From Psococerastis gibbosa (Eukaryota; Arthropoda; Insecta; Psocodea; Psocidae): DNA of 64,000 nucleotides. A program made the position numbers and the translations under genes. Position 1 is the first letter of the stretch; every line of letters begins with the position of its first letter. Location of the stretch: NCBI GenBank assembly GCA_963971405.1, contig OZ020484.1:14136001-14200000 (forward strand), read 5' to 3'. The notes beneath the pieces were generated by a model. The model did no database searches, was not told where the DNA came from, and was given only the letters and a program-made list of their open reading frames with translations. Shown in pieces: positions 1 to 64,000 of this stretch.

Positions 1-272
1 TGTTCGTCGGGTTAATATCGACTTAGGCCTCATATTTGGGCCCATAGAGCGACCCCGACTTGACTGTCCTATGCCAGCCCATAGGACAGTGGACCTCCTG
101 ATTATAGTGGATTCCGAACCACTTGGGGACACAGTGAAGTCACACGATTTGTTCGGAGGTGACCAGGACAAGTCCTACCATGTTTCCCTACCGGCACTGT
201 GCACACGACCAAGTTGTCTGCAGCTTTGAACCTGCTCTGGTCCGCTGGATTCAACTTGGTATGGCGGCTGGC
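1..272 (-). mobile_element. SINE-C, minus strand, cut by window start
   Basis: This is the same SINE as the copies at 539, 24894 and 63212. Read on the minus strand it starts near 272 with the head GCCGCCATACCAAGTTGAA, followed by a central domain containing a GGTTCAAAGC box that resembles a polymerase III B box. Its 3' end runs past base 1. Its tail is the 'AACCCGACGAACA' type also seen at 24894. Family identity rests on copy-to-copy similarity within the window; no target duplication can be tested because one end is missing. Confidence 0.8.
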
Positions 273-306
273 TAATTTCTATATAAGATGACTGAACCTT
301 CTGTTA

Positions 307-922
307 GGCGCCCATTCCATTGACCGGCCAGGGCTATTTACAAAAACGGTGACGTGGTAGCAGACATTCAAGACTTAGGTGGCATTGCAGAATGCAAATG
401 ACATTGACGGAAATTAGAATTTTTCTTTTTATAGAAATCTATTAAAATGTTTGTACTTAACATATCCCATGACGCCATTTTTTAATTTTAGTTTGTTTGT
501 TTATGATTTTACTGTATGATCAATTTTAACTATGGCATGGCCGGCCGCCATACCAAGTTGAATCTAGCGGACCGGAGCAGGTTCAAAGCTGCAGATAAAT
601 TGGTCGTGTGCACAGTGCCGGTAGGGAAACATGGTAGGACTTGTCCTGGTCACCTCCGAACTAATCGTGTGACTTGACTGTATTTCCCAAGTGGTTCGGA
701 ATCCACTATAATCAGGAGGTCCACTGGAGTCCTATGGGCCCACACCGTGGCCTGGGACTGTGTCAAACCATACTACTACTACTAACTATGGCATAGAGGA
801 AAATAAACATTTCCGTCAATTCTGCAATGCGAGGTCGGTGGAAACTCTGTCTAAGTCTTGAATGTCTGCTACCACTTCACTGTTTTTGTAAATAGCCCTA
901 GCCGGTCGATGGAATGAGCACC
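307..922. mobile_element. Palindromic Harbinger-like MITE (family H1), split by a SINE
   Basis: The ends are GGCGCCCATTCCATTGACCG and its inverse, here decayed to GGAATGAGCACC. The left flank is TTA and the right is TGA, a worn 3-bp duplication. The arms include the family marker GACGTGGTAGCAGACATTCA. The central loop holds the core TGTACTTAACATATCCCATG. A SINE occupies 539-783. Without it the element is about 360 bp. It has no coding capacity, so it is non-autonomous. Confidence 0.85.
539..783 (+). mobile_element. SINE-C inserted in a MITE, 11-bp target duplication
   Basis: The SINE is flanked by the direct repeat AACTATGGCAT at 528-538 and 784-794, which is MITE sequence, so the SINE arrived after the MITE. 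The head is GGCCGGCCGCCATACC, the B-box-like segment is GGTTCAAAGC, and the 3' tail is a short ACT repeat. The 3' part ('GTCAAACCATACTACTACT') differs from the tails of the copies at 24894 and 32835 although head and centre match. Target-primed insertion by a LINE partner is inferred. Confidence 0.9.
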
Positions 923-1562
923 TGAATAAGCCCCTTTACAAATTCTCTCAAAGTGAAATAAGCTGTCATTTTTAAACTTAACGACAAACCCGATGCCAAT
1001 CAGAAAGCCTTAAATGGAATCTGCCGGACAACCACCTAACATACGGTACAGTAGTTAGTCGAGATAAGACAACGAAAATGTACGGACAGCTGATGCCGCG
1101 ATGGTTCACCAGTCAGTCACTGATCCTAAAAATAATGTAATGAATAAACAATTACGAGAAATTCATCCTTGACGTTGTTCCAGGCTTGATTGACAAGCTT
1201 GATAATCTATAAAATAATAACCTCGACTCTTTGCCAGCGGCTGCTTTACGGTGATTTAAACAAGGAATTTACCATGGTTCTCCACTGTTTATGGATACTA
1301 TCATACCTGTATACAGACTGGAGCTTGTTTGAATTTTCGGAATCGTAGTTATCTGTACCGCCCTCCTACTACTGCCCATAATTTGTTGGTTTCTAGGTAA
1401 TTGTATATCATGCTGTAATTGCCTGCTAACAACTATCAATTAAGCATCAATTTAAGGTAGTTGCTTAGGACTTATGGGCGCTATTGACAATGTTTATTGG
1501 TGATTATGCTGTTCATATATATTTACAATAACGATTAAATTTCAAAGTGGACTCCATCATTT
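923..1562. other. Unassigned AT-rich DNA
   Basis: No ORF, RNA gene or repeat copy is recognised in this stretch. Confidence 0.5.
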
Positions 1563-1632
1563 TTTTAAAAGAACCGGTCCGAGTTTACTCGAACATGCTT
1601 TCCTATTTATCAATTAGTATAGGTATATGAGT
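1563..1632 (+). repeat. Dispersed repeat with AAAGAACCGG
   Basis: A ~65-bp unit starting AAAGAACCGGTCCGAGTTTA and running to about GTATAGGTA. Related units lie at 10416-10472 (directly before the LINE remnant) and at 56649-56700 (near the Penelope-like fragment). In two of the three copies the unit ends in ATAGGTA. The family is not recognised; it could be an untranslated or terminal part of a retroelement. Confidence 0.55.
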
Positions 1633-1637
1633 ACATG

Positions 1638-1756
1638 TATGTCGACATTGATGGCAAGGTTGTAGCGTGCTTGAACTTGTGTGAGTCTCTCTATGCCATA
1701 GCTTCGGAGACATGTCGTAACTCAACACTGGTACTAACCTACGGAGGCGACTGAAT
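1638..1756 (+). mobile_element. SINE-B (tRNA-like head), plus strand
   Basis: The segment GGCAAGGTTGTAGCGTGCTT fits a polymerase III A box, and TTCGGAGACATGTCGTAACT is the family's second conserved block. Other copies lie at 7035, 21694, 37848, 54043, 60093 and 62890. The 3' part ends near GGAGGCGACTGAA. A tRNA origin is inferred from the A-box spacing; cloverleaf pairing is poor. Confidence 0.75.
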
Positions 1757-2698
1757 TTCATTTAAAAAAATACTTGCAAATGGACGAAGAAACCTATCTG
1801 AAACTATTATGTCTGGTCACTCGTTAGTCGTTTCATTAATAGGTAGGCGGAAATGTCATTTGATGTTCTGGAATCGTCAGGAATCGTTCACAGTACGAAA
1901 TATCGTAAATTGAGAACTGATGTGTAACAAAAGTTCTCTGTTTTTCTTCAGGAGCTGCCACCCACGGTCAGTTTCATAGAAGCGTCAGCTGTCAGTTAAA
2001 CTGATCGTGTATGGTAGGTCTAAGTTTAAAAGACAGTGTAATTCCTTCCAGGTCCAGGTGTTGCTGTGGCAAATCAGAATCATTAGGTGCGAGCAGGTAA
2101 AACAATTTAGCCCGACCTTCATCTCCCTCAGCACCGCCTACAATTTAGGTTGGCTACGCCTACTGAACCAGAACAATTTGCAGCAAATGAAAGCGGCAAG
2201 AAATCAGGGGAAGGCGGTATGCAAGTTACGGAAGCAGTGGCGGTGAGCGTGTCGGACTAATTGCCTCTTCCTACACAGAATCGTGGCCCGGCGAAGCGCT
2301 ACTGCATCGCCTACTGTCGGGGTTTATTTACGAGGCAGGCTAACACCCAGGACAGTAGTACCTAGGTATCGCGGTGCAAATCGCGAGTCTCCACCTTAGG
2401 GTGTCACCAGCCTTCCCAGACTTTCGACTACCTTCTTTTTTCTTTTTAAGTTTTTGACTACTTGTTCTTTATGGAACGAATCACAACATTAATCTCTCCA
2501 ATTTGAGATGTAATATAGAAACCATTCATTCAAGGTCTTTAAATCAGTCTATAGCTGTCTTCGGCAACGACGTCCCCAGAGACACACCACTGTGTTCAAC
2601 AATGAGCCCAGTGGTCAAATTATCGCCTGCTAGTGAAGCCGGCAGATATGGTGCTCAGATGCTCAAGATTCCCTAATTTATACGAGCAGGGAGCTGAG
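1757..2698. other. Unassigned DNA
   Basis: Contains a 79-codon open frame at 2007-2246 that starts with ATG but matches no family I recognise and has no visible splice or promoter context. The stretch at 2260-2420 is somewhat richer in GC. Nothing else can be supported. Confidence 0.4.
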
Positions 2699-2702
2699 TT
2701 TT

Positions 2703-2810
2703 AACTGAAATTAGAGGACATAGAAAAAACTGAACTTAGTGGGTTTCGAACCCACAATCTACGCTGATCCGGGACATCGCCTTAGCCACTGAACCACAAG
2801 CATGTACAGT
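2703..2810 (-). mobile_element. tRNA-derived SINE-E, minus strand
   Basis: On the minus strand GGTTCAGTGGCTAAGGCGAT resembles a D arm/A box. GTGGGTTCGAAACCCAC forms a perfect 5-bp T stem with a seven-base loop. The anticodon stem and acceptor do not pair, so this is not a functional tRNA gene. The 3' end (2703-2730) matches the arms of the inverted structure at 27042. Confidence 0.65.
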
Positions 2811-2907
2811 GGCCTCTAAGCCCTCTACTGGTATCCTCTTATTGACAAGATTCGTATTGCTATCTAACCGAACAGGTCTGTGAGCTTACATTATTGCATA
2901 AAGGCAA

Positions 2908-3133
2908 GTCAAGACATGTAGCGTAGTGGTACAGACTCTGACTTTCACCCGAAAGGTTATTGGTTCGAGTCCCACACTTCCTACATTTTCTGGCCATGCT
3001 TCGGAGGACATGTAAAGCAGGCGGTCCCGGGCCTTCCTAGTAGAGTGTAAGAGAGGGCTTTATAGCCCTAACTCCGCTAGGTTGGCTTAGTAATAGAAAC
3101 AACAAAAAGTCCTTATTTATTTATTATTTACTT
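2908..3133 (+). mobile_element. SINE-D (tRNA-derived), 8-bp target duplication
   Basis: The A box GTAGCGTAGTGGTACAGACT and B box GGTTCGAGTCC are in the correct order, about 30 bases apart. The body contains GCTTCGGAGGACATGTAAAG, and the tail is AAAAAGTCC followed by TTATT repeats. The flanks carry AAAGGCAA at 2900-2907 and 3134-3141. This is the most abundant SINE in the window (other copies at 12752, 30140, 41731, 43672, 49151, 51593, 54200 and 54853). Confidence 0.92.
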
Positions 3134-3353
3134 AAAGGCAATGCTTTATTAAAAAGGCTGAACTCTCACTAAATATCTTTCAGGTTAAATTCAATAAAAT
3201 TCACGACAGGCAAAATTTCCCCGCAGGATTTGCATAAGAAAATAAATGATGATTTTAAACATGCTATAAACGTTCTAACATGCAGCATTTAAGCTAGGCT
3301 TGGTTGAAATTTCGTCTGAATGGGTACAGATTAACAGATTATATCGACTATAT

Positions 3354-3676
3354 CAGGGGTTCCAAAACTGTGGTCCATGGACCACTGGTAGTCCACAGAC
3401 ATATATCAGGTGGTCCACGGGCCAAAGTAAGAAATAAGAAAATAAAATAGCTGAGTGATTGGAAATTTGAAATAAAATACAGTAAATCTTGGCACTGAAC
3501 TATAAAATCCGACCGATACAAGTCGTAAACAGTTCATCAAATATTAGCACGTAATTGTAGTCACTAACTACTTGATCTTGGTCCTAGACTTTAAAGAGTT
3601 TCCTATCATAGCCATGGTGGTCCACGGAAAATCATAAAATAATCTAATTGTCCACGGACAAAAAAGTTTGGGACTA
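3354..3676. mobile_element. hAT-like non-autonomous element, degenerate
   Basis: The left end CAGGGGTTCCAAAACTGTGG and the right end AAAAGTTTGGGAC are inverted and typical of hAT-type MITEs; the last bases of the right end are lost. Internal GTGGTCCACGG motifs repeat in both orientations. No 8-bp duplication can be demonstrated. Confidence 0.6.
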
Positions 3677-3683
3677 AATAATT

Positions 3684-3995
3684 TATGTTCGCATGGAAAA
3701 AGATATGCGTATCAAACCAACTTAACAGACTCATCAAAATACGATGCCGTATAACAGACCTATCGCCTGCCCCCCGGATTGAGTAAATATTTTTCACACC
3801 AGAAGCGATGAGTTATACCAGACGGGACTTCCAAGTTTTAGCCAGAGTGAGAAGCGGATTAATAGCAAACACAGCAAAAATCCAAAGCAGAGATTAGCCT
3901 ACTGAACGTCTGTTTGAGCGTCCGAAAAAACCTGAATGAGTTGTTGCGCTAGAAGTAAAGGATGATTGTGAAACGTTAGGGATAAAATCAGTAGC
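3684..3995. other. Unassigned DNA
   Basis: No gene or repeat copy recognised. Confidence 0.5.
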
Positions 3996-3998
3996 TAA

Positions 3999-4397
3999 GG
4001 CGCCCATGCCATCGACCGGCTAGGGCTATTTACAAAAACAGTGACGTGGTAGCAGACATTCAAGACTTAGGCGGGGTTTACACCGACCTCGCATTGCAGA
4101 ATTGACGGAAATGTTTATTTTCCTCTATGCCATAGTTAAAATTGATCAATGATCATACAATAACAAACAAACATACTAAAATACTAACAAACAAACTAAA
4201 ATTAAAAAATGGCGTCATGGGATGTGTTAAGTACAAACATTTTAATAGATATCTATAAAAAGAAAAATTGTCATTTCCGTCAATGTCATTTGCATTCTGC
4301 AATGCGAGGTCGGTGGAAACGCCACCTAAGTCTTGAATGTCTGCTACCACGTCACCGTTTTTGTAAATAGCCCTAGCCGGACGGTGGAATGGGCGCC
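3999..4397. mobile_element. Palindromic MITE family H1
   Basis: The ends are GGCGCCCATGCCATCGACCG and GGTGGAATGGGCGCC. The flanks are TAA on the left and GAA on the right, one change from a perfect 3-bp duplication. Arms of about 120 bp surround an unpaired core with TTGATCAATGATCA. The 127-codon minus-strand frame inside it is element sequence, not a gene. Confidence 0.9.
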
Positions 4398-4885
4398 GAA
4401 GCCCCATTTCAAATGTGATGTGTCCAATGCTCGTGTTCCAGAATAGTTGAACCAACCGGCAACTGAGCACAGTGTGACGCGGAAAATGTAACAGAACAAG
4501 TCTGTATAGGCTGACTAATGCGAGAAAATTGCACAATATTAAAAGATTTGCTATTAACCGATTAATAACACACTATTATGCAAATGTACCTTTGCTTAAC
4601 CGCCTGCAAGGCGAGCTTCATTGCTATATACTTATAACGTCTTCTGCTATTTCTTTAATTGCGATTTTTCTCAGAATAGATTGGTAGGTAGGGGTATACG
4701 TATGCAAGTAGTAAGTGAAAGTTACAAGGTTGAAGCTTTCCACAGTTACTGTGCTTATGTTACTGGACCAATGGCTATATGAAGCGTGGAAATAAAAAGT
4801 TAGACAAGAAAATCATTAATTTGAGTTGTTACGATTTTTTATGCCATAATGCATGACATCATAATGTGACATTGCCATCTATTTA
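4398..4885. other. Unassigned AT-rich DNA
   Basis: No gene or recognised repeat. Confidence 0.5.
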
Positions 4886-5150
4886 CGCGGCAATTCCACC
4901 GGCGAATTTACTTCATTTGTGATTTGAGATTTTTTGTTTGTTTTGCTTTAAGGAGACTATTATGTAGATACTTAACTTATCTATTATGCATGAAGTTATA
5001 ATATGTTGCAGATATCATTAATAAGTCTACCATATTATAACTTAATGTAATATATATAAGTTAAGTATCTACATAATAGTCTCCTTAAAACAACGCCAAC
5101 CAAAAATCTCAAATCACAAATGAAGTAAATTCGCCGGTGGAATTGCCGCC
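4886..5150. mobile_element. Palindromic MITE family H3, TTA duplication
   Basis: The arms begin GGCAATTCCACCGGCGAATT and are nearly exact inverses for more than 60 bp; a second inner inverted pair is AAGGAGACTATTATGTAGAT. TTA flanks both sides (4883-4885, 5151-5153). The end plan GGCGGCAATTCCACC is the same plan as in families H1 and H2, with unrelated inner sequence. Confidence 0.85.
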
Positions 5151-5979
5151 TTACCAACTGCAACTACAATTTTGCCACTGTCGCTTGACGCTGTTTACGG
5201 AACACTGGCCATGTAACTTGGATCGTATTTAAGTGATGAAACGAATTTTCAATTTTTGGCGCTTAACGCGATTTCTATATCCACGCTTCATATTTCCTTT
5301 GGGTTACATATTATGAGGGGTAATGTCTGAAAGACCCAAAGTTTGGAAATGGGCTTATGAATAAGTGAAGTTATTACTTTATTAGAGGAACAATTAAAAT
5401 GTGCCTGTAATATGTACGATTCTATCAAGCACAATGTCAGTAGTTTACGGTAATTCCAATCAATGATTATGACAATGCTCCTGTCTGACTGAACCGTACA
5501 AAAATCCATACTGAAAAGTGAAAACTGATGAAATGATTATTATTGAATAGGCTATAGCATTTTATCATCAAGTTTAATTCCCTACCGAATATCTCTTGAA
5601 AATATACAGTACATACTATGCACAATATACAGTACCTAAGTTATGCGACTTATAATGGGTTAAAATCACAAATTATATATGAATAAATTGTGTAATCTGG
5701 GAACAGAAGGTAAGACATTTTCAATACAGCATAAATTTAGAACTTGCCTGCAAGTTTACAATAACATTCCTGATAGTTCCGCTCATCCTAACGTGTATTA
5801 AATTCGTATTATATATACAGTAAATATGAAATTTACGTTCCAACCAATATTAATACTATTTTAAGCAGACAAAACAGAATCGAGAAAACTTGTAAATATA
5901 ACAAGCCCCCCCTCCCCTGAAATATATCAGGACTCAATAGATTAAAATAGAATTTGAACGATAATTAGCAATTTTGTTA
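5151..5979. other. Unassigned AT-rich DNA
   Basis: Includes a 73-codon minus-strand frame at 5288-5509 without recognisable features. No repeat copies identified. Confidence 0.4.
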
Positions 5980-6362
5980 GGCTATTCCACTTGTCAATAT
6001 TTCTTCAATTTTGAAAATGTCATTGACAGAAATATCATCAACGTTGCATTTATATTTTTACACCTCATTCCACTTGTCTTCAATAATTTGATTGAACATT
6101 TTTGTTTACAATTTTTTCCAATTCTGTAAGTTTAACCCCCGTCTTTCTTTTACTTTTATAATCTAAAAGAAATTTAAATTATGAAATAATTAGTTTGTTC
6201 TCAAAAAATTAATTATAATTATTTATCATCTCCAGACGACGCTTATTATGACGATGATTATTGATCAATTCTAACATGCAGAAGTTAAAATGGACAATGA
6301 CATAAAGTAAAGAAAAAATCTCATCCATTATTGAAGAAAAATTGACAAGTGGAATAGCCGGC
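5980..6362. mobile_element. Palindromic MITE family H4, TTA flanks
   Basis: Left end GGCTATTCCACTTGTCAATA, right end ATTGACAAGTGGAATAGCC plus GGC. TTA lies at 5977-5979 and 6363-6365. The left end appears to lack three bases relative to the right. The interior has a TTATTGATCAATTCTAAC motif close to the H1 core, so it is a distant relative. Non-coding. Confidence 0.75.
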
Positions 6363-6773
6363 TTAAGAATAAACAATTTGAAACACATTAAAAAAAATTT
6401 ATGATTAGATGATTATAAAATTTTGTATTGTGATCGCGAATGACAGAGTATAGACTCAATGGTTTCCCTATCTCCAAATATATGACCTATCTATCTATCT
6501 ATATAGCCTATCTAAACATTGCTGCATTCAAAATTCATAAAACCTTAAACCCTATATTACAGGTCTATTTTTCAAAACTTTTCCGGGTGGTAGAATATTT
6601 CATCAACACCAGACTCGTACCAGTATCAAAATAGGTTAGAAAAGGGAACGTGAAAGGCCTCGAATGGTTAGTTACGGGAGGACAAGGGCGAAGGGGTGGG
6701 AATTCGGGTAGGGCCGGGTTATTCAGGGAGGTCGATATCTAATGCCCGAGGACATACTACAGCGCGCATGGCG

Positions 6774-6905
6774 TGACGTCATGCTTCATTCATGACTTCT
6801 CGGAATTCAGCGATCAACAACATACAGGTTGCCGGCAAGGCTCTGACGTCAGAGGAGTCAATAATAGTATATAATTGGCCTTTCTCTGTGCAAACTGTCA
6901 GAAAT
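6774..6905 (+). promoter_or_regulatory. Promoter-like module: two CREs, TATA box, initiator
   Basis: Two perfect CRE palindromes TGACGTCA lie at 6774-6781 and 6844-6851. TATATAAT lies at 6868-6875, and an initiator-like TCAGAA at 6898-6903, about 31 bases downstream of the TATA start. The order and spacing fit a cAMP/CREB-type inducible promoter firing to the right. The region is richer in GC than its surroundings. The downstream transcribed segment (6900-7025) has an ATG near 6964 opening a short frame that soon runs into SINE sequence, so the gene it would serve is unknown. Confidence 0.45.
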
Positions 6906-7034
6906 ATATTTACAAATACTTTCAAGGCCGCAGTCAGATAAGGAAGCAATTGAGTCCGGCTTGATGAGCCGTGGTCAATCTGAAAGCGTACTTCCAAACG
7001 TTTCGTCTTCAGTGTTATTTTTTTTTTTTAAAGG

Positions 7035-7392
7035 TTAATATCATGCAATTTAATGAATGTGTCCGATCGATGTATCCGATCGCCTCCGTAGATTAGTACC
7101 CGTTTTGAGTTACTACTGTCATTCAACTCCCCTTTCCCCGAGGTGATAAAGTCTGCCCTTAGGGTGCCTCAAGTTAACAAACAGATTCACTCACCCCGCC
7201 AGGCAGACAGGGTTGCTTAAATCTGAAATTCTGAAAGCAGGCGTTAGAAACAACAACAACAACGAGTTACGACGCGTCTCCGATCGCATGGTTTGTAGAG
7301 TCTGAAGAGACTCGCAAATGGACAATCACGCTACCACCTTGCCACCGAAGTCAATCACTGACTCTGCTTGTCCTATTTCTACCTGAAGACTC
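7035..7392 (-). mobile_element. SINE-B, minus strand, interrupted by SINE-C
   Basis: The two halves (7035-7113 and 7264-7392) match other SINE-B copies in the order expected on the minus strand: the 3' part GTATCCGATCGCCTC, then ACGCGTCTCCGATCGCATGG, then the A-box complement CACGCTACCACCTTGCCA. The interruption is the element at 7114-7263. Confidence 0.8.
7114..7263 (+). mobile_element. 5'-truncated SINE-C with AAC tail, nested in SINE-B
   Basis: Flanked by GAGTTAC at 7107-7113 and 7264-7270. The sequence matches the 3' half of the SINE at 32835 (CCCGAGGTGATAAAGTCTGC, then GCCAGGCAGACAGGGTTGCT) and ends in GTTAGAAACAACAACAAC. The short duplication plus 5' truncation is the expected product of aborted reverse transcription. 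Confidence 0.85.
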
Positions 7393-9250
7393 GGAATGTA
7401 CTAGTGAGTGATAACATAAAATCAAAAAATCTTTTTTCGACAATTTTCTTTTTTTCATTCTTTCTTTTAGAGGCTCAGTGTCAGCCCGGCTCTACTGCTT
7501 AATCAAACCCTCAAAAGGGTAGTAAAGCGATAGAATGAATACTTTCCAAAATGAACTTCAGATCGCTGTCAGAAAAAAAGTTTGAGTATGACGCTCCTAA
7601 CCGGACAGTCGTTTTGAACTTTTCACGTATAGTAGAACTTATTGAAACCTGAATACAAAGGTATTATTTACAATATCTAAGCCCTACGCCCCTATTGTAT
7701 ATGATATTTAAGCGTTGTCAAGGTCACTGAAAACCATTGACAAATTTGAGTTGCAGCAAAAGGATAAAAATTTGTGTGCACCTAGTCGCTATTGGAGGCT
7801 ATATGATAAGTGGTCTCAAGAACCGTTTTTAATGTAAATAATATAATAGGCATGTTTAGCCATATCTGGTTCCTTCATTACATGAGAGTGTAGACACATT
7901 TATTAAATACTATGCTTTTATATTTTTAACGAGTTTTGCTGATGTCTGCGTCAAGTGCTGACGATACTATGCTGTAAGCTGTTGTATCCATGGCGACGTA
8001 AATTATTTACGTGGGATGACTAATAACATTATATCAATAGTAATAATAATAATAAAAAAATGTTTTTATTGAAAAATAATTAAATGTACTATAATAATGT
8101 AAATACAGCGAGATTATGGTCTAGGGTCCTCTCTTCGCCCTAAATGTGAATCGTATAGCCTACGTATATCAACTACAGTTTCAAGTTTCGTCTTTTTGTA
8201 CCAAGTTTTTTGCACAAGTCATAGTTCAGAGTATTCAAGTTTATAATTATTCAGACTATAGGCAACCCTGGAAAACGGGGGAACACGCCCTCGTTCCAGG
8301 AAAATTCTTACTGGAGAAGTTTCTGTATTTTCCGTGCAATGGCAGCACCAACAATATCTGCCTGGGTAAATGTGGGTAAACATTTTTAAAAGTGGAACTT
8401 TGGAATTAGTTTTCCAAACTTACCTTTGAACAAATGTTCAGTGCGATGAACTGTCGAAAATAAGAAAGATATGTGAAAAATGTGAAATTAAATATTTATT
8501 ATGGCACAAACCACAAAATACAGTTATAATGCCAGAAAGTTACACATTTACAATACATTAAATTTGTGACAGAATTAGGTTATTTATTTTTTTCGTTTTC
8601 TTGATGTTTTGATTTCACTATTGTGCTTACAATAGATAGTGTCAATTTTTTATTTCCTTATGATATTGTTTGAATGGATTTATTCTAAATTCCACCGACA
8701 TTATGCTATTAAGTCAGAGATATAGAGGCGCATTTACCCCTGTGGCTAAGTGGCGACTTGGCTTTCACTCAGAATTTCACTTTTTCGAGTTAACTGCCGA
8801 ACTTTACGGTGACTCTGATAGGATTCAGATGCTATTTTAAATTTGAAAGGCACGTGAAGACCATTATTAAGCCGATTGTTTTAAGAACACAAGATCTCTG
8901 TCGAATTATTGATACGCAGTCACGCACAGACGCTTTTTTAGTCTTATAATGTTAATGTCTTAATAAATTTCTATAAAGCTACTTATAAGCTTATATAATG
9001 AGAGACTCACACGTAGGCCTACAAAATAAATGTCGGAATGAGTAGGCATTCGCGGTTTTATATCCCACTCTCACCTGTTTTCTTTGATTTCCATTCGTAA
9101 TAAAATTTTTGGAAACTGTCACATACACACGGAAACAAGCGCTTACATCTAACTGTGACATACATGACCACCACACACGGGGTAGGGCAACATCCACTTG
9201 GAGCAAGTCAGACTAGCCAAAACTCTGACTGGCCCCGGCAAATGGGACTC
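7393..9250. other. Unassigned AT-rich DNA with a TAA microsatellite
   Basis: A TAA repeat lies near 8038-8058. Frames at 8146-8379 (plus) and 8991-9206 (minus) show no family features. No repeat copy recognised. Confidence 0.4.
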
Positions 9251-9254
9251 AGAC

Positions 9255-9378
9255 TATAAAATACATTGCCAAGTTCCCTGAAAGGCCAAAATGTCACAGA
9301 GTTCAGAAAAGGGGTGAAGGTACTGCTCCTGCAGTGTAGTCCCTACTCCGTGAGTGAGTTTATGGGGTCTTATTACAA
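9255..9378 (+). pseudogene. LINE reverse transcriptase C-terminal tail remnant
   Basis: A plus-strand frame reads NTLPSSLKGQNVTEFRKGVK and then YSVSEFMG. In many non-LTR retrotransposons the reverse transcriptase ends in a W-N-(S/T)-L-P motif followed by F-K/R and a short basic tail. The frame is closed upstream by a stop at about 9263, so only the tail survives. This is a different LINE family from the one at 10472. Confidence 0.5.
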
Positions 9379-9411
9379 TTAAAATATCGTTGAACAATGT
9401 AATATTGTACA

Positions 9412-10235
9412 GGCGCTTGTTCCACCTGCGTCAATAGTCAATAGTAAATGTGGTATTGACGGACATTTCAATTTTACACTATGCCATAGTTAAAATTGAT
9501 CAATGATCATAGAGTAAAATCACGCGTTGCAAACACTAACAAACTAAAATGGCGTCATGGGATATGTACAAACATTTTATATTTTATTGTTTATAAAACA
9601 ATTTTCATCCATTAAACAGATCGGTGAAGGTCGATCTAAGGCGCCCATTCCATTGACCGGCCAGGGCTATTTCCAAAAACAGTGACGTGGTAGCAGACAT
9701 TCAAGACTTAGGTTGCGTTTCCACCGATCTCGCATTTCAGAATGCAAATGACATTGACGGAAATTAGAATTTTTCATTTTATAGAAATCTATTAAAATGT
9801 TTGTACTTAACATATCCCATGACGCCATTTTTTAATTTTAGTTTGTTTGTTTGTGATTTTACTGTATGATCATTGATCAATTTTAACTATGGCATAGAGG
9901 AAAATAAACCTTTCCGTCAATTCTGCAATGCGAGGTCGGTGGAAACGCCACCTAAGTCTTGAATGTCTGCTACCACGTCACCGTTTTTGGAAATAGCCCT
10001 AGCCGGTCAATGGAATGGGCGCCTTACTTCGGATCTCCTACTATTATTAGGTTTTATTAAAAATAATAAGTCTACGAAGAAAACAAATGCAAACAACTTT
10101 CAAAAATTTGGCGCATACGTCTCAATAGAAGAAAAGTGATCAATAGTTGAAGAAACAAGTGGAATGCAGTGTATCAATGAAAAATAGAATTGTCCACATT
10201 TACAATTGACTATTGACGTAGGTGAAACAAGCGTC
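9412..10235. mobile_element. Palindromic MITE family H2-long, host of a nested MITE
   Basis: Ends GGCGCTTGTTCCACCTGCGT and its inverse (GGTGAAACAAGCGTC). The flanks are ACA and ATA. The arms carry GTCAATAGTCAATAGTAAAT. The nearest relative is the uninterrupted copy at 40076-40551. The interruption at 9640-10023 is an H1 element; without it and its duplication the host is about 437 bp. Confidence 0.85.
9640..10023. mobile_element. Palindromic MITE H1 nested in H2-long; empty site known
   Basis: 384 bp between TAA (9637-9639) and TTA (10024-10026). The uninterrupted paralogue reads GATCTTACTTCGG (TTA at 40306-40308), so one TTA was present before insertion and the left copy has changed by one base. 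The arms share private variants: CCATTGACC opposite GGTCAATGG, and ATTTCCAAAAAC opposite GTTTTTGGAAAT. Confidence 0.93.
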
Positions 10236-10420
10236 ATAGGTGGCAACCCTAGTTGCCGATGTTGTTTTTGTTTTTGTTTATATTAAATTTTATATTTTGT
10301 GATTTGTGACTCATTTGTCGAGTAGTTCACTTTTTGACGAGGTCGAGCTGCGTCCATGGATTGCATGGATGCAGCTATAATGACAATACACGATTGATTG
10401 ATTGATTGATTGATTGAAAG
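10236..10420 (+). repeat. Unknown repeat ending in a GATT microsatellite
   Basis: About 180 bp ending in five or six GATT units (10393-10416), which looks like the 3' tail of a SINE or short LINE end. The same tail type occurs at the right edge of the window (63940-63972). The family is not recognised. Confidence 0.4.
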
Positions 10421-10471
10421 AACCGGCATAAGTCAGCCCATACATGCTTTCCAATTTATCTATTTGTATAG

Positions 10472-11103
10472 GTACTCCTAAACCTTAATGGAGAGCCAAT
10501 TGAACAAGTGCCACATTTTAAATATCTTGGATGCGTTGTGAATGAGAACTGGAGTATGAAGCAAGAAGTCAGCAGTCGCATTGAACAGGCCCGAAGTGTG
10601 TTTACTAGAATGAGGAAAGTCTTTTGTGACAGAACTCTATCACTTGATCTGCGGGTGAGAATGGTGAGATGCTATGTGTTTCCAATTGTCTTATATGGGA
10701 TGGAGGGTTGGACCCTCACACAGCGGCTTGAAAACAAAATCGACGCCTTTGAAATGTGGGTGTATCGCCGACTGCTTAAAATATCCTGGCGAGATCACAT
10801 ACGAAACGAGGAAATACTCAATAGAGTGGGGACCCAGCGAACTTTATTAATCTCCGTAAAGAAGAGGAAGCTGCAGTACTTTGGACACGTGATGCGGAAT
10901 GAGAAATATCACCTTCTCCAACTCATCATACAAGGGCGCATTGAGGGGAGAAGAACCGCAGGTAGAAGACGGACGTCCTGGCTGGCCAACCTTAGGGGTT
11001 GGTTCGGGAGGAGCACGACAGGCCTCTTCCGCGCAGCCGTGTCTAAGGTGCAAATCGCTCAAATGATCGCCAATCTTCAACGTTGAAGGGGCACGAGAAG
11101 AAG
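10472..11103 (+). pseudogene. Non-LTR retrotransposon RT C-terminal fragment
   Basis: The open frame runs about 200 codons to a TGA at 11084-11086. It contains the hallmark series FKYLGCVVN, then SRIEQARSVF, LRVRMVRCYVFP, LYGMEGWTLT, FEMWVYRRLLKI, WRDHIRNEEIL, KKRKLQYFGHVMR and GRRRTSWLANLRGWF. This is the thumb and post-RT region of reverse transcriptases in RTE/Jockey-type LINEs. The polymerase core and endonuclease are missing, so it is a 5'-truncated copy. No ATG starts the frame; the upstream limit is a stop near 10465. A GAAGAAGAA tail follows the stop. The frame is intact, which suggests a fairly recent insertion. A second copy lies at 60990. Confidence 0.88.
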
Positions 11104-11289
11104 AAGATAGGTGCCTTAATATATATAATAGTTTCAGTTTCATGGACCATGTTGCCTATATAATTATTGTACTAGGGTTAAATTTCGACTGCTTTTCCCT
11201 ATTCTAAATCACATAATATAATATAATGTAATATAATATAATAATAATGGTATATATAATGCTAGTATATGGTATACGTTTTGGTATTA

Positions 11290-11640
11290 TCCATAGTTTT
11301 TCAAAACAATATTTTGTCTTGAAAACCAAAACGTGTTTTGGAAAGCAACCTGTACAGTTTTGTTACTCCATTTAGCATCAAAAACATACCTGAAGTTAGA
11401 AAGTTTCGGTAGAAAGATTCCACCGAAAAATTAATTTTTAGACTTTTTAGACTAAATTGAGTCTTTTTTATGCCCCAGAACCAAACTATCAAAGGAGGAA
11501 GTGACTTTTTGTGCACATTAATAACGGCTACAAAATATTTGAGTTTACAAAAAAAATAGATGGAGCAGTTTCGTAGGAAACGTATTTTTAGCAGTTTTTA
11601 GGAGTTTTTGGCAGGTAAATAAACCTCAAGAAATAAGATA
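11290..11640. repeat. Repeat shared with 56870-57210 (hAT-like interior)
   Basis: Blocks such as TTTTGGAAAGCAACCTGTAC, then AAAACATACCTGAAG, AACCAAACTATCAAAGG and TTAGGAGTTTTTGG recur in the same order at 56900-57200. Neither copy is coding. Termini are not found at this locus. It is probably the interior of a non-autonomous element whose other copy ends in GCGCCGCCACTG. Confidence 0.6.
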
Positions 11641-12750
11641 TGATAGAGAAATTTGACTTCGTGTAAATAAGTGAATTATAATACAATTTATAATATTGTA
11701 ATGCTGCCTGTATTTCAGCAAATGAAACAAACCGCTAATTTTAAATACAATGCGTCCAATTATTTAAATTATTCAAATAAGTCCATGGAAATTCGAGTCT
11801 CTAGTTCACCTATTGTGGCGTATAAAGAAAAAAAAATGATAGGTAGCCCAACTCCTTATCTAGAAAACAATTCATATAGGGCCCAAGACATTAGAATAAG
11901 GTCTTTTAAAGTAGGCGTTTCTCCTCCTTGTCAGAAGAAACAGTTGGACTGTATGAAAATAGTCCAATGATTTAGGACATAATTTACGATAGAACAGACA
12001 AAGACTAACACCTGAATACAATATGAGATCACGCTGAATCCTTCTATAAATTTCATCGGCCGTTCCATCTGCTACACTGGGAGTGTCCTTTCAACAGGCC
12101 CTTACGACTCATTTCAGTAAGAATTGCCTCAAGGGGTATCATCGATCAATCTAAATTAGCTCCCTCGATATAGATTTCATTATATCCAGGTAAACTAAAT
12201 TGTTTTTACCATTCTAAGGGGGGAGGGAATTTTGGGTAGGCATAGCTTAAATAAAATAAATAAATAAATATACCTCTATACTATTTGACCATAAAAAGTT
12301 GGTGACGGCAAAATTTACAAAACTTTAGACCAAAGAGGTTGCCTTGAATGAACTATAGATCACGCATACCTATAAATAGGTAAACGTCTATTAATTTTGT
12401 TTTCAAATTTTTCCAGGGGGGTCTTCTTCTGAGGTTACAATCTCAACGATTGTTGCCAGCAACTCCCTTCATCTCCAGATGCTAATTCCTCTTCAGTTCT
12501 TAGTACATTCGAGCTCCTGCGTCCTCCAGGAGTAGGCGACAGCAAAAAATTGCTCCAAAAATATTACATCAAACGAAAGGAAGAACTTGTAACACAGAAT
12601 ACATACAATGTATCGGATACTGTATGTGCTCAACAATTTCCATATGCCCTAGATTAATCTAACGGAGTAAGGACTATGAAATAGTTCTTTCTTATAGTCA
12701 GCTAGTGAGCTAAGATTTAAAGTTTAAAATGTGATCCAAAGCATAGGCTA
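11641..12750. other. Unassigned AT-rich DNA
   Basis: A 99-codon frame at 11671-11970 opens with GTG and is Asn/Tyr/Lys-rich, as expected of AT-rich noncoding DNA. Nothing else is recognised. Confidence 0.4.
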
Positions 12751-12751
12751 C

Positions 12752-12815
12752 CTAGAAAATGTGGCATCTGTGGGACTCGAACCAATGACCTTTCCAGTGA
12801 GAGACAGAACGGTTA
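12752..12815 (-). mobile_element. SINE-D fragment, minus strand
   Basis: Contains the B-box complement GGGACTCGAACCAATGACCT and the adjacent GAAAATGTGGCATCTGTG of SINE-D. The head is degenerate and the body is missing. Confidence 0.7.
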
Positions 12816-13763
12816 TTACTATAAACTATACATACATGCGCCCCTTTCATTGACTTTACTCTCCCTTGTATATACAATAGTATAGTATACTTATAGAAAC
12901 ATTGAATATATATATTCCTGCAGCATTTACTTTACGGTAAGTCCGTCACGTATTCGTATTGTAAGCATATTGCAAAATTTTTCGACTCTACGAAACACCT
13001 TATTCAGTTTTTGACACTGAGATTATTTTACCGGAAATCCAAAATCCATAGTATTTTTTTGTTGCGTATTTATTGATCATTGCACTTAAATCTCCCATTC
13101 TTATATCTCCAATCTTATTCAAAACTGACAACTTCCACAAAAAAAGCAAATGGAAAAATGAGCAATGGAGGCTGTTACATTCGTCGCATCACAGGCTTTC
13201 CCTGTGGTCGCAAAAACGGTAGGAAAATTTTGCGACCAAAATTCAGAATAGTGGAAAAACTCTAAATACCGGTCAGTAAAATTGAACAATACAGTTAATG
13301 GCCTTTGATGAATTGACATTTATTCATAGACTATGTCAGCTAATCTAAATGCGTGGGCCAAAACACGACTTTCATAGCTAGGAGTTGACCGACCTTCACA
13401 GCCAATGAATGAGCTATACAAAAACTGGAAGAAGTTGTCGATGGCAAGATGGAAGAGGCGCGCGACGACTAGCGCCACCGCGGCAGCAATTATTTAAAAA
13501 GGATGGTCCTCATGCAAACCAGCAGTATTGGAAATCTTGTCTTCTAACAGGACCGCGAAAAATTAATAACCAGACAAATCATAAGAGTACACCTCGTTTG
13601 CATATTGATCTGGTTGAGCGAGGAGGCTGGTGACCAGGTTTGGATGGGCCGCGCGCGGTCAGAATGAATGGAGCCGAGCGATGGGTGTAGCTGTGACGTG
13701 GACTGCGTTGGCAGAAAGGCTTGGACCTGCACTTGGTACACATATGTTTCTTTTCCGGAGAAC
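12816..13763. other. Unassigned DNA with a GC-rich part (13400-13760)
   Basis: The GC-rich part has overlapping short frames on both strands. On the minus strand near 13735 a frame reads KKHMCTKCRSKPFC, a CxxC...C pattern faintly like the Cys-rich tail of piggyBac-type transposases, but no other domain supports this. I see no splice sites or promoter that would make it a gene. Confidence 0.3.
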
Positions 13764-14213
13764 CAGTGGTGGCTCGTGGGGATATAAATTGGTGAGGCAC
13801 AGCATACAAAAATAAAATAAAAATTGGCAGAGCTGTGTGTGTTATTAAACGCGTTCAGAGGCAGGGTCTAGCGCGTGTCTCATCGGCTCATCATTGTGCA
13901 GCGAATTTTTTGAGTATGTATCTTCACGCTGTTTGAGCTTTTTGCAGCTCGAATTTGTTCCTGTCTTCTAGCAATGGAGAGGTAGTTGGAAATGGTGCCT
14001 CTACATCGTTATAGCTGGTTGTGATTTTATTTTTTTGGATCTTTTTTAGCTCATGGTTCTTTTTCGCGGTGTTTTTTAAGTTTTGATTGTCTCTTCTAGA
14101 ATTTGACAAGCTTAGGCCTACATTTCCTAATTCAAAATACACTTTTTTAGTCGAATTATTTGTTAAATTAGTTGAGGCATCGTCTCAGTTGCGTCTAATG
14201 GCGAGCCGCCGCG
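13764..14213. mobile_element. hAT-like non-autonomous element (CAGTGGTGGCTCG ends)
   Basis: The left end CAGTGGTGGCTCGTGGGG is inverted at the right as GGCGAGCCGCCGCGG. A solo end of the same type (CCCACGAGCCGCCACTG) sits at 60051-60067. The right terminus is worn, so the 8-bp duplication expected for hAT cannot be read. Interior frames are not recognised. Confidence 0.5.
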
Positions 14214-15037
14214 GCGGAGAACTCTACTTTTCGATGAGAAATGAAGTGTCATACGATAATCAGGTTGATCTTGAATTAGATTGCAATGTTTTGACAGATG
14301 TATCAAACCATCGAGAGCCCAAACAGCCAACGACCTAACATCCCCCTATATGGTGCGTTACCAGCAGTAGTAGCAGAAGAATAACAGAAAAGTTATTATA
14401 TACAGATAGTTGGCAGCGAGAGAAAACATAATGTAAATTGTAATGGCTTGAGTTAAGTACGTTATAACCGTTGGGACCCACAATATAATATAGTATATGC
14501 AGTATTTAAGCTGTGATATAGCTTAATCTATAAAGAAAGCTGCGTCCGCATACAGTATACTGGTAGCCTAATTTTAATTGTATAAATTATATAATAACAT
14601 AATAACATAATAACATTAAATGAGAAAAGGCAGCTAGCCATTCGACTGTCATACTGTATAAAAGAATGGTATCTGTATAATCATGATGTGCAGCCGGTTC
14701 ATAACATATAAACCTTTAGACCAGAAAGTATTTTTTAAAGAATATATTATATATATATATATACTGTATTTCTGTTAAATTATACAATCAAGTAAACGAC
14801 AAGAAAGTATAAAGTAAAATCGTCTAAATCAGGTAGTTCTGTCCGTCTGTCATTGTCATTGTGTTATTGTCTCAGTGACAGTGTAGAAAGCTTTCTCTTA
14901 GAGATGGTCTCTAGGAAAGTTAGTAGCATTTCTTGCCGCTCTCAGTTTATCCTTGCAGTATAGGATCTAGAAGTTTTCAACGTTCAATACGTTTTATTTA
15001 TTTATTGCTTTCCAATGTATTTTACATTTTGATACAG
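14214..15037. other. Unassigned AT-rich DNA
   Basis: Includes a TA-repeat run near 14745-14765. No gene or recognised repeat. Confidence 0.45.
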
Positions 15038-15206
15038 CAGCCTGATCGAGGCGATTATAATACCGGGGTTAAATAAATACCCTAGGATTATAACTGTAAA
15101 CAAACAAATTTCTAATAGCACTTTCCATTATAAAATTGTCTTGTTTACATTTTTAATACCAGGGGATTAAATAAATACCGGTATTATAATCGCTTCGATC
15201 AGGCTG
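15038..15206. mobile_element. 169-bp palindromic MITE with CAG duplication
   Basis: Ends CAGCCTGATCGAGGCGATTA and its inverse; arms continue through ATTATAATACCGGGG. CAG lies on both sides (15035-15037, 15207-15209). The twin at 48721-48889 has the same 169-bp length and is flanked by CTG, so this family duplicates a CWG triplet. Confidence 0.88.
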
Positions 15207-16000
15207 CAGACCATGTTAGAGAGGATTTCAATTTCTTATTACTTTCGCAGTGAATTAATAATATAAAACACAAAGAAATGAAAATGTATGCATTATCTAG
15301 CGTCCACGTCCTTATCCTCTTAAGTTAAGGTTGAGCTGGCTGGTGTATAGCCAATTGGATGGAGTTGACGAAAATAAATAAATTAATAAATAAATATTGT
15401 TTTATTGGACAAATAATCACCTGTTAATTTGTTGTTTAACAATAATAATAATGTGCTATATTTATCGTCCTTATAGAATTATAACTCGAATAGTACTGTG
15501 TAGCTAAGTATAACATTAATAAAAAAATATAATTATAATAAAATAGATAATAATGTAATAAATTTAATGACATAATAAATAAAGAATAATAATAAATATA
15601 TTTTTTCCTTCTTACAAGACAACAAAAATAAATATCATACCGTACCCCAAATTGTCCCAAGAGATTCTGCTGGGGGAGGGGGCATACCATATTACTTGTA
15701 CCTAGGTAGTTACCATACTATTGTCTACAGCTGGAATAAATAATTATTCAAACTTATATAGATAATAAATAAATAAATAAATAATCGTTTATTTGCAAAC
15801 AGACAATGTCCAATAATATGCAAATTATCCAATAATATGCAAAATAATAATAATAAATAATTCAGGACTTTTTTTAAGTTAATTATTGTTATATGCATTC
15901 ACGGAGATTATTATTGGTTCGAGGAATAACTCATTTATTACCTAAAATGAGTTCATGATGATTTTTATTTTGTGTTTACAACCTAATACACGTATCCACA
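15207..16000. other. Unassigned, very AT-rich DNA
   Basis: TTATTA-type low complexity at 15435-15610 and AAAT repeats at 15765-15785 and 15845-15860. A short GC-richer patch (15640-15690, GGGGGAGGGGGCATACCAT) resembles a patch at 26750-26810 and may be a SINE tail. No gene seen. Confidence 0.45.
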
Positions 16001-16002
16001 AT

Positions 16003-16050
16003 TTTATTGAAATGCACCATACAGAAAAGATGCAAGCATCATAATTTATT
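16003..16050 (-). terminator. Candidate poly(A) signals for the gene at 16365-17075
   Basis: On the minus strand two AATAAA hexamers occur at 16045-16050 and 16003-16008, about 315-360 bases after the stop codon. Hexamers are common in AT-rich DNA, so position is the only argument. Confidence 0.35.
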
Positions 16051-16364
16051 GAGGACTGATTGTTTGAAAGATTTCCCATCCTTGTTTTTAAAAGCAAAAA
16101 CAAAAAATGTAGTGTTTTAGGTATACAGTAATTCACAACAGAAAGCGTGAAAATAATCAATTCTGGCCCATCTATAATAATAATAATAATAGATTAGAAA
16201 GACGCCTAGATGTCCGTATGGCAGAAACCACTTGTGAGTCGCGCCTTAATTATATTTGAATCTCAGAGCAGGTCACTATATTTGGTGATAGTCGATGGGG
16301 GGCCATAATCATTGTTATTATTGTCTGTCCTGCCTCCTTGTTTCATTCAGTACAGAACAGTTTT

Positions 16365-17075
16365 CTAGAAGAAACCGCACCCCTTGCCCAGAAATTCGAT
16401 ATTAAAGAATACACACCCACCTGCATTTCCAGTAGGAACTCCAAACCAAAGTGCGAACAATTCCTCTACATTCGGGGAGTGGCCGCCTGTAGGAAAGGGT
16501 GGCGTTTGTAGCAGAGGGCTTGCAGGGAATCCTTCTGGAAGCATACGGGCCTTTCCGTCACCTTGTATGATTTTTGGGCTTTCGCCCTTGCTGAAATACT
16601 CTATTTGCCTCCCTTGCCGGTACAGATCAGAAGAACAGGAGGGTTGGGAGTGCGGACGGGGAGGGAGAGGAGGTACCCTTTGAGGAGGTTTTCTCTCCCC
16701 CTGGTCTCGGTCCTGACACTCGAGCTGCTCCTGCGACTCAGAGAGTCTATTTCTGTCGCTGGCAGCTTTCCCCGACGATACGGACTCCAACAGCAGCTGC
16801 TGAACTTGTGAAATGTCTATGTACTCGGCCTCATTAAGCTTTTTCTCAGTGATTCCAAACTGTCGGGCGTACGCTCGTTTCTTGCTTGGCTTAATGGCTT
16901 CGTTTTGACTTGAATTGACACTGCATACACTGAATCTTTGTAGAATGGCTTCATCCAACAGCGCACTAACTTGTCTGCTTGCACTTGTCTGACATTCTCC
17001 TTCAGAGTCCTCACTATCGTCGAACTTGACTCTCTTTGGTTCAGGTTCACCCGTTCTTCTCATACTTAACAACAT
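16365..17075 (-). CDS. Nuclear-protein-like ORF, 236 codons, function unknown
   Basis: The best protein-coding candidate in the window. I chose the ATG at 17073-17075; the open frame runs 13 codons further upstream but has no ATG there and meets a TTTACAG acceptor-like site at 17115. Residues 12-18 (EPKRVKFD region) match the c-Myc type of nuclear localisation signal, followed by an acidic Ser/Asp/Glu patch (19-28). Residues 36-50 and 84-100 look like amphipathic helices. A basic patch SKKRAYARQ lies at 64-72. A Pro-rich stretch with PPLPPRP (135-141) could bind SH3 domains. The family is not recognised; a nuclear regulator is inference. The last 18 codons (CVFFNIEF...) look unlike protein, and a possible donor CAG|GTGGGT at 16420 suggests the exon may end there. 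Codon use and GC stand out from the surroundings. Confidence 0.6.
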   Translation of the reverse strand: MLLSMRRTGEPEPKRVKFDDSEDSEGECQTSASRQVSALLDEAILQRFSVCSVNSSQNEAIKPSKKRAYARQFGITEKKLNEAEYIDISQVQQLLLESVSSGKAASDRNRLSESQEQLECQDRDQGERKPPQRVPPLPPRPHSQPSCSSDLYRQGRQIEYFSKGESPKIIQGDGKARMLPEGFPASPLLQTPPFPTGGHSPNVEELFALWFGVPTGNAGGCVFFNIEFLGKGCGFF

Positions 17076-17279
17076 GTTGTGAGATTTTTTTCGAGTTGGG
17101 GCACTGGGAAACACTGTAAAGCTGGCCCATCACCTGTCGCGCACACAGTTGAGCACTGGCCATCACACCATGGTCACGCGGTCAGCACTCTCGACACTCA
17201 CCAGGCACTGCACAACACACGGGCACTCATCAACCGACACTGCTGACTTGAATTGCGAGTCAGAACTGCAGACTCCCCT

Positions 17280-17430
17280 CTTGAGAAAGACGTTCGTTTG
17301 GCCACAAGATAAGATGCCAATTTTTCAAAAGTCTAAATATACGAGAGACTCTTTTCTAACGATGGCGGGTCTCCCTACCGTTAGCCTACCGCGAACGCCT
17401 ACTCTCCTATCATGTGGTGGTGACGTCACG
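17280..17430 (-). promoter_or_regulatory. Promoter-like region of the 17-kb gene: CRE and TATA-like
   Basis: A perfect CRE, TGACGTCA, lies at 17421-17428 and a TATATTTA box (minus strand) at 17334-17341. A start about 30 bases beyond the TATA-like site would fall near 17305, giving a 5' leader of roughly 230 bases and placing the CRE near -115. The region 17115-17520 is clearly richer in GC and CpG than its flanks. Together with the module at 6774 this is the second CRE-TATA arrangement in the window. Confidence 0.45.
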
Positions 17431-17641
17431 GGGCGCCTTGCCAGCGAGCGCCCACAAGGGTGCGTAGGTTCCATGGATATCCCAAACTAGGCACTGTGTA
17501 CCTGGGCGGATCAGGTGCTGGACCTGCTCTAGCAGATTTCTTCCTTGCTCATTAAAAAAATAACAGTCACTCTATAAACCAGGCAAGCCGAGAATATGGT
17601 GTACAATAAATTAGAATCTAAAGTCTAAAAGTCGAAATATT

Positions 17642-18030
17642 AAGAGTGTATTTCCCGTAGGAAATTGACAGCCCGAAATTGAATACTTCTTATTTTTTAT
17701 TTAATTAATTAAGCAAGTTATTAACGATTTGGCTCAATTAAGTTGTAGAAGACTACTTCATGCATCATATTGTTTAATAGGGTATTTTAAATTTTTTTGT
17801 GTCGTAGCTTTTTCAAAAAAAAAAAAAAATTTATAGTCAATAAAAGTTTACGTAAAATAGATGCCACGAAAAAACTACAAATCAAAAAATTAAAAATACC
17901 CAAGTATATGATGCATGAAGTAGTCTTCTACTACTTAAATGAGCCAAATCTTTAATAATTTGATTTGTTAATTAAATAAAAAATAATAAGTATTAAATTT
18001 CGGGCTGCCAATTTTCTACACTCCTAAAAC
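17642..18030. mobile_element. Palindromic MITE family K, copy 1
   Basis: Arms with GACTACTTCATGCATCAT and its inverse ATGATGCATGAAGTAGTC at 17750 and 17910, and GGCAGCCCGAAATTTAATAC-type ends. Blocks TTTATTTAATTAA and GATTTGGCTCA are in the same order as in the copy at 28158. Its outer ends resemble AGTGTAGAAAATTGGCAG. Non-coding. Confidence 0.75.
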
Positions 18031-20590
18031 TGAATCTTAGGCCACTCCACTGCAAGGAAAATCATTACATTATTAATATTGCACATTTGTATAAGTGCGT
18101 ACTTCAGTACCGTTGGTATTTACTGTAGGTGTACAATAATTTAAATAAGGTAAGTACTGTAATACTATAACAGTAGTACTCCCTGGCTCTGACTGAGTTT
18201 TGGACCAAGGGTAATTTTTAGCCTGAGGCTAACCGCTAACCTCAGTTCAGTTCCGACAAATGCAGGTAGCTCGACGAATAAGTTACATGTCGACCAGCTG
18301 CTACTCATATTTCCAGTATTACGCGAAACTTATCTCTTTGCCAAAAATGAAATGATACCAATACGACGAAGACGTCTGAGCGAACGTATTCGAAGGAGTC
18401 AGTAGGGCGTGAAAGAACTCAACGTGGCAAGGAAGGAAAGATACCCGACCACAAGTTCTTTGTCGGCAAATCAGTGTTTTCGCCTCCATCTGGACGTTCT
18501 CTCTGACTTTCTAGCAGTTTTCGTAATTTGATAGGCTGTACTCAGCTGATTCCGAATTTGAATGCATAATTTTTATTGAACAGGTAGCTGTCAGTATTGG
18601 TAAGCTGGCCAGAGTGATGGCTTGCTATGTTCAAGTTGTCAAAAGGATTAACGTATTGTAACTGAGCGGACGCGATTGTTCGGGCACATTGTACTGATTG
18701 TACATTAAAATCCTCAACGGTTAGTGGATGAAAATGACCCAGCAAGGTAAATCAACAATAAAGTCAGCAATGGTTCAGCAAAGAATGAGCGCATATTTAT
18801 AATACATATTTATTTTGCTAGTTTGAATAACGGAACAATCAGGACGCAAAACCTAGTTCCTGATTGCCTCAGACCCAACACCCAGCAGTGTGTTTAATGT
18901 AACGAGTTTGCTCGCCTGAAGGTTTGGATTATGCCGATGCCACCTGTGGCAGGAGTACCAACTTACAATATAAAACTAACAATAATACAAAGTACTATAT
19001 GCGCTATACGGTATAACACTCATAAGGCTAGTTCAGGAAATACTGGTTATATCGTTCCTTGTGACTTCATTTGAAATTTGCCTCCGCAACAGGGGCCCCA
19101 ACAGACAAACGCGACAGCAGTTTAATTAATAATGCTTGGTAGCTATTCCTATACACCATTGATAAAGGAATACACACTCTCAAGCATGAAATAAGTTAGG
19201 CTATTTTTATTTATTTAAGGAGTCAACCAAACTTACATGAAGGGGACACTAACCATTGTCGTTAAATGATGTGTGTAATGTGCGGGTTACCATAATTATA
19301 TTACTTACTAACTTACTATTATAGAGTCTAAAAATAATAATAATAATAGTAATAATAATAATAATTGTGTATTGACCAGAAATTTTACAAATACATTTAA
19401 GAGAAAATAAATAAATTTCTGACAGTACATCATTAACGGCGATGAGCGTAAGCCCATATAGCCCAAAACCTTAACTTAATTGAGCCTACACTGTGTCCTA
19501 ATTCTAATTTTTAATTTAATTTAATTTTAATTTTTTTGATCATTTGTTCACCCTCTTCACTTTTACAATTGTAACGTATCTTCACAAAAGCTCTATGGTG
19601 TCAATTACATCATTTATGCTATGAGCTAGTCAGAAAAGGCATCTAACGCTGTATCGTATGTACCTATAGAAATGAAACAATGGGATTACAACGAGCAGTG
19701 GGCTAATATTAATATCAAACTGGTGTGGTGGTGGCAGCCTATGATTACCTCGTGCATTCCATTAGTGTAAAATTGAATGGCATTTACCTCCTTCTGCTGG
19801 CATACAACGAAATTTTTAATTAGACATACTGCAAGCTTAATTTATAGTTCGTATAGCAGCAAGTAGGACTTCGGAGTCGTACCGTGTGGGGATATTGAAT
19901 TTTCATGCTCTCACCTAAAAATCAATTCAGCTGCTGGGTCCAAACATCCTTTTATATCGTATATGTACATAAGATCTTACACTCACTGAGTACCTATATT
20001 GATATGGACTATTCAGGGGGTGGTGTTTCGTTTGGCGCCCCCTCCAAATTTTTATTAAAAGGTAGAAAAGGGAGCGTGTTCATGGTTGTACGCAGCTTTT
20101 AAATTATGGGACATGACCTATAACGCTCCTTGCGCAGGCGCCCAAGAGTTGCGGAGACCAAAGGGGGGCCTGGGTAGACCGGGGACATTAAAAAAAAAAT
20201 AGTCCTGATTTAGTGCAGTTTTACGCATTTGGAAAGCAGTAACGTTTAGAATTTACAGGCAATGAATATTACTGCAAACAAGGGGCCGCAGTAACGTTTA
20301 GATTTTTCGAGCGAGAACTTTATAAAAGAAACTGGAAACAGAGGGGGCGGGTGAAATAGTAATTTTCTACAGAAGCGTGGGGCTTTAAGTGCATGCCTTA
20401 TTCCCTTAATATACGGGGGCGTCCTTAGGCAAATGAGCGCTCAGCCCCTCTAAGACATTGACGTTCGTTAGTAGTTTTTTTTTCATTACGAGAAGGACCT
20501 CTCGCATGGGGCAACGACAGAGAAATATAGGTACTGTCAAAAAAATTAAAACCCAACGTTATCGCAGGGAGGCTGCAGCCTATATATAGT
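18031..20590. other. Unassigned DNA with AAT microsatellites
   Basis: About 2.5 kb with no recognised gene or repeat copy. AAT repeats lie at 19328-19362. Short frames such as 18542-18745 (minus) and 19905-20102 (plus) have no family features. Confidence 0.4.
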
Positions 20591-20595
20591 ACAAT

Positions 20596-20765
20596 CAAGG
20601 CCGTAGCCAAGGGGGGGGGGGGTTCACGGGGGTTCAAACCCCCCCCCCCCCCCGAAATGAAATGGTTTGACACTAGATAGAATCAAATTTTGAGAGGAAA
20701 AATAAAAACTACAATGAAGTACCCAAGGAAATTTCTGAAAACCCCCCGAAAAACATCCTGGCTAC
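20596..20765. mobile_element. hAT-like MITE with poly-G/poly-C hairpin
   Basis: Left end CAAGGCCGTAGCCAAGG, right end CATCCTGGCTAC, which is the inverse lacking its last seven bases. Between them a G12 tract and a C14 tract face each other. The same end type is found at 25225, 33843 and 51988. Confidence 0.65.
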
Positions 20766-21690
20766 AATACAATACAATACAATACTAGTAAATAGGCAAC
20801 CCCCTATTCCACAATGGAATCCTTATATTGTAATTATAATTACCAGTACCTACCTTATATTTTGGATTTTTATTTTTAAATGTTTAATTAATTAGCTTTA
20901 TGTTATAACTTTTTTTTATAATGAGTCACTCATATTGACTATTTTTTGGCCAATTTGGCGCGATTAGGTGATGTGGATTCCGGGGACGCACGGGAGGCAC
21001 ACAGACCGGCAGACAAACAGACCGACAGATTGACAGACAGACCGACACATATTTCGTAAAATCCACTTTTTTTTTTGTTCCCGGGACCTCAAACCGTGTA
21101 AATCCACTGATAATACGAAATCGAAAATGTCGACTATCACAAAAAAGCTTTCCTTATACTACAAATTTAAATAGGAAAGCAAAATATATGTTTGACTACG
21201 ACTAGCATACAACATTATTTGCCAAGGAATAAATTGCAAACGAGCCCAGGCTGGGGCACTTCTGTTTCATTAAAGCAATATTTCATATTCCTCGATCGAG
21301 CAACGCCACACGACTTCTAGACAACAATACAAACTGTATGCAAATGACATACAAGAAATGGGAAGTGTATGTGCCAGGTGGATCTCACTATGCCAATAAT
21401 TGGTGTGCGCATTGAATGGGAGGAGGGACGTGTCTCGAGATCAAAACTAGATAATCGCACTGCCCAGGTGGAGCTACATCTCAATGCGCATTTCCATACT
21501 TTAACCGTGTCAATCATTTAGGCAGGGGCGGCATATTTACCCCTCCACTTGAAGCCATTTGCACTTTCCAGCGCTTCGAATGAATTGCCAGGTATATGCA
21601 GCAGTAGTCAGGGGTATGTGGAACAAATAACCACCAGCCTACACCCTTGGAAATAGAGCTTTGAAAAAGCCATAGTCTTTTTCTTTCTTT
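20766..21690. other. Unassigned DNA with CAGA repeats
   Basis: ATACA repeats follow the element at 20766-20785. A CAGACAGAC-type low-complexity run lies at 20999-21049; a similar run occurs at 57312-57340. No gene recognised. Confidence 0.45.
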
Positions 21691-21693
21691 CTT

Positions 21694-21785
21694 TTGAGTT
21701 GAGTTACGACACGTCTCCGATCACGTGGCGTGCAGAGAATAGCAAAAGGAGTATAAGCACCTTGCCATCGAAGTCAACAGGATTT
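21694..21785 (-). mobile_element. SINE-B fragment, minus strand
   Basis: ACGACACGTCTCCGATCACG and the A-box complement CACCTTGCCATCGAAGTCA identify the 5' half of SINE-B with an internal change of about 20 bases. Confidence 0.7.
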
Positions 21786-21833
21786 AAAAGGTTTTACACT
21801 AGATGACTAGATGGAAATGAACTCGAACACAAA

Positions 21834-22204
21834 GGCGTCCATTCCACCGACCGGCTAGGGCTATTTACAAGGTAGCAGACATTCAAGACTTAGGCGGGGT
21901 TTCCACCGACCTCGCATTGCAGAATTGACGGAAATGTTTATTTTCCTCTATGCCATAGTTAAAATTGATCAATGATCATACAGTAAAATCACAAACAAAC
22001 AAACTAAAATTAAAGAATGGCGTCATGGGATATGTTAAGTACAAACATTTTAATAGATTTCTATAAAAAGAAAAATTCAAATTTCCGTCAATGTCATTTG
22101 CATTCTGCAATGCGAGGTCGGTGGAAGCGCCACCTAAGTCTTGAATGTCTGCTACCACGTCACCGTTTTGTAAATAGCCCTAGCTGGTCGGTGGAATGGG
22201 CGCC
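21834..22204. mobile_element. Palindromic MITE H1 with AAA duplication
   Basis: Ends GGCGTCCATTCCACCGACCG and GGTGGAATGGGCGCC, with AAA on both sides (21831-21833, 22205-22207). Lacks the AAAAACGGTGACGT part of the left arm, which the right arm retains. Confidence 0.88.
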
Positions 22205-24240
22205 AAAGTAATAATTTTCTATATAATACAATGACATAATATAGTATAGTTGATTCGTTCAAACGAAAAGAAATATATACTATGCGTCACAATAACAGCA
22301 ATAATGTCAATACAGTCATACCATTGGGGAGCCTTAGGACTTCATGTGTACCCTTGATTGCCAAAATACCGGGGGGGGGGGAGGGATTAAAGCCTTAAAC
22401 CCCCAAAATCTTTAATAAATTAATATCAATTATTACAGTGCAGATTCAAGCATAAATAACGACAAAAGTCCGAAATGGCCAACATAAGAAATGAAAGCGT
22501 GGCATTCAATGTTTTTATTTTATTTTAAGTAATCGTTATGCTCTGCGAAAATATTAGTATTTTTAACTATTTCTTTATTTATTAAATTTATTCAATGATT
22601 TCAATAAATTTATTCTGTTTCCTAGAAAATACGGGGGGGGGGGGGACATGATAAGTACCTGGGGTTGGCTTACGGACGCCCCCTAATTCCGCCAATGAGT
22701 CAGACTTATAATCTAATCCAGCCCATTGGGGGGGGGGGGGGTGATTGTGGGTCAAACAGAATAAACTTATGTAATATCAATTGTATTATAACGTAATAAA
22801 TTAACCAACATTGGACTTACTTATTAAATTTGGGGGCAGCTATACACCCTCGGGACAGGTTAAATTAAATTACGGTATTATACCGACCTGATGATGCTGG
22901 TACAGTATGTACTACTCTACCTGTACGCTTTTAATTTTCCCGCTGGCCTGTTTTTAATGGTATACTGCTATCTAAATCAAATGCAGGCTAGAGCCTAATT
23001 ATTAATATTGCCCAATTTGCAAATGAAATCATCATGGGGGACCTATTTAGTTTATGGGTGGCAGACTAATAGATTTAGTATCAAACAATTTATTTAAAAG
23101 AATCAAGATATTTAGGGTATAAAAAACTCGCTGTCTGGAATTATCGAAAAGGACCCCCAACGCATTGATAACCTGGTATTTAAATACGCCATAAATAAAG
23201 CAGAAAAAAACATCTTTAGCTTGCCCGCGCATAACAGCTAAACTGAAGCGTTAGACTGTGAAGATCATCGGAAGGAATTTTTTTTCTAATGCTGAGGCCT
23301 TAATTTACTGATAATTCTTACAGCTTAGAGTATAATTATAAAGTTTTTAGTTAAACTCCTTGAGAGCAGCCTCTGGCAGAAGCATGCTTAATCGTTACTT
23401 GAGATCTCTTATAATAAATCATTACATCCATATAACAACATATGTCATTTCAATAATGACTCGCCCTTTGGCAGAGCGCTCTCTAATCGCCATGAAAAAC
23501 CATCATTCCAGCATTTAATAAGTTTTTATTATTGTTTATCATACGTACCGCGGCGCTTTCAATGCCGCGCTTGCTCCGTCAGATATTAGTGTTGGGATCG
23601 AATTTCTTAAGGGCCAATTAAGAGACTAGTTTCCAAATGACAATGTATGGCTGGCTAGACTCATTTTTCACGTGGCCATTTTTATTAGATGGCCAGCCTT
23701 AATAGACCAGTTAATGGCCGTAGACAAGGCGAAGGAGGGAGGGGGGCTTACTGGGGTTCGAGATTGGATATAAAGAAGGAAAAATGTTCCGCTTATGGCC
23801 TGGCCTGGGTGCACTCAACCCTAATGGGTACCTTACCTTCATTGGTAGGAAAAAAAACCCATTTGCTCGACATGTTGATGACCACACCATCCCAAATAGA
23901 GTGGTGTAGAGGTCCCTCTGCCATTCATCAGGCCTAGACTGATTGGGTTGTTGGGGCACGCCATTTTTTTTTTAAATTCAATTTTTCATTATTCCATAAC
24001 TACAGAATTGGCAGCAATCACTGATCGTCATATACAGGAAACTCTTATCATTGCAAGGCTCCAATTCAATTCAATCAATCCAATTTTTCGCAGCATTTGT
24101 ATACCATTTGAATGTTGGGAATTCTCATTTTTCCATACCAATTCTCACCCATGCTACTTCTCTATTCCTGATAAGTGACAATACAATGTATTATGTCCAT
24201 TGTTATTGAATCAAACTAAATGTTGTTTTTTTGAAAACTA
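22205..24240. other. Unassigned DNA with three poly-G tracts
   Basis: G tracts of 10 to 13 bases lie near 22371, 22635 and 22728, each followed by AT-rich DNA. Repeat ends beside them are not certain. Short frames here (23047-23232, 23689-23937, 23948-24178) show no family features. Confidence 0.4.
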
Positions 24241-24269
24241 TTAGGGCGCGAGGCCACGTTTGTGATCAA

Positions 24270-24720
24270 AACTTAACCCCAAATCGCCATAGTAGGGCTG
24301 CTGGCAAGGTCTATTCCAAAATCTATTCCTCTGTAGGCTTATAGAGAACTTGTTCTTTTAATGGAGTTTCAGTGTGAATATGCTCAACAACAATTTTCTC
24401 AACTGAATGCTAACTCTGTATGGGAACAATTGACAACGTTATTGGTCAGAAACAACAGTGCTAAGTCGTAAACTAGCCGGTGGCTCACCTCCCAGGCGGC
24501 GCCCAATAGAATTAATTAAAAACTAACATTCTTTCCGACTCCTTTAATGCAAATCGATATTGCAGATTCATCAGCAGTTTATTTTAGGGTTAGACTGGGA
24601 GGGGAAATGTCAGAGATCGATGGCCTTTCCTGCAGCCCGATCATGGCTATTTAGTTTTTTTGTAATATTGGTTTATATGTAATACCGGGGTTTATTTTTT
24701 AATACCGCAGTAGTAAGGTC
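24270..24720. repeat. Ends of CAGCCCGATC-type MITEs
   Basis: A right-hand end (AAATCGCCATAGTAGGGCTG, then CTG) lies at 24284-24306 and a left-hand end (CTG, then CAGCCCGATCATGGC) at 24631-24648, followed by the family block TAATACCGGGGTTTATTTTT. The same blocks occur at 58545-58720 and 59261-59896. Complete boundaries could not be set. Confidence 0.5.
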
Positions 24721-24893
24721 TCAAGTGGCCAAGGGCCTCCCAAAAATAAATTAGCTTACACTAGATAACAATGGGTTTACAGTGGGAGTTAAAAATAATT
24801 ATGTTTTTTAATGTTATACCCGTTTTTTAATGTTATACCCCCCCCCTAAATTGGAGGCAAAATCCGCCCTTGCCTATGTCCTACTGGACCTAG

Positions 24894-25184
24894 TAGTAGT
24901 AGTTAGTAGTAGTAGTGTTCGTCGGGTTAATAACGACTTAGGCCTCAATTGGGCCTATAGAGCGACCCCGACTTGACTGTCCTATGCCAGCCCATAGGAC
25001 AGTGGACCTCCTGATAATAGTGGATTCCGAACCACTTAGGAAACACAGTGAAGTCACACGATTAGTTCGGAGGTGACCAGGACAAGTCCTGCCATGTTTC
25101 CCTACCGGCACTGTGCACACGACCAAGTTATCTGCAGCTTTGAACCTGCTCTGGTCCGCTGGATTCAACATGATATGGCGGCTG
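24894..25184 (-). mobile_element. SINE-C, minus strand, 16-bp target duplication
   Basis: The direct repeat GTCCTACTGGACCTAG flanks the element at 24878-24893 and 25185-25200, the clearest retrotransposon insertion in the window. On the minus strand the head GCCGCCATATCATGTTGAA is at the right; the tail, at the left, is a TAC/ACT repeat after AACCCGACGAACACT. The near-identical duplication suggests a young insertion. Confidence 0.95.
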
Positions 25185-25224
25185 GTCCTACTGGACCTAG
25201 GTTGTACATATTGTATGCTTATGG

Positions 25225-25377
25225 CAAGGCCGTGCTTAGGTTTTTGTTTCGGGGGGGGGGGGGGTCCAAATGTCTTTTACGTATTTTATTAATGAAAGTC
25301 CATTCTATTTAGTGTACAGCCCTTCTATTTCTGAAGGGGTACGGACCCCTTGGACCACCCCCCTGGGCACGGCCTTG
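25225..25377. mobile_element. hAT-like MITE with 8-bp duplication
   Basis: Ends CAAGGCCGTGCTTAGG and CCTGGGCACGGCCTTG. TGCTTATG is duplicated at 25216-25223 and 25378-25385 (one extra G follows the left copy). An internal G13 tract faces CACCCCCC near the other end. An 8-bp duplication with a CAAGG/CAGGG end fits hAT. Confidence 0.85.
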
Positions 25378-25385
25378 TGCTTATG

Positions 25386-26140
25386 TATATAATACTAGTA
25401 CAATAGTATAAATTATTGCTAATGAGCAATTCTTTGATTTGTATCAAACGCTAATAGAAATGTTACAGACTAGAATTAGGGCACCAAGGATCAAAACTTG
25501 AAGGCTCATTAAACGGCCACGTGTGGTGAATTTCAAATTTCCTAATACTTTGACCTGAAAACCTCAGGTGTGCCCTAAACGGACCACACAGTTACCTCTA
25601 TCAAAATATCTGACCCTCATTATGTCAATACCTTAGACACCGACAACCTATGAATATTCCAGGGCTAATTTTATCGATGCATTAGAAGGGAATTTGTCGA
25701 CCATATAAAGAAGATTCCTTTTTGTGGAACACACTATTAACAATTATAGATCTCACATAGGTAATCGGGTACCAGGCATTTGAGGCAGACCATCCTGGCG
25801 CGCCGCAGGCACCATAATAAGAGAGCTCGACCTTTCACCCCGAATTGTGTCCACCTCAGGATGGGAACCTTGGCTTATGGCTTTACTGCAGACCCGCACA
25901 GGTTTATGGCGAGCGGCTTTGACAGCCCCGTGTTGGACAGTTTGTGTCTTAATCCCGCTGCCCACGTCTTATGTCAGTGATTATGTCCTCGGTGTTTTAC
26001 TGCTCTAGCCCCTCAAGGCCTCAACATCGATGATGTGCTAGTAAGAGACCTCCCTTGAGGATATAGTTCCTTCTTTCTCCATTCATAGGTTCTGGTCTTT
26101 TGGAGCAATGTGCTTTCTAGTACGCCTACAGGCGCGGCTT
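25386..26140. other. Unassigned DNA
   Basis: The part at 25770-26070 is less AT-rich and has open frames on both strands (70 codons minus at 25753-25965, 66 codons plus at 25780-25980) but neither is recognised. A decayed transposon gene is possible, not shown. Confidence 0.35.
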
Positions 26141-26145
26141 TAGAA

Positions 26146-26312
26146 TATAGGGGGGAGCTGGGGGGCGGGAGAGCTGGGGGGGAGCGCTGGGGTGGGGCGG
26201 GAGAGCTGGGGGAGAGCGGGGGGGGGGGCGGGAGAGCTGGGGGAGAGCGGGGGGGGGGGGGGGGGGCGGGCGAGCTGGGCGGGAGAGCTGGGCGGGAGAG
26301 CTGCGGGTGTGA
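26146..26312 (+). repeat. G-rich GGGAGAGCTG minisatellite
   Basis: Irregular units around GGCGGGAGAGCTGGGG repeat about nine times, with G tracts of up to 18. Strand asymmetry is extreme: the plus strand has almost no C except in the AGCT steps. It can form G-quadruplexes on the plus strand. The long Pro/Ser and Gly/Glu frames across it are products of the repeat, not genes. Confidence 0.9.
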
Positions 26313-27041
26313 ATGCCTTGAAAATATTTTGAAAACATGAGTTTTGTGCCATATTTCATATTAAATCGAAATATAAAAAATTATTCAAACACTCTAAATT
26401 GACCTTCTTTTACGATTTAAAACACCGTCCAGTGAGGATAAAGCGTCGGGGACTAACAAAAGCCCCGTCCACAAATTGTATATGTCTCTTGCCTTGACAA
26501 TTGGCCTCAATTGCATAGTAGTTATTCACTCTTCACAGCCTCATATTATACAATATTAGCTCAAAATGCCAGAAAAAAAAGTGTTGGAAATTCGCATTGA
26601 TAGACTTTATTCGAACGTAACCTATGACTTGAAAGCCATTATGTTTATTCATATCAGTAGTGTTAGTTAGGCTCCAAGAATATATTGCATTATCATCAAA
26701 ATCAAATCAAATGTATTTATAACTCTATCAAAGTACTATACAGGATACGTATTCCCAGCCCCAAATGTTCCTGAGAATGTGCTTGGGGAGGAAACCCGAA
26801 ACATACCATACTAGACTAAATTCAATTCAATAACAATAACATGTGTGTCTCAAATGGATAGCTATACTATTGGAAAAAAGGAGGAGATTTGTTAATAGAA
26901 ATATAGTTAATTATAAAAAGAATACATGATATATCTGCTAATATTTGGATTTGAGCGATTTCTTTAGTATCGGAAGAGGTATACGCATTAGTAACAATGA
27001 CATTAAATTAACTTTGGTTGAAGAGGTATACTCCTCGTTGT
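26313..27041. other. Unassigned AT-rich DNA
   Basis: A short block at 26750-26815 resembles the one at 15640-15690. No gene seen. Confidence 0.45.
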
Positions 27042-27171
27042 AACCGAAATTAGAGGATATAGGAAAAAATTAATCTTTGCGGGATTCTAACCCACAATAG
27101 TCCAGATAGGCGTAGATCGTGGGTTTGAATCCCATCAAGTCCAGTTTTTTATATATCCTCTAATTTAGGTT
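27042..27171. repeat. Inverted pair of SINE-E halves with two T arms
   Basis: The outer arms are AACCGAAATTAGAGGATATA and its inverse TATATCCTCTAATTTAGGTT. Inside, two B-box-type T arms point in opposite directions: GTGGGTTAGAATCCCGC (minus) and GTGGGTTTGAATCCCAT (plus). Each half matches the 3' half of the SINE at 2703. Confidence 0.75.
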
Positions 27172-27358
27172 CAAAGAAGTTATTAATTATATATTTATTT
27201 GTTATCATAAAGTTATATAGAGGTTTCAGTTATTAAGTTTTCTACTTTAAATACAATATATACATCATTATGGGCAGCCAGCATCAGTTCCACCTCGACT
27301 AGAAGGTTCCCCAACATGCCAAAATTGGCCAGGAGTGGCAAATGAAACGTACCCATGT

Positions 27359-27742
27359 GGCGCCCATTCCATTGACCGGCTAGGGCTATTTCCAACAACG
27401 GTGACGTGGTAGCAGACATTCAAGACTTAGGTAGCATTTCCACCGACCTCGCATTGCAGATTGCAAATGACATTGACGGAAATTAGAATTTTTCTTTTTA
27501 TAGAAATGTATTAAAATATTTGTCCTTAACATAACCCATGACGCCATTTTTTAATTTTAGTTTGTTTGTTTGTGATTTTACTGTATGATCATTGATCAAT
27601 TTTAACTATGGGATAGAGGAAAATAAACATTTCCGTCAATTCTGCAATGCGAGGTCGGTCGAAACGCCACCTAAGTCTTGAATGTCTGCTACCACGTCAC
27701 CGTTTTGGGAAATAGCCCTAGCCGGTCAATGGAATGGGCACC
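27359..27742. mobile_element. Palindromic MITE family H1
   Basis: 384 bp, the same length as the copies at 9640, 42819 and 48239. Ends GGCGCCCATTCCATTGACCG and GGTCAATGGAATGGGCACC. The flanks are TGT and TTA, a worn duplication. It shares the CATTGACC and ATTTCC variants with 9640, so the two are close relatives. Confidence 0.88.
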
Positions 27743-28157
27743 TTACGTAAAAGTGTCGAAAAGAGTTCGGCCCCACATAACAACGGCCGTTATCACAGTT
27801 ACGGGCCCAAGTTTAATCGATCAAGTTACACACACCTCGTTCCAAGCTTTGACAGATCAATAACTTTTGACAGTTTATTCCTCCTGTGATAGAGGGAGAA
27901 CGCGTGCTAAGTAAATGAGACTCCCACCGGGTGGTCCACTCCATATACCCAAGCTCAAGACTTTTTACAGTCAAGCCCGGGGCGAATGTTCTAGAAAAAA
28001 GATTATGATGACTTTTAATTGCTATCAAATTGCTTAGGATGTAATGAGTTTGTTCTTTCCCTGGATTCCCTTTATGAATACCTACAGTCCGATTTGCTCA
28101 ATTTAAATAATTTGTAATTTATATTTTTTATAGCATAGAATGCTAATGAAAATATAA
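27743..28157. other. Unassigned DNA
   Basis: No gene or repeat copy recognised. Confidence 0.45.
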
Positions 28158-28547
28158 GACTATATTGCGTTATGCTACGTAGAAAATTAGCACTCCAAAA
28201 TTTGTAGTTTTTATTAACTTTTTATTGTTTATTTAATTAACAAAGCAATTTATAAAAGATTTGGCTCATGTAAGTTGTAAAAGACTACTTTATGCATCAT
28301 TTAATAGGAAATATTAAATTTTTGGTGCCTTAGTTCGTTCATAATAACCATTGGGGACTAAAATTTTGAGTAAAATTGAAGTTTTGGAAAAACTGCAAAA
28401 CCGAAAAATAAAAATACCCCATAATACAAATGATAGTCCTCTACAACTTACAAGAGCTAAATTTTTAATAACTTGCTGAGTTAATGAAATAAAAAATGAA
28501 AAGTATTTAATTGAGCTGCCACTTTTCTACGTAGCATATCCTCTTAA
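28158..28547. mobile_element. Palindromic MITE family K, copy 2
   Basis: TATGCTACGTAGAAAATT at the left is inverted at the right as TTTTCTACGTAGCATATCC. Inside are the family blocks GATTTGGCTCATGTAAGTTG and AAGACTACTTTATGCATCAT. The right end runs to CTCTTAA. The ends TTAAGAGGATATGC suggest a TTAA target. Confidence 0.75.
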
Positions 28548-28613
28548 CTCCGTTCAAGTCAGTTAAATTACAATTACCTAATTATAAATTTGTGAGTTGT
28601 TTTTGTTGCCGCC

Positions 28614-28722
28614 TTTAAGAGGAAATCTTCCAAGTAGGTAACAGTTTTACGAAAAAATTGAAAATTCCTGCTGGCCATAATATTTAAGAGTGCCAATTTC
28701 CTACTTAGCATATCCTCTTAAG
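28614..28722. mobile_element. Short TTAA-flanked element with family K ends
   Basis: About 108 bp between TTTAAGAGGAAATC and GCATATCCTCTTAA, with GAGTGCCAATTTCCTACTTA at the right end matching the family K terminus. An internal deletion derivative is inferred. Confidence 0.55.
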
Positions 28723-28917
28723 TGTTTGTATAAAGATAGTTGATGGAAGAATTTAAAATTTTTCACTAATGGAACTTCAATCAATCGTCATGTAAAAGTG
28801 CCTTTACTGATGTATTTAGGAAAGGGAAGGTGGCTAGCTAATCGTAGCTATCAACTGGGTCCCCAAGATACAACATTAGAAGCCTACATTAGTACAAAAG
28901 TACTTAGTGCCACTGTC

Positions 28918-29001
28918 CACTGAAGATGTTGTGTTTGTTTGTTTTCCAACGTCTGCTTTCAGTATTTTTAATTTAAGCAACCCTGTCAGCCTGGCGTTGA
29001 A
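28918..29001 (-). mobile_element. SINE-C 3' fragment, minus strand
   Basis: CAACGTCTGCTTTCAG, then TTTAAGCAACCCTGTCAGCC and TGGCG match the terminal 80 bases of the copy at 32835. Confidence 0.75.
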
Positions 29002-29320
29002 TGGTGAATAGGAACTATAGGAACGAATAGGAACATTAAAAATTATATCAAAGTAGAGAGTACCTAAAATTAAGGACGTGCATAGAGTAGCCACAGTAAT
29101 CATTAATACATGTATACAGTATTACCCATTCATCAATTAATTACAGACGCATTATTATCAAAACATAGCACGTACAAGTTGTTATCACTCATTATTTACT
29201 GTGTGGTTGTAAAGAAGGTCAGGTTGTCGATAAGCAAAATTACGTAGGAAAATCAATGAAAAATCAAATGACGCAAGAGGGTGCTGTGAACCGCCAACCG
29301 CTTTTACTGAGGCCTGCATA

Positions 29321-29877
29321 CGAGGGACAGTCCAGAATTCCATAGCCTAGAGTAGAAGCCATACTGTATCTTACGTTTTAGTGTGTTCTTCACGAACATA
29401 ATTGCACCTGGGTGCATTTTTGTAATAACTTTCTAAGCCTTCCGACAAAAAATACATTCGGAAAATGTTTTTTTTGCCTCTGTCTACTGGTCAAGGGTCT
29501 CAAATCGTCTATCTTTGGCTCCGACAGTATTAAATACAGTAGTATATATGTATATGCCAGTAAATGCTAAGCCATTACTGACCATGATAGTTTAAAAATC
29601 TTATTCCACAGGGTTGGTGGCAATTGACGTCCAGAAGTTTGGGGTACCCAACTTCTGGCAACACGCATTCGTCGGTCTGTGTTCAACAATTCGCGCACAC
29701 GGCTGAGGTGTTCGTCCGTTGATGGGCGTCCAGAATGGGCCTTCCCGACCTTCTCTGAACGACTTGTGCCAATACATTATTTCCGGAAAATAATACTACA
29801 CGGTAGCCTAAACATCATTATTTGCGCAATTTAATTCTCCTTCTGGACTAGGCTACGGAATTCTGTATCACCCCTCG
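29321..29877 (-). mobile_element. Tc1/mariner remnant with TA flanks
   Basis: Inverted ends CGAGGGACAGTCCAGAATTC and (from the right) CGAGGGGTGATACAGAATTC continue to match for about 38 bp through GTAGCCTAG. TA sits at both edges (29319-29320, 29878-29879). On the minus strand at 29640-29770 two frames join across a shift: FREGREG, then SGRPSTDEHLSRVRELL followed by RRMRVA. This is the hallmark segment after the first helix-turn-helix of mariner transposases. The catalytic domain is lost, so the element is dead. Confidence 0.8.
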
Positions 29878-29879
29878 TA

Positions 29880-30139
29880 CATTGGCCTAGTCATGGAAGG
29901 GGATGCTATCTGTGCAATGGCATTGACGAATGAAGAGGCTCGTAGTCGTCTTTTATGATAACAACCCCAGGATGCGGAAGCTGACTTATCATGAATGATA
30001 CATTGCTATCCGGTTACAAGTGACTCGAATGCGATATTTTAAAATGTCTCAACACAGTGAATATAACAAATAAACACTATATCCTTTTTTACAAATATGT
30101 CTGTGCATAGCTTATTAACGAAATCGAAGAAACACATTA
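29880..30139. other. Unassigned DNA
   Basis: Nothing recognised. Confidence 0.45.
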
Positions 30140-30353
30140 AAAAAATAAGGACTTTTTATTGTTTCTATTACTAAGCCAACCTAGCGGAGTTAGGGCTACA
30201 AAGTCCTCACTTACACTCAACTAAGACGGCCCGGGACCGCCTGCTTTACATGCCCTCCGAAGTATGGCTAGAAAATGTAGCTAGTGTGGGACTCGAACCA
30301 ACAACCTTTCGGGTGAAAGTCAAAGTCCGTACCATTGTACATGTACACATTGT
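30140..30353 (-). mobile_element. SINE-D, minus strand, nearly full length
   Basis: Tail complement AAATAAGGACTTTTTATTGT, body GGCCCGGGACCGCCTGCTTT (after ACTAAGAC), and B-box complement GGACTCGAACCAACAACCT. The head near 30340 is altered (ACCATTGTACATGT instead of ACTACGCTACATGT). Confidence 0.9.
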
Positions 30354-30739
30354 TTTATTTCATTTTATTAAAAAAAAATCGAACAAATAGACAAGGGCAA
30401 ACTGTTGTTTAACTAACATGTCATTTCATGAGAGAGAACTTACGTTTGTTTATGACAAGTTACAACATTACGTAAAAATGAACAGCAATCAGTTGTGTTG
30501 AAAATTTAACCGTATTGCTTAAATTTATGGTAATTAGGTATATTTAATACAAGCCCCAATAATTATTCTGGATAAATAATCCTTTTATATTGGTGCTACT
30601 CCTGCAGAACTGCCATGACAGATATTTACTAAGATTTTATAATTGTAACCGTAATACCTATTTGGAGGTGTTTTTCTGTTCTTTTACAATGCATAATTAT
30701 TAGTTCCTAGCATAGAATAAATATTTACTATTTACTGGT

Positions 30740-31124
30740 TCCTAGTCACAATTAAAAACGGCTCGGAAACCTGGAACCTTATGGTCAATGACGCAAACAA
30801 ACTGTGACTATTGGAAAGAAAGGTAGAAAGGAAGATCTATGGACCCTTATGCGAAGACGGAGAGTGGCGTATAAGAAACAACGCATAAGATGGCTGGGAC
30901 ACGTCGTAAGGATGTCAGACGACCGCATACCGGACAAGATTCACAAAGCAACCATGACAAGAAGACGACTGGCAGGCTTGAAAAAGATGAGTTGAAAATT
31001 GACCTTCTCGAGTTGGGAATCCGTAGATGGTGGATTGTTGAACAAAACTGAGATGGCTGGAGGAGTGTTGTCGAGCAGGCCGAAGCTCATCAAGGGCTGC
31101 AGAGCCCGAAGAAGAAGAAGAAGT
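30740..31124 (+). pseudogene. LINE RT C-terminal remnant (second family)
   Basis: Conceptual reading with several shifts and stops gives ETWNLMVNDANKL, LLERKVERKIYGP, EDGEWRIRNN, QRIRWLGHVVRMSDDRIPDK, LLELGIRRWW and VVEQAEAHQGLQ, ending in GAAGAAGAAGAAG. This is the C-terminal plan of a widespread arthropod non-LTR family (WLGHV, then EEAKAHQGL-like). Differences from the element at 10472 show it is another family. It is clearly inactivated. Confidence 0.85.
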
Positions 31125-31706
31125 CACAATTAAAATGCCCCCCACGAGAAAACCTAGCGTTAGGTGGCTTAGGCTCTTCTCAAACAATTATCCAGCTGGA
31201 GTGTGGCGGCCGGTTCAACAACTTGAAACGCAAATGATTAAACAAAGGTACAGTGAAGAGCAGCGACCACCCTGTACCAATACACGTACGAGTACATCAA
31301 ACACAACGTACACACATCTCAAACAATATGGATAGTTGAAAATTAAAAACACATTAAACACTGCCTAATTGAATATAATTATTCACCTCCCAAACAACAA
31401 TGAATAAACAGTTATAGAGCGCAATGATACCCGAAAAAGGGCAGATATAAACTCTTGACAGAATAAATTTAAATTGTAAAATTGATTTTAATTTTAAGAT
31501 GAAGAGCTTTATTTAAGCAGACATTTTAATAACCCCGTTCATTGATGTCTATGCATTTGCATCTCTCTGACCTCCTATTCTTTTATGGGTGAAGTGAGGC
31601 TCAAATGTTTTTATGGGAGTTCTCGCGTAATGCGTCTCATCCTTTCTTTGCCATAATTTAATCAGATATTGTATGTAGGCTGCTGCAGATCCCTACCTAC
31701 TAATTA
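31125..31706. other. Unassigned DNA
   Basis: Nothing recognised beyond short frames. Confidence 0.45.
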
Positions 31707-31848
31707 GGCGGGGTTTCCACATACATCAATGGTCAATGGTAAATATGGTTTTGACGTGGTAGCAGACATTTTTAGTATGTCTTTAATGTCTGCTAAAACG
31801 TCAATACCACATTTACCATTGACCATTGACGTATGTGGAAACCCCGCC
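31707..31848. mobile_element. 142-bp palindromic MITE family H2, TTA duplication
   Basis: Almost perfect palindrome. Left arm GGCGGGGTTTCCACATACGT, then CAATGGTCAATGGTAAATAT and TTGACGTGGTAGCAGACATT; right arm inverse. TTA lies at 31704-31706 and 31849-31851. The motif GACGTGGTAGCAGACATT is shared with the arms of H1. Confidence 0.92.
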
Positions 31849-31851
31849 TTA

Positions 31852-32834
31852 AATAGTTATCAGTGTGCTGACTTGGCATAGCTATGAAGTGAATACATCA
31901 AATTTCGCTCTTTTTTTTACATACCATCATTTTCGTTACTTGTTTTGACGTGACAACGCCTAATAAATCGATGAGTGCTGGCTGAAACACTGCGTGCATG
32001 ATTGAAAAAGTGTTACGCTCATTGTCCGTTACGCCGATGCGTTACGCTCGTAATTTTTATTGCTTATTACAACAACAATTTATTTATTTACTTATCTTTT
32101 TTTTAAATTTTTTTTATGTTATCATTTGTTTTTAAATATATTTTATTTATTTTTATTGTAATTACCCAATGGGCGATAAACCTGACGAGCCCATGGATCA
32201 ATTAAATTGCAGATTTCATTTCACTCCTTCTTACAGAATAATGATAATTCAATAAAAATGATTCAATTTTATTATTCATAAAAGTATGCAGTCATTTCAT
32301 CAATGTTTTGTTATGACGTCACGTTAAACTATCGTCCTTAAACCGACTTTACACACAACCAATATTTTTTTTTACTGTTGTATGTATGCTTTAGCTTTAT
32401 GAGACCAACTGACAGACGTACCTCGGCGTATACCTACTCTCTTGTGGGTATATCTGAAGCATCATCTTTGGCGAGTATCCAGGTAGCAAGTGCTCAGACT
32501 AACTGTCCGAAGTGATGCAGCGTTCTACTTCATTTTCGTCTGATAGGAGATGGAGACAGGTGATTAACACTAACAACTATTCATTTGTCCTTTTAAGAAT
32601 ATTATGTACTGGCATATTGCAAACAAATTGCCTGATGATGGCGCAGAAATATTTCCATTCCAAATCTGATTCGTTCAACCAATAACGTTAAAAAAATTTA
32701 TCGAATTGACCTTCTCCTCTCTTATCTTTATCTACTTTCAAGACTAGAAAAATTCAACTCAATTCATTGGGTGCGATACTCATATTTTTGGACGAATCCT
32801 GATGTCAAAAATTATGTTAGGTCGCTGGTTTAAT
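31852..32834. other. Unassigned AT-rich DNA
   Basis: Contains a CRE-like TGACGTCA near 32315, isolated from any TATA box or open frame. 32040-32160 is T-rich low complexity and resembles 49920-49985. Confidence 0.4.
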
Positions 32835-33234
32835 AGATGTTGTTTCTAACATTAAACTTGCTTTCAGCATTTTGGCTTTAAGCAACCCTGTCAGCCTGGC
32901 GGGGGGGGGGGGGGGGGGGGTCGGGAGTGAGTCTGTTTGTTAACTTGAGGCACCCTAAGAGCAGACTATTTCACCTCGGGGGAAAGGGAAGTTGACTGAT
33001 GGGGTGAACCTCCTGATTATAGTGGATTCTGAACTACTTGGGGAACATGGTAAAGTCACACTATTAAATCGGTGGTGACCAGGACTCAACACGCACTTAG
33101 ACTGACTGGTATAGTCTCAGCGCGTTATCATGCCCCACCATGTTCCCCTGCCAACGCTGTGCACACTACCAAGTTTGCCGCAGTTTGAATAATGCTCTGC
33201 TTTAATGGATTCAACATGTTAAGGTCGTTGGCTA
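32835..33234 (-). mobile_element. SINE-C, longest form, minus strand, 7-bp duplication
   Basis: GTTTAAT lies at 32828-32834 and 33235-33241. On the minus strand the order is head (AACATGTTGAATCCATTAAA), AACTTGGTAGTGTGCACAGC, central domain (GTTCAGAATCCACTATAATC), then the long 3' body CCTCAAGTTAACAAACAGAC and tail AGAAACAACA. A G-tract expansion of about 19 bases replaces the short G run of the family at 32900. Confidence 0.88.
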
Positions 33235-33241
33235 GTTTAAT

Positions 33242-33842
33242 TTTTTTTTTTTAATAAACAATTCTTTTACTTTGGCTACATCATTAAATTTTTTGTCGCA
33301 TTCTCAAATACGAAGTTACTTATGAGAAAAAAATAGAATGAACCTGGTAATATTTGGTAATCTCTAAGAATATTAAATTCCAATGTAACATAATTATTTT
33401 ATGCCGCATGGGCGCATTAAGTTTTCTAAATTATTATGCTTAAAATTTTTTTTAAACAGCATTAAAAATCATTTCAACATTCTATGTGAAATCCCGATAA
33501 ACTGTATCGAATAAACAAAAGAAAGCGTTCAGTAGATTACTTGAAATGTGGTAAACTCACAAGAATTGTGCCGTGAAATCCAATAATTTATCGTAAAAAC
33601 ATTTTGTGTCCTAGACTTATAGAAGTGTAAAATAACGCATGAAACATAAACATATCGGCATAATGACGTTAAAATTTCATAATCCAACAGCTGTTCGTTC
33701 TTCATTTCAATTTCTCAACACACATTCTGAAATTTCATTGATAATTTGTCACTATCTTCAAATACATATTAATTTGAGAATATTTAGAAATTGGTTAGCT
33801 TCGTAAGACATATGTAGCCTATTCCTTGATACTGTAGCCGCC
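33242..33842. other. Unassigned AT-rich DNA
   Basis: No gene or recognised repeat. Confidence 0.45.
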
Positions 33843-34020
33843 CAAGGCCGTAGCCAGATTTTTTTTTTTGGGGGGGGGAGTCATCTGACGTCGAGGGAGG
33901 TGAGGTAACCTCAATATATTAAGAACTCCATTTTATCATTTTATCTAGTGAAAAATATTTATAGTGCAAATATTCCGATTTCGGGGGGGGGGGGGTCCAC
34001 AATAACTTCATTTCCCACTT
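33843..34020 (+). mobile_element. hAT-like poly-G element, right end unclear
   Basis: The left end CAAGGCCGTAGCCAG matches the elements at 20596 and 51988 and is followed by T12 and G9 tracts. A second G12 tract with GTCCACAATAAC at about 33985 marks an internal feature also seen near 56765. The right terminus was not found. Confidence 0.5.
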
Positions 34021-34785
34021 ACTGTACCTAAACTACAACCGTACATTTCATAAATTTGAATTTAAAAATGATGGAAGAGCGCATTTGTGTATTTGAATTT
34101 TTTTTCTTGGGCAGCTATTGTCAATTTTTCTTTAATAATTGATGAGATTTTTAGGGAGATTCATCTACCTATTGAGATGGGGACCAATGCTTGACTTTCC
34201 GAAAATCTCTTCACAACTTTTCATTTCATGACATCCTGAACCTATAACCACCCTCCGTTCAAAATGTACATATATATACTGTATATATATATTATGTATT
34301 TATGTACAGTATGTATGTATATCGATTTTAGGAAACACTGTAACATCCATAAATATAATTAGATTTTGATAAAACTTGGCACAAAAATTGATCGAGTTCA
34401 TTGACCAGCTAGATCCACTGTTTAGATACAAGATGGCGGCCGATTAAAATCTTATATAATTTATAACTCAGTTTATATCAGTTGCAGATGAATGAAATAA
34501 AATCTGACTGAAAGCCCGTATTATTATCAACGATAATGGTAATCAACATTTTTTACGAAGAATCAACCATTTCCAGATGGCGTCCAGTTAAAGTGAAAAT
34601 AATTTGATAAGTAAAAGTTCATAGCCGTCATATGGTTCGAAATTTGGAACACAAGAGTGTTTTGTGTGTTGATGTTGTGGTTAGGAAAGAAATTAAGTAT
34701 TTTTTTATTTTCATCTATATAGCATAGGGGAAAAGCGGGGGGCTGAACTTGCATGGAATCTCCCTACACCTGATCGGCCAGAGCC
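34021..34785. other. Unassigned DNA with a TA-rich palindrome
   Basis: 34264-34322 alternates ATATAT and GTATGTAT with internal mirror/palindrome symmetry. The rest is unremarkable. Confidence 0.45.
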
Positions 34786-34788
34786 GAA

Positions 34789-34929
34789 GGCGGGGTTTCC
34801 ACATACGTCAATGGTCAATGAGAAATATGGTTTTGACGTGGTAGCAGAATTTTTGGTATGTCTTTAATGTCTGCTAAAACGTCAATTTCACATTTCTCAT
34901 TGACCATTGACGTATGTGGAAACCCCGCC
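34789..34929. mobile_element. 141-bp palindromic MITE family H2, GAA duplication
   Basis: Ends GGCGGGGTTTCCACATACGT and its inverse, GAA on both sides (34786-34788, 34930-34932). Both arms carry the private variant CAATGAGAAATATG / CATTTCTCATTG where the copy at 31707 has GGTAAA / TTTACC. The next bases (34950-35012) resemble a further MITE right end, GTGGAATATCCGCC. Confidence 0.92.
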
Positions 34930-34932
34930 GAA

Positions 34933-35760
34933 AGGGAGTTTTCTTTACTCTATGTCATCTCATCAATTATTGATGCACAAATGACGGAATATTGAAAAGT
35001 GGAATATCCGCCTTGTTTCACGACTAATAATCGAACGTACAAGCGTACTAACTTTTTGTTTACACCGAACACCAACAAAGTCTGAAAAACCATTGCGCAA
35101 AGAATTATAAGAATTATTCTGGTATGCTTCGTGCAACGATTTTCATGTATGTATAGCCCCGGAGAGACACCCCAGAAAGGTAATTCTCGTTTATCACATA
35201 CACAGAGCTATCACGCCTTCACCAAGTTATCATTACCATGTTGGACCGACTCGGTAGTTATTTCTCATTTGTTACACTCAAGTTTGAGCTGTTAATTAAT
35301 AAGTATAATATCAAACAAGTGCAATTAAAGGCGTGGATGTCCGTGATAAAAATCGTTTCTAATGACGACAACATTTGTTTTAAACACCATGTTCGGCTGG
35401 TGCGGTTGAACCAGACGATCTAGGTAGATGTGAGGCGTGACGTAAATTACGTTCCGAACGTTAACTGTAAGTTTGGTTATAGGCAATGCGAGAACTGTCA
35501 GAATATCAGAAATTACGAATGATTATCGTCATTGATAGAAAAAAGAAAGAAAAGAGTAGCCTATTTCCATTTTTGAGAATTTTGGATCTTTCAGCCCACT
35601 TCAACAATTGACCCATAGTACATAATAGGCCTACAATTGTAGAATGATATTACTATTACGTATAATTTGTAATTAGTACACTAAAAAACAAAATAAACAA
35701 AATATAGCAGTATAGTAATAGGCAATATTGTAGTATTATAAGAGTAAGTTTGAAATGATT
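34933..35760. other. Unassigned DNA with a solo MITE end
   Basis: AAAAGTGGAATATCCGCC at 34995-35012 is a right end of the H superfamily without a visible left partner. A 61-codon ATG frame at 35238-35423 is not recognised. Confidence 0.45.
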
Positions 35761-35764
35761 AGCT

Positions 35765-35905
35765 CTACGCGATATGTACCGAGAACCTACGATAGTAGCC
35801 GAAATCAAGAGAGCCCGCATCTGGCGGCTAGAGCACGTGGAACGATTGCTAGACTGTAAGGCAACAAGAGCAGCCTTACACAGGGTCCCTGTTGGAATGT
35901 CTGAT
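35765..35905 (+). pseudogene. LINE RT C-terminal fragment
   Basis: The plus-strand frame reads YREPTIVAEIKRARIWRLEH, then VERLLDCKATRAALHRVPVG. The pattern I-(V/K)-x-(I)-K-x-x-R-(I)-x-W-L-x-H-V-x-R is the conserved post-RT segment of RTE/Jockey-type LINEs. About 47 codons remain and both ends are lost. Confidence 0.65.
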
Positions 35906-36110
35906 TTGTATTTCTATAGTTTTTAGTCAAGTAGGTCAAAAGAGTACGACGTGAGTGTCGTAATGCTGGATAAGTGAACTGGGTGGGCTGGGTTGCTGCC
36001 AGCCGTGGATTGGCTAATGAGACATGTTCATTTGACCAGCACTCCTGTCGTCAGCTGTGATCAGTTCCAAGAAAATATAGACTAAACGCAAAATACAAAA
36101 ATTTATGTAA

Positions 36111-36500
36111 GGCGCATATTCCACCGACCTGCTAGTGCTAAATACAAATACGGTAACGTGGTAGCAGACATTCAAGACTTAGGCGGGGTTTCCACCGACC
36201 TCGCATTGCAGAATGCAAATGACATTGACGGAAATGTTTGTTTTCCTCTATGCCATAGTTAAAATTGATCAATGATCATAGAGTAAAATCACAAACAAAC
36301 TAAAATTAAAAAATGGCTTCATGGGATATGTTAAGTACAAACATTTTAATAGATTTCTATAAAAAGAAAAATTCAAATTTCCGTCAATGTCACTTGCATT
36401 CTGCAATGCGAGGTCGATGGAAACCCGCCTAAATCTTGAATGTCTGCTACCACGTCACCGTATTTGTATTTAGCACTAGCAGGTCGGTGGAATATGCGCC
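36111..36500. mobile_element. Palindromic MITE H1, GGCGCATATTCC subtype, TAA duplication
   Basis: TAA at 36108-36110 and 36501-36503. Ends GGCGCATATTCCACCGACCT and GGTGGAATATGCGCC. Private variants occur in both arms: CTGCTAGTGCTAAATAC opposite GTATTTAGCACTAGCAG. Subtype arms have AAATACAAATACGG instead of TATTTACAAAAACGG. Confidence 0.95.
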
Positions 36501-36503
36501 TAA

Positions 36504-36812
36504 GCAAGCGATGAATATCAATATTATCAATTTGTGCACTAGGCAAGGTGTGCTTGTATATACTTAAGCGAGTCTCTCTGGCTTCAAATCATAAGAATAC
36601 CACCTAAAAATCTTTCCCAAACCACCATTTCTTAAAGTGTTTTTAGGTACAATACTTAAGTACTTTTTCTTGCTTGGAAAGGAGTTACATTTCCAAATCT
36701 TCCCACGTGCTCTAATAATCTCCCGCTCGGCACTGTTCTGGGGACGAGAAAATATGATTTTTTGAAACTCAAATATATTAATCTTCAACCTCCTAAAAAA
36801 CTAATTTTTCAC
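36504..36812. other. Unassigned DNA between two MITEs
   Basis: Holds a 74-codon minus-strand frame (36564-36788) without recognisable features. Confidence 0.4.
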
Positions 36813-36815
36813 TTA

Positions 36816-37190
36816 GGCGCCCATTCCACCGACCGGCAAGGGCTATTTACAAAAACGGTGACGTGGTAGCAGACATTCAATACTTTGGTGGCGTTCCACC
36901 GACCTCGCATTGCAGAATGCAAATGACATTGACGGAAATTAGAATTTTTCTTTTTATTGAAATCAATTAAAATGTTTGTACTTACCATATCCCATGACGC
37001 CATTTTTTAATTTTAGTTTGTGATTTTACTGTATGATCATTGATCAATTTTAACTATGGCATTGAGGACAATAAACATTTCCGTCAATTCTGCAATGCGA
37101 GGTCGATGGAAACCCCGCCTAAGTCTTGAATGTCTGCTACCACGTCACTGTTTTTGTAAATAGCCCTAGCCGGTCGGTGGAATGGGCGCC
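36816..37190. mobile_element. Palindromic MITE H1, TTA duplication
   Basis: TTA at 36813-36815 and 37191-37193. Ends GGCGCCCATTCCACCGACCG and its inverse. The inner left arm lacks part of GGCGGGGTTTCC. Confidence 0.95.
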
Positions 37191-37193
37191 TTA

Positions 37194-37847
37194 CGCTGCT
37201 CTTCCAGCTATCCAATGCTTAATGTCATATTGCATTAAGCAAAACCAAAGTGGTATGAAATCACGGTAATAAATGCGCGAGACTCGTGTCGCGTACGGCC
37301 AGCAAGGCCGCCTATTATTAATGCTTTAACCTGACCTTATCAAAATTAACATCAATTATCATAAGATTGGTGGACTTCTTTCATTCATTCGTTTATATGT
37401 AGGTTTTCACGTAGGAAGGCATAAGTAATGCAGCGCATTTAAACGTTCAAAAAATAATAATATTGTCTACCCCGCCATTCTACAATATATTGTAATACTT
37501 GGCTGGTGTCGTTGTGTTGTGTTCCAGCAAAATGTCTGTCGTTGGTTTATTGTAGTATTATAATTACTTCTTAATCTAAACAATGATTAGGGCCCATTTG
37601 GAAAACGCCAATTAATGAGTCTATTAGATAAGTTACACTTGTTAAATAAGTGCAGCCATTGAATATACAGTTTCTATACTATATCACTGTAGAAATACTG
37701 TAGACATTTGAACGCTGCACACAAGGATGATCCAGCCCATTTGGGAGGGGGTGGGGAGGGTCAAAATATAACAAACTAATTTTTATTAGGTATAGATTAA
37801 AGTATAATGTAATTAATTCCTTTTTTTCCTTTAAATACAAACAATTT
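37194..37847. other. Unassigned DNA
   Basis: Nothing recognised. Confidence 0.45.
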
Positions 37848-38006
37848 AATGAATGTATCCGATTAGCCTCTTCCATCGCCTCACTAAGACAAGTAACCTT
37901 GTAGGTACAATTGTATCGAGTTACGACACGTCTCCGATCGCAAGGTGTATTGAGACTATTGAGACTAGAGCAAGTATACAAGTACGTTACCACCATGCCA
38001 CCGAAG
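37848..38006 (-). mobile_element. SINE-B, minus strand
   Basis: 3' part AATGAATGTATCCGATTAGC, middle ACGACACGTCTCCGATCGCA, A-box complement GTTACCACCATGCCACCGAA. Near full length. A G10 tract follows its 5' end. Confidence 0.85.
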
Positions 38007-38397
38007 TCGCTTGGGGGGGGGGGAGCTCCCTCCTGCATCCGTCTTTTGGCTGCGCACCTGATTTCTGCTGTGTCTGAGTCTAATGGCCTCAATGACCATG
38101 TACATGTTAGAGATTGCCCAACCCTGTCAGAAAGCAGAACACTTGCTGGTCTCGGGGGAGACGGTTCTTCAGCGGCTTTTCAGTGGTAAGGCGTACCCAC
38201 GGACCTTGGGGAAGACAAATAGGGTGTATAGTTCATCTAACAGTGCTAAAAAAAAAAACTTAACCTGAAACAGGCCGAACCCCCACAAGATCCTACGGAA
38301 AAGTTAAGAACAAAAAGGTCTTCAGGAACATTTAGTAGGCCTACTAATACTCAATCGGTAAAGGTTCAAGGCAATTGTGTAAAACTATTAAACAAAA
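38007..38397. other. Unassigned DNA
   Basis: Short overlapping frames only; nothing recognised. Confidence 0.4.
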
Positions 38398-38541
38398 CGA
38401 CTTGCATTGCCTGCTGTGCTAATAGTCATTTGATGGACACAGTCATCTTTAGGGCAATCCCCCCATGACAATGAGCTCCTGCCTTATTGTTCGACGACTG
38501 TGATGCCCCCTAATGACTATTAACACAGCATACAATGTAAG
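38398..38541. repeat. Inverted-repeat element of ~140 bp
   Basis: CTTGCATTGCCTGCTGTGCT at 38401 and, from the right edge, CTTACATTGTATGCTGTGTT are inverse arms that continue through AATAGTCATT and then GACACAGTC / CATCACAGTC. Termini and duplications are not clear. Confidence 0.55.
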
Positions 38542-39423
38542 TCCAACTAACCCTTTGCTTATTAGTACTAATACTCAGTAGGGGGCACAATCTACCACAA
38601 GACACACCCAAAATAAAAATAAAAAAAGCAAAAATCTAAGAAACATATTGTATAGAAAACTCTATAGAGTCTAAATTACTATCTTCTTCTGCTTCCGATT
38701 GGCTTCCGAAATAGAAATTGACGTCACACACTCACAACACCACTTTTTACGCAGTGGGATCGTGAATACCTCCAACGCATCAAGACTGCGACAGAATCAC
38801 TTTAACGTTGGTAGCATAAGAAATTAAAAATGCTGCTTATCAAAAGGATCCTAAAAACAGGTAGTCGTGGCTTGCTGGATAATTCGTCATTAATGGGAGA
38901 TGAAACATGGACCTACATTAGATCTGCTCATCATTGCTTCAGAAGACATCTTAAACCAATCTCTTGGTATTATACCCTGCGCGTGACCGGACTTTCACAG
39001 AATTACCGGTTCAATAGAGCTTCCAGAGGTTTTTATAGCTTTTCGAATGGTAACTCAATGCACGATCTGTCTTATAGTGAACCTATACCCATTTGCCTGA
39101 TGAATAAATATAGACTAATTATTATTGACATTTTATGACATTTTCATGCAGAACTATATAACTAACTTATGCCTTATAAGGTGAATAGGTCAGCTTATAG
39201 GCTTGGCAGCTTCGAGAATAAGTTATTGCTCCTCAAAGTGAGTAGGAACGGCTGATTCGTAAATATCGTACGTTATTGAAATTGTCACAGCGATTTTGTC
39301 AATGGCATAAGATACAAATTTACCCTTGACTCCCCCCTCCCCATTCAAAGTTGAGTCATGAGTTAATGCGTGCCTCAATGTCGGAGTTTTAACAATTGTA
39401 AAGAATCCCATTGAATTTATTGC
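38542..39423. other. Unassigned DNA with a CRE and a 102-codon frame
   Basis: TGACGTCA lies near 38719, upstream of an ATG frame at 38830-39138 (102 codons; segment LMGDETWTYIRSAHHCFRR). The 'GDETW' string is reminiscent of mariner transposase but its surroundings are not. There is no splice or family support, so I do not call a gene. Confidence 0.3.
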
Positions 39424-39919
39424 GGGTCTTCACAGTGTTGGTGTTATCGAGGTATGCCTAGTTAAGTGTGTTATATCAAGCTAAGTTAACACACGTGAAA
39501 CCCGTTAACCAAGCTATCCAGCGTGCTATCCTAAACGTACTTTCAAGTTGGTTAACTGTGTTATTCAGCTAGCGCTGCGATCGATAGCTCAGGTTTTTGT
39601 CGATTGATTTGAAACACGCGTATAAAATTTTGCAGTATTTACATTTATTTGTATTATTTATTATGTCACAAGCGTAAATACTTTAAAATATAATAACCAA
39701 AATGAACATGAAATATAAACAAATGTGGCACTAAAACTGAGTTCTGCCACTTTCTTTAAAACCGTGCCACGAACGTCTGACTACTACCACGTTGTTTACC
39801 CTGTTAAATATTTTCGATATAGCATGATAACTCACCCTCGAGGTCCACTCACGATTGTATGTTAATTTGGATCCACATCCAACTCGATAACTCGATAACG
39901 CGAACACTGTGAAGACCCC
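39424..39919. mobile_element. Inverted-repeat element with GGGTCTTCACAGTGTT ends
   Basis: Left GGGTCTTCACAGTGTTGGTG, right inverse CGAACACTGTGAAGACCCC; the arms continue through GTTATCGAG (the right arm repeats CTCGATAA twice). About 495 bp, non-coding. The target duplication is not clear and the superfamily is not assigned. Confidence 0.7.
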
Positions 39920-40075
39920 TATTATCTCCACTGAATAGATAATTCGTACAGAAAATTAGCACTGAACTCTATAAAGTTAATAAAATTAATAAAAAAATCA
40001 TAATGGTTTTCACTTTTCCTGTGTGGTAATAGGCATAGATCAGTATTGTAAGTACAAATAGATTTAAAATGCTAA

Positions 40076-40551
40076 GGCGGGGTTTCCACATACGTCAATA
40101 GTCAATAGTAAATATGGTATTGACGGACATTTCAATTTTACTCTATGCCATTGTTAGAATTGATCAATGATCATGGAGTAAAATCACGCGTTGCAAACAA
40201 TAACAAACTAAAATGACGTCATGGGATATGTTAAGTACAAACATTTTATATTTTAATGTTTATAAAACAATTTTCATCCATTAAACAGATCGGTGAAGGT
40301 CGATCTTACTTCGGACCTCCTACTATTATTAGGTTTTATTAAAAATAATAAGTGTACGAAGTAAACAAATACAAACAAAATTTCAAAAAACAAATGCAAA
40401 CAAATTTCAAAAATTTGGCGCATACGTGTCAATAGAAGAAAAGTTACCAATAGTTGAAAAAACATGTGGAATGTAGTGTATCAATGAAAAATTGAAATTT
40501 CCGTCAATACCATATTGACTATTGACTATTGACGTATGTGGAACCCCCACC
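40076..40551. mobile_element. Palindromic MITE H2-long, TAA duplication, empty site
   Basis: TAA at 40073-40075 and 40552-40554. Ends GGCGGGGTTTCCACATACGT and the inverse ACGTATGTGGAACCCCCACC. Arms GTCAATAGTCAATAGTAAAT as in 9412. The core (CTATGCCATTGTTAGAATTG, TGGGATATGTTAAGTACAAA) is the H1 core, attached to different arms. It provides the empty site for the insertion at 9640. Confidence 0.93.
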
Positions 40552-40554
40552 TAA

Positions 40555-41539
40555 CATAGTGATGATTCAATTGCATAATGCACAGGTAGACTACATTGAG
40601 GTTCTGTAGGGACAGTTTTGGTCACTAGGTTCGCTGACGACAAACCGATATCCATATTATTCAAAATGGCCGCCGTTTGCATGCGAAAACTAAGCTCTTA
40701 GCATCTAACTAAATCTTTTAATATTTTTTATAATATTTTTACTATGCCTGGACCTTATTTCGCTGCATATAATTTAATATATATATTCTCCATGATTTAT
40801 AGAAAAATATCACTTAAAAATAATACGTAATTAAAAATCATTTTTAAATAGTATTGAGGCTTATGGAAAAATCAACGCTTTGATATCATTGCAACTGGTG
40901 CTGCCATCTACAAAATGACGCCACAAATGAACCCCATATAAAAGTAATAGGAACTCTCATGGTCTACACTCTACTCAGGGGGGCTGCTACAGGACAGACA
41001 CAATAATTACTGTTGAAATGGAAAAATAACCTGTCTCTGAGGGCAGTCCTTCATAAACATATACAAATTCCTTTCAGTGGCACTTAATAATTCTTTTGGC
41101 GGTCATTAGCTACCAAACTGCTTAGGCAAAGCAATTAAGTTGGGCTCTATCTCCGGGGCATTCGCTTGTGTATTGTCCCAAATTTAATTAGGCTCGGAAT
41201 AATAAATTACTCAGTTTAATGAAAAATCATAACGATTCAATGGGTATTGGCAATTGGTTCTCTTAGCCAAACTTTTTTTAGTCATGATCCGATCCGATAT
41301 GCCTATTACTACCAATTTTTTTTCGAAATATTGTAAGAGTAGTTGAGGCAGACATGTTAACCTGAGTATTGCACAATAATTTCATATATTTTATTTATTT
41401 AATTTTAATTTAATTTTATTTATTTTAATCTTAACTAGTTAACCTTAATTTAACCTAATTAAATAAAATTTAGTCGAAAAAGTGTTTATAAAGTACCCAC
41501 TGGGTCAATATTTACATTTTGTGATCTGTAAATGCTCAT
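40555..41539. other. Unassigned AT-rich DNA
   Basis: TTTAATTTTAATTTAATTTT low complexity at 41395-41430. No gene or recognised repeat. Confidence 0.45.
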
Positions 41540-41660
41540 TAGCCTAAGCTGGTTTAACGACCCCATGGATTTTCAGACACTATTAATATTGTTTCCGCAT
41601 GCATTTTGGGCCATTTGCAATAAGGAACGCATCATCGATGTCAACCTGCACCCACTGCAA
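41540..41660 (+). repeat. Repeat R, diverged copy
   Basis: AACGACCCCATGGATTTTCA, then TTTTGGGCCATTTGCAA match the repeat at 54719 and 55090 (AACGACCTCATCGATTTTTC, then TTTTGGCCTCTGGCAAATTG). All three copies lie next to a SINE-D. Confidence 0.55.
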
Positions 41661-41730
41661 GCGACAATAGAAAAGCTCAGCCAAGCTTACCATTGAAAAA
41701 ATGCAACCGTCCAATGACCGATTAACTCTT

Positions 41731-41865
41731 AAATAAAATAAAATAAATAAATAAGGACTTTTTGTTCTATTAGTAAGACAACCTAGCGGAGTTAGGGCTA
41801 TAAAGCCCTCTCTTACACTCAACTAGGAAGGCCCGGGACAGCCTGCTTTACATGCCCTCCGAATA
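41731..41865 (-). mobile_element. SINE-D, minus strand, head missing
   Basis: AAATAAGGACTTTTTGTTC, CCTAGCGGAGTTAGGGCTAT and GGCCCGGGACAGCCTGCTTT identify it. The match stops after CATGCCCTCCGAA, so the tRNA-like head is lost. Confidence 0.85.
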
Positions 41866-42286
41866 TTTTAAATGTAAATTTTACTATTGGGGCTCCTGCG
41901 ATTTAAACCCTTTCTTGCAGTTAAAAGCCAGAGCGCACAAGCCTCGCAAGTCCCAGTTGCCCATCAGATAGTGAACAATGATGAATATTAGATTGGCCAG
42001 ATGCTATAAGACACCTGTGAATAGAATAGCAGTGAGTCGGTGATAAATTCAATACCTTTCGACAATATATATGGGGAGGCCGCACTCAATTTGGGGCTGC
42101 GCACACTTATATTACGCTACCGACAAGTCAACAAACATATCTTCCGACACAATCTGTCGACTGTCACTTTACCATAAGACCTACCGTAGGATAACTACTT
42201 TTTTTCAACTTACATCGTTTTTATTTATGGTTCCGCGGTTCTCCTTTCACAGGCCTTACTTAACTTGAATAATATTTTGCTTTCAT
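41866..42286. other. Unassigned DNA
   Basis: Nothing recognised. Confidence 0.45.
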
Positions 42287-42324
42287 TAAGGCGCGGTTTC
42301 CACCGACCGGCTAGGGCTAAATAC

Positions 42325-42813
42325 CAATGAACTTCTAATATAATATATTAGAAGTACCATTGGCGCTAGTGTCGCATGGTAATTTGATTTCCGCCATTTT
42401 TGGGCTCACAGCAGGGGGTATTCTGTATTTTAATTAAAAACTAAGAGAAAATGCCTTTTTGTTGCCCCATAATTATTGCCTATAGGCCTAATTTAATTTT
42501 GTATTTGCTACATTTGAAATTTCGTAGGGTACAGTTACTGTTTTGGATGATTGAACTTATTTGGTGCTATTGTTTATTTTTAATCCACATAATTTTCAGC
42601 TATTTTGGGAAAGCATATTTATCATAATAGTGAAGTCAGACAGTCTAAATATTTAATTTTAAGACACATTTTGTTTAGTTTTAAAAATCTTGGGTTAGGT
42701 ACCATAAGATAACTGTTGAGTTTAATTTGGCGCGAAAACGTGAGGCCAAAATATGGTGGGCTTTCTATTTGTCCCTGCTTCCGCAAGCAAATCATATGGA
42801 GGTGTAGGGGCTC
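42325..42813. mobile_element. Unknown 489-bp insert with 9-bp duplication
   Basis: GCTAAATAC at 42316-42324 recurs as GC (42814-42815) plus TAAATAC (43203-43209), the second copy being split by the later MITE. The insert starts with a hairpin, CCAATG-ACTTCTAATATA and its inverse to CCATTGG (42324-42362), and ends ...GGTGTAGGGGCTC. No terminal repeats, tail or ORF is recognised. A 9-bp duplication is compatible with a Mutator-like element or others. Confidence 0.6.
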
Positions 42814-42818
42814 GCTAA

Positions 42819-43202
42819 GGCGCCCATTCCATAAACCGGCAAGGGCTATTTACAAAAACAGTGACGTGGTAGCAGACATTCAAGACTTAGGCGGGGTTTC
42901 CATTGACTTCGCATTGCAGAATCGACGGGCATGTTTATTTTCCTCTATGCCATAGTTAAAATTGATCAATGATCATACAGTAAAATCACAAACAAACAAA
43001 CTAAAATTAAAAAATGGCGTCATGGGATATGTTAAGTACAAACATTTTAATAGATTTCTATAAAAAGAAAAATTCCAATTTCCGTCAATGTCATTTGTAT
43101 TCTGCAATGCGAGGTCGACGGAAACGCCACCTAAGCCTTGAATGTCTGCTACCACGTCACCATTTTTGTAAATAGCCCTAGCCGGTCGGTGGAATGGGCG
43201 CG
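42819..43202. mobile_element. Inner palindromic MITE H1, TAA duplication
   Basis: 384 bp. TAA at 42816-42818 and 43203-43205. Ends GGCGCCCATTCCATAAACCG and GGTGGAATGGGCGCG. It sits in the right copy of the 9-bp duplication of the previous insert, so it is the youngest of the three layers. Confidence 0.93.
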
Positions 43203-43671
43203 TAAATACAAATACGGTGACGTGGTAACAGACATTCAAGACTTAGGCGGAGTTTCCATCGACCTCGCATTGCAGAATGCAAATGACATTGACGGAAATG
43301 TTTGTTTTTCTTTTTATAGAAATCTATTAAAATGTTTGTAATTAACACATCCCATGACGCAATTTTTTTTAAATTTTAGTTAGTTTGTCTGTGATTTTAC
43401 TCTATGATCATTTATCAATTTTAACTATGGCATAGAGTAAAACAAACATTTCCGTCAATGTCATTCTGCAATGCGAAGTCAGTGGAAACCCCGCCTAAGC
43501 CTCAAATGTCTGCTACCACATCACCGTATTTGTACTTAGCCCTAGCCGGTCGGTGGAAACCCCGCCTAAAGGGTGGAATCTTGAGGCAATACCCTTGTGT
43601 ACCGTAGTTAATATGTCGTTGAATGTATTAAAAATGTAAGGTCGGGTAATGTGAGATTAACTATTATAATG

Positions 43672-43858
43672 TGCATGAAGAGTAGTGGTGTAGGCTCCAA
43701 CTTTCACCCGAAAGGTAGTTGGTTCGAGTACCATACTTACTGCACTTTCTGGACATGCTTCGGAAGGCATGTAAAGCAGGCGGTCCCGGGCCTTTCTAGT
43801 GTAAGGGGGGGCTTTATGACCGTAGCTCCACTAGGTTGGCTTACTGATATAACAATAT
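43672..43858 (+). mobile_element. SINE-D, plus strand, altered head
   Basis: GAGTAGTGGTGTAGGCTCCA, GGTTCGAGTACCATACTTAC (B box) and GCATGTAAAGCAGGCGGTCC are diagnostic. A few bases are missing in the body after TTTCTAGT. Confidence 0.88.
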
Positions 43859-44129
43859 TGGAACAATATTCGAGTGTGTAAGAAGGGTGGATTGTATAAT
43901 CATAAGTGATTGGCTTATTTGCAAACAATGTATGTATTGCTGATTTTAATATATTTTTCAAATCACAGAATAATGCACGCTTACGAACTAATTCACCGCT
44001 TATCTCAAAAAGCTTTCAAACGGTCATCTCTTTCTAGTGCTCCATATGAGCAAGCCTGTTTTCTATGTTAGCTAATGAGTCCCCAGTTTTTTTAAAATCT
44101 ATTGTAACAATCAGATTTAATTACCATAC

Positions 44130-44289
44130 CTAAATGACCTTTGACACCCACAAAGCCTGTTGGCATTGCACTGTCACCATCCAAATCAATCGCAAACAAA
44201 GCAAGTTGACAAGTTCTTGGCTTGTCATTACTAACGAGACCAGCGCAGTTGTAGGTAGCCGAGACAAATGTAGTAGGCAGAGTCACGTC
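44130..44289 (-). CDS. Possible internal exon of an unknown gene
   Basis: A 160-nt minus-strand segment starts directly after a TAG that can serve as an acceptor (GGATAG|GAC) and ends at TTTAG|GTATGG, a fair donor. It reads DVTLPTTFVSATYNCAGLVS, then NDKPRTCQLALFAIDLDGDS and AMPTGFVGVKGHL. The composition is protein-like (two Cys, balanced, unlike the Lys/Asn/Ile-rich noise of this region). The open frame has no good ATG start. The acceptor has a weak pyrimidine tract. I do not recognise the family. Neighbouring exons were not found. Confidence 0.35.
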
Positions 44290-45160
44290 CTATCCAGGTC
44301 AACTTTAAAATGCAGACCAACACAAAATGAAGTTGTCAGACCACAATAAGGATTTATCTAACAAAACGAACACCCGGAAAATTATATTTATTTCGGACGT
44401 GAAAGGATATCTGCGATTAAAACCAAGCTTGGGTCATATTAGTCTTTGTAGCTCGTACATAAAGCCTATAGGGTCCTACTCCGCAGGGGTCCTTTTATTA
44501 ATTGGTTTCTACATTACGTTCAACGGATGCTGAATTTAATGTATTTACGAGTTACTAATCCTAAAGCTCATAGTGAGGTCTCAACACCTTGGCGGGGCTG
44601 CGTGGGCCACGCCGACTCCCGTGCTCTACCGGGTGGACTACTGCTGCGGATCGGCTTGTTTGTCATTAGATGAATTTTGCCCGTAGGACTCGGAGAAGAT
44701 TGTTTTATAGAGCAGCGGAGGCGTTACAACAAAATTAGAAGTAGTTGGATTGTAATGCGCGGTTATCATGCAACAACATCTCCACTCATTTTCTGCCTCC
44801 CTCCAGCGACTCTAAATCCAGGAAATATATGGCTGACTACTTGGCATGTACTAGCCTTAGCCTGATTTTATTGTAGGCAGTCAATTTTGTTGTCTTTTTT
44901 TTCAGGGGTTATTTCTTTTTTTACAGTGCATAGACAGTATACACATTTGTAACGTAATTTCTTTTAAATTCACTTCAAACAACAGCAATGACAATTTCTT
45001 ATTATACAGCCTACCGAAAAATAGTTTTAGAGAATCTGCGCGTTAGTCATACTACAGGGCAATATAGTTATCGGTACTTTGTAGGTATATTTCACAAGTT
45101 TTAGGTCTTTTAAGTGTTGTTGTTATCATTATTATTTGAAGTGTTTTTATGCACGGCAGG
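44290..45160. other. Unassigned DNA
   Basis: A GC-rich patch (44583-44665) has no recognised content. Short frames at 44327 and 44677 are not supported. Confidence 0.4.
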
Positions 45161-45342
45161 TCAGACAGTATGGCGGCCCATTAAACCTTGCTCAGCCAAC
45201 GACACCATTTTTAGAGTTTGTTGGTATTGTTTCGGCAAAAATTTACAGACGAAGGCTTATTCAGGTTCGGGCGTTTCTCATGAGAGAGGATATTTGAAAA
45301 TAAATAGTCCTGAGCGAAATAGTGTTTTTATATACTACATTA
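45161..45342 (+). CDS. Possible exon with a short Cys-rich segment
   Basis: Bounded by ACGGCAG|GTCAGACAG and CATTAAG|GTAAGC, good consensus sites on both sides. The 60-codon frame reads QTVWRPIKPCSANDTIFRVC, then WYCFGKNLQTKAYSGSG, with three Cys in 16 residues. The preceding 16 codons are hydrophobic but have no ATG, so a signal peptide cannot be claimed. CFGK could be read as an amidation-type peptide end, but no dibasic site follows. Family unknown. Confidence 0.25.
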
Positions 45343-48235
45343 AGGTAAGCTCGAGGCCAAACATAGTTGAAAGGTGAATTTGCACACTCTTCCAAGAGTT
45401 AACCAAGTGTCCAGTAATAGGCTACTTGAAAGTTGTACCAATTAAATGTGCCAGATAAGGTAGCTTATAGGTTCACAACAATAATGAAATATGATTTTCC
45501 ATGAAAAATTGTTAATATTTAAAAATAAATAAATAAATGTTGGTGTTTCAACAGTAGATTACAAGAGCCAAAACGCTGATAGACAACTGGCGGCTACTCC
45601 CCGGCATCACGAATGACGTGACATCTTACAGTCCCGTGACCAGGACTCGACCATCTAAATAACCATTTTTTATGATTAAAAAAATAATTTTATGGTGCAT
45701 AAAATAAATATACTTAAGCATTAAAATAGGTTTTCAATAATTATTGTCAAATAGCCTGTTGGCGCCCCTGGACAAGCTTACCTTTCACAACAGGGCCATG
45801 CCGTTTTTTTAAAAGGTTTTTTAGTTTTTTTTTGCCCCCCCCCCCCCCTCGGGATGTGCCGCCCTTTAATTCAATATTGCTTGAACGTTGCAGCCCTAAT
45901 TGACACAATGTAGCAGGCATAAGTGTGACTTAGCCAAATTCGAGTACGAGTCACAAGTGTTGTTAGTATTAAAGCATGAATCCATCAGAAATATACAATA
46001 ATTTGAAATTCAAGCTTAATTTCATTTCTAATATGACGTATGCGAAATATGCGATCTCTTCTGGCCAATCACGTGAGTTGACTTTGTATTGATCTCTCTA
46101 TAGTGGAATCATTTTAAATATATAGTACAGAGGCATAGATTAAGTAAACCGTAAACTTAACCAGTATAAGAAAACTTCAAAATGATGAGGTTGCTAATTC
46201 ACTTCACCAGTTTAGAGGTATAAACCCTTCTATCTAGTCAAGCTTCAACCAAATTACAGGTTACATGTATCACGGTCATGTGTTGATTCATAATAAATTA
46301 AAGGTGTTGTCGAAATTAAATATTTGCCGCACTTCACAACATGTTCCATTTGGCAATAGCTAATGAATGAATACTACAAACACTTCTTTGCCAAAGAGTT
46401 TTCTATAGAATGTCCTCGTTAAACACCAATAAAAACAAGGATCGATACGACATCAGACAGCCGTCCTCTCTTAAAGTCTTCTCGCAGCAATAATATAAAG
46501 CCAATGAGTTTAACGACGGGTACAAGATAATAAATATTACCACTGGAGAAGGCATTCCAGCCACGGTCCGTGATTGACAACCTACTCTGCCTCTTAAAAA
46601 CAACACTCGATCGATATCTGATAACTCGAGGGGCCTAGGTAATTAGCTTGTGCTCGCAATAATTGTAGAAATAGGTTCAAAAACAGACTAACTTCTCAGA
46701 CAGCTGTCTCGTTTGAGTTCTGGACCGGTGCCTGAGCGGCAGTCTTTGACTGGAATGGGCTACGAGATATTATAGGAGCAAGTCGACGAGCTTCGGGGTG
46801 CACACATATATCGATGTAGCCTATTAGTTTACGTTTGAACGAAAACTAATTCAGGTTCGAGAATTAATTTTGGGTAAAGAAAATATGAATAGCCTGACTT
46901 GAGAGGTTGGCAGAGGTTTTTGCCGTGTGTTTCTTTATGAGAATAAATTGTATTTAAGCAAAAACCATGACAAACGTTTTTTTTAGAACCCAAGAACATA
47001 GACGCTTAGAATTTTCTTTATCCATTTTCTTTTTATTTTTTTTATTTTTTATTAATTTTATTTTATTTTTTATTTTTATTTTTTTTTATTTTATTTTATT
47101 TTTATTTTTTATTAATTTTCTTTATCGGCAGGTACCTGCAGTACTTTCATTACTTCCACTGACCATAGACCATTAATTAGAATAACTTCTGCCATGCTGG
47201 CGATCACTATGTCACCATATCTCAATGAATTAACACCGACAAATGAAAGTTAGACAATAACGTTTACACACATTACTTACGAATTACTTACTTAATGTTA
47301 GATTAGGCCTCTTTTCCAATTGTTGAGTTGGGTTGAGCCCTGAAGCATGTTTTAATTATAATTGCAAGAAGTTCTGATGAAATAATGAAGTTATAACAAT
47401 AATAAATTATATTACCTGTAATTTATATGCTTCTACGTAAATAATAAGACACGATATTTAGCTATAAGTAGTCTTAGAAGTCACTGATTTTCATCGGATT
47501 TCGATAGCTTCTTGGCCAAATATCGACTTTCGTGGTTTCCATCATTGTTAGGTAGTTAGTCACATTGTAATTTTATCGGCTTAAAAAGTATAAAAAGGCA
47601 ATGTAGAGTGATATTTACGGCATGTAATAAAGCTTTGTCGGGGTGAGAATTTTTTGCCCGAGAGGATTATAAAAGTAGAAGGCATTGTTCCGGCATGCTA
47701 TTCTCGAGTTGACCCTTATCTTGACCCTCAGCGCTATGGCAGCACATTGTCGGAGAATGAAAGAAAATGAGAACGATTTGGTAATACGTTTCGATTTGGA
47801 TATAAATTTTCCAAAGTAAAATTACGATTGTGGAAGACTGAAATAAAGCTGAGATAGGGTCAATAAATTATTTTATAGTGTTATTTCTGTTGGAGAGGTC
47901 ATGGATATTGCGTTACCTGTCTAAAAGGGGTATAGCAAGACTGATTGGACTCGTCTATTGTACATTTTGTAGCATTGCAATCAGCATTGCATTATTGGTA
48001 GGTATCACAATTGCTATACCTGCAATCAGTCTCTCAGCTCAGCAGTATATAGGTTATATTTTGTGGCCAATAATCTTTCTTTTTTAAACTAGACATGAAA
48101 TTTAAAGGGTATGACAAATATAAGAGCATTAATTGAAATAATCAGATATTCATTGGTATTGAGGTATATTCATTGGTACCTATTAAGGTATTCATGAATA
48201 GTTTTACCCAATTAAAAATCACATTGATTATGCTT
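45343..48235. other. Unassigned DNA, 2.9 kb
   Basis: A C14 tract at about 45834-45848 lies in a repeat-like patch (GGCGCCCCTGGACAAG upstream). T-rich low complexity fills 47025-47120. A hydrophobic 69-codon frame at 47878-48087 starts with TTG and has two or three possible membrane segments, but composition alone could produce it. No gene can be supported. Confidence 0.4.
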
Positions 48236-48238
48236 TTA

Positions 48239-48622
48239 GGCGCCCATTCCACCGACCGGCTAGGGCTATTTACAAAAACAGTGACGTGGTAGCAGACATT
48301 CAAGACTTAGGCGGGGTTACCATCGACCTCGCATTGCAGAATTGACGGAAATGTTTATTTTCCTCTATGCCATAGTTAAAATTGCTCAATGATCATACAG
48401 TAAAATCACAAACAAACAAACTAAAATTAAAAAATGGCGTCATGGGATATGTTAAGTACAAACATTTTAATAGATTTCTATAAAAAGAAAAATTCTAATT
48501 TCCGTCAATGTCATTTGCATTCTGCAATATGAGGTCGGTGGAAACGCCACCTAAGTCTTGAATGTCTGCTACCACGTCACCGTTTTTGTAAATAGCCCTA
48601 GCCGGTCGGTGGAGTTGGCGCC
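48239..48622. mobile_element. Palindromic MITE family H1
   Basis: 384 bp. Ends GGCGCCCATTCCACCGACCG and GGTGGAGTTGGCGCC. The flanks are TTA (48236-48238) and TAT. The right terminus has a change (AGTTGG for AATGGG). Confidence 0.9.
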
Positions 48623-48720
48623 TATGCGAGATTTACTATAATTTTTGTATTATTTGTATTAACTACTAGGGATATATGCAATGTCCAGTGTTTGTATAGT
48701 AATTAACGCTTCTGGTCCTG

Positions 48721-48889
48721 CAGCCTGATCCAGGCGATTATAATACCGGGGTTGAATAAATACCCTAGGATTATAACTGTAAGCAAACAAATTTTGAATA
48801 TCACTTTTCATTATAAAATTATCTTGTTTACATTTTTAATACCAGGGGATTAAATAAATACCGGTATTATAATCGGCTCGATCAGCCTG
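48721..48889. mobile_element. 169-bp palindromic MITE with CTG duplication
   Basis: Twin of 15038-15206, same length. CTG at 48718-48720 and 48890-48892. Ends CAGCCTGATCCAGGCGATTA and GATTATAATACCGGTATT-type inverse. Confidence 0.88.
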
Positions 48890-49150
48890 CTGGTGGGTTG
48901 AAAAATTTCGGCTTGTAATCCAGCCTACTGAAATAATAATCCACTGTTTTATTAATTTTTTTACACCAAATATGTGAAAAATAAATGATGGCTATGAAAA
49001 GTTATATGATATAGAGACGTGTGCGATATTTTGCGAAATAAAGTTAGAGCTTAGTGGATGCTAATCGCTACAAAAAAATATCATGTTGAAACCCAATTTT
49101 ATGCCTAATGCTACGGAAACCAGTGCAACATGATGTTGGCCGGGCATTTA

Positions 49151-49371
49151 AATAATAAATAAATAAATAAGAACTTTTTATTGTTTCTATTACTAAGCCA
49201 GCCTAGCGGAGTTAGGGCTATAAAGCCCTCTCTTACACTCAACTAGGAAGGCCCGGGACCGCCTGCTTTACATGCCCTCCGAAGCATGGCCAGAAAATGT
49301 AGCCAGTGTGGGACTCGAACCAACAACCTTTGGGTGAAAGTCAGAGTCAGTACCACTACGCTACATGTCCT
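49151..49371 (-). mobile_element. SINE-D, minus strand, full length, 8-bp duplication
   Basis: GGCATTTA at 49143-49150 and 49372-49379. Tail complement AAATAAGAACTTTTTATTG at the left; B-box complement GGGACTCGAACCAACAACCT and head complement ACTACGCTACATGTCC at the right. The best preserved minus-strand copy. Confidence 0.95.
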
Positions 49372-49379
49372 GGCATTTA

Positions 49380-50109
49380 TACGTGTAGCCTATGTATTGT
49401 AAATTACATATAATACAGACATACTGACAGTAGAAGAAATAACGTGTATTAATGACGTAATAACATTAAAACATGTGTGAGTTCTATAGTTGGCATTCAA
49501 TCACCAATTTGTATGCACAGTAGATGTAGCAAAAGCCTAAAACCTCGAGCAGACATGTCGCAAAGTAATGGAAAACCTATGTTGGAGAAAAACAACTCAA
49601 AAGTGCGCTTCGCATACTTATTTATTTGTAAAACTGTTCCTACCATTCAGGATAGCGACTTGATCTTGTAAATGATGCGAAGTTAGCAGCAGGAAATCTG
49701 CATTTTGCACTATGCATACAAAGTAACAATCAAGGGGCAAGTTTTGTACTCAAACTTATTCAGAACGATTATGTCATAGAACTGAACTTTTTGACATGAC
49801 AACGTCTAATAAATCGATGAGCGTTGGCATGCACGAAAAGGGGTGACGCTCATCGGTGACGCTCATCCGTTATGCTCATCCGTTACACCGCATCATAGTG
49901 TGGTTTTCATTGCTTTTTGGAACAATTTATTTATTTATTTTTTAAATTAATTTTTATTTATTTTTTTTATAATTTTTTTTTTGGTTATGACGTTGTCACG
50001 TAAAACTTACATCCGTAAACCGACTTTACAGACAATCAATTTTTTTGTTTAAATATCCTATGTTAAATACCTATGCTATGTTAAATATGCTGTGTTAAAT
50101 ACAGTGGCA
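49380..50109. other. Unassigned DNA
   Basis: A short tandem (GTGACGCTCATC / GTTATGCTCATCC) lies at 49843-49885; a related segment occurs at 32010-32050, so 49785-50040 and 31940-32350 are probably two copies of an unnamed repeat (shared CTAATAAATCGATGAG, then GTAAACCGACTTTACA). Confidence 0.45.
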
Positions 50110-50114
50110 CCGAC

Positions 50115-50405
50115 TTAATTGTTTTTCAACGCCTGCTTTTTGCTTTCAGCAACCCTCTCAGCCTGGCGGGGGAGTGAGTCTGTTTCTTAACTTGAGGCAC
50201 CCTAAGGGCAGACTCCTTCAGTCCTTCACATCAGGGAGAAGGGGATTGACTGACAGGGTAGACCTCCTGATTATAGTGGATTCTGAACCACTTGGGAAAT
50301 ATAGTAAAGTCACTCGATTAATTCGGAGGTGACCAGGACTCGACACGCACTTTGACTTAAAGGTTAGTCTCAGCGCGTTGACATGTCCCTCCATGTTCCC
50401 CTGGC
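50115..50405 (-). mobile_element. SINE-C, minus strand, 5' truncated
   Basis: CAACGCCTGCTTTTTGC, TAACTTGAGGCACCCTAAGG and CCTGATTATAGTGGATTCTG match the copy at 32835 in order. The head beyond CCATGTTCCCCTGGCG is missing. Confidence 0.85.
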
Positions 50406-51592
50406 GCCGACTGTAGTTTACAAGCATTTACCGTACATAATGCAATCAGAGCACTGTTCTCATGTACAATGAGTGATTATTATTATTATTTATTGCTTCT
50501 CTAATTTCACATTTCACTATTTATTACATATTTTTATTTTTGAAACCTTGATTGAACAGTATCCTGCAAATGAAATTGAATGAAAAAAGTGTCGTTTTAC
50601 ACGTTGAATTCTTCCAATTTTACAAAATTGACAAAAAGGATGATTTTAACGTGTTATATAACTAATTTTCCGAGTTCTTGTGGCTTGGGAAATTACTACA
50701 CACAATATATCACGGATCAATTGAAGTCAATGTTGAATGCCTATATAAATAAATAAATAAATATGTAATAAATAATATATAGGCCTTTGTATGTAGGCTA
50801 CTGTTCTGTGATCCTACACTAATGACAGATTATGTAAATTGTATGTCAGCTTGCCAGCAGACAGCAGTGTCAGTCAACTATTATATTAAAAGACAGTGAT
50901 TGATATTGTTGATAAATAGAAAACAGCTTCAAAGTATGGTTTGGACATCTTCCTTCCATGCGACCACGGTAATTTAAACAAGGACTTGAACCAAAAAGCC
51001 TCTCCACTCATTACCATAAATGGAGCATAGAGCGGCGACAAACAAGTACCTGTACGATGGTAATTGTTAATGCTAAGACAGATGAAGATAAATAGCTTGT
51101 AGAGGCACAATTACCTGTAAATTTCCCATATACAGCTGTATATAGGAAACAGAAGAAGGTTATTGTTTGCCGTACAAAGTACCTCCATGCCAACCCACAG
51201 GCTACGACGCCATGTTATTCTATTTGTACTGCTGAGTTTACTGTTTATGGTTACATACTGATGGAAAATCGTTAAAAAAACTAAAACTTGGATTTTTGTA
51301 ACATAATATGTAGGGTCGTTGTCTTGAGTTTCTACTGTAATTAGGGCATACAATAATAAAATAATAAATAATTAAATAAGTGACTGTGCCCTAAGACCGG
51401 CCACCAGCTTACTATATGAAGAATAGGCTACTGTGCAATACTCGTCGAAAGTTTCACACTAAAATGGATAAAATGAAACGCAGCAACTTCTGCGTGGTGT
51501 TACGTGTTACTTATTAAAAATTTTCAATGCAATTATAGGTATTTTAATACCAAAAATATTAATGTACTATTTAACAATTATTAAAGTACAAT
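50406..51592. other. Unassigned DNA
   Basis: Overlapping minus-strand frames at 50886-51353 are not recognised. AAATA repeats at 50748-50764. Confidence 0.4.
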
Positions 51593-51814
51593 CAGGACAT
51601 GTAGAGTAGTGGCACAGACTTTCGCCCGAACGGTTGTTGGTTCGAATCCCATGCACACTTGCTACCTTTTCTCACCATGCTTCGGAGGATATGTAAAGCA
51701 GGTGATCCCAGGCTTTCCTAGTTGAGTGCAAAAGAGGACTATGAATCCTTAACTTCGCTAGGTTGGCTTAATAATAGAACAAAAAGTCAATATTTTTTTT
51801 TTTTTTTTTTTTGA
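51593..51814 (+). mobile_element. SINE-D, plus strand, long T tail
   Basis: AGGACATGTAGAGTAGTGGC (A box), GGTTGTTGGTTCGAATCCCA (B box), GCTTCGGAGGATATGTAAAG. Ends in AAAAAGTC and a T22 run. Confidence 0.92.
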
Positions 51815-51987
51815 AATTACATTAAATAACAAATATACAAAGTTCCCTATGCCTATCAAATTATCGTTGATTCAATTCCACCATACTTAAAACCACTCTT
51901 CTTGATTTCTTTTAGGATATTATTTTTATAGCAGAGAATGGATATACTTTAGGTACAGTACAATTAATATAAAAATCTCAACCTAGT

Positions 51988-52238
51988 CAGGCACGTAGCC
52001 AGGGAGGGGACTTTGGGGCTGAAGCCCCCCCCCAAATCTAAAAAATTGCATTGTTCAGTTTGATGTTTCACCTGTATTTTTTTTTTCTCAAAAACTTTTT
52101 CACTAAAACTGTGTTTTTGCATGTAAATTCTTAAAAATTTCCGGGGGCGGACCCGCCTTTTTACTGGGGGTATTCCATACCCCCCCCCACCCCTTGGTAC
52201 TTAGCCCCCTCCGAAGTAAAATCCTGGCTACGTGCTTG
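51988..52238. mobile_element. hAT-like MITE, perfect 8-bp duplication
   Basis: AACCTAGT at 51980-51987 and 52239-52246. Ends CAGGCACGTAGCCAGGG and CCTGGCTACGTGCTTG. Internal GGGGCTGAAGCCCCC hairpin and C10 tract. Non-coding. Confidence 0.93.
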
Positions 52239-52945
52239 AACCTAGTCCATTCACAATTTCCCGCACCCAACCTGAAACGAGATAATCTCATATATTAAGC
52301 AACTTTGTATATTTTAATCAGTTGTACATAGCTTTGCAGTAGACAAAATGCAAATTAATTGAAGTTTAAAAGTTTCTACGGAGTAACCTGTGGAGAATCG
52401 ATGAGACGAACAGTCAAACAAGTCTTACCAACTTGTACGTTTTGAAACAGATAAGATAACATCCTACGTAAGATACCTACTTAAAAATATGGTGAGTAGG
52501 TACTTTCCAAAGGGTAATTAGATCAGGAGTTAATCCCAGGGCTGTGCAATCATGTGGAAACCAACCTTATCTTTATATGCCGTGTCTCTCGTTTAAAACA
52601 ATTAACAAGTTAATTATCGGCGTATTTAATTTTGAAAACTGTTGGTCATAAGCCGCATTTCGGCATGTTCCTTTAGACAGGTACACTGCATTAATTTACG
52701 GTTTTTTCAACAAGGAACGACTCCTGAGAGCAAAGACGACGGCTTGTTTGGTTTATCGAGACAAAATTAATAATGCCATCAGGATTTGAGCAGATAGGTG
52801 AGCGGCAGCTTTATTTCGTTATTACCTTTAATCATTTTGATTAGGTTCAAAGAATGAAACCGCACCTCCATGTCTTTTTTAAGTAGGCTATTCATCATCA
52901 GTGAATTTTTTTGTTTTGGTAAAAAAAAGTCCGAAAAATACTTGC

Positions 52946-53018
52946 CTTTGGACGAAGCGCATGGTCATTGTTGTAGCCATACTCTCAATGGAACCAACAC
53001 TCATCATTGCGGACACCT
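52946..53018 (-). CDS. Possible 73-nt exon, ligand-gated-channel-like at best
   Basis: On the minus strand ATGTTCCAG|AG precedes and CCAAAG|GCAAGT follows; GCAAGT is the usual form of GC-AG donors. The only frame open throughout reads VSAMMSVGSIESMATTMTMR, then FVQRQ. The spacing of GSI to R-Q is faintly like the extracellular segment of Cys-loop anion channels ending in RQ-W, but the match is short and unverified. No flanking exons were identified. Confidence 0.22.
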
Positions 53019-54042
53019 CTGGAACATAAAACAACAAAAATAACATTATTGTGAATATATTGCAAACACTACTATAGAGTAGGCTATAATTACATTGGTA
53101 AGTTTGTAGGCAGGTATGGTACCTACTAGATAATAATTGGCCTTCAGGTAGTTCATGGCAGGAGGGGGGGGGGAAGCAATTTTATTTTATGATATGCATG
53201 TAAATTATAAATTATTATTTATAATTCATTATCCTTACCGTAGTTCATTCTATTATTATTATTATTATTATTTATTATTTTGTCCCAAATAAGTGCTAGC
53301 TTGGGGATGCGGGATGGTATTAATATGTATTGTAATTTTTGTAATATATGCTCCTCCTTGTCCAGGGAATACTGGACAAGGCAAAGAAAGAAAGGAAAAA
53401 GAAAGAAATGGCGCTGTGCTCGAACATGTGCTAGTAAACGACTGTTTTTCAATTCTTTTGGAATCGTACTGACGTCGTATTCATTTATTAAAAATTGACA
53501 TATTACGATAGGCATATGACATCTACAACTTTATATTGAACGTCATTGTAGTATAGGAAATACAAAAGTCTTAAAATCTATGGATTTCGATACAAATCTT
53601 AAAAAAATTTGTCTCAGTGTGTTGAACGTAGTAGACATGACAATTTTCTAAGAGGTTGTTTACTGTAGCTTTACTATGCAACTACACTATATTACCTATA
53701 CAATGTCCGATAAAATCCGTATGCAGTTGGCAGTTGTATTTATATTTTAATTTATTGTTAATAAAACAATTCTCCTCGAATATATCGTGTCTATATTAGT
53801 TTGTTTGTAAACTATTTCCGAGTTTTTCTGGTTAAGTTTGGCCCAGCGTTATACCAAAATATATTTTTTATTTAATTTAATGCCTGAGTTACGATTATTT
53901 GGTCTTTCCAAGCAGTAGAAGAGGACTATTTCATATATAGTACGATATAATATAAGCTTAAACTGATAGCTGGCAGAAATTTACCGAAATATAAAATTCA
54001 TGGCAGTACCTTGGCCTATTAAAAACTTAGCCAAATAAGTTC
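53019..54042. other. Unassigned DNA with TTA repeats and a short hairpin
   Basis: TTA repeats at 53250-53276. CCTTGTCCAG and its inverse CTGGACAAGG form a hairpin at 53355-53380; CTGGACAAGG recurs at 61185, so it belongs to a small repeat. Confidence 0.45.
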
Positions 54043-54198
54043 AGAATGGCTTCAATGGCAAGGTGGTAGCGTGCTTGTACTTGCGCGATTCTCTACACAC
54101 CTCGTGATCGGAGACGTGCGGAGTAACTAGACACAAGTGCTTATTAGGTTACTTAGTGAGACGACTGGAGAGGTCAATCGGATACATTTATTATCAAT
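54043..54198 (+). mobile_element. SINE-B, plus strand
   Basis: AATGGCAAGGTGGTAGCGTG (A box), GTGATCGGAGACGTGCGGAG, and the 3' part GAGGTCAATCGGATACATTT. Confidence 0.87.
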
Positions 54199-54199
54199 A

Positions 54200-54352
54200 A
54201 ATAAATATTTACTTTCTTGTTTTATTACTACGCCAACCAGTTGGGGCTATAAAGCCCTCTCTTACACTCAACTAAGAATACCCGCGACCGCCTGCTTTAC
54301 ACATCCTCCAAAGAATGGCCAGAAAATATAGCCAGTGTGGGACTGTCCTGAC
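54200..54352 (-). mobile_element. SINE-D, minus strand, internally shortened
   Basis: Lies directly against the 3' end of SINE-B. Lacks the CTAGCGGAGTTA part of the body (CCAACCAGTTGGGGCTAT) and the B box, ending GTGTGGGACTGTCCTG. Confidence 0.8.
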
Positions 54353-54718
54353 ACAAATTCTGATACTTGTATTAAATGGTCTGCATGAAATTAACATTAA
54401 AAAAGTGGCTGTTAAAAAAAATGACATTCATTTCCCATTTCTCTGATTATTGGCATATGCTGTACGCAGTAAACTGCGTACATTGATTGGTGTTGGACGT
54501 CATTTATGACGTTATCAAGCACGTAAGCATTGTAGAATTCAAGGGGTCGATAGGGAAGGGTGGGGAAAGGGCTGTGGAAATTTGACATTATCTACTATGT
54601 GACGAAAGCCCACTACGCACAGATTATTTTTAGATTGGGAAAAGCCGTTTTTCATTTCCGCAGTTTGGGCTTACAGTAATTCAAAATCAATAAGCAATTG
54701 CTGTCTTTTTTTTATCCA
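54353..54718. other. Unassigned DNA
   Basis: Nothing recognised. Confidence 0.45.
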
Positions 54719-54852
54719 GTTAGGTCGTAGACCCACTTGTAGTGGCTTACTGAACTTTGCCCTGTCAACGACCTCATCGATTTTTCAGACATTCATGGTA
54801 GCGTTAATTTTGGCCTCTGGCAAATTGGACCCCGTCCTTAACGTCAACGCAG
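54719..54852 (+). repeat. Repeat R, left copy
   Basis: GGTCGTAGACCCACTTGTAG, CTGTCAACGACCTCATCGAT and TTTTGGCCTCTGGCAAATTG recur in the same order at 55090-55215. The two copies flank a SINE-D. No protein family recognised. Confidence 0.75.
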
Positions 54853-55077
54853 ATTTATAAATAAATAAATAATAAATAAATGTTGACTCTTTTTGTTCTA
54901 TTACTAAGCCAACCTAGCGGAGTTAGGGCTATAAAGCCCCTTCTTACACTCAACTAGGAAAACCGCCTGTTTTACATGCCCTCCGAAGCATGGCCAGAAA
55001 ATGTAGCAAGTGTGAGACTCGAATCAGCAACCTTACGGGTGAAAGTTGGAGTCTGTAGCACTACTCTACATGTCCTG
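54853..55077 (-). mobile_element. SINE-D, minus strand
   Basis: AAATAAATAAT tail complement, CCTAGCGGAGTTAGGGCTAT body, ACTCGAATCAGCAACCTTAC B-box complement, CTACTCTACATGTCCTG head complement. Confidence 0.92.
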
Positions 55078-55089
55078 ACTGATTTAATT

Positions 55090-55213
55090 GCGGGTCGTAG
55101 ACCTACTTGTAATGGCTTTCTGAACCATGCTCTGTCAACGACCTCATCGATTTTTCAGACATTCGTTGTTTCGTTAATTTTGGCCCCTGGCAAATTGGTG
55201 GAGCCCGTCCTTA
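55090..55213 (+). repeat. Repeat R, right copy
   Basis: About 120 bases matching 54719-54840. Ends in CCCGTCCTTA, where the following palindromic element begins. Confidence 0.75.
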
Positions 55214-55375
55214 GACGGGTATTCCACATACGTCAATCGTCAATGAAAAATTGAAAAATGACGTTTTAGCAGACATTAAAGACATACTAAAAATTCTGCT
55301 ACCACGTCAATTTACGTCATTGTTACGTCATTTTTCAATTTTTCATTGACGATTGACGTATGTGGAATACCCGCA
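55214..55375. mobile_element. Palindromic MITE family H2, variant arms
   Basis: Left GACGGGTATTCCACATACGT, right inverse ACGTATGTGGAATACCCGC; arms CAATCGTCAATGAAAAATTG on both sides, a variant absent from other copies. The left flank is TTA; the right flank is altered. Confidence 0.85.
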
Positions 55376-56200
55376 GATTTGCTAGTTTGTCGTGTTAGAA
55401 ATGAACTTGAACTATATGTCAGAGGCACGTGTATCTTATTTTATATACCTTGACGAATAGAGACGCCACTTCATTCTGGATTTAAATTTATTATCCTGTA
55501 AATTCCATAACGCCACATCACAAAGCACTTTACAAACAAATTTGAGGTGCCTAAATTGCCCCTTATATTGCGTTCCATTCAATGCACTGTACACTAAATT
55601 TCATTTCGCCGTTTTTCTTCATATGAATAAGGAGAGGTAATCAGACTGATGGTGTCCACCTGAGTCTTCAGGTACAACCAGATAATATTGTCACCGGTGT
55701 TGCGGTTGGATCGCGATTCCTGGAAATGAATTGTAGATGGTGACTGACTTAGAATTCCAGTCCGAGTAAATTAGGTACGATGTTCCTTTCATAGATCTAA
55801 TCGGAGTCGATCGGTGATCCTGTTTTCGTCTGCTCTCAACTACAACCAATTCGGTCATAAATGTGTCGTCAATGTAATCATGCCTTCTCATTTAAATTGT
55901 GGCCATGTTGGCTTACGAAGGTGGTTCCTTGTTTAAGATTGCACCCAAACTAGCTTTGCAATCATCAACAATTCTTGTGATTTCGGTAAATTGGCTTTAC
56001 ACTGCACTTAAATAACTTATGCATTCGTAATTGGTTGGTTTTATTTTCCTCGTGAAACTCTTGTTATACACTTTATCATTTTCACATCATTTTTTCGGCA
56101 TTAAAAGAGATCATTTTTTGAAGACTATCTTTAAAAATGCGGTAATCCCTTTTAATTTCACAGCCTATATTCTCTAGATCGTCTACCTAATAGGAATTGG
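55376..56200. other. Unassigned DNA
   Basis: A 66-codon ATG frame on the minus strand (55691-55891) has protein-like composition (RRKQDHRSTPIRSMKGTSYL) but no splice sites or family match that I can see. Confidence 0.35.
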
Positions 56201-56203
56201 TAA

Positions 56204-56607
56204 GACAAATATTCCACCGACCGGCTAGGGCTAAATTCAAATACGGTGACGTGGTAGCAGACATTTAAGACTGGGGGGGGGGGGTTTCCACCGACCTCTC
56301 ATTGCAGAGTGCAAATGACATTGACGGAAATTTGAATTTTTCTTTTTATAGAAATCTATTAAAATGTTTGTACTTAACATATCCCATGACGCCATTTTTT
56401 AATTTTAGTTTGTTTGTTTGTTTGTGATTTTACTGTATGATCATTGATCAATTTTAACTAGGGAATAGAGGAAAATAAACATTTCCGTCAATGTCATTTG
56501 CATTCTGCAATGCGAGGTCGGTGGAACCCCCGCCTAAGTCATGAATGTCTGCTACCACGTCACCGTATTTGTATATTTAGCTTTAGCCGGTCGGTGGAAT
56601 ATGCGCC
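56204..56607. mobile_element. Palindromic MITE H1, GGCGCATATTCC subtype, TAA duplication
   Basis: TAA at 56201-56203 and 56608-56610. The left terminus is altered (GACAAATATTCCACCGACCG), the right is GGTGGAATATGCGCC. A G11 run replaces GGCGGGG of the inner arm. Confidence 0.9.
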
Positions 56608-56614
56608 TAAAACA

Positions 56615-57541
56615 GGTAGATACTTAATCAATGCTAGCCCAACATATAAAGAACCGGTCCGAGTTTACTCGAACATGCTTTCCAATTTATCAACATTAGT
56701 AAATAGAGAAAAAGAGTAATTTCATGGTAAATAATTTTCCTATGGTTAGATTTCCGATATCTCGGGGGGCGGGGGCGGGGGGGGGGGGTGTCCACAACAC
56801 ATCACCACACAGCAATACTGGCAGGGCACGCAATGCATTTGAGCGTGAATTAACTGCATTTTCTATCATTTAAAAAAAAAAAATGTTTTTACAAAACCGA
56901 ATACTTTTCTGGGAAAGCAACCTGTCCAGTTTCGTTACTCAATGAAACACCTAAAACATACCTGAAAGTAAAAATCATCGATAGAAAGGTTTCGCAGAAA
57001 AACTATTTTTTAGTCATTTTTCATGAAAATATAGTTATTTTTATTTTCTTACCCCCTGAAGCAAACTATCAAGGGGCAAGCGACCCCCCACATTTTATCA
57101 ACATTAATAACAACTACAATATATGTGAATTTAAAAGAAATCGTTGGTGCCGTTTATGAGAAATAATTTTTTTATACGTTTTTTGGAGTTTTTTGAGAAT
57201 GAAACCCCCCCCCCCCCCCAAATTGAGATAGCCCCAAATTTAAAAAATCGTTCTGAGGTATGATTTTTGTGAACCTACATGCCAAATTTCACAAAATCGA
57301 CCTAGTAGTTTGACAGACAGACAGAACGACAGACAGATATTTTACAGAGATATTTTACATGTTATATCTAGGCCTAGCAGAATTTTAGTAATTCAAAAAC
57401 GTCAGAATTAAAACTGGTCACATTTTACTTACTTCATTATACCTACTTCCAATGAAAAATGTTTTGTTTTTTCATTGGCCCCCCCAGATAGAAGTCATGC
57501 CCCCCATGGCCCCCCCGCCTTAAAATTTCTAGCGCCGCCAC
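56615..57541. mobile_element. hAT-like element interior and right end inside a repeat
   Basis: The right end GCGCCGCCACTG at 57530-57541 is of the CAGTGGCGGC hAT type. The interior 56870-57210 is shared with 11290-11640. A ~35-bp sequence (GTAGATACTTAATCAATGCT, then AGCCCAACATATAAA) at 56616-56650 recurs immediately after the right end at 57543-57577. No left terminus of the hAT type is visible. CAGACAGA repeats lie at 57312-57340. Confidence 0.55.
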
Positions 57542-57542
57542 T

Positions 57543-57900
57543 GTAGGTACTCAATCAATGCTAGCCCAACATATAAACAACACAGAACATTCAGGTACCT
57601 TTAAAGATTTTAAAATATTTCACATAGCCAACAAAGGGAAATTGCTTGATAATCTAGAAACCATTGCAATAAAAGAAGCTATTAATAGGAATAAACCCCT
57701 ATTAAATAATATAACATTTGTCAGCAATTCTCCTTTATTGGACTTAGTTGGATCGTATATGTAATGTCTGTATTTTTAACGTGACTTGATGTTTTTATAA
57801 CCTGCAATTACTTGTTTTTATTTTAAGTTTTATCTGCTCACTTGAGAATGACGAATAGTCGAAAACAGTCGTGTTTTTGGGTAATATTTTATCAAGTCAA
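57543..57900 (+). pseudogene. Penelope-like element 3' end (GIY-YIG side)
   Basis: The frame from 57558 to 57764 reads MLAQHINNTEHSGTFKDFKI, then FHIANKGKLLDNLETIAIKE and INRNKPLLNN. The H-(N/G)-H, IL-H-x-x-NKG-x-LL-x-LE-x-x-x-I pattern is found in the C-terminal region of Penelope-like retroelements downstream of the GIY-YIG motif. Upstream RT and the GIY-YIG core are absent. After the stop, ACTTGAGAATGACGAATAGT, then CGAAAACAGTC at 57841-57872 can form GAC/GTC stem II followed by GAAA, which resembles a degenerate hammerhead ribozyme core, a feature known in this element class. Confidence 0.6.
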
Positions 57901-58540
57901 CTTTTATTATAATGCCTATATTCTCGATAAAACTTTTGTACGACAAGGAAATGTTTAATGTTTAATTATTCTTTATAATTACAACTTTTGAATGGCAACC
58001 ACGGACAAAGAGAAAGAAAGAATGCTAGAAAAGCGTATATCTTACTCTTCTCCGATATCCGACGGCAAACGAGGCTGAAGACAATTAGTGCACAACCGCA
58101 AGTTCAATTAGCATTTCGTCACACAGTCTTTCTGAAATGTCAGAATCAGATCAGAACAGTGGATCAGAATTTCAAAGCCTTCCCATGGGAACAATAAAAA
58201 TAATAATACCGGTAATCAACAAATATCTCGTCTACATTATTGACCGTAACGTTGCATTAGAATAACTATCGTAGAGTAGAAAGTAATTTATCCGTCTCAA
58301 AACGTTTTTCTTTGGTTTATGTTAAATGTTGAGAAGTTGTCTGCGAAGCCAAACCTGATGATAGTACCTAAAGGAACAAGAGACACGCGTGTCTGACTAC
58401 CATCAATCAGGGTGACAGGTTATAGCCAACGATATTAGCGGGTAAGACTACAATATTATGTGTCTAGTACCGCTGCAAATACCGTATAGGTACTATAAAC
58501 AATTAGCTCAGGCTTAAGTCTCCTTATTGTTTACCTATTT
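57901..58540. other. Unassigned DNA
   Basis: Nothing recognised. Confidence 0.45.
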
Positions 58541-58544
58541 ATAC

Positions 58545-58722
58545 GTTAAAATGTACAGGTAGAATTTTGAAATATAAGAATTTTCATTAATGTGTCTCAT
58601 CTAAGGGAGAAAAAAACTCACCAAAAATATTAAATTATGAATTTGAATTTCCCGCGCATTTTGCACTTATTTCTTTAAAACAATTGAATTGACCCCGGTG
58701 TTATAATAATCCCAAATTGCCA
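58545..58722. mobile_element. Partial CAGCCCGATC-type MITE
   Basis: Shares, in inverse order, blocks with 59581-59760: TGTACAGGTAGAATTTTGAA, CTAAGGGAGAAAAAAACTCA and ATGAATTTGAATTTCCCGCG. Right end CCATGATCGGGCTG, then CTG. Confidence 0.6.
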
Positions 58723-58735
58723 TGATCGGGCTGCT

Positions 58736-59250
58736 GCCACCTTCAATTGTACATTATCTTTCTCATTGCATCGAATGCGAGTTACAAGTCTCCAGGAAAG
58801 AATCAATGGATAGAAGGCTTAAGACTTGAAATGAGAGAACAAGAGAACACACCAGGATGTAGACCAATATAATTTACAACTTATCTTACTTTTTAAATCA
58901 GGACACCTACACGAAATCTTAATAATACTAACTATCAGACAGCCGTAAAAGGAGGTGATGGTACTAGAAAACAAACTGTGTACAAATTGTTGGCACTTCC
59001 AAACGCTTCGAGACGTGGTCCGATAAGATTGGACTGTGTAAGGAAATTAATTAGTATAAAATACGTTGGTCCGATAGTGTTCGCGGCGAAAAATGAACAC
59101 ATGAACGTGACAGTGGCGTTATCGGCAGGCATAATTCGTTGGGAGACAATATCAGCTACAAACGGTACTGACCGTGCCTTACGATGAGGTGGAGCTCTGC
59201 GATTGATATCATAACTTTCTATGGAGCAAATACTTACGTATACAGTATGT
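58736..59250. other. Unassigned DNA with two overlapping open frames
   Basis: 58935-59187 is open on both strands; the plus-strand reading KLLALPNASRRGPIRLDCVR is somewhat protein-like, but no family or splice context is seen. Confidence 0.3.
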
Positions 59251-59260
59251 TAGATAGCTG

Positions 59261-59896
59261 CAGGCGATTTGGGATTATTATAATATCGGGGTTATTCAAT
59301 TGTTATAAACAAATAATAATAATAATAACAATTCTTTATTTCCAACAAATACAATAATTAGACAAAATACAATAAGAGCTCCCATGCCTTCATAGAGGCA
59401 AATTTTCAATTTTTGCTCCCTTAGATATAGACATATTAATTAAAAATTCTTGTAATATTACAAAAATAATATATTAATTTTAATTTCCCTCGCATATTTT
59501 AACCCCGTCACATGACAACATACTACTGCGGAATTGAAAAATAAACCCCAGTATTGTATTAACCCGGTATTATTATAATACCGCGGTTTATTCAATCGTT
59601 TTAAACAAATAAGTGCAGAATGCGCGGGAAGTTCAAATTGATAAATTAATATTTTTAGTGAGTTTTCAATTTTTTTCTCCCTTAGATGTAGACACATCAA
59701 TTTAAATTATTATTGCATTTCAAAATTCTACCTGTAGGCTACATTTTAATGTTTGTTAATATTACATTCAATTATTAAACAATGCAACCATCCTCTTGTA
59801 TTCTAACCATTTATTAATTTAACACCGTCACGTGACACCTTATTGATGCGGTATTAAAAAATAAACCCCGGTATGCTAAATCGCCATAATAGGTCC
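59261..59896. mobile_element. Inverted-repeat MITE with internal repeated modules
   Basis: Left end CAGGCGATTTGGGATTATTA (after CTG), right end TGCTAAATCGCCATAATAGG. Inside, the module AACCCCGTCACATGACAACA, then AATAAACCCC is repeated at 59498-59550 and 59819-59870, and GGAGAAAAAAATTG-type blocks occur twice. This looks like one copy inserted into, or duplicated within, another. Confidence 0.6.
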
Positions 59897-60050
59897 GCAG
59901 TTGCTCTCAACTCACTTAGCAGATGAGGCTGCTCCAAATTTTGCCTCATAACCTCATGCATTACCTTCACACGCACAGCCATTCCTCCCGAATCCAGCCA
60001 GTCAAGTCAAAATTTTCTTTTTGACTGTTGTGTCACACCAAATTTTATTC

Positions 60051-60067
60051 CCACGAGCCGCCACTGC
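60051..60067 (-). repeat. Solo hAT-type end
   Basis: CCCACGAGCCGCCACTG is the inverse of the left end of the element at 13764. The adjacent ACACCAAATTTTATT also matches that element. Confidence 0.5.
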
Positions 60068-60092
60068 TTAATTCAGAGATTTGAATGGGAAA

Positions 60093-60255
60093 GTCAAATA
60101 GATATCGACTTTGATGGCCAGGTGGTAAAGTGCTTGCACTTGTGCGAGTCTTTACACGCCATGCGTTCGGAGACGTGTCGTAACTCAACACGGGTACCAA
60201 CCTACAGAGGCGACTGAAGAGGTTAACCGGATACATTCATTAAATTGTTTGTATG
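60093..60255 (+). mobile_element. SINE-B, plus strand, full length
   Basis: GATGGCCAGGTGGTAAAGTG (A box), GCGTTCGGAGACGTGTCGTA, GGTACCAACCTACAGAGGCG and the tail GGATACATTCATTAAATTG. Confidence 0.9.
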
Positions 60256-60985
60256 CGATTAATCTTTTTTTTCAAAAAAAAAAAAAATAAATAAATAAAT
60301 AAACCACAGCATTAGTACTATTCGTACTATTTATGGCATAGTGCTGTTGGGGATTTATAAAAAAATAAAATTCTTCAGTTTATTATCCCTAAATGGGTTG
60401 CCGCAATGCTTAGATACAGTACGGTAATTATTGACACTACAGTCCACAAAAGGGCGTTATCCAATGTTTTCTTTATGAGCATCTCGTATGACAACGTGTG
60501 GACAGTAGGAATAATAACATAGTCGGAAGGGGGCATAAAATGGCTTCCATACTTCGAGATAGTGCCCATAACTATGTGGATGTCAGCCTCAGCCAGAATG
60601 GCCGTCCCACTCCTCTGAGCCGGCCACTGTTTAAATGCGGCCTCATTTTTTCAGGTGTGATCAAAAAGAGTAATCTAATATTTAAAAAAATTAAAGTGTC
60701 CAGCTTTACGAGTATCTAGCTAGTTCTTACTATATTATCGTGATACAGCTAGCAAGCCGACAAAACGTAACTTGTATACTATCGTATGTACAGCATATAT
60801 AAGCCTCCTGCAACACATCCTAACATAAAATATAAATTACGGCCACATACTTCATTACACCAGCCAACCGACCCTGCCGTTTATTAATAATAATATAATG
60901 ACCGGATTTACCAAATAGTGATGAGCGTTAAGGGGAACAGAATCAGTGCATTTGCAATGCGGATAGACGAGTACTGCCTATATCT
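60256..60985. other. Unassigned DNA
   Basis: AAAT repeats at 60275-60302. Nothing else recognised. Confidence 0.45.
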
Positions 60986-60989
60986 TGGA

Positions 60990-61575
60990 GTGATTGTGCC
61001 CCCATTGCTGAGGTCCTGAGGCGAATGGACACAAAGCGATGCTGCTGACGGTTAAGAAACGGAAACTAACATACTACGGCTATGTGAGGAGGAAGGACAA
61101 ATATCGCTTTTTGCATGCTGCATTTAATAATCCAAGGGAATATAAATATATAGTATAATCTCTCCGTTTTCCTCACCCAGTATTCTCTGGACAAGGACTG
61201 TATATTTACCAATACATTACGTACTGTATTATTATACAAATTATTTTCCCAAGCAATAATAATAAACGTCATATATTTACAGACTGAGGCTAGAAAGTCT
61301 TTTTCTGTCTAACCCACGTCCAAAAATCAATAGAAATTCCAAAATACAGTAAATAGTCTTCAAAACAAAAACCAAACAGTTAGCTTTACTTACATGTAGA
61401 AAAACTGAAGGGTCCCACCATAAGAAAAATTTCAACATCCAGGTTGAAAAACCTAAGACAGTGGTTTGCCAAAAGCTCGACTTCCCTCTTCAGAGCAGCA
61501 GTCTCCAAGTTCCCAATCGCCATGATGGTCGCCAGTCTTCAATAGAAGAGGGATTTAGAGAAGAAGAAGAGTGCA
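60990..61575 (+). pseudogene. Second copy of the 10.5-kb LINE, interrupted
   Basis: The first part (60995-61137) reads EVLRRMDTKR and LLTVKKRKLTYYGYVRR, then KDKYRFLHAAF. The second part (61405-61545) reads LKNLRQWFAKSSTSLFRAAV, then SKFPIAMMVASLQ and a stop. This corresponds to LRGWFGRSTTGLFRAAV at 10472-11086. Tail GAAGAAGAAGAG. About 265 unrelated bases (61138-61404) separate the parts. Inactive. Confidence 0.85.
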
Positions 61576-61776
61576 TACTGTATACTCATAGTACCGGTAA
61601 TATTAATTATATTGGGGGGCGTGAGGCGTATTGATCTTGTTGTAGAGCATCGACACTTAGTTGCTTTATATTTTCTAAACTTATGTAAGTACTAGAAATT
61701 TATGCATCACAGATCGGAGATACAGTCGTACAGTCGCATGGTCTCTGAAACTGTGAAGAGTCAAACACCATAAAGG

Positions 61777-62062
61777 CAGTGGGGAGCACAGCTTTTTATT
61801 TTGGGGAGGATCATCCCTTAAAATACCGCCTCAGGTATAAGCTGAGAATAAAAACCATACGGTATTTGATTTAAGTAACTGATTTAACTTTCCCGGACAA
61901 TACTGGTCGGTACATACAAAACTATACAAAGATGTATTAACACGTTTCATATTTAATGTTAAAAAAAAAAAAATCAAGGTATAATTTTGCCACCTTTTTC
62001 AAATTTGTGTAGGGGGTCATGACCCACGTGACCCCCCCCCCCCCCCTCTGTGTCCGCCCCTG
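61777..62062. mobile_element. hAT-like element, 8-bp duplication
   Basis: CATAAAGG (61769-61776) and CATACAGG (62063-62070) differ at one base. Ends CAGTGGGGAGCACAG and CTGTGTCCGCCCCTG. A C15 tract precedes the right end. No ORF. Confidence 0.85.
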
Positions 62063-62070
62063 CATACAGG

Positions 62071-62889
62071 CCAAGAAAGAGATGGTACGACATAAGCACG
62101 AAAGTGAGTGCGATTAGTGGCACTCTCGAAAATTTCATCGCAAGGCAATAGCAATGTCAAGAATGTATACTATATATACAGTATATGCCACAGCAAGAGG
62201 GGTTGACAGGGAGGTTTCTCCCAGTCAAGAAAAAAATTAATAAAATTAAATTGGTTATTGGAGGTACTACTACTAGTAAAGGAGTAAATGCGACCCTGCT
62301 CATATATATAACAACGATCCTATATGTACAGGATAGTGAGAGTAAAAATTGAATCCTTGAAAAAACGCTAAAAGCTTCATCCTTCACACTAATAGCATTT
62401 GGTACTAGGAAAGAAACTAGAAGAAAATGATATCCCATTTTCAAGTGTTATGTGCAGCATTAGTCTGCATGTAATTTCTATAAACTAAACGGTTAAGGCA
62501 CTTTCTTTTGCCTTGATATTACCAACAAATGGAATATTGCACGTTTAATCAAAGTCACTTTAAAGATTAGACAAGGCTGTATAGCTCTTTGTGTCTTGTT
62601 TATGGTTATTGCACAGCGGACTCATTCTCTTAGTCAAGTAATCACTTCCACGGTTAAGCAATCGCTTACTGTAGCTATAGTTTAGCTAGTGGAGTAGCCC
62701 TTCGGGGCTAAAGCTCACCTAAAATAAAGACGTTTTCTTTCATTTTCATGTCATACTGTATATAAAGGAAACTAGGCCTAGGCCTAGCTTGTTTTTAGTA
62801 TGATGAACTATCCAAAATACACACATTTTATTTAATGAACATATATTATTTTTGCATTTTTTTCAAATAAAAAAGGGTTAATTGCATAT
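62071..62889. other. Unassigned DNA
   Basis: A 95-codon minus-strand frame at 62157-62444 is hydrophobic and Leu/Ile-rich but not recognised. Confidence 0.35.
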
Positions 62890-63195
62890 ATATTGTACAA
62901 TTCAACGAATGTATCAGACGCCTCACTAAGTAACTTAGGGGCGATATTTGGCAAGCGTTGCGATAGGTTTTTTTTCCATTGTAACAAATGGGTAGTTGGA
63001 ATCCCACAGAGTCAACTGAAAAAGATTTTAATGTTGACGAGTGTTCTGGGTGTGTTGAGGGGGAAAACCAGTGTGCAGTCGGTTTCACAGTTCACACCAG
63101 ACTCAGATTCGTCCCTGTGTACCGGGCTTTAATACTTGAGTTACGACACGTCTCCGATCGCATGGTGTGTAGCCGTCTCAAGTACAAGTAGGCTT
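62890..63195 (-). mobile_element. SINE-B, minus strand, with a ~195-base interruption
   Basis: 3' part TTCAACGAATGTATCAGACG with CCTCACTAAGTAAC at 62899-62935; 5' part GAGTTACGACACGTCTCCGA with TCGCATGGTGTGTAG from 63129. Between them is unrelated sequence of unknown type. Confidence 0.75.
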
Positions 63196-63211
63196 ACTTA
63201 CCCCCTACACT

Positions 63212-63440
63212 GCCGGCCGCCATACCAAGTTGAATCCAGCGGACCAGAGCAGGTTCAAAGCTGCAGATAAATTGGTCGTGTGACAGTGCCGGTAGGGAAA
63301 GATGGTAGGACTTGTCCTGGTCACCTCCGAACTAATCGTGTGACTTTACTGTGTTTCCCAAGTGGTTCGGAATCCACTATAATCAGGAGGTCCATTGGAG
63401 TCCACACCGTGGCCTGGGACTGTGTCAAACCATACTACTA
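63212..63440 (+). mobile_element. SINE-C, plus strand, 14-bp target duplication
   Basis: TTACCCCCTACACT at 63198-63211 and 63441-63454. Head GCCGGCCGCCATACCAAG, centre CACCTCCGAACTAATCGTGT, 3' end GTCAAACCATACTACTA. Same tail type as the copy at 539. Confidence 0.95.
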
Positions 63441-63454
63441 TTACCCCCTACACT

Positions 63455-64000
63455 TCTTGCATTCTATGTAGTCTCTTCGGAGCTACATATATTATGTATG
63501 GAAACTATTACAAGGCCGTGGCAAAACTTACATAGAGCATTAGTTTGCCACTAAGAACCTGAAACTGAGAAGGAAGCATCAAGAGAAAACAGCTCACTAT
63601 TGTAGAGCACAGGCTAGATGGCTGATAGTGATCTAGGTGCGGCGATAACATTAAGCCGGGAGCTCGTGCCGCTGATGCCCTGTCGAGATTTTCGATTCAC
63701 TTTTGATTTATATTTATTATTTTATTACTTTATTTGCCCGGCAGCTACTACTTCCATTGCCTGTTTATACTGGCGCAACACTTTTAATGTGATCTGGGTT
63801 ATTTACCTCGACACCTCTACAGTCATCGCACTATTGACTGAGCAATGAGAGACACATCATTGCTGTACAGTAGTTGAGAATCATTTTATGACACTGGCAT
63901 AGTAATGTAATGTGCATATTATAATTGATTGTAATGGGCATATTATAATTGATTGATTGAATTGAATTGAATTGGGGATCCCAGGGTCGATATTCCCCGC
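63455..64000. other. Unassigned DNA ending in ATTGA repeats
   Basis: GGGCATATTATAATTGATTG and a near copy are in tandem at 63911-63952, followed by GAATT repeats, probably the 3' tail of a retroelement. No gene seen. Confidence 0.45.

What the first reader, a model, noticed from the sequence alone, without database searches (positions are those of the whole stretch)
307..56607. Arms of each palindromic MITE carry the same private changes
In several H-family elements the two arms of one copy share variants absent from other copies: CTGCTAGTGC / GCACTAGCAG at 36111; CATTGACC with ATTTCC / GGAAAT with GGTCAATG at 9640; CAATGAGAAA / TTTCTCATTG at 34789; CAATCGTCAATG and its inverse at 55214; TATTCC / GGAATA at 36111. 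Independent mutation would make arms differ. Concerted change suggests hairpin-templated repair, copying of one arm onto the other, or formation of new copies from a single strand that folds on itself.
Basis: partly seen in the sequence, partly recalled or inferred. Interest (0 to 1): 0.78.

Follow-up and report, generated by a model that had tools for sequence, protein, structure and literature searches.

The report
Palindromic MITE arms share subfamily variants
The two halves of these hairpin-shaped jumping-gene copies share unusual letters because they descend from a few symmetric parent elements, not because each copy repairs one half from the other; rare swaps and copying between halves in parent elements are the likely reason the parents are symmetric.

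Summary
The shared variants are real but not private. Three were counted in the 409 Mb genome: 634, 1143 and 1498 exact hits; 48, 60 and 56 of the first 100 listed places form opposite-strand pairs. In 152 H-family copies, own left and right arms are twice as alike as random ones (0.055 against 0.106), but inside a subfamily the advantage disappears; the proposed arm tree gives 3 own-partner cherries of 85. Changes carried by one copy are one-sided in 305 of 306 cases. So hairpin repair of resident copies, and obligatory birth from a self-folded strand, are not supported. What remains: source lineages change symmetrically, with 15 outer-arm column changes alike in both arms along a seven-step path drawn by eye, against 7 one-sided. 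A three-site arm haplotype (X) shows arm traffic: usually in the right arm, but in the left arm in 16 exact cases genome-wide, 3 of which have it in both arms (one as a patch). Likeliest mechanism: rare arm-to-arm recombination (flipped core, tract copying), visible only when the altered copy becomes a source. Bacterial ISWpi1 is a published precedent (PMC3004938, passages read).

The parts
36110..36501 (+). H copy, subfamily A (GGCGCATATTCC, TGCTAGTGC in both arms); TAA on both sides; coordinates include one flank base at each end
9639..10024 (-). H copy, subfamily S2 (CATTGACC, ATTTCC in both arms; right arm of X haplotype); coordinates include one flank base at each end
3998..4397 (+). H copy, subfamily S1
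21833..22204 (+). H copy with a gap in the left arm (dropped from the 152-copy count)
27359..27743 (-). H copy, filed as S2
36815..37191 (-). H copy, subfamily S1
42818..43201 (+). H copy, subfamily S1, directly followed by the next copy
43203..43558 (-). H copy with a GG-type end, one arm end truncated (dropped from the count)
48238..48623 (+). H copy, subfamily S1
56209..56608 (-). H copy, subfamily B (ATATTCC ends)
306..923 (.). H copy interrupted by other repeat sequence; no core with both arms found, not counted
34789..34929 (+). Shorter palindromic MITE of another family; outer arms symmetric, inner arms mostly not (read by eye in 17 fetched copies, 3 with one exact arm only)
55216..55373 (+). 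Third palindromic family; 49-bp arms fully complementary

Best explanation
H is a high-copy palindromic MITE of PIF/Harbinger type. Its copies fall into a handful of subfamilies, each stemming from a source element whose outer arms were already symmetric. After insertion the arms drift independently (shown). In source lineages, variants pass from arm to arm by rare recombination between the two inverted arms, or between copies lying in opposite core orientation. This flips the core relative to the arms or overwrites one arm with a tract of tens of bases (arm movement shown, recombination route inferred). Copies with two matching functional ends then amplify best, which would explain why symmetry is kept in the outer 60 bp and lost further in (inferred).
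For: Within subfamilies own left-right distance is not smaller than that to other copies (A 0.0381/0.0378, B 0.0502/0.0476, C 0.0405/0.0423 with permutation p 0.17, S1 0.0641/0.0610, S2 0.0637/0.0589, S3 0.0421/0.0418, Hy 0.0608/0.0601). Private changes 1 symmetric, 305 one-sided over 151 of 152 copies; in the least selected part (54 copies of the core list) 0 and 95. Along a subfamily path drawn by eye, 15 outer column changes are alike in both arms, 7 one-sided; all 8 inner-arm changes are one-sided. A half-changed source exists: Hy, left arm of S2 type, right arm near S1, 8 of 152 copies. X haplotype (A43, T76, T90): its T76-T90 part has 942 exact hits; of the first 100 listed, 98 read on into right-arm sequence, 1 into the left-arm gap, 1 unclear. 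The 37-bp left-context pattern has 16 exact hits. Of these 16, the right arm lacks X in 12, carries X in 3 (L102, L187, L193), is not readable in 1 (L191). C37 on the right arm is shared by 8 of those 12 and by 4 further sampled copies, so one flipped lineage amplified. L187 has C37 and A43 in both arms, a mixture of the two arm types.
Against: X may have moved by recombination between copies rather than inside one copy; cores of the X|X copies L102 and L113 differ and carry variants of several backgrounds, so the route is open. Arm-homogenised copies are rare: 3 of 16 exact left-context hits, against 942 X arms (exact matches only). In S1 and S2 own arms are even slightly less alike than arms of different copies (0.986 and 0.998 of shuffles at or below the observed mean), which I do not explain. 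T4 is a CpG-type transition that seems to recur, so it is a weak marker. No autonomous element or transposase was tied to H, so selection on ends is untested.
Confidence: 0.7

Rival explanations
1. Hairpin or cruciform repair in resident copies copies one arm onto the other after insertion.
For: The 36110 copy folds into an almost unbroken stem as single-stranded DNA, z -33.7 against 100 shuffles; L026 has T61 in both arms; L187 has the same base in both arms at every readable marker.
Against: 305 of 306 private changes one-sided; T61 50 hits, no pair in the full list; 3 of 85 own-partner cherries.
Confidence: 0.05
2. New copies form from one strand folded on itself, so each new copy is self-templated.
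For: Left and right consensus arms are identical over all 126 columns within each of the subfamilies A, B and C.
Against: S-lineage copies inherit arm differences: the left-arm 11-bp gap is in 48 of 48 S2 copies and, in the left arm only, in 28 of 33 S1 copies (4 have no gap there, 1 has it in both arms, column 104); X reads into right-arm sequence in 98 of 100 listed places.
Confidence: 0.04
3. No copying at all: selection for two ends recognised by the same transposase picks, from many thousands of arms, copies that happen to carry the same change twice.
For: Symmetric source changes lie in columns 6-55; the inner copy of the same end motif (columns 72-92) changes on one side only; private mutation is not concentrated in the outer arm.
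Against: Identical two- and three-base blocks in both arms (15-16, 32-33, 7-9), when only 18 of 392 private runs are longer than one base; the X haplotype moved between arms although it is not terminal.
Confidence: 0.17
4. Homogenised copies arise only by crossing over between unflipped and flipped copies inside the core, never within one copy (a special form of the best explanation).
For: A flipped lineage exists (12 copies with C37); cores of the X|X copies L102 and L113 carry variants of different backgrounds.
Against: L187 carries C37 and A43 in both arms, which needs patches from both arms; core markers include a slippage-prone CAAA run.
Confidence: 0.3

Closest known systems
TIR-TIR recombination with inversion and conversion in ISWpi1, IS5 family (Ling and Cordaux 2010, PMC3004938; passages read)
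   Same: Target T(T/A)A; inversion of the interior relative to the ends; ends made identical by conversion; 2 of 22 loci
   Different: Bacterial IS with 23-bp ends seen at allelic loci; here arms of 126 bp, a eukaryotic non-coding element, and the flipped form went on to amplify
PIF/Harbinger-like elements and their MITEs (PMC2213677, passages read)
   Same: 3-bp TTA/TAA target duplication, ends mostly starting GG, short derivatives
   Different: Long palindromic arms with a second copy of the end motif inside; no partner transposase identified here
REPINs (PMC3116915; passages read)
   Different: Bacterial, invariant 16-mers 71 bp apart, linked to RAYT transposases; changes there read as selection for hairpin formation

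Membership tests
PIF/Harbinger-type MITE | 3-bp TWA target site duplication | tested here: met
   144 distinct flank pairs: 85 identical 3-mers, 67 of them TAA/TAA or TTA/TTA; 34 differ at the middle base only; identity expected from flank composition alone 44 of 146
PIF/Harbinger-type MITE | Terminal inverted repeats beginning GG | tested here: met
   GGCG or GGTG ends in the subfamily consensuses
PIF/Harbinger-type MITE | Short, non-coding, high copy | tested here: met
   about 390 bp; arm 24-mer 7159+7225 exact hits; none of the 2 window ORFs of 150 aa or more overlaps an H copy
PIF/Harbinger-type MITE | Shares ends with an autonomous element of the genome | tested here: inconclusive
   PF13359 transposases abundant (150 scored), but the end-like palindrome beside one family is a nested MITE carried by all ten fetched copies; three other loci (L162-L164) show no such ends in the 6.5-8.5 kb read
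TIR-TIR exchange as in ISWpi1 | Core flipped relative to the arms | tested here: met
   X arm on the side of the 11-bp gap, 12 copies sharing C37 on the other arm
TIR-TIR exchange as in ISWpi1 | Arms made identical at markers that differ in relatives | tested here: met
   L102, L113, L187
TIR-TIR exchange as in ISWpi1 | Same locus seen before and after | not testable with these tools
   one genome only

The most novel reading that the evidence does not exclude
Source elements are made symmetric by mismatch repair of a folded element at the moment of transposition. The middle base of the TWA target duplication, the one position at which a direct duplication leaves a W:W mismatch at the foot of the hairpin, is a pairing one in 29 of the 96 copies with TWA on both sides, as a trace of the same event.
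Probability: 0.08. Interest if true: 0.65.

Novelty: new member of a known kind. Interest (0 to 1): 0.4.

Why it matters
It separates two things that look alike in a sequence: concerted change inside every copy (not seen) and concerted change in the few elements that breed (seen). With hundreds to thousands of arms per subfamily and arm haplotypes that can be followed, this family would let one measure how often inverted repeats exchange sequence in a eukaryotic germ line and whether matching ends are selected.

Tried and rejected
Hunt for H's transposase: the 157-bp palindrome next to a PF13359 gene looked like an element end but lies inside conserved flanks in all ten fetched copies, so it is a carried insertion. 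Idea that H's outer arms came from a separate 'outer-only' element: the short copy L165 still contains the inner motif, no support. Flank discordance as a sign of arm exchange between copies: rejected, because copies with arms or ends of two types are few apart from the Hy lineage. First private-change test left out subfamilies under five copies; repeated with these pooled, one copy (L106) still untested. That test uses only columns where left and right consensus agree, so it cannot see traffic of the X haplotype; fill this. The sample over-represents flipped copies because its query was the 9639 copy; genome-wide they are 16 exact hits against 942 X arms. Genome-wide TT/TT end counts did not complete and were dropped. 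The subfamily path was drawn by eye from consensus, not inferred by a tree program; core columns 136, 172 and 270 change back and forth along it, so it is not the only possible path. Literature: in the listings of seven searches I saw no report of arm-to-arm traffic in a eukaryotic MITE; I read passages of four papers (PMC3116915, PMC4561436, PMC2213677, PMC3004938), PMC2872659 held none of the terms sought, and subscription papers are mostly not held. The teleost 'Angel' hairpin-amplification model (Izsvak and colleagues, 1999) is recalled, not read.
Full report
What is there. The H family is a palindromic element of about 390 bp: two arms (126 alignment columns) around a core of about 145 bp. 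The window holds eleven copies, one of them interrupted; eight are complete enough for counting. Each arm holds the end motif GGCG-N4-TTCCA(CC/TT)GACC at columns 2-20 and a close copy at columns 72-92. The arm 24-mer GGTAGCAGACATTCAAGACTTAGG occurs 7159 times forward and 7225 times reverse. Flanks are mostly TTA or TAA, the 3-mers being identical on both sides in 85 of 144 distinct flank pairs (44 of 146 expected from composition), so I file H as a PIF/Harbinger-type MITE. The 36110 copy folds as single-stranded DNA into a nearly unbroken stem.

The observation. All quoted variants are present in both arms where stated. They are not private. Exact genome counts are 634 for the 36110 variant, 1143 for the 34789 variant and 1498 for the 55214 variant. 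Of the first 100 listed places, 48, 60 and 56 lie in opposite-strand pairs at element distance (counted by hand). The 9640 variant was counted only in the sample. The 34789 and 55214 elements are separate families that behave alike.

The proposed test. I fetched copies from four sources: the best hits of two copies, the list of one variant and the unselected 24-mer list (60 of about 72 elements, grouped by hand). 166 cores were found, 160 with both arms; two duplicates of window copies were removed, and of the 158 left, 152 had at least 60 of the first 70 columns in each arm: 54 from the 24-mer list, 38, 33, 19 from the list, 8 from the window. Over all copies, own left-right distance is 0.0546 and random left-right distance 0.1058. 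Inside each subfamily the two are about equal, or own is slightly larger (S1 and S2, where 0.986 and 0.998 of shuffles lie at or below the observed mean, a result I do not explain). The 304-arm tree has 85 cherries, of which 3 join arms of one copy; 30 join a left and a right arm, 32 two right and 23 two left arms. The subfamily therefore explains the sharing.

Private changes. Using columns where left and right consensus of a subfamily agree, changes carried by one copy are symmetric in 1 case (L026, T61) and one-sided in 305; carried by two copies 2 and 112; by three to five 6 and 119; by more 14 and 92 (151 of 152 copies). The symmetric cases above one copy sit at columns 6, 9, 21, 27 and 55 of the GG-ended pool, where small subfamilies were lumped, and at columns 86 and 90 of S1, where shuffling partners gives 2.2 against 4 observed. 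T61 has 50 exact hits in the genome; the list is complete and holds no opposite-strand pair, while 56 of 100 listed places of the normal 24-mer are paired. The exact pattern misses pairs whose second arm has a further change, as in L026 itself. Resident arms thus drift apart on their own.

Source lineages. Left and right consensus arms are identical over 126 columns within each of A, B and C. Along the path B-S1, B-A, A-C, C-Ca, S1-Hy, Hy-S2, S2-S3, there are 15 outer-arm column changes to the same base in both arms and 7 in one arm; in the inner arm 8 of 8 are one-sided; the core has 13 substitutions, none of them between S1, Hy and S2. The path was laid by eye, and four of the seven outer one-sided changes are two halves of symmetric ones (columns 16 and 35 change in the left arm on S1-Hy and in the right arm on Hy-S2). 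Hy, with 8 of 152 copies, is thus a source caught with one arm changed. Private mutation does not pile up in the outer arm (0.007-0.021 per site per ten-column bin, bins 1-10 and 71-80 highest).

Arm traffic. In S2 the right arm usually carries A43, T76 and T90 (X) and the left arm none of them. The T76-T90 part of X occurs 942 times; of the first 100 listed places 98 read on into right-arm sequence, 1 into the left-arm gap and 1 is unclear. The left-context pattern has 16 exact hits. I have read all 16 (13 fetched, 3 already held): the right arm lacks X in 12, carries X in 3 (L102, L187, and L193, whose left arm is a mosaic with T4 and G43), and is unreadable in L191. Eight of the 12, and four further copies in the sample, share C37 on the right arm, so a flipped element became a source. 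L187 has C37 and A43 in both arms. L113 is a further X|X copy outside the exact pattern. Because the left-arm gap stays with the core, the exchange point lies between columns 90 and 104.

How it most likely works. Shown: independent drift after insertion, symmetric change in sources, movement of a three-site haplotype from arm to arm, a flipped lineage. Inferred: the movement is recombination between the inverted arms of one element or between copies in opposite core orientation; symmetric ends are kept because both must suit one transposase. The second inference fits the fact that the inner copy of the same motif changes on one side only, but no transposase was tied to H: PF13359 genes are plentiful (150 scored), the one end-like palindrome next to such a gene is a carried insertion, and three other gene loci show no H-like ends in the stretch read.

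Comparison. Ling and Cordaux (PMC3004938; passages read) found inversion of ISWpi1 with one end copied onto the other at 2 of 22 loci, in an element with T(T/A)A targets. H works like that, with longer arms, in a eukaryote, and with a flipped form that amplified; that it is the same mechanism cannot be proved without before-and-after loci.

Left open. In 34 of 144 flank pairs only the middle base of the target duplication differs, against 5 for the first and 9 for the third base; 29 of the 96 pairs with TWA on both sides are TAA/TTA or the reverse. Point mutation spread evenly over the three bases does not explain this. Either the element carries bases of its old site along, or the hairpin foot is repaired; I cannot tell which.

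Noticed in passing
flanks of 144 H copies, e.g. window 9637-9639 (TAA) and 10024-10026 (TTA): Target duplications disagree at the middle base only in 34 of 144 pairs (first base only 5, third base only 9); 29 are A on one side and T on the other. A direct TWA duplication leaves exactly this base unpaired in the hairpin.
   Followed up: partly
H arms, columns 72-92: A near copy of the terminal motif lies inside each arm, preceded by CTTA in both arms, so its flanks are inverted and not a direct duplication; the element looks layered.
   Followed up: partly
window 9412-10232 (approximate): Another MITE with much the same core (CTATGCCATAGTTAAAATTGATCAATGATCAT...) but different arms contains the 9639 H copy: one core, two arm sets.
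   Followed up: no
L151-L160 and L161 778-934: A 157-bp MITE of the 55214 family sits at the same place beside a PF13359 transposase gene in all ten fetched copies, so it travels as a passenger of a larger repeat.
   Followed up: yes
L162 70-645 and 3977-5062: An ORF that looks like a YqaJ-type nuclease (recalled resemblance, not tested) lies a few kb from the PF13359 transposase ORF.
   Followed up: no
window 131-775: A separate inverted repeat (arms 131-272 and 540-681) is interleaved with the interrupted H copy at 306-923.
   Followed up: no
L028, L104, L145: Single arms with the end GGCGCTTATTCC, found on one side only, in copies filed under two subfamilies: block change of the end in one arm.
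   Followed up: no
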